Assembly: GCA_947471035.1 (NCBI GenBank) | Contig: CANIWJ010000037.1 | Coordinates: 1 to 32,179 of the forward strand | Source of the DNA: Verrucomicrobiota bacterium | GTDB taxonomy: Bacteria > Verrucomicrobiota > Verrucomicrobiia > Opitutales > Opitutaceae | DNA: 32,179 bases | Reading direction: 5' to 3' | In this document: piece after piece, positions 1 to 32,179 of the stretch | Position numbering within the stretch: position 1 is the first letter of the stretch | Layout of the letters: every line of letters begins with the position of its first letter | Program-made: the position numbers and the translations under genes | The notes under the pieces: generated by a model | Told to the model about the DNA's origin: nothing | The model's input: only the letters and a program-made list of their open reading frames with translations | Database searches by the model: none

Positions 1-63
1 CAAAGGCTCCAGTATCGCCCAAATTTGATCCGATATGTCATGCCTCCGGTGGCTTTCTTTCAT
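1..63 (-). CDS. IS5-family transposase, N-terminal fragment (runs off window edge)
   Basis: An ATG on the minus strand at 63-61 opens a frame with no stop to the window edge. It includes RHDISDQIWAILEPL, which matches the N-terminal helix-turn-helix region of IS5-group transposases (typical form 'xxISDxxWxxLEPLLP'). These DDE enzymes cut and paste their own insertion sequence. Only 21 residues are visible, so it is unknown whether the gene is intact, and the catalytic DDE residues lie outside the window. The frame is too short for a routine ORF list. Identification rests on this short but characteristic motif. Confidence 0.75.
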   Translation of the reverse strand, partial: MKESHRRHDISDQIWAILEPL

Positions 64-138
64 CGAACCATACGCATGGACTCCCGTTTCTCGCCGTCAA
101 TAAAATCTCGTGACGACACGATCTAGGTGAACACCCCA
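1..138. mobile_element. End of an IS5-like insertion sequence
   Basis: The transposase start at 63 implies that the upstream IS end lies between about 64 and 143, because trmO ends at 144. The stretch 64-143 has no other gene. A 9-bp direct repeat CGATCTAGG sits at 119-127 and 140-148, the second copy overlapping the trmO stop codon. It could mark an IS boundary or target sequence, but the other IS end is outside the window, so the terminal inverted repeat and target duplication cannot be confirmed. The end given here is approximate. Confidence 0.5.
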
Positions 139-143
139 GCGAT

Positions 144-989
144 CTAGGCGCGAAGCGGGAGCTCGGAATCTGGCCAGCGGCTCAAAAAGGCCACCTGTGC
201 GTCATGATCCGGCACCGCCTCGTAATTCTCGCGTTGGAGAAAACGCAGCGGATAGGCGGGCCCCAAACCAGTGACCGTCACAATGTTTTCTGAAACCGTA
301 AACAACGCCCGCCAAGCTCCGCAGCCGATGGCGAAACCGGTATCGGTTTTGCGGATGCGGCGGGTGCGGTGCGGCGCAGGATCGCGTCCCAGAATCGCCT
401 CCAATCTAGGCCAAAAATCGATGCCCCACCCCACGCGCAACCATACCGCTTGTTCCAGCGCGAGCGCGGAGCCTTCAACGCGGAAAGCGGGCGGCGCGGC
501 TTCATGCGCGTCCACTTCGTCGATCCAGCCGGCGCGAGCCTCGGGAAACGAATCGTAGGTCGGAATGTAAGGCTTGATATCGAAAACCGGCGTGCCCTCC
601 ACTAAATCGCACGGACCAAGGCGCAGTACCCGTCCCTCGATGCCGCGCAGGAGCACCGGTGTTAAACCCAGAGGATTCGGACGATGCGGGGAACGAGTGG
701 CAAATACACCCCGTCGGCGTTGCGGGCCGCGGGGCGGGATAACTTGCGGACGCCAGCCCTCGTTGCGGTGAAACCACCACACCAGCCAGATACGATCAAA
801 ACCAGTCACGTCGGCCAATGCAGCCTCGTAATTGTAGTCCGGTAAAAGCTCTAAAACATTGTCCTCGTCCCGCCGCTCGTCGGGTTGGTGGCCGGCCTGA
901 AACTTCACCGCTTTCCCCGTGCGGATAAAACCGATCGGGCGCAGAGTAAGCGCCAGCTCGGAGGAATCGTTTTCTGGGATAGCGGACAC
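144..989 (-). CDS. trmO: tRNA N6-methyltransferase TrmO (TsaA/YaeB family)
   Basis: The 281-residue product resembles TrmO, which uses S-adenosylmethionine to methylate N6 of threonylcarbamoyl-adenosine 37 in tRNA. The family core is visible: LRPIGFIRT at residues 16-24, a GFDRIWLVWWFH strand, then the highly conserved RRGVFATRSPHRPNPLGLT segment that lines the SAM site. The last 70 or so residues form the usual smaller C-terminal domain. The start is GTG at 989; there is no internal ATG near the N-terminus. The gene ends immediately beside a partial insertion sequence but looks complete. It is separated by a terminator from ftsH upstream. Confidence 0.9.
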   Translation of the reverse strand: MSAIPENDSSELALTLRPIGFIRTGKAVKFQAGHQPDERRDEDNVLELLPDYNYEAALADVTGFDRIWLVWWFHRNEGWRPQVIPPRGPQRRRGVFATRSPHRPNPLGLTPVLLRGIEGRVLRLGPCDLVEGTPVFDIKPYIPTYDSFPEARAGWIDEVDAHEAAPPAFRVEGSALALEQAVWLRVGWGIDFWPRLEAILGRDPAPHRTRRIRKTDTGFAIGCGAWRALFTVSENIVTVTGLGPAYPLRFLQRENYEAVPDHDAQVAFLSRWPDSELPLRA

Positions 990-1028
990 GGAGCGTGAGC
1001 GAGGTCGAAGCGCTGAAGTTTAGCCAAT

Positions 1029-1060
1029 AAAAAGCCCTGTCACCACGCAGGCGACAGGGC
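1029..1060 (-). terminator. Intrinsic terminator after ftsH
   Basis: On the minus strand an 8-bp stem (GCCCTGTC/GACAGGGC, plus-strand arms 1034-1041 and 1053-1060) is followed by a five-T run (1029-1033). It lies 31 bases past the ftsH stop and before trmO, so it would end the serS-tilS-ftsH transcript. Confidence 0.8.
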
Positions 1061-1090
1061 AAAACCGAGGGAAATACCGGGTCGTGAGGC

Positions 1091-3136
1091 TTAAGCCGGC
1101 GACGGCGCGGGTGTGCCGCCAAGAGTGTCGGACTCGCGCTGGGCAACGGGCTCGCTCTTATCCTCGCGCTTTGAGCTGGCCGGAATGGGCGGGGGCTCAG
1201 GCGGACGGATCGGCGAGCGGATTTCGCCGAACTCAACGATTTCGGAAACATGACGACCTTCGATGGTCTCGTGCTCAAGCAAAGCGGCGGCAATCATGTC
1301 CAACGCAGCACGATGCTTGGTAATGATCTCCGTAGCGCGGGCGTATTGGTGATCGATCAGATTCTTGACCTCGGCATCGACGTGGCGGGCGGTTTCCTCG
1401 CTGACCTGGCGGTTGCGGGTGATCTCGCGACCGAGGAACACGGTATCCTCGTTTTGTCCGAAGGAAATCGGCCCCATCGGGCTCATGCCGATGTCGCACA
1501 CCATGTGGCGGGCGAGTTTGGTCGCCTGCTGAATGTCGCCGTAGGCACCGGAAGTGATGTCGCCGAGTGCCAGCTCTTCCGCGATGCGGCCACCGAAGGA
1601 AACCGCGAGGCGATTGAGCAGGCGGGTCTTGGACTGATTATAAATATCCTTGGACGGGATATACATCGCGCTGCCGAGCGAGTTACCGCGCGGAATGATC
1701 GTGACCTTGTGCAAGGGCAAGGTGGCGTCGCCGATCACGGTGGAGACCAACGCGTGGCCTGCCTCGTGCACCGCAATGACTTTGCGGTCTTCGGGGTCCA
1801 TACCTTTGCGGCGTTCGAGACCGAAGAGGACCTTGTTACGGGCGTCGTCCACGTCCTGCATGTCCACGCGCTTCTTGTTGCGGCGGGCGGCGAGCAGGGC
1901 GGACTCGTTGAGCAAGTTGGCCAGTTCCGCACCGGAAAGGCCCGGGGTGCCGCGCGCGATCACGTTAAGATCCACATCGTCGGCGAGCTGGATCTTGCGA
2001 GCGTGTACTTTGAGAATCTGCTCGCGGCCTTGGAGGTCGGGCAGATCCACGTAGATCTGGCGGTCAAAGCGACCTGGACGCAGCAGGGCCTGATCGAGCA
2101 CGTCGGCGCGGTTGGTGGCGGCAATGATGATAACGCCTTCGGAGGTATCAAAACCATCCATTTCCACCAGCATGCTGTTGAGGGTTTGCTCGCGCTCGTC
2201 GTTACCGCCGCCCAGACCGGCGCCACGCTGGCGGCCGACCGCGTCGATTTCGTCGATGAAGATGATGCACGGCGCGCTCTTACGGCCTTGCTCGAACATG
2301 TCGCGCACGCGGCTGGCACCGACGCCGACAAACATCTCCACGAAGTCGGAACCGCTTACGCTGAAGAAAGGCACATCGGCTTCGCCGGCCACGGCCTTGG
2401 CGAGCAGGGTCTTGCCCGTGCCAGGAGGGCCGACAAGGAGCAGGCCCTTGGGAATCTTGCCGCCCATGCGCTGAAATTTTTTCGGGTCCTTGAGGAAATC
2501 GACCACCTCGGAGATTTCCTGCTTGGCCTCATCGCAGCCCGCCACGGTGGCGAAGGTGGCCTTGTCGCGATCCCGGGCGAGAAGCTTGGCCTTGCTCTTA
2601 CCAAAGCTGAGCGCGCCCTTGCCGGCGTTGCGCAACTGACGCACGAAAAGGAAGTAAAGCAAACCGATGATCAGCATGAACGGGATCAACTGCGCCAAAA
2701 TGTTGCTCCACACACTGGACGCCGGCGACTGTTTGAAAACGCCGGTCTTTTCCAGGCGCTCATAGGTAGCGTCGGTGAGCCGACCGGCGGCGCGGAACTG
2801 GGTGGTTTTCACCGCACCCTGGGTGTCGCTCACGCCTTCCGTTACGGCGATGGGTTCGGTCGTCTCGCCGCTCAGCAAAGACCAATCGCGACCGCCGGAG
2901 CCATCGAAACGAATCAGGCCCTCCTTGATTTTACCCTGCTCGGCGAGCTCGACTACCTCGGTGATTTTCAAGACCGCCTGGCCCTGGGACTTGGGCGGAT
3001 TGAACCAAAGCACGGCGAGGATCGTGCCCAACAGGGCGATCCAGATTAACCACATGCGCGGCTGGAATTTTTCGGGCGGCAAATTCTTTAAGGGGCGACG
3101 GGGTGGGCGGCTGTTGTCTTGGGTGGGATCAGGCAT
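1091..3136 (-). CDS. ftsH: ATP-dependent zinc metalloprotease FtsH
   Basis: This 681-residue protein is a membrane-anchored AAA+ protease that degrades misfolded membrane proteins and regulatory proteins in other bacteria. It has two transmembrane helices (about 28-45 and 149-166) flanking a short periplasmic domain. The AAA module carries Walker A GPPGTGKT at 236-243, Walker B IIFIDEID at 291-298 and the second region of homology with its arginine finger near 353-359. The zinc site is HEAGH at 457-461 with a likely third ligand Asp534. The proline-rich, charged C-terminal tail (about 640-681) is typical. It starts 87 bases after the tilS stop, on the same strand; tilS-ftsH adjacency is common in bacteria. 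Confidence 0.98.
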
Positions 3137-3223
3137 CAGTAGGTGGACTAGTCCGGCACCGTGCAGGTTCCCTACGAATAAGTCAACGAACGCAGACCGT
3201 TGCGTAACGCTAAATATGCCCGC

Positions 3224-4243
3224 CTACGCCGCCGCAGAAACGCACCGCAATCGGGTTCGGGTAATCAATGCAAAATGCCCTCGGCCCAGACTGTGTTTCG
3301 CCCCCGTCCGCCCCTTAGCGACCAGATCGAGCAACGCGTTGAAACCGAGCCGATTTAGGTCGGTTCGCGCCGGAGTTGCCGCAAGCCAGCGGTGCATCAC
3401 GCGGCGCAACACCGCTCGTGGCAGCGTGCGCAGCGCGCGCAACGCCAGCCCGCCTCGCGCATCGAGACGAAACGCCCGTCCGGCCCATTCCTCCAACGCC
3501 ACATCATCCTCCTCCAAAAGATCCCGCGAAAGGACAAGCCCGGCCAACGCATCCCGCCCCGGATCGGCCGCCGCCCGCCAGGCCGGGATCAACTCGGCGC
3601 GCACTCGATTCCGTAGAAAAGCCGGAGACTCATTGGAAACATCTTCCCGCCAGCGACCGCCAGCGGCACGCAGCGCGCTTGCCAGTTCGGCCTTGTCGAG
3701 GCTGAGCAGAGGACGCAAATGCACTCGCCCGAGCGATGGCTGGTCATGCACCGGCCTCGGCGCGGAAAGCCCCGCCGCGCCCGCCCCGCGCGCCAGCCGC
3801 ATAAAGAATGTTTCCGCCACGTCGTCGCGGTGATGTCCGGTAAACAAACTCGTTGCCCGCCGCCGCTTCAGCGTAGTGGTAAAAAACGCCATGCGCCCCG
3901 CCCGCGCCTCGGCTTCGGACGCATAAGGCTGCTTGCCTGCGCGCGTTCCGCCAACGCACGGCACTCCTAAACCGACGCATAAAGCCGCGCAAAACCGGGC
4001 ATCGCCCGCCGAAGCCCGCCCGCGTAAACGGTGGTTAAAATGTAGGGCCAGCATCTGCGTCCGGCGTCCGGGGAAATGCGCCCAGAGCAAAAGCAAGAGC
4101 GCTACCGAATCCGCCCCGCCCGAAAGCGCAACCGCCCAACGGGCAGTCGGCGGCGAGTCCTCCGCCCAGCGCAGCACCGCCACGTGCAACCGCTCGCGCG
4201 GCACAGCGACGGCCAGACGTTCAGCAATAGCAGGCCAGTTCAT
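3224..4243 (-). CDS. tilS: tRNA(Ile)-lysidine synthase TilS
   Basis: TilS attaches lysine to C34 of the AUA-reading tRNA-Ile, an essential decoding step. The PP-loop SGGADS (residues 41-46), the HFNHRLRG segment and the TGHHRDDVAETFFMRLARG motif are characteristic of the N-terminal adenylation domain. The ATG at 4243 (MNWPAIAERL) is chosen over a start at 4294: the longer version would read through an inverted repeat of the neighbouring GxxExxY cassette. The product is 339 residues, short for TilS, with a weakly conserved C-terminal region. The cassette ends only 6 bases upstream of the ATG, so the element supplies the immediate leader. Confidence 0.9.
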   Translation of the reverse strand: MNWPAIAERLAVAVPRERLHVAVLRWAEDSPPTARWAVALSGGADSVALLLLLWAHFPGRRTQMLALHFNHRLRGRASAGDARFCAALCVGLGVPCVGGTRAGKQPYASEAEARAGRMAFFTTTLKRRRATSLFTGHHRDDVAETFFMRLARGAGAAGLSAPRPVHDQPSLGRVHLRPLLSLDKAELASALRAAGGRWREDVSNESPAFLRNRVRAELIPAWRAAADPGRDALAGLVLSRDLLEEDDVALEEWAGRAFRLDARGGLALRALRTLPRAVLRRVMHRWLAATPARTDLNRLGFNALLDLVAKGRTGAKHSLGRGHFALITRTRLRCVSAAA

Positions 4244-4249
4244 GAGTGG

Positions 4250-4285
4250 TTTTAACCGCGGATTACGCGGATAGGCGCGGATTAG
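4250..4285. repeat. Left inverted repeat of GxxExxY cassette
   Basis: It reads TTTTAAC (4250-4256) followed by three CGCGGAT units starting at 4257, 4266 and 4276. Its first 19 bases match the complement of 4667-4685 exactly. It encodes the last codons and stop of the enclosed gene on the minus strand. Confidence 0.85.
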
Positions 4286-4664
4286 AACGAGCAATGCGTT
4301 TCCAAGAAAGACGCGCGAATTTGAAATTAAGGAGCAGCGCTAGTTCGAGTTCAGTGATAGCCAGATATCCAATCATCTGAGCGGAATGTGTATCAGTAAA
4401 AGTTTCCGTAACCTTGAGATCCACGATCACCTTACCGTCCACGATCAAGTCAGGCACGAGCGTATCCACCACAAGCCCGTCATAATACACATCAAACCGT
4501 CGCTGTTGCTCAACGAAATGCCCACGCTTGCGCAGCTCAATCACCAGCGCGTTTTCATATGCTTTTTCGTTTAACCCCGGCTTCAACTTATTGAGCACGG
4601 TCATCGCCGCTCCGATAATCACCTCGGAAAGCTCCCAGTGCGGCCGGTCTTTATCCGCGTTCAT
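4263..4664 (-). CDS. GxxExxY protein (PD-(D/E)XK nuclease-like, PDDEXK_3)
   Basis: The 133-residue product belongs to the GxxExxY family: GLNEKAY at about residues 30-36 gives the name motif. A PD-x-(D/E)xK-like core follows in VPDLIVDGKVIVDLKV (Pro-Asp, then Asp-Leu-Lys), and a Q-x3-Y helix (AQMIGYL) comes after. The family is placed in the PD-(D/E)XK nuclease superfamily, but to my knowledge its substrate is not established. The first codons (MNAD) and the last six codons plus stop are read from the flanking inverted repeats, so the gene and repeats form one unit. It is co-oriented with serS and tilS and would be transcribed with them. Confidence 0.85.
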   Translation of the reverse strand: MNADKDRPHWELSEVIIGAAMTVLNKLKPGLNEKAYENALVIELRKRGHFVEQQRRFDVYYDGLVVDTLVPDLIVDGKVIVDLKVTETFTDTHSAQMIGYLAITELELALLLNFKFARLSWKRIARSNPRLSA

Positions 4665-4685
4665 CAGCGTAATCCGCGGTTAAAA
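4650..4685. repeat. Right inverted repeat of GxxExxY cassette
   Basis: Read on the minus strand it begins TTTTAAC, then CGCGGAT, CGCTGAT and CGCGGAT units at near 10-bp spacing, the same plan as 4250-4285. The ATG of the enclosed gene (4664-4662) lies inside it. Confidence 0.85.
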
Positions 4686-4709
4686 ATCCGGCCGATTCAC
4701 CTCACCTCC

Positions 4710-5978
4710 TCAGCCGAAGCGCAGCACGTCGCGGCCAAAATACGGCACCAACGCGGCAGGTAGCTTCACCGTGCCGTCCGCTTGCAGGTTGTTTTCCAGC
4801 AAGGCGGCCAGCACGCGCGGCACCGCCAGACCGGAACCGTTGATCGTATGCACCAGCTCGGGTTTGCCGTCGCCTTTGCGGAAACGGATCTGGGCGCGAC
4901 GAGCCTGAAACGCTTCAAAATTCGAACAGCTCGACACCTCCAGCCAGCGCTGTTGGCCCGCCGCCCACACCTCCAAATCGTATTTCTTGGCCTGCGAGAA
5001 TCCGACATCCCCACCGCACATCAGCAACACGCGGTAGGGCAGCTCCAGCTTCTGCAACAAGCGCTCGGCGTCCGCCCGCAGCAGGTCCAGCTCGATATAG
5101 CTCTGGGTCGGATGCACCCACTTGAGCAACTCGACCTTGTCGAACTGATGCAGACGGTTCAATCCGCGCACGTCCTTGCCGTAGCTGCCCGCCTCACGGC
5201 GGAAACACGGAGTGTAGGCGGCGCGTTTCACGGGAAGAGCGGCCTCGTCCAATATCTCGTCGCGGAAAAAGTTAGTCAGCGGCACTTCCGCCGTCGGCAC
5301 GGCATAAAAGCCATCCGCCACCGCTTCATACATCTGGCCTTCCTTGTCGGGCAACTGACCCGTCGCGGTCGCGCTGGCCGCGTTAACAAAAATCGGCGGA
5401 TTCACCTCGGTATAACCCGCGACCACGGCCTCATCCAAAAAGAACTGCAACAAGGCGCGAACGATGCGTGCCCCATCGCCAATATAGAAAGGGAAACCGG
5501 CCCCGGTAACCTTCGAGCCGCGTCCGAAATCAATGATCTTGTCGAAGCCGGGAATCTCCCAGTGCGGCTTGGCCACCGACGACAGCGCCTCGCACGAGCC
5601 CCAAGTCGCGAAAGTAACGTTCTCCTCCGGCGTGCGACCCTCGGGCACGCTCTCGTGCGGAAGATTGGGCAACGAAAGCATCGCCGCCTTATGTTTGGCC
5701 TCGATTTCGACTAGATCGGCCTCGCGCGCTTTCACCTCTGCCGAGACCGCCTTCATCTCCTGCACCTTGGCGATAAACTCGGGCGAGCCCTTGGGCAGCT
5801 TGGCCATCTCGGTGTTGGCCGACTTGGATTTAGCCCGCAGCGTCTCGACCTCGACCAACTGCGCGCGCCACGCGGCGTCGAGCGCAAGGATGGCGTCGAG
5901 GTCCACCTCCAAATGTTTTTTGGCAATGGCGGCGCGGACGAGTTCGGGCGATTCGCGGAGAAGCTTGGGATCGAGCAT
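4710..5978 (-). CDS. serS: Seryl-tRNA synthetase
   Basis: This cytoplasmic class II synthetase charges tRNA-Ser with serine. Residues 1-110 form the long antiparallel coiled-coil tRNA-binding arm (heptad-rich, KSKSANTEMAKL at 51-62). The catalytic domain shows the TAEVPLTN loop (229-236), class II motif 2 around FRREAGSYGKD (259-269) and motif 3 NGSGLAVPRVLAALLEN (380-396). Length is 422 residues, normal for the family. The ATG at 5978 (MLDPKLLRE) fits the conserved SerRS N-terminus; an upstream in-frame start at 6014 would add 12 unconserved residues. It is divergent from the ABC exporter gene, with about 150 bases between for both promoters. Confidence 0.97.
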   Translation of the reverse strand: MLDPKLLRESPELVRAAIAKKHLEVDLDAILALDAAWRAQLVEVETLRAKSKSANTEMAKLPKGSPEFIAKVQEMKAVSAEVKAREADLVEIEAKHKAAMLSLPNLPHESVPEGRTPEENVTFATWGSCEALSSVAKPHWEIPGFDKIIDFGRGSKVTGAGFPFYIGDGARIVRALLQFFLDEAVVAGYTEVNPPIFVNAASATATGQLPDKEGQMYEAVADGFYAVPTAEVPLTNFFRDEILDEAALPVKRAAYTPCFRREAGSYGKDVRGLNRLHQFDKVELLKWVHPTQSYIELDLLRADAERLLQKLELPYRVLLMCGGDVGFSQAKKYDLEVWAAGQQRWLEVSSCSNFEAFQARRAQIRFRKGDGKPELVHTINGSGLAVPRVLAALLENNLQADGTVKLPAALVPYFGRDVLRFG

Positions 5979-6132
5979 AAAGACCGAGCGAAACGCCCCC
6001 GGCGCGGCGCGCAAAACATAAAATCACCCCGCCCAAGCTTCCCTCCCCAACGCCAAAGCACTTCCGGCAGGATGTGCGGGCGGGATTCCAGACTTGCCAG
6101 TGCGGGGGCTCACCTGCGGCTATCACCGGCCC

Positions 6133-7878
6133 GTGTTCAGCCGATTCAGACCCTATTTCCGCTACCTTGTCGCCGTGCGCTGGCCCATCGCCGGCGCGCT
6201 GTTCTTCGGCTTGATCTACGGTGTGGCCAACGGTGCCGGCCTGCCGCTCATGGTGAAGAAGGTCTTCCCCCTGATTTTCGATCCCCATGCGGAAAAACTC
6301 ACCCGGCTCGAACTTGTGGTCGTCGCCCTCTGGCTTCCTTGCATTTTCCTGATTCGCGGCATCTCCGGCTACTGCAACAGCTATCTGATCCAACTCGCGG
6401 GTAACAAAGTCTTGGAAGCGATCCGGGTGGATTTTTTCCGCAAGCTCCAACATCTACCGCTTTCTTTCCTACAACGCCAGCAAACCGGCGATCTCATCGC
6501 CCGCGGTGTCACCGACACCCAGTCGCTGCAAATGGCGCTCACTACCATCGCCAACGACATCCTCAAACAGCCCACCACCCTGATCGGCGCTTTGGGCTGG
6601 CTCGGCTGGCAGGCCTACCACGAACGCGGTGTGCTCCTCGTGCTGGTAACCATGGCCGCCGTGCCGCTCAGCGTCTTCCCCATCCGCTTCGTCGGACGCA
6701 AACTCGTTGCCCGCGCCCGCCTGGTCCAGGCCCAGCTGGGCAACGTCAGCGAACGCTTCAGCGAGAGCCTGCAAGCCGCCCGCGAGGTCCGCGCCTTCGG
6801 GCTTGAAGCCCGCGAAACGGAACGTCTCGCCGCCACTAGCCGCCTGCTGGTCGCTGCCCAGATGAAGGTCGTAAAATACCAACAGGCCCTTTCGCCCTCG
6901 ATCGAGATCATCTCCTCCGCCGGACTATCGGTCACCCTCGTTTACGCCTACCTCACCGGCCTCTCATTGGAGTCGTTCCTCGCCATCATCGCCGCGCTCT
7001 ACTCTTGCTACGACCCGATCAAAAAACTCGGGGCCCTGCAAAACGTCGCCAAGGTCGGCACCGCCGCGCTCGACCGCCTCGAGCAAATCCTGCACGCGCC
7101 CGACACCATCGCAGAACCCGCCCACCCGGTCGCCATTACCCGTTTGCGCGGCGACATCGTTTTTGAGAACGTCGGCCTCCGCTACGATACCGGCACCGAG
7201 GCGCTGACTTCGATAAACGTGAACCTGCCCTCCGGCACCGTCTGCGCACTGATCGGCCCCAGCGGCGCGGGCAAATCGACCTTTGTCCATGTCCTGCCGC
7301 GCTTCTACGAGGCTACCCAAGGCCGCGTCACCATCGACGGTATCGATATCCGCCAACTCCGCCTCGCGGACCTCCGCCGCCAGATCGCCATCGTCGCGCA
7401 GGACCCGGTGCTGTTTCGCGATACGATTCTGAACAACATCCGGCTTGGCCGCCCCGACGCTACGCCCGCCGAGATCGAGGCCGCCGCCCGCGCCGCTTAC
7501 GCCCACGACTTCATCAAGGGCCTGCCCGAAGGCTACGAAACCGTGGTCGGAGAACGCGGTGCCTCGCTCTCCGGCGGCCAGCGCCAACGCATCGCCATTG
7601 CACGCGCCTTCCTAAAAGACGCGCCCATCCTTCTGCTCGACGAAGCCACCTCCGCCCTCGACGCCGAGAGCGAGTCGATGATCCAGCAAGCCCTGCAAAA
7701 ACTCATGCTTGGCCGCACCACCCTGATGATCGCGCACCGCTTTAGCTCCATCCGCGACGCCAGCCGCATCCTCGTCTTCGAGGATGGCCGCATCACCGGC
7801 GACGGCCCGGCCGCCACCATTTTGGAAACCCACCCCTTGGCCCGAAAAATGGCCGACCTGCAGCGCAAGGACGTCTGA
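6133..7878 (+). CDS. ABC exporter, fused membrane and ATPase domains (MsbA-like)
   Basis: This half-transporter has an N-terminal six-helix membrane domain (about residues 1-310) followed by a nucleotide-binding domain. The latter carries Walker A GPSGAGKST (375-383), signature LSGGQRQRIAIARA (from 479) and Walker B ILLLDEATSALD (about 499-510). Such proteins dimerise and flip lipids or drugs; MsbA moves lipid A-core. The GTG at 6133 (reading MFSRFRPYFRYL) matches the usual start of these proteins; a TTG at 6094 would add 13 unlikely residues. It leads a plus-strand run with an FkbM methyltransferase and a GT10 enzyme, so a role in glycolipid export is plausible, though the substrate cannot be told from sequence. 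Confidence 0.88.
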   Translation: MFSRFRPYFRYLVAVRWPIAGALFFGLIYGVANGAGLPLMVKKVFPLIFDPHAEKLTRLELVVVALWLPCIFLIRGISGYCNSYLIQLAGNKVLEAIRVDFFRKLQHLPLSFLQRQQTGDLIARGVTDTQSLQMALTTIANDILKQPTTLIGALGWLGWQAYHERGVLLVLVTMAAVPLSVFPIRFVGRKLVARARLVQAQLGNVSERFSESLQAAREVRAFGLEARETERLAATSRLLVAAQMKVVKYQQALSPSIEIISSAGLSVTLVYAYLTGLSLESFLAIIAALYSCYDPIKKLGALQNVAKVGTAALDRLEQILHAPDTIAEPAHPVAITRLRGDIVFENVGLRYDTGTEALTSINVNLPSGTVCALIGPSGAGKSTFVHVLPRFYEATQGRVTIDGIDIRQLRLADLRRQIAIVAQDPVLFRDTILNNIRLGRPDATPAEIEAAARAAYAHDFIKGLPEGYETVVGERGASLSGGQRQRIAIARAFLKDAPILLLDEATSALDAESESMIQQALQKLMLGRTTLMIAHRFSSIRDASRILVFEDGRITGDGPAATILETHPLARKMADLQRKDV

Positions 7879-8069
7879 CCGGGGCCACAGTAGCCAAGCC
7901 CCACACCCGCCCGACCCCATGTCCGAACCCGCCTCAACCCAGCGGCACGAACCGCCGCCGCCTCTGGCTGCGCCTCGTACTTACCTTGGAAAATTTCGCT
8001 CCCGCCGAGCCTGCGACCAGTCCCGGGACAACCATTGACCCCTGGGAACCGAGCCCCTTTCAAAACACT

Positions 8070-8906
8070 ATGACGCCTCCCTCCCCCGCCCCCGCACCGT
8101 GGGGAACGCACCCGGTGTCCGCCGGCCCACGCCGCTGGCTGCTCCGCCTGCTTCACTCCCTGCCCACCGGCTCCGCATGGCGACGTCTTGCGCTCTGGCT
8201 GCGCAAACCGCTCAAAAACTCCCTGCCCCCCGTGGTCGATGTTGAAATCTGGGGCCTGCGCCTGCGTTTACAAACCCGAGGCAACCTCTCCGAACAGCGC
8301 CTGCTACTGATGCCCCAACATCTGGATACACTCGAACGCGCCATTCTCGCCCGCGAGCTTCGTTCCGGCAGCGTCTTCTTCGACATCGGTGCCAACATCG
8401 GGGTTTACTCCCTCTGGGTCGCCTCGGCCTGCGGTCAAGCCGTGCGCGTTGAGGCCTTCGAGCCCGACCCCGCGCTTTGCCAACGCCTCTCCTTTAACCT
8501 CGCCACCAACACGCTCACCCAGGTCAACCTCAACCCCGTCGCACTAGGCCGCAGCGAAGGTACCGCCACCCTCGTAAGTGGCGCAGGTAACAGCGGGGAA
8601 AACCGGGTCGAAGTCGCCCCCGACACCGAGGCAGCCTCCGGCAATCTGGTCGTCACCACCCTGACGGGCTTTGTCTCGCGCAAAAACATCCCCCGCATCG
8701 ACGCACTTAAAATCGACGTTGAAGGCTTCGAAGTCGACATTCTGGAACCTTTTTTCGCCACCGCCCCGCGCTCGGTCTGGCCTCGTCTGCTGATCTGCGA
8801 ACTCATCCACGAACGCGAACACGCGCTCGGCCGGCTCCTTGCCAGCCAGGGCTACGTCCTGACTGAGAGCAGCCGTCTGAACGGCATCTATCGCCTCGCC
8901 CATTGA
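8070..8906 (+). CDS. FkbM family methyltransferase
   Basis: The 278-residue product has the Rossmann SAM-binding motif FFDIGANIGVYSL (about 103-115), the acidic strand VEAFEPDP and the IDALKIDVEGFEVDIL segment typical of FkbM O-methyltransferases, which often modify sugars or polyketides. The ATG at 8070 gives a proline-rich leader before the conserved domain; a TTG at 7986 in the same frame is less likely. It ends 6 bases before the GT10 gene, suggesting a shared transcript and methylation of a surface glycan. The gap 7879-8069 contains only a possible 39-codon frame (7919-8038) that I do not trust. Confidence 0.85.
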   Translation: MTPPSPAPAPWGTHPVSAGPRRWLLRLLHSLPTGSAWRRLALWLRKPLKNSLPPVVDVEIWGLRLRLQTRGNLSEQRLLLMPQHLDTLERAILARELRSGSVFFDIGANIGVYSLWVASACGQAVRVEAFEPDPALCQRLSFNLATNTLTQVNLNPVALGRSEGTATLVSGAGNSGENRVEVAPDTEAASGNLVVTTLTGFVSRKNIPRIDALKIDVEGFEVDILEPFFATAPRSVWPRLLICELIHEREHALGRLLASQGYVLTESSRLNGIYRLAH

Positions 8907-8912
8907 GGGAAC

Positions 8913-10007
8913 GTGCGCCATCTAACTGCTAATTTACCCATGGCCTCCGCCTCGGTTTCACAGACTTACAACCCCTCAACAGAATCCTCGAAACGGATTC
9001 GCGTAAAATTCCTCAGTCGCATCGTCCTGCCCGACCTCAACATCGGGCAAGACTACTTACGGCGGTTTCCGGGCCGAGTGCCGACATGGCACAACTGCGA
9101 CTTCCTTTTCGACCCCTCCGAGCGCGAATACGACTGGCTCGTTGTATACGACGACCTTCCCCGCAACGCTCCGGCCGAGCCCCTTGCTTGCCCGTCCGGG
9201 CACACCCTGCTGCTCACTGGCGAACCGTCCTCTATCACCTACTACGGTCGCGCGTTCCTCGAACAATTCGGACACGTGCTCACGAGTCAGGAACCTTGGG
9301 CGCTGCGCCACCCCGGCGTAATCCGCCGCCAGGCAGGTTTACTCTGGTACTATGGCGGCAGCGGCGAACACGGCACGCACGACGCACTGTCCACCGCCTC
9401 GCCCGCGCCCAAAACCAAACTCTTTTCCACCGTTTGCTCGAACAAGGCCATGAGGCACACCTTGCACTCCCGACGCCTGGCGTTCACCAAACAGCTGAAA
9501 CAAGACCTGCCCCTACTCGATGTCTTCGGCTACGGAATGGGCAAACTTAACGACAAGGCTGAGGCGCTTGACCGGTATAAATACCACCTCGTCATCGAAA
9601 ACCATTCATGCGTCCACCACTGGACTGAGAAGCTTGCCGACGCTTATCTCGGCCACTGCCTGCCGCTTTACTTTGGATGCACTAACTTAGACGAATACTT
9701 CCCCCGAGACAGTTACATCTGGATCGACATCCGAGATTATGACCGGGCGCGCGCCGAGATTGAGCGCGTCATCCACTCAGATGAATACGAACGCCGTCTG
9801 CCTTCTATTCGAGAGGCTCGCCGCCTCATCCTCGAAGAATACGCCACCTTTCCGCAGCTCGCCAAACTCATCTCCGAGCGGCACACATCGTGCCTGCCGG
9901 ATAACGTTATATTGCGAGGACGCCGCGCCGCGCGCGCAAGACGCCCATTCATTGGCTTCCTGGAGATTTTCGCCAAAATGCGTCAAAAACTCCCCTTGCG
10001 TAGCTGA
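8913..10007 (+). CDS. Glycosyltransferase family 10 (fucosyltransferase-like)
   Basis: The C-terminal half carries the hallmark of GT10 alpha-1,3/4-fucosyltransferases: YKYHLVIEN followed by HHWTEKLADAYL, then PLYFG and NLDEYFP (about residues 222-264). In the family this region binds GDP-fucose. The N-terminal half is a variable acceptor domain. The start is uncertain: GTG at 8913 has a GAGGGA sequence 8905-8910 that overlaps the previous stop, while ATG at 8940 lacks one but matches normal length. A tract of eight T then eight G directly follows the stop. It probably decorates a polysaccharide or glycolipid, with donor sugar inferred only from family. Confidence 0.8.
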   Translation: MRHLTANLPMASASVSQTYNPSTESSKRIRVKFLSRIVLPDLNIGQDYLRRFPGRVPTWHNCDFLFDPSEREYDWLVVYDDLPRNAPAEPLACPSGHTLLLTGEPSSITYYGRAFLEQFGHVLTSQEPWALRHPGVIRRQAGLLWYYGGSGEHGTHDALSTASPAPKTKLFSTVCSNKAMRHTLHSRRLAFTKQLKQDLPLLDVFGYGMGKLNDKAEALDRYKYHLVIENHSCVHHWTEKLADAYLGHCLPLYFGCTNLDEYFPRDSYIWIDIRDYDRARAEIERVIHSDEYERRLPSIREARRLILEEYATFPQLAKLISERHTSCLPDNVILRGRRAARARRPFIGFLEIFAKMRQKLPLRS

Positions 10008-10023
10008 TTTTTTTTGGGGGGGG
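10008..10023. repeat. Homopolymer junction T8G8
   Basis: Eight T are followed by eight G in the 22-base gap between the convergent GT10 and hldA genes. There is no hairpin before the T run, so it is not a standard terminator. Such tracts are prone to slippage and sequencing error. Confidence 0.9.
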
Positions 10024-10029
10024 CTTGGA

Positions 10030-11004
10030 TCAGCTAAGTTTCATCAACTCGGCCGGAGACACCGTCGCTGTGCCCATTTTAGAAACCACCACTCCGGCGG
10101 CTAAATTAGCGATGCGTGCCGCCGCCACCGGCAAGGCACCGCAGGCCAGCGCAGCTGCAAGAAATGCTATCACCGTATCGCCCGCACCGGAAACATCAAA
10201 AACCTCGCGCGCCTCGGTGGGTAACACCTGCTCCACCCGGCCGCCGCGCGAGATAGCCATGCCGTCGGCCCCGAGTGTTACCACCAACACGGCGGGCGCA
10301 AACTCGGCGTGGATTCGTGCGCAGATATCAGCCAGTGGATACTCCTCTCCAGCCGCCGGTTCGGCCAAGCCGGCCAATTGGAGCGCTTCGCCTTTGTTCG
10401 GCGTCAACAAGCCAAAGCCACGCAAATCAAGACGGCGCGAGGGCTTCGGGTCCACCGCCACCAAGGCTCCGCTCGCCTTGGCCAGCTCGCGCACGCGGTC
10501 GAGCAGAGCTTGCGTGACCACGCCCTTGGCGTAATCGGAGACGATGACCGCATCGGCTTCAGCCACAGCGGCCGCCAGCGCGGCCGCACCCGCCTCGTCG
10601 GACAACGGATCATAGAGAGAACGCGGGCCCTCATGATCGATGCGGCAAAGCTGCTGGCGACGGGCGACCACTCGCGTCTTTACAATTGTGGGCGTGCCAG
10701 CGCGGCGCGGGCAGCGGGCGGCGGCGACACCGTTTTGCTCCAGGATTTCCGTGAGGAATCGCGCCGCCTCATCCTGGCCCAGAAGTCCGAAAACCTCGGT
10801 GCGAACCCCTACGGCGGCAAGGTTGTGGGCGACGTTGGCGGCACCGCCAGCCACGCGGGTTTGCCCGGTGGCCTGAACCACCGGCACCGGTGCCTCGGGC
10901 GAAATACGATGCACGTCGCCCAGGATGTAGTGGTCCAACATCAAGTCGCCGACAACAAGGATGCGGCGTGTTGGAAAAGCGGCTAGCAGCTCGGCGATGT
11001 TCAT
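10030..11004 (-). CDS. hldA: D-glycero-beta-D-manno-heptose-7-phosphate kinase
   Basis: This PfkB-family kinase phosphorylates heptose 7-phosphate at C1, giving the 1,7-bisphosphate in ADP-heptose synthesis. The motifs GDLMLDHY (19-26), GGAANVAHNLA (53-63) and the catalytic DVSGAGDTVIAFL (270-282) fit the kinase half of HldE. The adenylyltransferase half is encoded separately (12625-13128), so this is the split HldA/HldC arrangement. The ATG at 11004 is chosen because it overlaps the gmhA stop as TAATG, a translational-coupling arrangement; the start at 11040 would lie inside gmhA. It is the last gene of the ten-gene glycan block. Confidence 0.93.
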   Translation of the reverse strand: MNIAELLAAFPTRRILVVGDLMLDHYILGDVHRISPEAPVPVVQATGQTRVAGGAANVAHNLAAVGVRTEVFGLLGQDEAARFLTEILEQNGVAAARCPRRAGTPTIVKTRVVARRQQLCRIDHEGPRSLYDPLSDEAGAAALAAAVAEADAVIVSDYAKGVVTQALLDRVRELAKASGALVAVDPKPSRRLDLRGFGLLTPNKGEALQLAGLAEPAAGEEYPLADICARIHAEFAPAVLVVTLGADGMAISRGGRVEQVLPTEAREVFDVSGAGDTVIAFLAAALACGALPVAAARIANLAAGVVVSKMGTATVSPAELMKLS

Positions 11005-11606
11005 TAATGGCGCGGGGCGGCGGGCAGGACGGACGGCCATTCATGAACGTCGATCATCTCCAGCCATTGGTGTAAAATCAATGTGTGGACCTCTTGGATA
11101 CGCGCAGTGTTGGCCGAGGGCACGATGATCTCGTGGTCGCAGGTGCCACGAGCCTTGCCACCATCCTTGCCGGCCAAGAGGACCGTAATCACGCCAAGCG
11201 GGCGGGCGGCGGCGAAAGCGGCGAGCACGTTGGCGCTGTTGCCGCTGGTGGTAAATCCCACCAGCACGTCGCCCCGTCGCCCCAGCGCCTCAACCCCGCG
11301 GGAGAAGACGTGTTCATAGCCGTAATCGTTGCAGATGCAGGTGATGGCGGTCGGATCGGCGTTCAAGCAGACTGATCGCAGGGCACGGCGCTCACGGCGG
11401 TAGCGACCCACCAGCTCTTCGGAAAGATGGAGGGCGTCGGCTGCACTGCCTCCGTTGCCGCATGTGAGAAGTGTGCCGCCCTCGCACAGGCTGGCGAGGA
11501 TGGCCGCCCCGGCCGCCTCGACCGCCGGGGCCAGCGCGCCGCAAGCCTGAAGGACGGAGCGAAGTTCCTCTAAGCTCTGGGTGAAGGTGGGGAGGGGGGC
11601 GACCAT
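11004..11606 (-). CDS. gmhA: Sedoheptulose 7-phosphate isomerase (SIS domain)
   Basis: GmhA converts sedoheptulose 7-phosphate to D-glycero-D-manno-heptose 7-phosphate, the first committed step towards ADP-heptose. The 200-residue protein is one SIS domain with the GNGGSAADALHLSEELVGRY segment, the FTTSGNSANV phosphate-binding loop and the conserved IQEVHTLILHQWLE helix carrying active-site residues. It starts two bases after hldD ends and its stop overlaps the hldA start by one base, so the three are almost certainly co-translated. Confidence 0.95.
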   Translation of the reverse strand: MVAPLPTFTQSLEELRSVLQACGALAPAVEAAGAAILASLCEGGTLLTCGNGGSAADALHLSEELVGRYRRERRALRSVCLNADPTAITCICNDYGYEHVFSRGVEALGRRGDVLVGFTTSGNSANVLAAFAAARPLGVITVLLAGKDGGKARGTCDHEIIVPSANTARIQEVHTLILHQWLEMIDVHEWPSVLPAAPRH

Positions 11607-11608
11607 GT

Positions 11609-12610
11609 TTAAAGCCCGTCTATTTGCCCGAGCCGTCGGTCGGGCACAAGGTAGTTGACCACATAATCAGACACCGCCTCGGGCAGCGAATAACAAGGGC
11701 CGGACCAACCGGTGGAGGCCAAGCGGGCGACGTCGGCGCAAGTGTAGTATTGGTATTTGCCGCGCAAGGCCTCGGGAAGAGGCACGAAATCGATAACAAC
11801 CGGCAGGCCGAGGGCGGCGAAGATCGGCGTTACCAGTTCAATCCAAGTCGAGGCCCGGCCCGAGCCAATGTTGTATAGCCCGCTCGCCTCGGGAGCGGCG
11901 GCAAGATGCAGAGTGGCGGCGACGGCGTCCTTAACATAAAGGAAATCGCGCTGTTGCTGGCCATCGCGGAAATCAGGGTGCTCGCTCTTGAAAAGATTAA
12001 CCCGGCCGACGGCGCGAATCTGTGCGGTCGCTTTGTCGACCACGCTGCGCATGTCGCCCTTGTGTGCCTCGTTCGGGCCAAAGATGTTGAAATATTTCAA
12101 TCCCACCAGTCCGCGCTCAAACCATCCGCGTCGCAGGGCGTGCTGGTCAAAAAGCTGCTTGGAATAGCCGTAGGCATTGAGCGGACGGTAGGCGTCCAGA
12201 TGCTCCTGGCCGTCCTGCATGCCTTGCGCGCCGTCTCCATAGGTCGCCGCCGAGGATGCATAGACGAAGCGTCGGCCACCCGCGAGCGCCCACTCGGCGA
12301 GGCGGCGGGTGTAGTCGTAGTTATTCTCCAGCAGGTAACGCGCATCACGTTCGGTGGTGGCGGAGCAAGCGCCGAGGTGGAAAACCCATTTCACCTCGTG
12401 CAGCGCGGGTTCGGCGAGGCGGTCAAAGAGGGCGTCCGCATCGACGTAGTCGGTATAGCGCAGCGCGACGAGATTGCGCCAACGCTCGTCGCTGCCCAGA
12501 CGGTCAACCGCCACTATTTGCGTGAAGCCTCGACGGTTCAGCTCCCAAATTAGCGCGCTGCCAATCATGCCGGAGGCACCCGTTACGATAATGCGGTCGG
12601 AGAATTGCAT
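11609..12610 (-). CDS. hldD: ADP-L-glycero-D-manno-heptose 6-epimerase
   Basis: HldD inverts C6 of ADP-D-glycero-beta-D-manno-heptose to give the L form used by LPS heptosyltransferases. The short-chain dehydrogenase fold is clear: TGASGMIGS near residues 10-18 binds NADP, ASSAATYG and the YGYSK pair supply the catalytic Tyr and Lys. The segments LKYFNIFGPNEAHKGDMRSVV and QQQRDFLYVKD are specific to the HldD group. Length (333) is normal. It lies 14 bases after hldC. Confidence 0.95.
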   Translation of the reverse strand: MQFSDRIIVTGASGMIGSALIWELNRRGFTQIVAVDRLGSDERWRNLVALRYTDYVDADALFDRLAEPALHEVKWVFHLGACSATTERDARYLLENNYDYTRRLAEWALAGGRRFVYASSAATYGDGAQGMQDGQEHLDAYRPLNAYGYSKQLFDQHALRRGWFERGLVGLKYFNIFGPNEAHKGDMRSVVDKATAQIRAVGRVNLFKSEHPDFRDGQQQRDFLYVKDAVAATLHLAAAPEASGLYNIGSGRASTWIELVTPIFAALGLPVVIDFVPLPEALRGKYQYYTCADVARLASTGWSGPCYSLPEAVSDYVVNYLVPDRRLGQIDGL

Positions 12611-12624
12611 GGGTGGGGGAGAAT

Positions 12625-13128
12625 TTAACCGCCAAAGGCGGTAGCCCCCTTGGCGATGAGGGAGGTGGTGGAGTTACCGGCGATGAAAGGCATTATCTGA
12701 ATGTCGGCACCCACCGTCAGCAGTGCGTCGCGCTCGGAGGCGTCGAGGGAGGCAATCGTGTAGTCTCCCGCCTTCGTGTAAACATCGGGACGCAGGGCTC
12801 GAATCTCATCGGCCAGGCGAGGCCCGGCAAAAACGAAACTAGCCGCCACGCAGCGCAGACTGGCGAGAGCGTAGGCGCGATCACCCGCAGAATTGAGCGG
12901 GCGGGTAGGCCCTTTTAGCAAACGCACCGCAGCGTCGCTATTGACCGCGACGATCAAGCTGTCGCCAAGCGCAGCCGAACGGTGCAGATATTCGAGATGC
13001 CCGCGATGCAGCAGATCAAAAACGCCGTTGGTGAGCACCACACGCCTACCTTCGGAACGAGCTTGCTCGCGCCAAGCCACGGCGGAGGCAAAATCCAAGA
13101 TCAGGGGCGGCGGAACGAGAGACTTCAT
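12625..13128 (-). CDS. hldC: D-glycero-beta-D-manno-heptose 1-phosphate adenylyltransferase
   Basis: This 167-residue nucleotidyltransferase joins AMP to heptose 1-phosphate. The motifs VVLTNGVFDLLHRGHLEYL (HxGH-type site) and GNSTTSLIAK near the C-terminus match the adenylyltransferase half of HldE (also called RfaE2). Being separate from the kinase, it corresponds to HldC. Its ATG overlaps the gmhB stop as ATGA (13128-13125), so the two are coupled. Confidence 0.93.
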   Translation of the reverse strand: MKSLVPPPLILDFASAVAWREQARSEGRRVVLTNGVFDLLHRGHLEYLHRSAALGDSLIVAVNSDAAVRLLKGPTRPLNSAGDRAYALASLRCVAASFVFAGPRLADEIRALRPDVYTKAGDYTIASLDASERDALLTVGADIQIMPFIAGNSTTSLIAKGATAFGG

Positions 13129-13676
13129 GCGGTAATCGACAAGACGTGATCGACGGCGGCACGGAAAGACGGAAAGACGGGAAAATGCCCGAGGCCGACA
13201 GCGCTTAGTTCGGCCGCGAGGTCGTCCAGCCCAGTTGCCACCCCCACGGCGCGGGTGCCGGCGGCGTGGGCCGTTTCGAGATCGGAACCGCGGTCACCAA
13301 TGTAACATAGTTCGCCAGCCGCGATGCGCCGTTCCGCCATGATCTCTCGGGCGAAGCGCGGGGACGGCTTGCGATAAACGGCGGGCTCTTTCGGTCCCTC
13401 GGGCGCGGTGCAAATTCGTGCAAAGGGCGCCTTTCCAAGATCAAGCAGCTCTATCAGGCGGACATTGCAGGCCTCGGCTTGGGCGAGGGTAAACATGCCC
13501 CGGCCCACACCGGACTGATTTGTATGCAGGTAAAGCGTCAAGCCGGCGTCGAGCGCGGCCCGCAGGCCCTCGCGCACCCCGGGAAGCACGCGAATAAGTG
13601 CGGGGTCGTGCAAGTAGGGGACGTGCTCAATCAAGGTGCCGTCCCGGTCTAGTATCAGGGCTTTAATGGCACGCAC
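13125..13676 (-). CDS. gmhB: D-glycero-D-manno-heptose 1,7-bisphosphate phosphatase (HAD, GmhB-like)
   Basis: The HAD motifs DRDGTLIEHVPYL (motif I), HTNQSGVGRG (motif II), RKPSP (motif III Lys) and GDRGSDLETAHAAG (motif IV) match the HisB-N/GmhB group, which removes the C7 phosphate before adenylylation. E. coli-type GmhB carries a Cys/His zinc loop before the RKP motif. Here that loop reads CTAPEGPKEPAVYRKP, keeping one Cys but lacking the His and later Cys ligands, so it is probably zinc-free. Assignment rests on fold plus position between a heptosyltransferase and hldC. It starts 37 bases after GT9. Confidence 0.88.
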   Translation of the reverse strand: MRAIKALILDRDGTLIEHVPYLHDPALIRVLPGVREGLRAALDAGLTLYLHTNQSGVGRGMFTLAQAEACNVRLIELLDLGKAPFARICTAPEGPKEPAVYRKPSPRFAREIMAERRIAAGELCYIGDRGSDLETAHAAGTRAVGVATGLDDLAAELSAVGLGHFPVFPSFRAAVDHVLSITA

Positions 13677-13713
13677 GGGGAGAACAGAAATAGATTAAAC
13701 AGTTCGAGGTTAC

Positions 13714-14643
13714 TCAATCCGCCCGCAGCCGTAGCGCCGCAAGCACGCGCTCGACGTCGAGGTCGGCCAGGTTTTCCTCGCGCACAAAGCCCACGTCCGG
13801 ACCTCGCGGTATCATGCGCACCGGATCGGTCTGGCCCGACATCAAAACGAGAGTCGGCGCACCGACCGAGGCGGTGATATGTATAGGCCCGGTGTCGTTG
13901 CCGACCACACCGCGCGCGCGACGGGCGATCGCCGCGAGCTGGGGTATACTGGTCTTGCCAGAAAGATTTACTACTTCGGGCGCGGCGGCGCAAAGCGCGT
14001 CAATAATATCGGAGTCCACTGACGTGCCTACCGCAACCGTTGCGAAACCACGCGCCGCCAGTCGGCGTGAAAGTTCCGCGTAACTCGCCGCCGCCCAGCG
14101 TTTGTAGGGCCGGTGCGGGGCGCAGCCCGGCGCGAACAGAATGAAGCGCTCCGGCAGCGAGATTCCGGCCAGCGGCGCATCCAACCATGAAAAATCCACT
14201 TCACCAGCCGCAGGCACCCCTGCCGATGCAATCATGTCGAGCTGCCGTCGAGGCACCGACGCGGAGTCGCTGCGGTAACGCATCCACGGATGGGAACACC
14301 CGCGCGCCATGCCCACCCACTCGGGACGAACACCGGGAAACAATAACGAGTAATAAAAATTCGTGCGGTCGTTGCATTGCAGATCATAGACGCGCGCATA
14401 GCTGCCTGAGCGAATTTGCCGGCGCGTAGCCAACCAAAGGTCGAAACGCAGGCCCCTCGCACCCACATCGACTTGCACCGCGTCGAACCACGGCATCAAA
14501 CCCGCAAACTTCACATAGGCGGGCCGCGTGAGCAGCGTCACCCGGTCGCTACGATGATGGGCCCGGATGGCTTGAAACGCATCCATGGAATGGAACAAAT
14601 CGCCCAAGGCGCCGAGTTTGATGACGAGGATGTTTCTGGGCAT
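13714..14643 (-). CDS. ADP-heptose:LPS heptosyltransferase-type GT9 enzyme
   Basis: The product begins MPRNILVIKLGALGDLFHSM, the standard N-terminus of family 9 transferases such as WaaC/WaaF. The C-terminal half has the donor-binding GVVGNDTGPIHITASVGAPTLVL segment. These transfer L,D-heptose from ADP-heptose onto LPS inner core. It directly precedes the heptose biosynthesis genes, which supports that role; which heptosyl position it serves is unknown. The 181-base gap upstream to the GT4 gene contains no other gene and could hold an internal promoter, but I see no convincing -35/-10 pair. Confidence 0.88.
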   Translation of the reverse strand: MPRNILVIKLGALGDLFHSMDAFQAIRAHHRSDRVTLLTRPAYVKFAGLMPWFDAVQVDVGARGLRFDLWLATRRQIRSGSYARVYDLQCNDRTNFYYSLLFPGVRPEWVGMARGCSHPWMRYRSDSASVPRRQLDMIASAGVPAAGEVDFSWLDAPLAGISLPERFILFAPGCAPHRPYKRWAAASYAELSRRLAARGFATVAVGTSVDSDIIDALCAAAPEVVNLSGKTSIPQLAAIARRARGVVGNDTGPIHITASVGAPTLVLMSGQTDPVRMIPRGPDVGFVREENLADLDVERVLAALRLRAD

Positions 14644-14824
14644 GTGAAGAGGGAACGAGGCCGTTTTACGAGGACACCTGACGGCGCCTGCAAACGAATT
14701 TAGACGAACAACCGCGCAACCTAAGAGTCAATTGTCACGCGCCTCGCGGGGGTTACAAACTTGAATTCAGCCCCTACCCGGCAGCTTGCATTCAACTAAA
14801 CCGGCAAATCAACGGAGCCTGATT

Positions 14825-15931
14825 CTAAAGCACCAAAAGTTCTCGATAAACCTCAAGCGTAGCTCGTTTCATGGCTTCAAGGGTGAATGGCTCCACGATC
14901 TCGCCCGGAGTTCCCCCCTCATACAGCAATCGCGCACACACGTTCGCCAGCTTCTCCGCATCGCCCACCGGCACCAATCCCTGCGGAAACAAAGCCCGCA
15001 ACTGCTCCCCCACCCCGCCGTGGTCGCACCCGACCACCGGTCGGCCTAGCGCCGCCGCCTCCAGCGACACCCGGCCGAATGCTTCCGGTTCTCGGGACAA
15101 CGATAGTACGATATCTGACACCGCCATCACCTCGCGAACGTCATCCCGATGGCCGAGAAAAGTCACTTCCTCCGCCACGCCGAGCTCCACCGCGCGAGCC
15201 CGCAACTCCTCGCCATAGGCGCGTTTTTTCGGATGCGTTTCACCGGCGATCAAACCGTGTACCGGCTCCCCGCGAGCCTTGAGCGCCGCCACCAACTCCA
15301 AAAAGTCTTCCTGCCCTTTCCAGCGCGTGATACGTCCGGGTAAAAGTAACGTGCGCTTTCCCCTCAACATCGGATTCGCTGCGTGCCATCTCGCCAGCCA
15401 CTCCGCCGACGGGCGGTAGCCACGCGGAAACTCCTCCGGATCCACCCCGCGATGGATCACACGTAACCGCTCGGCGGAAACCGCCGGATAGTTTTTTAAC
15501 ACATAGTCCCGCACACTCCCAGAAACCGCGATAACCCGCTCGCCCCGCGTCATCACCGCCGAATACGCATTCACCGAGTAAAAACCATGCACCGTGCTCA
15601 CCAACCTCGGCCTCGTCGCCTCGGGCAACCCACGCCACGCCAGCCATGCCACCCAGCCCGGCACTCGCGAACGGATATGCACGATATCGGGTCGCTCGCG
15701 TTCGAGCAAGCGCCTCAACGGCCGCACCTGCAACAAGGTCGCCAAGCTCTTCTTGTGCACCGGCATCGCCACATGCCGCGCTCCGCTTTTCTCCAGCGCC
15801 CCGACCAACCGGCCCCCGTTCGACACCACCACCGCCTCGTGCCCGTTCCGCACCAAATGCGCCGCAATCTCCAAAGTGCCGCGTTCGACACCACCGGAGT
15901 TCAGTTCAGGCAGGATTTGCAGAATCTTCAT
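14825..15931 (-). CDS. Glycosyltransferase family 4 (GT-B fold)
   Basis: The 368-residue protein starts MKILQILPELNSGGVERGTL, the typical acceptor-domain opening of GT4 enzymes. The donor domain carries LLLPGRITRWKGQEDFLELV and the E-x7-E region SREPEAFGRVSLEAAALGRPVVG. Such retaining transferases extend LPS or other glycans; the sugar is not predictable. ATG 15931 is chosen because the longer reading (to 16024) would run through an inverted-repeat element and adds unrelated residues. The element ends two bases upstream of this ATG and therefore supplies its leader. Confidence 0.88.
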   Translation of the reverse strand: MKILQILPELNSGGVERGTLEIAAHLVRNGHEAVVVSNGGRLVGALEKSGARHVAMPVHKKSLATLLQVRPLRRLLERERPDIVHIRSRVPGWVAWLAWRGLPEATRPRLVSTVHGFYSVNAYSAVMTRGERVIAVSGSVRDYVLKNYPAVSAERLRVIHRGVDPEEFPRGYRPSAEWLARWHAANPMLRGKRTLLLPGRITRWKGQEDFLELVAALKARGEPVHGLIAGETHPKKRAYGEELRARAVELGVAEEVTFLGHRDDVREVMAVSDIVLSLSREPEAFGRVSLEAAALGRPVVGCDHGGVGEQLRALFPQGLVPVGDAEKLANVCARLLYEGGTPGEIVEPFTLEAMKRATLEVYRELLVL

Positions 15932-15933
15932 TT

Positions 15934-16104
15934 TAGGGTGTGTTTGGTAAATAAACGCGTCAGGTGCCGCTGGAGAAATTTGCTCGGCCAAGGCGACCGA
16001 GGCGGAGGTGGACCAGCGGTCCATGCCGCCGAGGGCAACGCCGGCCCAGCGAGTTTATCCGGCGGTATGAGCGCATGATGGGTTTTTTTACCAAACACAC
16101 CCTA
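15934..16104. mobile_element. 171-bp MITE-like element with 28-bp terminal inverted repeats
   Basis: The outer 18 bases at each end (TAGGGTGTGTTTGGTAAA at 15934-15951; its complement at 16087-16104) match perfectly, and similarity continues to 28 bases with three mismatches. Both ends are TA, as expected if TA is the duplicated target of an IS630/Tc1-like system. The interior has a nested hairpin (GGACC-AGC-GGTCC between GGCGG and CCGCC) and no convincing gene. It fills the whole gap between the ELM1-like stop codon and the GT4 start. Mobility is inferred from structure only. Confidence 0.6.
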
Positions 16105-17019
16105 GGTCTCCGATCCAAACCAACGTTCGATAATCATCTCCGCGCAACGCCCCGACTCCTGCAACTTCTCCCCCACGCGCAAGGCTCCGACACGCTCCCA
16201 ATCCGCCCAGGAGCTGGCATAACCGGCGGTAACCAAGCCATCCACCGCCCGTAAAACCCGACTCGCCCTCAGCCTCGGCGCCGGCAAAACCCCCGTCGCC
16301 GCGCCCGCCGTCACCGCTTCGTGCACCATGGAAACACTGTCCTCCGTCACCCAGACGCTCTGCGCCCGCGCCAATTCGCCCGGCAGCCAGGCAGGAGTGG
16401 TCGCTTGATGCGGCATGCGTTTGACCTCCGGCGGCAAGTCCAGACCCGCCAAAAACCCTTCCGGCGTGCGCCGCGAATCCGCCACCGTCCAGCTCAGCTC
16501 CGGCTGCGCCGCCATCACCCGGGCGATGCACGGCGCCAGCGCCGTCCCATCCCAACCGTGATGCTTCGACGGCCCGCCGATTAACACCAGCCCGACCGGC
16601 TCCTTTTCCGGCAACGCCTCCGGCACCCGATTCAAGGCACCTCGCGTCAACACCCGCCCCGCCGAGTCCACCGCGCCCTCCGCGACGTCGTGCTTCGGCA
16701 CCAGCGCCAGATCGAAAAACGCCAGCGGCAGACTCGGCTTCATGATCACCACTGAGCGCGCCCCAAACTTCCGCGCCGCCCACCACAAGGGCAGATGGGT
16801 GCGATGCCCCGCCGCGATCAACAGCTGTGGTTTTTGCCCCTCGTTCCCCTCCGCCGTCGCCGCCCGCATCCGCGCCCAAACGCCCGCCGCAGGGTTCAGT
16901 TTCACCACTTCATAACTCGCCCCGGTGCGCCGCGCCAAAGCCAGCGCCAGGCCGACACTTTGGTTCTCATGGCCGGGCCGCCCGTCGGACAAAACCCGGA
17001 TATGCCGCAACGCATTCAC
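16102..17019 (-). CDS. ELM1-like protein (DUF1022), predicted glycosyltransferase-like
   Basis: The 305-residue protein carries the family signature SDGRPGHENQSVGLALAL near its N-terminus and the GGPSKHHGW and VTEDSVSMVHEA segments later. These fit the 'mitochondrial fission ELM1' family, whose bacterial members occur near LPS genes and have no firmly known activity. The start is GTG at 17019, which overlaps the acyltransferase stop as GTGA; the longer GTG reading at 17058 would overlap that gene by 43 bases. The TAG stop lies within the terminal repeat of the adjacent 171-bp element. Confidence 0.85.
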   Translation of the reverse strand: MNALRHIRVLSDGRPGHENQSVGLALALARRTGASYEVVKLNPAAGVWARMRAATAEGNEGQKPQLLIAAGHRTHLPLWWAARKFGARSVVIMKPSLPLAFFDLALVPKHDVAEGAVDSAGRVLTRGALNRVPEALPEKEPVGLVLIGGPSKHHGWDGTALAPCIARVMAAQPELSWTVADSRRTPEGFLAGLDLPPEVKRMPHQATTPAWLPGELARAQSVWVTEDSVSMVHEAVTAGAATGVLPAPRLRASRVLRAVDGLVTAGYASSWADWERVGALRVGEKLQESGRCAEMIIERWFGSET

Positions 17020-18278
17020 GCCGTACCCTCCACCCAACCCAAACCCAGGCCCCGACACGCGGCGCGCACCTCCGCACCGCCTCCCACCACGTAGTCGAGT
17101 GGGAGCACCGCCCCGGAATCGATACGCTCCAAAAACGCCCGCACCGCTTCACCCGGCGCACGTTGCCAATCGCCGTCTTCCGCCCGCCCCGTCCGCTCGT
17201 AGCGCACATCAGCCGGCACCGCCGCCGGCGCAATCGGCCACTGGCCCGCCGCATCCGCCCACAACAAGACACGCCGCCACTTGCTCGCAGCCGGCACTTC
17301 GCCACGCGCCACGCGTCCATCCAGCCGTTGCGGTGCCTTCCGGCCCGAACGCCAGCGGTCTTGAAACCAAAACACATCCTCCGCACTCACCCGCATGATT
17401 TGTTCCAAAAACCGCATCACTCCCGCTGTGGGCAAATGCACCTCCTCCGGCGCGTGAAACTCCAGCGCCCACCGTCCGGTCGAACGCGTGCGCAACGACA
17501 CACCGAGCAGCGCAGCTCCAGTGCGCCTGGCCAAAATCGCCGGTAGCGGCGTAGCACTGGTGATGCGTCCGAAAAACGGCACCAATTCACCGGCTATCCC
17601 CGCGCGCTGATCCGACATGATCGAAAGCACTCCTCCCGCCCGTACAAAAGCCGCCATGGCCAGCGGGCTCTCATCTTTGGAAAACAGGCGCAGCCCCTGC
17701 CTCGAACGCGTCGCCAGCACCCGCGCATCCAGCCACGGATTATTCAAGGGCCGGTATATATTGGCCGCCTTAACCCCCGGCGGGATGAGGCGCGGCAACC
17801 ACTGCGCCATCGCCTCCCAATTTCCCATGTGCGCAATCACCAAGACCACGCCTTTTCCCGGCGCGAGCGCGTCCCGCAGCCTTTCCTCACCGTGCATGGT
17901 CAACGTATCCACGGTAGTCGCCGGATCTTTGCCGGCGGTACCGAACGAACACAGTAAATTGGCCCCGCTGCGGCGAAACACTTCCTGCGCCATCACCTTG
18001 AGTTCCTCCGGCGCACGCTCCCCGGCAAAGGCGATACGCAGATTGCGCTCCACCGTACGCCGCCGACGGGGAAAAATCCGATAAGCTACCCCGCCCAACG
18101 CGCGCCCGAATCCGGCCAGCCAGATCAATGGCAAAACCCCCAGCGCAGCCTCGAAAGCCACGTAAATACCCTGCTCCAGCCGCCACTTGATTCGCCGCCC
18201 AAAGGTTGGCCGCACCCAGGCACGCTGGGGCGTTGCACCTACCTCGCCCGCCGGCGCGCCCTCCTCGGCCACGCTCAT
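17016..18278 (-). CDS. LpxL/HtrB-like lysophospholipid acyltransferase with C-terminal extension
   Basis: The N-terminal 310 residues match the lipid A secondary acyltransferase family: an amphipathic or membrane segment (about 38-66), the catalytic HMGNWE motif (H150, E155), a MSDQRAG segment (221-227) and FWFQDRW (303-309). Such enzymes add an acyl chain to Kdo-lipid A at the inner membrane. Residues 320-420 are an extra region beyond normal family length; I do not recognise it. ATG 18278 overlaps the epimerase stop (ATGA), so it is preferred over 18311. The downstream ELM1-like gene overlaps by four bases. Confidence 0.88.
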   Translation of the reverse strand: MSVAEEGAPAGEVGATPQRAWVRPTFGRRIKWRLEQGIYVAFEAALGVLPLIWLAGFGRALGGVAYRIFPRRRRTVERNLRIAFAGERAPEELKVMAQEVFRRSGANLLCSFGTAGKDPATTVDTLTMHGEERLRDALAPGKGVVLVIAHMGNWEAMAQWLPRLIPPGVKAANIYRPLNNPWLDARVLATRSRQGLRLFSKDESPLAMAAFVRAGGVLSIMSDQRAGIAGELVPFFGRITSATPLPAILARRTGAALLGVSLRTRSTGRWALEFHAPEEVHLPTAGVMRFLEQIMRVSAEDVFWFQDRWRSGRKAPQRLDGRVARGEVPAASKWRRVLLWADAAGQWPIAPAAVPADVRYERTGRAEDGDWQRAPGEAVRAFLERIDSGAVLPLDYVVGGGAEVRAACRGLGLGWVEGTA

Positions 18279-19252
18279 GCGGAAACTCCCGAGCGGTGCG
18301 CCCGATACCACTCCACGTAGCGAGCCACGCCTTCGCGAATCGCGGTGCGCGGCGCATAGCCCAGCAAACGCCCCGCCTTGGCCACGTCCGCATAGGTGCG
18401 CGGCACATCGCCCGCCTGATCCGGCAACACCCGCAACTCCGCTTTTTTCCCCGCCGCCGCCTCTACCAACGCGATCAACTCGCTCAAGGTCGTCGTGGCC
18501 GAACCACCCAGATTAAAAATCTCAAAGGACGACTTTTCGGTGTAGGCCGCCGCCGCCAAAATACCCCGCACAATATCGTCCACAAAGGTGTAGTCGCGCG
18601 ACGTGCTGCCATCGCCATACCGCTCCACCACCCGCCCCGCCATAATCGCGGCGGTAAACTTGGAAATCGCCAGATCCGGCCGCTGGCGTGGTCCGTAAAC
18701 CGTGAAAAAACGCAGACACATGCAACGCAGGCCAAACAGGTGCGAGTAATTCGAGCACATCTGCTCCCCCGCCAGCTTCGTCGCCGCGTAGGGCGAAATC
18801 GTGCGCTCGATCAAATCATGCTCCGCAAACGGCACCTTCACATTCACCCCGTAAACCGAGGACGACGACGCGAAGATAAAATCCCGCACCCCGTGATGCC
18901 GGCACGCCTCCAACAGGTTCAGTGTGCCGTCCATGTTGGTGCTAAAATACAGCCGTGGATCCGCAATCGACGGCCTCACTCCGGCTCGCGCCGCCAGGTG
19001 AAAAACCCCGTCAAAGCGATGCGCCGAAAACGTACGGTTCACCAACCCATCGTCGCGAATATCTCCCCGCACCAAAGTAATCCGGTCGCGCACCCCGGCC
19101 AGATTAGCCTCTTTAACCGCCGGGTCGTAGTAGTCGTTAAAATCGTCGATAATCACCACCTCGGAGCCGGCCGCCAGCAAGGCTTCACACAGGTGCGATC
19201 CGATGAACCCTGCCCCGCCGGTAACGAGAAATTTCTTAGGATAACGAGTCAT
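18275..19252 (-). CDS. NAD-dependent nucleotide-sugar epimerase (UDP-glucuronate 4-epimerase-like)
   Basis: This extended short-chain dehydrogenase has the NAD motif TGGAGFIGS (11-19), the DDFNDYYDP segment typical of UDP-uronate/UDP-GlcNAc 4-epimerases, the SSSSVYG serine strand and the YAATK catalytic pair. It likely interconverts a UDP-sugar for LPS or capsule, though exact substrate needs assay. ATG 19252 (MTRYPKKFLV) is preferred to the 19291 reading, which adds 13 unconserved residues. It is first in the minus-strand glycan block and divergent from oppD. Confidence 0.87.
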   Translation of the reverse strand: MTRYPKKFLVTGGAGFIGSHLCEALLAAGSEVVIIDDFNDYYDPAVKEANLAGVRDRITLVRGDIRDDGLVNRTFSAHRFDGVFHLAARAGVRPSIADPRLYFSTNMDGTLNLLEACRHHGVRDFIFASSSSVYGVNVKVPFAEHDLIERTISPYAATKLAGEQMCSNYSHLFGLRCMCLRFFTVYGPRQRPDLAISKFTAAIMAGRVVERYGDGSTSRDYTFVDDIVRGILAAAAYTEKSSFEIFNLGGSATTTLSELIALVEAAAGKKAELRVLPDQAGDVPRTYADVAKAGRLLGYAPRTAIREGVARYVEWYRAHRSGVSA

Positions 19253-19364
19253 TAAGCGCGTAAGCCAAAACATCCGGCCCCACCCATGCAAAACAGATTC
19301 TCACCCCGTTCAAAACTCCTCGCCACCCCCCCGCCCACCCACCTCTACTCGCCTCTCACGCCTT

Positions 19365-19399
19365 ACTAGCTCTACTAGCTTACCAGCTCTACCAGCTCC
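19365..19399. repeat. Short tandem repeat (A-C-Y-AGCT units) upstream of oppD
   Basis: Four units, ACTAGCTCT, ACTAGCTT, ACCAGCTCT and ACCAGCTCC, follow directly at 8-9 bp spacing in the divergent region between the epimerase gene and oppD, ending 7 bases before the oppD ATG. They may be a leader element of oppD or a simple slippage product. Confidence 0.75.
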
Positions 19400-19406
19400 T
19401 TCCTCC

Positions 19407-20381
<975 letters not shown>

Positions 20382-20402
<21 letters not shown>

Positions 20403-20490
20403 TGGTCACTAATCCCGAGCCATCAGCCTCCCAGCGCATCTCCGATTCTTTCCTAATTAGTGCCCATTAGTGTTCATTAGTGGTTAAAAA
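20382..20490. repeat. CACTAAT-type phased inverted repeat, copy 1
   Basis: The left arm starts TTAAC then CACTAAT at 20387, 20397 and 20407 (exact 10-bp phase). The right arm is its mirror, three ATTAGTG units at 20455, 20465 and 20475 ending in GTTAA. The outer 12 bases of the arms are perfectly complementary. It occupies the entire oppD-oppF junction, supplying oppD's stop and abutting oppF's ATG at 20492. The approx. 40-base centre differs from other copies. Confidence 0.9.
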
Positions 20491-20491
20491 A

Positions 20492-21472
20492 ATGTCCGCC
20501 GCCGATCCCATCCTCGAACTACGCGACCTGCGCACCCATTTCCCAATGGAGCGCGGCCTGCTGTTCAAGCAGCGCACCGGCACGGTCAAAGCCGTCGATG
20601 GCGTATCCCTTTCTCTCGCTCGCGGCGAAGTCCTCGGCCTGGTCGGCGAATCCGGCTGCGGCAAATCCACCCTCGCCCGCACCATCATGGGCCTCGCCCC
20701 CGCCACCTCGGGCAGCGTCTGGCTCGAGGGCGTCAACATCACCGCCACCCCCGCCACCGGCGAGGCCCGCCGCGCCTTGCAAATGGTCTTCCAAGACCCT
20801 TTCGCCTCGCTCAACCCCCGCCTCAGTGTCGGCGATGCCCTCGCCGAACCGATCCGCGTGCACCGTCTGCGCCCCGCCGCCGAGATTCCGGCCCGCGTCG
20901 CCGAGCTCGCCGCCCTGGTCGGCATCCCCGCCCGCAGCCTCACCAAATACCCGCACGAGTTTTCCGGCGGACAACGCCAGCGAATCGCCATCGCCCGCGC
21001 CCTCGCCCTGGAGCCCCGCATCATCGTCGCCGACGAGCCCGTTTCCGCCCTCGACGTCTCCATCCAGGCCCAAATCTTAAACCTGCTGGCCAAACTCGTG
21101 CGCGAGCTCGGTCTGAGTCTGGTCTTCATTGCCCACGACCTCTCCGTGGTAAAACACCTCTCCGACCATGTCGCCGTGATGTATCTGGGCCGCATCGTGG
21201 AGCTCGGCTCCGCCGCCGACGTGATCGAGCGCCCGCAACACCCCTACACCCGCGCTCTGGTCAGCGCCGCACCCCGCCCCGACCCCGACGGCGAACGCGC
21301 CCGCCAACGCATCGTCCTGGCCGGCGACCCGCCCAGCCCGCTCAACCCGCCCCCCGGCTGCCACTTTCACCCGCGCTGCGCCTACGCCACAGAAATCTGC
21401 AAAACCACCGTGCCCGCCCTCGCCCCCCACGCCGGCCGAGACGTCTCGTGCCTCCGCGCCGCGGAGCTCTAG
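20492..21472 (+). CDS. Oligopeptide/dipeptide ABC transporter ATP-binding protein (OppF/DppF type)
   Basis: The second ATPase of a peptide importer: Walker A GESGCGKST, signature SGGQRQRIAIARA, Walker B IIVADEPVSALD, and the C-terminal oligopeptide/dipeptide extension HPYTRALVSAAPRPD followed by PPPGCHFHPRCAYATEIC. ATG 20492 (MSAADPILEL) is chosen; the GTG at 20480 lies in the inverted repeat and would add only four residues. It normally pairs with the OppD-type protein as a heterodimer, and both must work with permeases encoded elsewhere. Confidence 0.92.
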   Translation: MSAADPILELRDLRTHFPMERGLLFKQRTGTVKAVDGVSLSLARGEVLGLVGESGCGKSTLARTIMGLAPATSGSVWLEGVNITATPATGEARRALQMVFQDPFASLNPRLSVGDALAEPIRVHRLRPAAEIPARVAELAALVGIPARSLTKYPHEFSGGQRQRIAIARALALEPRIIVADEPVSALDVSIQAQILNLLAKLVRELGLSLVFIAHDLSVVKHLSDHVAVMYLGRIVELGSAADVIERPQHPYTRALVSAAPRPDPDGERARQRIVLAGDPPSPLNPPPGCHFHPRCAYATEICKTTVPALAPHAGRDVSCLRAAEL

Positions 21473-22016
21473 GCGCCTAAGCCCTCCGCGACGTGTGAAG
21501 CGGGACCATTAAAACATCATGAACCGAGGTGCGCCGCCACTGTGACAAACGTGGCCAAGGCCTGGGTTGGAGATCCGGCTTTAGCCGGTTCTGGGAAAAG
21601 TGACCACGCATACGCGGACCGCCTAAAGGCGGGACTCCAGCAAGCGGAAACGTGGTCGCTGAGTGGATTTCGTAACTACACATCCAGCCAGAGCTGATTA
21701 AATGGATACCTTCCGCAGGTGTGGTGTTATACCATTTCGCGTTCAAAGAAATAAAAACGAACCGTTTTAACCACTAATGATCACTAATTTTCGCTAATAA
21801 AAACAAGGGATTCGCCGCTTCTGGATTAGTGTATCTTATTGTTCATTAGTGGTTAAAAATCCGGGTGTTTTAAGATTGGATGAGGGGTCGCTACTGACGT
21901 GATCACGGTAGTGGTCGGGTTTTAATGCGGTTGAATGCAAAATGGTATTAGCTGTCCGTCCTCGCCGAGCGATAATCGCGTAATGGATGGTCAGGCCCAT
22001 TCGGACGGATGCGGGC
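21473..22016. other. 544-bp intergenic stretch with several hairpins and one phased repeat
   Basis: No credible gene is seen between oppF and the restriction-modification gene. The left part holds hairpins: GCCAC/GTGGC (21536-21555), CCGGCT-TT-AGCCGG (21575-21588), and CCGCC-TAAA-GGCGG (21619-21632) inside an outer stem of 10 bases with one mismatch (21599-21608 with 21651-21660). The right part holds the CACTAAT repeat 21765-21858 and a palindromic CGTGATCACG (21898-21907). A minus-strand frame at 21477-21746 has low-complexity, proline-rich composition and is not believed. The compact hairpins may be old dispersed repeats or structured RNA. Confidence 0.5.
21765..21858. repeat. CACTAAT-type phased inverted repeat, copy 2
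   Basis: The left arm is TTTTAAC then CACTAAT, CACTAAT, CGCTAAT at 21772, 21782 and 21792 (10-bp phase). The right arm is the mirror with one decayed middle unit and ends GGTTAAAA. The centre is shorter than in copies 1 and 3. Confidence 0.9.
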
Positions 22017-25000
22017 TCAGGCTTCGGCGGCGGCGGTTTCGGCGGCGGGAGTCTCGGCCGTGCCCTCGACGAGGGCGATTTCCTCCGGCGTCAGGCCGTA
22101 GAGTTCATACACGAGCTTATCAATGTCGCGGTCGGTCTTGCGAATCGCGTTTTGCAGGGCGGCGCGCTCGGTGTCGGATTTGGCAATCAGTATAGATGGT
22201 TTTAGGGCGGAAATTTTATCCACCAACGCTACAAGTCGGTCATGCTGCATTTTTGCAGTGGAATCACTTGGGTTTATGTTTTTAATCGGCAGGCGAGCGA
22301 CGTTTGTACGCTTTACCTCTGCCAAGGCTTCTCCGGCTTCAGGATTAAGTGTTTGATAATACCAATTCAAAAGTCGGGAGTTAATAACACCCAAAAGATA
22401 CTTGGGCGATAGGGTTCCGGACTTGGGCACCAAAACATGCATATTATTCAGACACAAATGGCGACCGGTGTCTAAGGTGCCAATGAGGCTGTCCCCTGTC
22501 TGACGTATAAATATCTTAATTGGAGCGTCGAAGTTTGCTGCCTGGCGCGGCTCGGCGAGCCAGGGACCGAATGATATATAGCGCTTCTTTAAGGGAGCTA
22601 TTATATAACGATTTATATCTGAGCCGCGAAGATAAAGCCTGTGGTCCTTGGTTATTTTTTCGTCTGCATCAAACGGTCTTTCCTCCACTGTTTTCTTTGA
22701 TTGGGGCGGCGTTCCTTTTCCTGTCTGGTAAGGCTTTATGCCAACATTGATGTCGCACAGCTCATCGAGCCGACATGTGTCCGACATGAGCCGCAGCGCG
22801 ATAGCTTCCTCTGCTTCGTTAATGAATATATTTATCGGTTCACCATTCGCCTTTAGCCATTTGTCCTGGGCGTGTCGGAGAGTGGTACTGGGGAGATCAA
22901 CCAGCTTGCCGATAGATTTGTTATACTCATCTACAATTCGAACTGTAGTTTGCCAGCCGGTCGGACTTTCCTTTACCAAGATTAAGATTTCCGTGTCCAC
23001 GGTTGCGTCCTCAAAAACAGGGTAGCGGAAGTGTACAATCTCATGTATTTGACTGTTTTCGCATACAAATTTTCGGGTTGTTCCTTGGAGCACATTTGTA
23101 AGCCAAGGGTTTGGTATAATCATCCCGAAAATCCTACCCGGCTTGAGTAGTGACTTAATCGCTTTCTCCATGAAAAGCAGGTAACTGTCTAATTGGTAGC
23201 TTTGGCAGGTATAGTTGGCGCGCAGATACTTTTTCTGGGAATCATCAATCGATGCACCATACGGCGGATTTCCCACCACCGCATCAAAGCCGCCCTTATC
23301 CATGATCTTGTCGAAACCTATGTCCCAATCGAAGGCGTTGACGCGGACGAGTTCGGCGGGGTCGAGGGAGAAATCGGAGGCAATGAGGGAATTGCCGCAT
23401 TTGATATTCTGATCAAGCGCGGGCAGCAGCGCCTCTTTATTAAAAAGATCTTTGGTTTGAAGGTAGATGCTCTCGCGGTTTTCGCCTTCCAGCATTTTCA
23501 GGTAGAGCGAGAGCTGGGTGACCTCGACGGCCTGGGCATCGATATCCACGCCGAAGACGTTGTTTTGCAGAATCTGGCGCTTGAGGCTAGTGGTCAGGCG
23601 GACGTTACCGGCCGCGTCGAGGTAGTAGTCTTCGCGGTGGGGGCGGAGGAGTTTATCGAGCGGCTCACCGGTGAGCTTAGCCCGCTCGCCAAACTCGCGC
23701 ACGCGTTCGGTGAAGACACGGAGGTAATGCTCCATCACGCGTTCATAAACGCGGATAAGGAAGGATCCGGAACCGCAGGCGGGATCGAGGAAGCGGAGCT
23801 TGGCGACCTGGGCGGGGGTCTTGCCCTCAAGCTGGCGGCCGACGGTCTGCTCGACGATATAATCCACGATGTAGCGGGGCGTGTAGTAAACGCCGCCGGC
23901 TTTGCGCACCTCGGGTTTTTCCTCGATGGTGGCGCCACGACCTTGGGGACGGAGGACCTTGCCGAGGAAGCGTTCGTAGGCGGAGCCGAGGATCTCGACC
24001 TTGATGTCGGCGAAGTTGTAGCCCTCGTCGTCGGAGGTGAGGTCGTCGATGATGTTGGCCAGCCATTCGTCGCCGACGACGAGATCTTCGGAGAAATGGG
24101 GCTTGAAGAGCTGTCCGTTGAAGAAGGGTTGGTAGGAAGGCGGGCGTTGGTCCAGGGCGCGGACGTGGGCGATGAAGGCGCGGTAGAGGCCGCCTTCGGC
24201 GGGCGGGGCGTAGCGGGGCGAGGGCGGCTCTTCATCGACGGCGTCGGGCAGGAGTGTCTTGCGGGCGTCGAAGGCGCCGCGTTTTAGGCGCGGACGGGCA
24301 TCCTGCTGGTGCCACCACTCGCGGAGCTGGGTGGAGAGGAGGGTGCCGGTGTCTATGCCGCGATCTTCGCAGATGCGCAGGAAGACGAGCCGGTCGAGAA
24401 TGCGCTGGGCCGCCTCGTTGAGGTGGTTGCCAAGGAGCAGGTCGTCGCGGTCGTTGTGCTTGAGCAGATCGGAGCCAAGGCGCTGGCGGGACTCGTCGAG
24501 GAAGTTGAGAAACTCGGCGTCGAGGGACTTGGTGCGATCGGGCCGGATGAGATAACCTTGGCGGGCCTTGAGGCGGGCGGCGCGCTTGGGCAGGGCGTCG
24601 ATCAGGCGGTCTATGGAGCCGTCTTGGACATTTTCGTAGGCAAGAAGCCCCCAAAGCTCGGCGGCGGAATCGAGATAACCGGTGAAATGGAGACGTTTCC
24701 ACAGACCCACGTTTATCGACTCCGACCGGTGAGGGCGGGAGCCGACGACGTAGACAAAGATCTCCTCAAAATCAGAGAGCAGGGCGAGCGGGATGCTGCG
24801 GGCGTAAGCGTCGCGCTTGGCCTGATAGGCATGGCCCCCATGCAGGGTTTCGGCGGGTTTTTTGGCCTCGCAGGTCAAACGTTCGAGCCGGGCGATGCGG
24901 AAGACGTAGTCGGCGCGCTTTTGTTTGCCGGAAATTTCGGTGCGGACCTCGATGTCCACCTCGCGTTCGGTGTGGATCAGGCCCTTGCGGTTGCCGACAT

Positions 25001-25157
25001 CCCAGCCCAGGGCGGCGAAGAAGGGATTAAGAAAGTCTTCGCGGAGCTTGGCCTCGTTATAATCGGGTCCGGTGTAGTAGGGCTGCTGCCGGGAGAACTG
25101 GGCAACGAGGCGAGAGAGCTCGGCCTTAAAAGTCTCAAAAGTCGCGGTAGGGACCAT
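22017..25157 (-). CDS. Type IIG restriction-modification enzyme (fused nuclease, N6-adenine methylase, specificity domain)
   Basis: One 1046-residue polypeptide carries all activities. The N-terminus has a PD-(D/E)XK-like site (D83 in RADYVF; E97-A-K99). The methylase has motif I DPACGSGSFL (about 457-466) and motif IV NPPYG (about 627-631). The C-terminal third contains a TaqI/Eco57I-like target-recognition region (GSDINRYI, NSRLLNWYY). Such enzymes cut unmodified DNA at a distance from the site. ATG 25157 is preferred to TTG 25163. DNA coding residues about 610-990 is clearly richer in A+T than the rest. It is not accompanied by other restriction genes and is bracketed, together with trmL, by CACTAAT repeats. 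Confidence 0.88.
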   Translation of the reverse strand: MVPTATFETFKAELSRLVAQFSRQQPYYTGPDYNEAKLREDFLNPFFAALGWDVGNRKGLIHTEREVDIEVRTEISGKQKRADYVFRIARLERLTCEAKKPAETLHGGHAYQAKRDAYARSIPLALLSDFEEIFVYVVGSRPHRSESINVGLWKRLHFTGYLDSAAELWGLLAYENVQDGSIDRLIDALPKRAARLKARQGYLIRPDRTKSLDAEFLNFLDESRQRLGSDLLKHNDRDDLLLGNHLNEAAQRILDRLVFLRICEDRGIDTGTLLSTQLREWWHQQDARPRLKRGAFDARKTLLPDAVDEEPPSPRYAPPAEGGLYRAFIAHVRALDQRPPSYQPFFNGQLFKPHFSEDLVVGDEWLANIIDDLTSDDEGYNFADIKVEILGSAYERFLGKVLRPQGRGATIEEKPEVRKAGGVYYTPRYIVDYIVEQTVGRQLEGKTPAQVAKLRFLDPACGSGSFLIRVYERVMEHYLRVFTERVREFGERAKLTGEPLDKLLRPHREDYYLDAAGNVRLTTSLKRQILQNNVFGVDIDAQAVEVTQLSLYLKMLEGENRESIYLQTKDLFNKEALLPALDQNIKCGNSLIASDFSLDPAELVRVNAFDWDIGFDKIMDKGGFDAVVGNPPYGASIDDSQKKYLRANYTCQSYQLDSYLLFMEKAIKSLLKPGRIFGMIIPNPWLTNVLQGTTRKFVCENSQIHEIVHFRYPVFEDATVDTEILILVKESPTGWQTTVRIVDEYNKSIGKLVDLPSTTLRHAQDKWLKANGEPINIFINEAEEAIALRLMSDTCRLDELCDINVGIKPYQTGKGTPPQSKKTVEERPFDADEKITKDHRLYLRGSDINRYIIAPLKKRYISFGPWLAEPRQAANFDAPIKIFIRQTGDSLIGTLDTGRHLCLNNMHVLVPKSGTLSPKYLLGVINSRLLNWYYQTLNPEAGEALAEVKRTNVARLPIKNINPSDSTAKMQHDRLVALVDKISALKPSILIAKSDTERAALQNAIRKTDRDIDKLVYELYGLTPEEIALVEGTAETPAAETAAAEA

Positions 25158-25211
25158 GTGCAAGAGTTTTTGAGCAGGCCGGAAAGGTGGAGCAAGGGAA
25201 AGTATGCCCCC

Positions 25212-25676
25212 CTACTCCGGCATGCCGATTTGCCGCAGTGCTTCGTAGCACGCCACGCCCGCCGCCGTGCTCAGGTTTAGCGAACGCAGCGCGGTATTGG
25301 CCTGAGGAATCGTCACGCTGCGCGTCTCGCCCATTTCCTCGTAAAGCCACTTCGGCGACCCCTGGCCTTCGTTGCCAAAAACCAAGCCATCGCCGTCCTC
25401 GTAACGCACGTCCCAGATCGTCTGCTGGGGTCCGGTCTCGACCAGCCAAAGACGCCGCGGCGCGTGCGGGCTGGCCTTGAACGCCGCCCAATCCTCATGC
25501 TGGTGCACATCGAGCGAAAACCAGTAATCCATGCCCGCCCGCCGCAACGCCGCATCGGTGATCTTATAGCCAAGCGGATGGATTAGATGCAGCCGCGATT
25601 TCGTGATGGCGCACATCCGCCCGATATTCCCCGAGTTCTGCGGGATCTGCGGCTGAAAAAGGACGATGTGCAGCAT
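25212..25676 (-). CDS. trmL: tRNA (cytidine/uridine-34-2'-O)-methyltransferase TrmL
   Basis: A minimal 154-residue SPOUT methylase that modifies wobble base 34 of tRNA-Leu in E. coli. The knot motifs are clear: PQIPQNSGNIGRMCA near the N-terminus, LVFGNEGQGSP, and the final IPQANTALRSLNLSTAAGVACYEALRQ. ATG 25676 (MLHIVLFQ) is the conserved start; an upstream ATG at 25703 would read into the adjacent inverted repeat. It lies between the restriction gene and a CACTAAT repeat, both on the same strand as thrB and smpB. Confidence 0.95.
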   Translation of the reverse strand: MLHIVLFQPQIPQNSGNIGRMCAITKSRLHLIHPLGYKITDAALRRAGMDYWFSLDVHQHEDWAAFKASPHAPRRLWLVETGPQQTIWDVRYEDGDGLVFGNEGQGSPKWLYEEMGETRSVTIPQANTALRSLNLSTAAGVACYEALRQIGMPE

Positions 25677-25686
25677 GGAAGATTTT

Positions 25687-25796
25687 GAACCACTAATGAT
25701 CACTAATTTCCGCTAATAAATACGTCCTCAAATCAACACCCGGGCCAGTCCGGCCCTTTCCGAATTAGTGACCATTAGTGAGGATTAGTGGTTAAC
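25687..25796. repeat. CACTAAT-type phased inverted repeat, copy 3
   Basis: The left arm is TTTGAAC then CACTAAT, CACTAAT, CGCTAAT at 25691, 25701 and 25711; the right arm is ATTAGTG three times at 10-bp phase (25764, 25774, 25784) ending GTTAA. It fills the 121-base gap between the thrB stop and the trmL start almost completely. Confidence 0.9.
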
Positions 25797-25797
25797 C

Positions 25798-26739
25798 TCA
25801 GCCCTCGACCACGTAGCCGACGTTATCCGCCGCCAGATCGCGGGCCTCGCTAGGCACGCCGACCGCCGCGAAAGCCGCCACCATAGCCACGCCCACCGCC
25901 GCCGCCACGCTGGCATCGCAGACACAAAGCACGCTCGAACCGCTGCCGCTCAGCCAACCGGTGTAACCGCCCGCCGCCACCCCGGCGGCGATGGCTTCGC
26001 GCCCGCCGCGAATCTTGGGCAGGCGGTAAGGTTCGTGCATGAAATCCGACACCGCCCCGCGCAACCGCGCGTAGTCGCCGGTCGCCAGAATCGCCACCAC
26101 GTAGGCCGCGCTGTTGATGCTCTTGACCGCGTCGAAATACGGCAGCGTCGTCGGCAGCACGCCGCGCGATTCCTTGGTCAACAGCTCGACCGAGGGCGAG
26201 GTGACGACGAAGCGCAGCGTATTCGGTAAGGGGATGCGCACGGTGCCGACGTAGTCGTTTTTCTCCGGCGAACAGCGTGCCACGCAAAATCCGCCCAGCA
26301 AACCCGCCGCCGCGTTGTCCGGATGGCCTTCCAAAAACGAGGCGACCGCGACCAGTTGCTCGCGCGTCAAAGGTTCGCCGCACAGGATATTCAACCCCGC
26401 GAGCACCCCGCCGATAACCGTGATCGAGGAACCCAGCCCGCGCGCGGGCGGCACATCGCCCTCGATTCGGTAAGAAAACGCAAAACCGCCCACCCGCGCC
26501 AAATTACCAAAAGCCCGGGCCGTGGCCGCAACCATCTCTTGCGCCCGTCCGTCGGTCTCCCGTGCGGGAAGCGGATGCCATCCTGCGACGGCCGGACCGG
26601 CGGGCGCGGCCTCGCGACGCACCGTCACGCTATTATAGATGGTGAGCGCGAGTCCGAGGGAGTCGAAGCCCGCCCCGCAGTTCGAGGTGCTGCCGGGCAC
26701 GCGAATGGTGACTTGTTGAGGGCGGGTTTCCGGATTCAT
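25798..26739 (-). CDS. thrB: Homoserine kinase
   Basis: A GHMP-family kinase that phosphorylates homoserine in threonine biosynthesis. The N-terminal VPGSTSNCGAGFDSLGLAL, the ATP loop PPARGLGSSITVIGG and the C-terminal GWLSGSGSSVLCVC segments are characteristic. ATG 26739 is chosen; a GTG at 26742 immediately before it adds one residue. Length (313) is normal. No other threonine genes are nearby. It follows smpB by 46 bases on the same strand. Confidence 0.93.
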   Translation of the reverse strand: MNPETRPQQVTIRVPGSTSNCGAGFDSLGLALTIYNSVTVRREAAPAGPAVAGWHPLPARETDGRAQEMVAATARAFGNLARVGGFAFSYRIEGDVPPARGLGSSITVIGGVLAGLNILCGEPLTREQLVAVASFLEGHPDNAAAGLLGGFCVARCSPEKNDYVGTVRIPLPNTLRFVVTSPSVELLTKESRGVLPTTLPYFDAVKSINSAAYVVAILATGDYARLRGAVSDFMHEPYRLPKIRGGREAIAAGVAAGGYTGWLSGSGSSVLCVCDASVAAAVGVAMVAAFAAVGVPSEARDLAADNVGYVVEG

Positions 26740-26785
26740 CACGTGAAAGGTTTTGAGTGGTGCGGGCCGCAGGCAGCAAGCGGGT

Positions 26786-27274
26786 TTAGCGACGCTGATT
26801 GGCCTGCTTCAGGGCCTGCTTCATTTCCATGTTCACGACCCGCTTCTTCAAGTCGTCGCGTTTGTCGTGCAGCTTTTTTCCGGTGCAGAGCGCGATCTCC
26901 ACCTTCACCAACGCTTCTTTGAAATAGAGCCGGAGCGGCACGAGGGCGAAGCCGCCAATCTGGAGCGCCTGGGCGATCTTGCGCAGCTCGTGTTTGTGCA
27001 GGAGCAGTTTGCGGGTGCGGCGGGTGGGGTGGTTGTTGGAATTGCCGAACGCGTATTCGTCGATGTGCGCGTTCATCAGCCAGAGATCGCCTTTTTCAAA
27101 ACGGCCAAAGGCGTCGTTAATCTGCGCCCGACCGGCGCGAATCGCCTTAACTTCGGTGCCTTGCAACTTGATGCCCGCCTCGAAGCGCTCTTCCACGGCA
27201 AAATCCCGCAACGCCTTGGCGTTGCGGATTTCGGTGTAGCGTTTGGCGTCCTTCTTGGACTTGGCGGCGGCCAT
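26786..27274 (-). CDS. smpB: SsrA-binding protein SmpB
   Basis: SmpB brings tmRNA (SsrA) to stalled ribosomes for trans-translation. The 162-residue protein shows FEAGIKLQGTEVKAIRAGRAQI, the beta-barrel core with HIDEYAFGNSNNHPTRRTRKLLLHK, and the positively charged C-terminal tail LHDKRDDLKKR that reaches into the mRNA channel. The tmRNA gene itself is not in the window. The upstream 37-base gap to the rpoZ terminator is too short for an obvious extra promoter. Confidence 0.97.
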   Translation of the reverse strand: MAAAKSKKDAKRYTEIRNAKALRDFAVEERFEAGIKLQGTEVKAIRAGRAQINDAFGRFEKGDLWLMNAHIDEYAFGNSNNHPTRRTRKLLLHKHELRKIAQALQIGGFALVPLRLYFKEALVKVEIALCTGKKLHDKRDDLKKRVVNMEMKQALKQANQRR

Positions 27275-27311
27275 GGCGGTTAGGGGAGCGTGACGTGAAG
27301 CGGGCTAAAAA

Positions 27312-27342
27312 CAAAAGCCGCCACCCGCATTCAGGTGACGGC
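27312..27342 (-). terminator. Intrinsic terminator after rpoZ
   Basis: On the minus strand GCCGTCACC pairs with GGTGGCGGC (plus-strand arms 27334-27342 and 27317-27325, one G-T pair) and a TTTTG tract follows. It is 33 bases past the rpoZ stop and upstream of smpB. Confidence 0.75.
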
Positions 27343-27374
27343 GCGACTGCGGCGGGCGGAGCGCCGAGGAGTGC

Positions 27375-27569
27375 TCAGGCGAGCTCGTAGGTAATCTTGC
27401 CCTCGATGATCTCGCGCAGGGCGATATCCTCGGGAGAAAGTTTTTCCAACGACTCGACCAAGGGACGGCTGCCCTTTTTGAGCTGTTTTACGCGGCGCGA
27501 GACCACGTTGATGAGCACGTTCGGGTCTTTGATGACGGCCTTGGCTTCCTTGAGATATTCGTCGCGCAT
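27375..27569 (-). CDS. rpoZ: RNA polymerase omega subunit
   Basis: A 64-residue protein with the omega core: VLINVVSRRVKQLKKGSRPLVE, then EDIALREIIEGKITYE, which matches the conserved 'R.RQL..G..P.V......ALREI..GKI' helix pair. Omega stabilises and helps assemble RNA polymerase. ATG 27569 (MRDEYLKEA) is chosen over 27638. The small size is usual in this phylum. It is divergent from cutA across 154 bases that carry no other feature. Confidence 0.88.
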   Translation of the reverse strand: MRDEYLKEAKAVIKDPNVLINVVSRRVKQLKKGSRPLVESLEKLSPEDIALREIIEGKITYELA

Positions 27570-27723
27570 GATTTTTAAAAAAGAGGGGCGGAGAGATTGA
27601 GAACCGGAGAGCACAAAACCCGGCGCGGCGTCGGTCAAGGGTCATTTTCCCTCTGCATTTTTTCGTTTTCCCCCTCGCCGCCTGCCGATTTTCCGCGCAC
27701 TTCGACCTCCCCGCAAATTCGCC

Positions 27724-28044
27724 ATGTTAATCGCCACCACGACCGTAGCCAGTTCCAGCGAAGCCGAACACCTCGCCGCCGCCTGCATCGAGCAAAACCT
27801 CGCCGTATGCGCCCAAGTCGAAGGCCCGATCCACTCGCACTACGTCTGGCAGGGTCGCCGTACCGTCGCGCAGGAGTGGCGCATCACGTTTAAACTTCTG
27901 GAAACCCAGGCCGACGCCCTCACCGCCTACGTTCACGCCACTCATCCTTACGAAGTTCCGCAGTGGATTTTGGTCACCGCCGCACGAGTAGGAGAAAAAT
28001 ACTTGTCATGGGCTCGCGCGCCCCGTAGCTCAATCAACCTTTAA
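27724..28044 (+). CDS. cutA: CutA-like divalent-cation tolerance protein
   Basis: The 106-residue product has the CutA core: ACIEQNLAVCAQVEGPIHSHYVWQG, then EWRITFKLLE and HPYEVPQWI. CutA forms very stable trimers resembling PII proteins; its role in metal tolerance in E. coli is only partly understood. It starts the plus-strand pair with the small basic protein, 33 bases upstream of it. Confidence 0.95.
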   Translation: MLIATTTVASSSEAEHLAAACIEQNLAVCAQVEGPIHSHYVWQGRRTVAQEWRITFKLLETQADALTAYVHATHPYEVPQWILVTAARVGEKYLSWARAPRSSINL

Positions 28045-28077
28045 TCCGTTTCTTAACCACACGACCCTCTTACAGCC

Positions 28078-28233
28078 ATGTCACAACACGCCAGCCTCCA
28101 AGGTGCCAAAGGCATCGTCATCAAGCGTAACGTCCTTAAGCGCTTCGAGCGCGTGGCCATTCTCAAAAAGCGTGGCCAATGGAAAGAGGGCGAGCGCATC
28201 CTCGGCCTCCGCAAGACCAAGCCCGACGTCTAA
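28078..28233 (+). CDS. Small basic protein of Chlamydiae/Verrucomicrobia type
   Basis: ATG at 28078 opens a 51-residue frame, MSQHASLQGA... ending KTKPDV, rich in Lys and Arg. It fits the small basic protein family conserved in Chlamydiae and Verrucomicrobia (core KRNVLKRFERV and GLRKTKP). Function is unknown; charge suggests binding to RNA or the ribosome. It is shorter than most ORF cut-offs. A strong terminator follows 45 bases later. It is useful as a lineage marker for this window. Confidence 0.9.
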   Translation: MSQHASLQGAKGIVIKRNVLKRFERVAILKKRGQWKEGERILGLRKTKPDV

Positions 28234-28277
28234 GCAACGGTGCGGCTCTCGCCGCCGACCTGCTTAACAGCCCTTTC

Positions 28278-28304
28278 AGGCGACCTTAACCGGTCGCCTT
28301 TTTT
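28278..28304 (+). terminator. Intrinsic terminator after small basic protein
   Basis: AGGCGACC pairs perfectly with GGTCGCCT around a TTAACC loop and is followed by a T6 run (28299-28304). Confidence 0.9.
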
Positions 28305-28360
28305 GTGCCCCAAACAGGCAGAGGCGGAGCTATACCAAAATCCTGAACAATCTGGACGTA

Positions 28361-28460
28361 TTTTAACGCAGAGTCGCTAAGCCGCGAAGTTCACAAAGAC
28401 CCGGAAAAGAAAAAAAAGGGGGGGGGAGCTTCTCCGCGCCTTTGCGCCTCTGCGTTAAAA
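28361..28460. repeat. CGCAGAG-type phased inverted repeat (100 bp)
   Basis: The outer 13 bases TTTTAACGCAGAG and CTCTGCGTTAAAA are perfectly complementary. The left arm units are CGCAGAG, CGCTAAG, CGCGAAG and CACAAAG; the right arm, read inward on the other strand, is CGCAGAG, CGCAAAG, CGCGGAG, at 8-9 bp spacing. The loop contains an A8G9 tract (28410-28426). It lies between the small basic protein terminator and the stop of the convergent chemoreceptor gene; nothing else is seen in 28305-28519. Confidence 0.9.
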
Positions 28461-28519
28461 TCGGAATGCAGGGGAACTCGGCATCCAAAACCCTCGCGCG
28501 GACAACTGCCACTACCTGC

Positions 28520-30346
28520 CTAAGCCAGCGCCAGAGGCTCCGTATTCGAGGGCGGGATGGCTTTTTCGCCTATGACCGCGCGAACAGTGGTGAGGGTTTC
28601 GTTCATTTGCGCGATTTCGGCCTCAAACCCGTGGGCCGCCTGAGCGGTCCGGTCGGCTTCGCTGGCGTTGCTTTGGGTGATCTGATCGATCTGCTGCATC
28701 GCAGTGGTGATTTGTTCAAGGCCCCGGCTTTGCTCGGCAGACGCGATGGCGATATTTTCGACCAGTCGATTGGTTTCGACGGCCTTGCCGAGAATCGCAT
28801 CCAGACCGAGGGAAAGCTCTTTGACCGCAACAACGCCCTGTTTGCTGTGCTGGGCGGCCTCGCCGACCTTGTCGGCGGTTTCACGCGATGCTTCTGAACT
28901 TCGGCGGGCCAGGGAGCGGACCTCCTCGGCTACCACCGCGAAGCCGGCGCCGGCTTCGCCAGCTCGGGCGGCCTCGACGGCTGCGTTCAAGGCAAGAATA
29001 TTGGTCTGAAAGGCGATTTCATCGATGGTCTTGTTGATCGCGTAAATTTTCCCTGAAGAGATATTAATCGCCTCCATAACGCCCTGCATTTTTTGCATTT
29101 GCACAGAGCAATTACGGGCCGTTTCGAGGGCGGCCTTGGCGGCTAGGCTGGCCGACCGAGCGTCGTTGGCGTTGCCCTTGGTCATGCCGGACAGCTCTTC
29201 GAGTGCCGCGCTGATTTCTTCTAGCGAAGAGGCTTGGGCCCCGGCTCCTTCCGCGAGAATCCGGCTGGCGTTGGCAACCGTGCCGGCCATTTCGGAGGTG
29301 CGTTGCGCGCCGTTACCCAGCCGGGTGATTACCGCAGATAGGGAACGAATCACGTTTCGTTTAATAAGATGGCCAAAGGTCAGCCCAAAAACAGGCAGCA
29401 AAATGGCCAGGATGGCGAGTCGCAGCACAAGCTGGCCCGAGCGGTTTTCGGACTCGGTGGCAGTTTGCAAAGAGGTAACCATGCCTTGGTCGAGAATGGG
29501 ATTGATCACGTCATTCACGGCCTGTCCGGCGAGATCGAGTTCGCGAAGTTTCCCCATTCTCCGGCGGTAACTAAGTGGCAGGTCTTTCAGTTCGTCACCG
29601 TAGTCTTTGAGTGTGCCAGTAATCTCGTCGAGCAGGTCCTTGAGTTCGCCGGCGGGCAGGGACTGGTTGATGGTTTGGATGCTAGTCCGGATTTTCTCGA
29701 AAGTGGGCCAGCCTTGTTCGGCAAATTGTGGATCCTGCGAGGCATAGGTGAAGAGAACGGCGTTTTGAAGTTCGCCTAGTTTAAAGACGACTTCTTGGAA
29801 GGTCTTTTTGAGCACTTCGGCGTCGGCTCCTTCCGGGTAATTGGTCGCGGTGATTTGCTGGGTGAAAATCGTGATCAACAACGATGCTTGGGAGCCAAGA
29901 CCGCGCACGGAGCGATTGGAGATTTCTACATCACGCGACACCTGTTCAAACGCGGTGCGCCAGGTCTCGAGCAGGGGAAGTATTTTATCCGCAAACTCAG
30001 CCGTCGGAGGAGGGGCTGCACCCTCAGACACTGGGCGGGCGAAAACCTGCACCTTTTGGATAATACGGTCGAATAGCGCGAGGGCCGCCGCGTGGTCTTC
30101 GGGGCGTTGGGTTCGGGTATAATAGGAAACGGCAACAGTGGCGGCTTGGACGGCGGCAAGGGTTTCGGCAGCGGGTTTGGTTTCCGAATGCACCCGATTC
30201 TTAAGCTGGGTCGCGTCGCGGGAGACGAAACGGGCGTCCCACGTATTCCACAGACTGCTCGCGAGCACGACGACAGCGAGGCTGATGATAAAGAAGCTCA
30301 GTTGCCTGCCAATAGACTGGGGACGGGAGGAGGATTCACGTGTCAT
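28520..30346 (-). CDS. Methyl-accepting chemotaxis protein
   Basis: A 608-residue chemoreceptor. Two transmembrane helices (about 17-34 and 307-327) frame a helical periplasmic sensor (about 35-306, four-helix-bundle-like). The cytoplasmic signalling tip [44 protein letters not shown] (from 437, conserved hairpin) binds CheW and CheA in the family. No clear HAMP domain or C-terminal methyltransferase-tethering pentapeptide is seen. A GAGGG sequence precedes the ATG, and a TATAAT element lies 23 bases upstream. No che genes are nearby, so this is an orphan receptor; its ligand is unknown. Confidence 0.95.
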
Positions 30347-30368
30347 CGACCCTCAGCAATCGGCCGGT

Positions 30369-30374
30369 ATTATA
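30369..30374 (-). promoter_or_regulatory. Candidate -10 box for the chemoreceptor gene
   Basis: A perfect TATAAT is present on the minus strand, ending 22 bases before the ATG at 30346. At 17-bp spacing the upstream hexamer is TTTAGG, a poor -35, so the promoter may be extended or use an activator. It follows the terminator of the upstream gene, which makes a promoter here necessary. Confidence 0.5.
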
Positions 30375-30422
30375 CGAACTTTATGCCGTAACCTAAATGT
30401 AACGATCACCATGCGCGTACTT

Positions 30423-30468
30423 AAAATGGCTTGGTCTTGGTGTGCCGAAGCACGCCAAAACCAAGCCA
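30423..30468 (-). terminator. Intrinsic terminator after PEP-CTERM gene
   Basis: A 19-bp stem with one mismatch and one G-T pair (arms 30427-30445 and 30450-30468, loop CGAA) is followed on the minus strand by TTTT (30423-30426). It lies 31 bases past the stop of the 30499 gene. Confidence 0.8.
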
Positions 30469-30498
30469 CTCAACAACCCAACAAAAACACCAAAACGC

Positions 30499-32179
30499 TT
30501 AGCGCACCCGACGCCGACGCATAGCCGCAAAACCAAGCAAGGCCGCGCCCGCCAAGGCAGCCGTGGTCGAGGGCTCGGGAATAGCGGAGGTCGCCGTGAC
30601 CTCGAAGACGCCCACGGAGCCGTTGCCGCCCGTGCCCTCAAAGCCGACTACAATGATGTTTTTGCCCGTCGGATTATCTGCCGCCGCGATGAAGAAGATC
30701 GATTCGGGCGATATATATGCACCACCGAGGACGCCATCGGTCGTTCCGGTTATGGGGTTAAAATAACCGGCGATAAACACGCTGTTTAGGTCGGTAATAT
30801 CGAACTGGAAAATTCCGTTTTCACGCTCGTTGCCGACGAAGACGAAGTCGCGACCGTTAAAACTGGCAAAGGCCAAAGCCTCCGGCTCAGGACCCTTATC
30901 GTCAGAGCGCGTGTCCATGTTGGACGTCAATCCGCTGTTCATGTTGAACGAGGCGGGATTATTGGCGGCCACGAACTGCTCAATCATGCTGCCGCTATCG
31001 AAGGCCAGTGCACCTGTGCTGGAATTCCAGATGCTGAAGCTGCGCGTGCCCATCATGGTGGGAACATCGGGCTTTCCATCCACGTTGGCGTCGCCGCCAA
31101 CGTCCTTAAGGATGTTCAGGCGGGCGATGTCAGTGTTGGTGGTAGTAAAGCCAACAACAGCGGTGGTTGCGCGATTGATGTCACCATCGTCGGGACGGGC
31201 GTCGCCCTCATTGGCGGTAACGATATAGGTGGTGCCGCTGCGATCAAATTTAGTGATCGTGTCGGGCATGGGCAATCCGACAACGACATCGTTGATCGCA
31301 ATGGTGGCGGTATTTCCAGCGCCGTCCCGATCCGAGGCATCAATCGTCTGCGTAATGGTGCCGAGCGAACTGATGTTGGTATATTTGCCCGTGGTGAGAT
31401 TCAGTTGGGCAATCGCGTTGGCCTCTTGCAGCGAGATGTAAGCGGTGGTGTTAGTCGCGGTGATATACTCCGGCTCAATGTCTGCGGCGTTGGGATTCTT
31501 GGAGGTGAGTGTGTCAAGACGGTTATTGCGGGTCGCGGAGAGATCGACACCCGAACCCAGGTTCGGCGCTGTGAAGTCGTAAGTGGCGACCGCTCCGCTC
31601 GTCAGCGCCGGAATCGCGGTGGTGAAGTTTCCACCCGTAACGCTGGAAATATTGACCACGCTTACCGAGCCGGGGCGTGCATTGCCTGCCGTGGTATCCA
31701 CTGCCGTGCTAACGAACTCACCTTCATTGGCGATAAGCAACTTACTGCCGTCCGGCGTGATAGTGACGGAATCGGGGTGGTAACCCACATCCAAAGTATG
31801 CAGCAAACTACCCGTGGAGAGATTAAAAAAAGCAATACGCCCAACCGGTCCAAGTTGACCAGGGGTGGCAGTCGCAGTGGCGGTCGGGATGACGGTGGCA
31901 ACGCCGAAGCCGCGGCTGTCGGCCAGCACACTGGAAATAGAGCTGATGTCAGTGGCAGTGGTGCCCAACGCCGCATCGAGACTGGCCCGAACTCCAGTGG
32001 TCAAGGTGCCAGATCCGGTGATGGTGTAGCTCTGCACGCCATGGGAGGAGCCCGCCAGCGAATCAGTGGTCAGCAAGGTGCCGCCAGCGAACGAGACGAT
32101 CTCGCCGCCGTTGGCGATGGCTTCGCAACCGAGGAAGGAAATGCCTGCCTGAACCGGCAGGCATACGGTCGCCGCTGCG
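30499..32179 (-). CDS. Secreted choice-of-anchor I protein with PEP-CTERM sorting signal (5' end missing)
   Basis: The frame is open to the window edge: codons before an apparent TTG start at 32076 continue upstream as FLGCEAIANGGEIVSFAGG, matching the domain, so the true start lies outside. Family segments include NEGEFV, EPEYITA, YIVTANEGDARPDDGD and GPEPEALAFASFNGRDFVFVGNER, typical of the choice-of-anchor I beta-propeller-like proteins related to alkaline phosphatase-type secreted proteins. The C-terminus is IPEPST, a hydrophobic helix and RRRRVR, the PEP-CTERM signal that exosortase/PEP sorting systems recognise. It is probably exported to the surface or periphery. No exosortase is in the window; activity is unknown. 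Confidence 0.88.
   Translation of the reverse strand, partial: AAATVCLPVQAGISFLGCEAIANGGEIVSFAGGTLLTTDSLAGSSHGVQSYTITGSGTLTTGVRASLDAALGTTATDISSISSVLADSRGFGVATVIPTATATATPGQLGPVGRIAFFNLSTGSLLHTLDVGYHPDSVTITPDGSKLLIANEGEFVSTAVDTTAGNARPGSVSVVNISSVTGGNFTTAIPALTSGAVATYDFTAPNLGSGVDLSATRNNRLDTLTSKNPNAADIEPEYITATNTTAYISLQEANAIAQLNLTTGKYTNISSLGTITQTIDASDRDGAGNTATIAINDVVVGLPMPDTITKFDRSGTTYIVTANEGDARPDDGDINRATTAVVGFTTTNTDIARLNILKDVGGDANVDGKPDVPTMMGTRSFSIWNSSTGALAFDSGSMIEQFVAANNPASFNMNSGLTSNMDTRSDDKGPEPEALAFASFNGRDFVFVGNERENGIFQFDITDLNSVFIAGYFNPITGTTDGVLGGAYISPESIFFIAAADNPTGKNIIVVGFEGTGGNGSVGVFEVTATSAIPEPSTTAALAGAALLGFAAMRRRRVR

Follow-up and report, generated by a model that had tools for sequence, protein, structure and literature searches.

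We propose that five inverted repeats found in a 32,179-nt stretch of the genome of a bacterium of the Opitutaceae (the window) form part of one family of small DNA elements, which are probably mobile and in which a nuclease gene lies between arms that the nuclease itself would recognise, and of which the short copies are non-autonomous. We give this reading a probability of about 0.6. The five inverted pairs claimed in the original prediction are all present (Table 1), and nearly all of their units are CRCNRAK heptamers, the exception being one decayed CAATAAG in the element 21763..21859.

Table 1. Repeat elements of the window and their parts.
Feature	Position	Strand	Remarks
Full-length element	4250..4685	(-)	GxxExxY gene inside inverted CGCGGAT arms; located between tilS and serS, with all genes pointing the same way
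Arm, 3' side of GxxExxY gene	4250..4282	(+)	TTTTAAC and three CGCGGAT, spacing 9 and 10
Arm, 5' side of GxxExxY gene	4653..4685	(-)	TTTTTAAC and CGCGGAT, CGCTGAT, CGCGGAT
GxxExxY gene	4263..4664	(-)	133 aa; both ORF ends run into the arms
Short CACTAAT element, gene-less	20379..20489	(.)	flanked by two opp-type ABC transporter genes
Short CACTAAT element with one decayed unit (CAATAAG)	21763..21859	(.)	
Short CACTAAT element	25685..25796	(.)	next to a GHMP-kinase gene, at its 3' end
CGCRRAG-type arm pair, 8-bp spacing	28361..28460	(.)	poly-A/poly-G centre
Larger repeat around the 28361-28460 arms, left outer end (ATACCAAAAT...)	28332..28360	(+)	

The heptamers of the element 4250-4685 have their 5' positions at 4257/4266/4276 on the (+) strand and 4678/4669/4659 on the (-) strand, and all but one CGCTGAT read CGCGGAT. 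The corresponding positions are 20387/20397/20407 and 20482/20472/20462 in the element 20379-20489 (all CACTAAT), 21772/21782/21792 and 21851/21831 in 21763-21859, with the decayed unit between the last two, 25691/25701/25711 and 25790/25780/25770 in 25685-25796, and 28367/28375/28383/28392 and 28454/28446/28438 in 28361-28460. The last pair is nested in a larger repeat, which has the outer ends ATACCAAAAT...ATTGGTAT in sister copies and a degraded right outer end in the window copy; copies in the same genome align across 28332-28474. A search of relatives for the upstream flank of 21763-21859 did not find it. The centres of the elements had been described as variable; the centre of 4250-4685 is a gene, with no variable spacer. 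The predicted TTTTAAC lead is typical in the window and is not general, as TTTCAC, TTCTCA, TTTAGC and GTTGCC occur elsewhere. Similarly, the spacing of 8-10 bp was too narrow a claim, since 8, 9, 10 or 11-12 bp is found according to the lineage. The proposed placement of the heptamers on one face of the helix was not supported: the commonest layout is 9+9 (18 of 78 elements), 8+8 layouts (14/78) are incompatible with one turn, and near-helical phasing as a common rule was rejected, as 8+8, 9+9, 9+10, 10+10 and 9+11+9 were all found.

Aligned copies have one layout in common, and the reversed and shuffled controls were without the pattern rather than holding it equally often. An expression for the whole arm matched 8 arms in the window and none in 100 first-order Markov sequences, and a looser three-heptamer expression matched 10 against a Markov mean of 0.04. 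Genome-wide, TTAACCACTAATNNNCACTAAT with at most two mismatches gave 32 matches versus 0 for the reversed pattern, and the general pattern TTAAN{0,1}CRCNRADN{1,3}CRCNRAD gave 88 versus 1. The units of the left and right arms are 94% identical (1350/1435).

The product of the window gene scored 118.2 bits against the Pfam family PF13366 (cut-off 22) and 126.7 bits against TIGR04256 (cut-off 35), with the GxxExxY motif at G30xxE33xxY36. Judged from its sequence, it is a predicted member of the PD-(D/E)XK nuclease family, with the residues E33, D72, D82-x-K84 and Q96xxxY100. Over 93 aligned proteins, the catalytic positions are E in 92, D in 93, E or D in 93, K in 93 and Q in 93; before xK the window protein has Asp rather than Glu, likewise 2 of the 93. 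The AlphaFold2 model of residues 2-133 has a mean pLDDT of 91. Its best Foldseek matches were 4ic1 (SSO0001, E 1.9e-4), 3syy and lambda exonuclease, the TM-score to the best structural match being only 0.56, followed by weaker matches to the Holliday junction resolvase 2eo0 and the R2 retrotransposon endonuclease (E 0.02-0.06). A sequence search of solved structures with the protein gave no match. The predicted fold and the active-site set are in common with Cas4, lambda exonuclease and Holliday-junction resolvases, including QxxxY, which we take to be an active-site feature of the Cas4/lambda exonuclease-type fold. Unlike these proteins, GxxExxY stands alone, at about 125 aa, and its gene has repeat arms of its own on both sides.

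In the genome, whose assembly is 92% complete with 6.6% contamination, four GxxExxY genes were found, and all of them sit between inverted heptamer arms, with four different words. The original prediction had guessed at a cooperatively binding protein or a hairpin-processing enzyme, and the protein that goes with the arms is found to be a GxxExxY nuclease, which may or may not act in either way: with an arm score of at least 8, arms surround the gene at 78 of the 93 loci sampled within the order and at 62 of 80 loci across many prokaryotic phyla, leaving 15 and 18 genes, respectively, that have no arms by the scorer. This score was reached by none of the Markov-shuffled flanks (0/465 for the order, 0/400 for the wider set, 0/865 in total) and by no neighbouring gene (0/32 and 0/60). 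In a motif-free comparison of flank against flank, 76 of 92 loci exceeded the 95% point of mispaired flanks; in the wider set 40 of 77 did so (those of the 80 with flanks of sufficient length), where the mispaired null is inflated by shared words. Arm abundance follows the gene as well. The 89 genomes with the gene hold 2267 arm matches (203 for the reversed pattern) and the 134 without it 172 (109 reversed); at least five matches occur in 65/89 versus 7/134, and those seven gene-less genomes hold 5-26 each. Up to 11 GxxExxY copies occur in one genome. Among 72,556 plasmid records, eight contain GxxExxY, all below 60% identity and with no close pairs, and the two plasmid loci inspected both have heptamer arms. 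In the ORF list of 4250-4685, GxxExxY is the sole ORF of about 130 aa inside the arms, and no DDE, HUH, or tyrosine or serine recombinase gene was found within this element. No GxxExxY gene with the word CACTAAT, carried by the most frequent short element in the window, is among the four found in the genome; matching genes are present in relatives (L154, L162).

The grouping of these repeats as several lineages of one system, each with its own word, is borne out in that word and spacing track the protein tree and not the host. On the tree of 78 proteins, the 7th letter of the word requires 5 changes (shuffled mean 22.5; 16.3 when shuffled among paralogues within genomes), the first spacing 10 (29.1; 23.7), the 5th letter 13 (24.6; 22.7) and the 4th letter 13 (30.2; 22.8), and in each case 0 of 200 shuffles reached the observed value. 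The 2nd letter was not significant in the within-genome shuffle (21/200 reached it). In 10 genomes with the element between tilS and serS, the protein tree splits exactly by word into five CGCGGAT and five CACGGAT (98/96), and the serS tree joins G230 (CGC) with G231 (CAC) at 100/99. The joint change of word and spacing with the nuclease suggests that the GxxExxY nuclease reads the arms of its own element. Linked inheritance of gene and arms could yield much of the tree correlation without recognition. In paired and directional tests for specificity residues, two columns tracked the 2nd letter, one with V/L (12:0) and another, at the C-terminus, with L/N (12:1), and both failed Bonferroni correction over 113 columns. 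The tilS-serS proteins end in ...RL[SAT]WKR with the CGC word and in ...DLRWKR with the CAC word, which is a lead only.

Orthologous junctions were compared among congeners, with one genome for each species, as the original prediction had proposed. The 20379-20489 site, readable in 13 of 15 genomes of the genus, holds CACTAAT in two, CGCTAAA in three and a full GxxExxY element with CACGGAT arms in one (G232), and is empty in seven. The tilS-serS site carries a GxxExxY element in nine further genomes of the genus, 10 of 15 in all, and this persistence is slow movement or a hot spot. Elements nested in elements were also observed. At three sites and the nested copies, the flanks of empty and filled sites are too diverged at the junctions for a target-site duplication to be read, and a repeat-rich 11-kb stretch contained no clean empty sites. 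The elements are strongly biased to intergenic gaps, in the sense direction and just past the upstream stop codon, at a median distance of 14 nt (76 elements). Where its strand could be decided, the upstream gene runs in the sense direction at 82 of 85 loci of the order and at 60 of 68 of the wider set; the strand was undecided or the flank too short upstream in 8/93 and downstream in 9/93 for the order, and in 12/80 and 16/80 for the wider set. The 33 arm pairs listed in the same genome, with nested and overlapping pairs each counted singly, comprise 12 tandem, 8 convergent, 0 divergent and 13 undecided placements.

Based on these comparisons, we propose how such an element might work. In its full-length form the element has a single gene, for a nuclease of about 125 aa, enclosed by an inverted pair of arms, each made up of 2-4 heptamers that share one word (CRCNRAN). 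The gene may have no promoter of its own and depend on read-through for its expression, which would account for the bias in orientation. The predicted nuclease would bind, in duplex or possibly extruded DNA, the heptamers that belong to its own element and would cut at or near them. PD-(D/E)XK nucleases are not known to join strands on their own, so insertion would need a host step, and host repair or replication might then finish insertion or copying. The gene-less pairs 20379-20489, 21763-21859, 25685-25796 and 28361-28460 would be non-autonomous derivatives, within reach, now or in the past, of a nuclease with the matching word. Where the word at a site has changed, one element would have been replaced by another family member, rather than single units having changed gradually.

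The same arms might instead act at the RNA level, as a transcript stem like that of the 23S rRNA intervening sequences cut by RNase III, and the element would spread or be tolerated through its processing out of or within the mRNA. The sense-strand bias within transcription units, the position shortly after the upstream stop codon and the good folding of the arms as hairpins fit this explanation, and 27 of 31 loci with S23 (PF05635) genes, the family known from such intervening sequences, also show inverted arms of tandem words. The spacers also match across arms more often than when mispaired (55%, 155/280, vs 36%; 71 of 78 elements, loci with unequal left and right spacing left out), but they pair far more poorly than the heptamers. 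In a strand-specific wobble test on 129 of 140 elements, again leaving out those of unequal spacing, left-G/right-A (G-U wobble) occurred 57 times and left-A/right-G (A-C mismatch) 63 times (p = 0.65). As the former is not above the latter, there is no sign of RNA pairing being maintained, and we consider an RNA-level element unlikely. Slightly less probable still is that an unrelated transposase moves the arms in trans, with GxxExxY as a linked passenger or regulator. PD-(D/E)XK enzymes are not classically known to transpose, and the arms of the 28361-28460 family are enclosed by a repeat that has inverted outer ends as well. Against this, no single other gene was found accompanying the arms, GxxExxY being the only ORF of about 130 aa within 4250-4685; neither of the two Y1-transposase (PF01797) matches in the genome is accompanied by paired heptamers within its locus of about 3 kb; and the word co-varies with the GxxExxY protein, as arm abundance does with its presence.

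It is also conceivable, though improbable, that nothing here is mobile, the arms being bound by a host nuclease or regulator and spread through ordinary repeat growth, and the bond between gene and word a product of linked vertical descent. Such descent alone would give the tree correlation, and the tilS-serS element does persist in 10 of the 15 genomes of the genus. However, presence, absence and differing words at one site among congeners, the full element of G232 where others are empty, the nested elements, the conflict between the word tree and the serS tree, and the copy number of GxxExxY all speak against it. We give least credence to an addiction or defence unit in which GxxExxY cuts DNA with or without arms and the arms are self-protecting sites. 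The protein has weak PADLOC similarity to PDC-S02 (E 1e-4) and the Cas4 family (E 0.003-0.015), but these matches reflect the shared nuclease fold, no partner gene was found between the arms, and the many gene-less copies are hard to square with defence.

The preferred reading, a mobile family with its own nuclease, recalls known systems, and the elements would work in the manner of REP/RAYT, although with an unrelated enzyme. IS elements and MITEs likewise combine an autonomous copy with short non-autonomous copies of the same ends, nesting and empty sites, whereas the ends here are tandem heptamer arrays and GxxExxY, not a DDE transposase, is found between the 4250-4685 arms. S23 elements resemble the present ones in the arms of the PF05635 genes of the order and in a similar sense bias (27/29 decided loci). 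The S23 protein is a four-helix bundle of an unrelated family, and the words here are far more varied; the window elements lie between protein genes, in protein-coding operons rather than inside 23S rRNA, and carry PF13366. The 23S rRNA intervening sequence is described as one small gene between inverted repeats, a selfish element of obscure origin (PMC4990558). In systems of REP sequences and RAYT (REP-associated tyrosine transposases), too, inverted repeat units enclose a gene and are also present in many copies that lack it; the copies follow coding regions, in gaps between genes that run in one direction or converge, and several word families occur in one genome (PMC3733652). The tandem or convergent placement downstream of coding regions is found here too, whereas the gene between the arms is PF13366, a predicted PD-(D/E)XK nuclease, in place of the HUH/Y1 transposase of RAYT, each arm has 2-4 tandem heptamers, and word and spacing co-vary with the protein.

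A wider proposal, which we are as ready to doubt as to accept, is a class of mobile elements whose sole encoded protein, a Cas4/lambda-exonuclease-like nuclease of about 125 aa, finds its element by a private word repeated in tandem in both arms; words and spacings would diverge with the protein into incompatible lineages competing for operon gaps, with S23 (PF05635) as a parallel second class. Full-text searches, limited to openly licensed PubMed Central papers, turned up no account of such elements. If S23 elements are a parallel class, with an unrelated protein and the same arm plan, this would suggest that both share one insertion route, supplied by the host. The natural pairs of protein and word are a ready means of deciphering how a small PD-(D/E)XK enzyme reads DNA, and the system offers a case of element lineages with incompatible addresses replacing each other at one site. 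GxxExxY is a very widespread family with no known role; if the proposal is true, it would be the core of an abundant, so far unnamed class of prokaryotic elements, and this would explain where hundreds of hairpins between genes come from, in Verrucomicrobiota as in other phyla.

The five inverted repeats of the original prediction were all found where it had placed them, and whole arms numbered 8 in the window versus 0 in 100 Markov-sampled sequences. The assembly holding the window spans 3.64 Mb in 232 contigs and is 92% complete with 6.6% contamination. It contains 32 matches to the CACTAAT arm pattern and none to its backwards-read form; the general pattern, a TTAA lead with two CRCNRAD heptamers, gave 88 against 1. 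Gene-less arm pairs were never set between divergent genes there; where decided, the setting was tandem or convergent.

The centre of the tilS-serS element encodes a GxxExxY protein of 133 aa (TIGR04256, 127 bits; PF13366, 118 bits). Genome search found four such genes, every one between inverted heptamer arms, and the words (heptamer sequences) of the four elements all differ: CACAGAG, CGCTAAA, CGCARAG and CGCGGAT. The AlphaFold2 model of residues 2-133 (pLDDT 91.4, pTM 0.84) resembles 4ic1 (SSO0001, a Cas4) and alkaline and lambda exonucleases, with weaker predicted similarity to Holliday-junction resolvase and R2 retrotransposon endonuclease. A sequence search of solved structures with the protein gave no match. 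The active-site positions are near-invariant across 93 GxxExxY proteins.

PF13366 is present in 89 of 223 genomes sampled across the order. From the order we assembled 93 genes with flanks (4 from the own genome, 29 returned loci and 60 stretches). In a motif-free comparison of one flank with the other, inverted-repeat similarity exceeded the 95% point of mispaired flanks at 76 of the 92 genes that could be tested, and 78 of the 93 passed a heptamer scorer that passed 0/465 shuffled flank pairs and 0/32 neighbouring genes. A wider set took the 80 best-ranking loci from named genomes, out of at least 574 relatives, and included Planctomycetota, Acidobacteriota, Chloroflexota, Pseudomonadota, Bacteroidota, Armatimonadota and a single archaeal record; of these 80 loci, 62 passed (controls 0/400 shuffled, 0/60 neighbouring-gene); clear arms were not seen at the archaeal locus. 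Arm abundance depends on the presence of the gene: the general pattern, which undercounts lineages with other leads because it requires TTAA, gave 2267 matches (203 reversed) in the 89 order genomes with PF13366 versus 172 (109 reversed) in the 134 without. At least five matches occurred in 65/89 versus 7/134 genomes, uncorrected for relatedness or size, and three genomes of the window's family without the gene, one of 6.4 Mb, had 0 each. Arms and GxxExxY gene are very likely one unit.

The word follows the protein. Mapped on a 78-protein tree, the seventh letter changed 5 times (mean 22.5 in 200 shuffles; 16.3 with words shuffled among paralogues within one genome), the first spacing 10 times (29.1; 23.7), and the fourth and fifth letters 13 times each (30.2; 22.8 and 24.6; 22.7), counts reached by 0/200 shuffles. 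The second letter changed 14 times versus 26.1 shuffled (0/200), and within genomes the mean was 16.6, with 21/200 reaching 14. Left and right arms agree in 94% of heptamer letters versus 55% of spacer letters (mispaired spacers 36%), so the words are under constraint. The nuclease likely recognises its own word.

Among 15 genus genomes, 10 carry a GxxExxY element at tilS-serS, with CGCGGAT in the own genome, G228, G220, G223 and G230 and CACGGAT in G102, G231, G226, G232 and G229. The protein tree of these elements splits exactly by word (98/96); the serS tree disagrees, grouping G230 with G231 (100/99), then G226 (98/98). In G225 (L198) and G233 (L206) the arms persist but most of the gene is gone, with one arm per word in G233; both interiors hold another, CACGCGTCTCGCGTG-type, repeat sequence. 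The complete genome G164 has neither arms nor gene; G227 and G224 were left out of these calls. In G231 an additional outer CGCGGAT arm adjoins the CACGGAT arm, which would fit replacement of one element by another.

Orthologous junctions, whose comparison the original prediction had proposed, occur with and without an element at both sites read. Site 20379-20489 (13 of 15 genomes) holds CACTAAT in the own genome and G228, CGCTAAA in G225, G230 and G226, and in G232 a full-length, sense-directed GxxExxY element with CACGGAT arms (protein 64% identical to that of the window); G229, G233, G164, G227, G223, G102 and G220 have a 19-40 nt gap. Site 25685-25796 (12 genomes) holds CACTAAT in the own genome, G228 and G231, CGCTAAA in G225, CGCGAAT in G224, another hairpin of 59 nt in G226, and in G230 (L181) an AATGACC/ATTGGTC array resembling S23-type arms. 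Gaps of 15-22 nt occur in G229, G220, G232, G102 and G223, and alignment coordinates alone suggest one in G164, G227 and G233. Elements are also nested, CACTAAT within CGCTAAA (L018, L007) and CGCARAG within CGCTAAA (L037), and L017 is a hybrid with two unlike arms.

Coordinates of elements and other features
Feature	Position	Remark
tilS-serS element	4250-4685	CGCGGAT
Short element	20379-20489	CACTAAT
Short element	21763-21859	CACTAAT
Short element	25685-25796	CACTAAT
CGCRRAG-type element	28361-28460	nested in larger repeat family
A run, then nine G	28400-28430	centre of 28361-28460; likely slippage-prone
Composite element	28332-28474	own-genome copies of the family (L063, L064, L059) carry ATACCAAAAT...ATTGGTAT as inverted outer ends
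Segment absent from G225, G228	about 21470-25209	alignment skips query 2170 to 5910; holds 21763-21859 element
Eco57I-like restriction-modification gene	22017-25163	in the same segment
Repeat-crowded 11-kb stretch (L067)	own genome C12:37000-48105	several families; at least 2 repeats of about 180 bp (query 35-211, 244-425), many copies across genus
S23 (PF05635) genes with flanks (L035, L036, L253-L281)	in the own genome, C1:43938-44255 and C65:7884-8141	

Full-text searches of openly licensed papers gave no account of arm-GxxExxY elements; two papers mention GxxExxY, in passing. The elements share the way of life of REP/RAYT systems but are not classed with them because the defining enzyme is absent. 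S23 genes (two in the own genome; present in 50/103 sampled genomes) are likewise enclosed by short words in inverted arrays, their flank similarity exceeding the 95% point for mispaired flanks at 27/31 loci, and show the same sense bias (upstream gene co-directional 27/29). Their words are far more varied (AGGAGTC, GGCACAAA, TTCTGGG, GCTTAAA and others). S23 loci would be a second element class on the same plan.

Gene directions were called from ORFs by a simple method: upstream of GxxExxY the neighbour is co-directional at 82/85 decided order loci and 60/68 wider loci, downstream at 73/84 and 53/64. Counting same-direction ORFs only, the median distance from a stop codon to the left arm is 14 nt (76 elements), and that from the right arm to the next start is 20 nt (73 elements). 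The GxxExxY gene would lack its own promoter and be kept where read-through gives expression, the likeliest cause of the sense bias. This bias also leaves room for an RNA step in the element's life, which is possible, and the arms are predicted to fold as hairpins. Upkeep of an RNA stem should make G-U differences between arms exceed A-C; the counts are 57 versus 63 (129 elements, p = 0.65), and DNA recognition is therefore favoured. We infer that the GxxExxY nuclease drives the movement of these elements.
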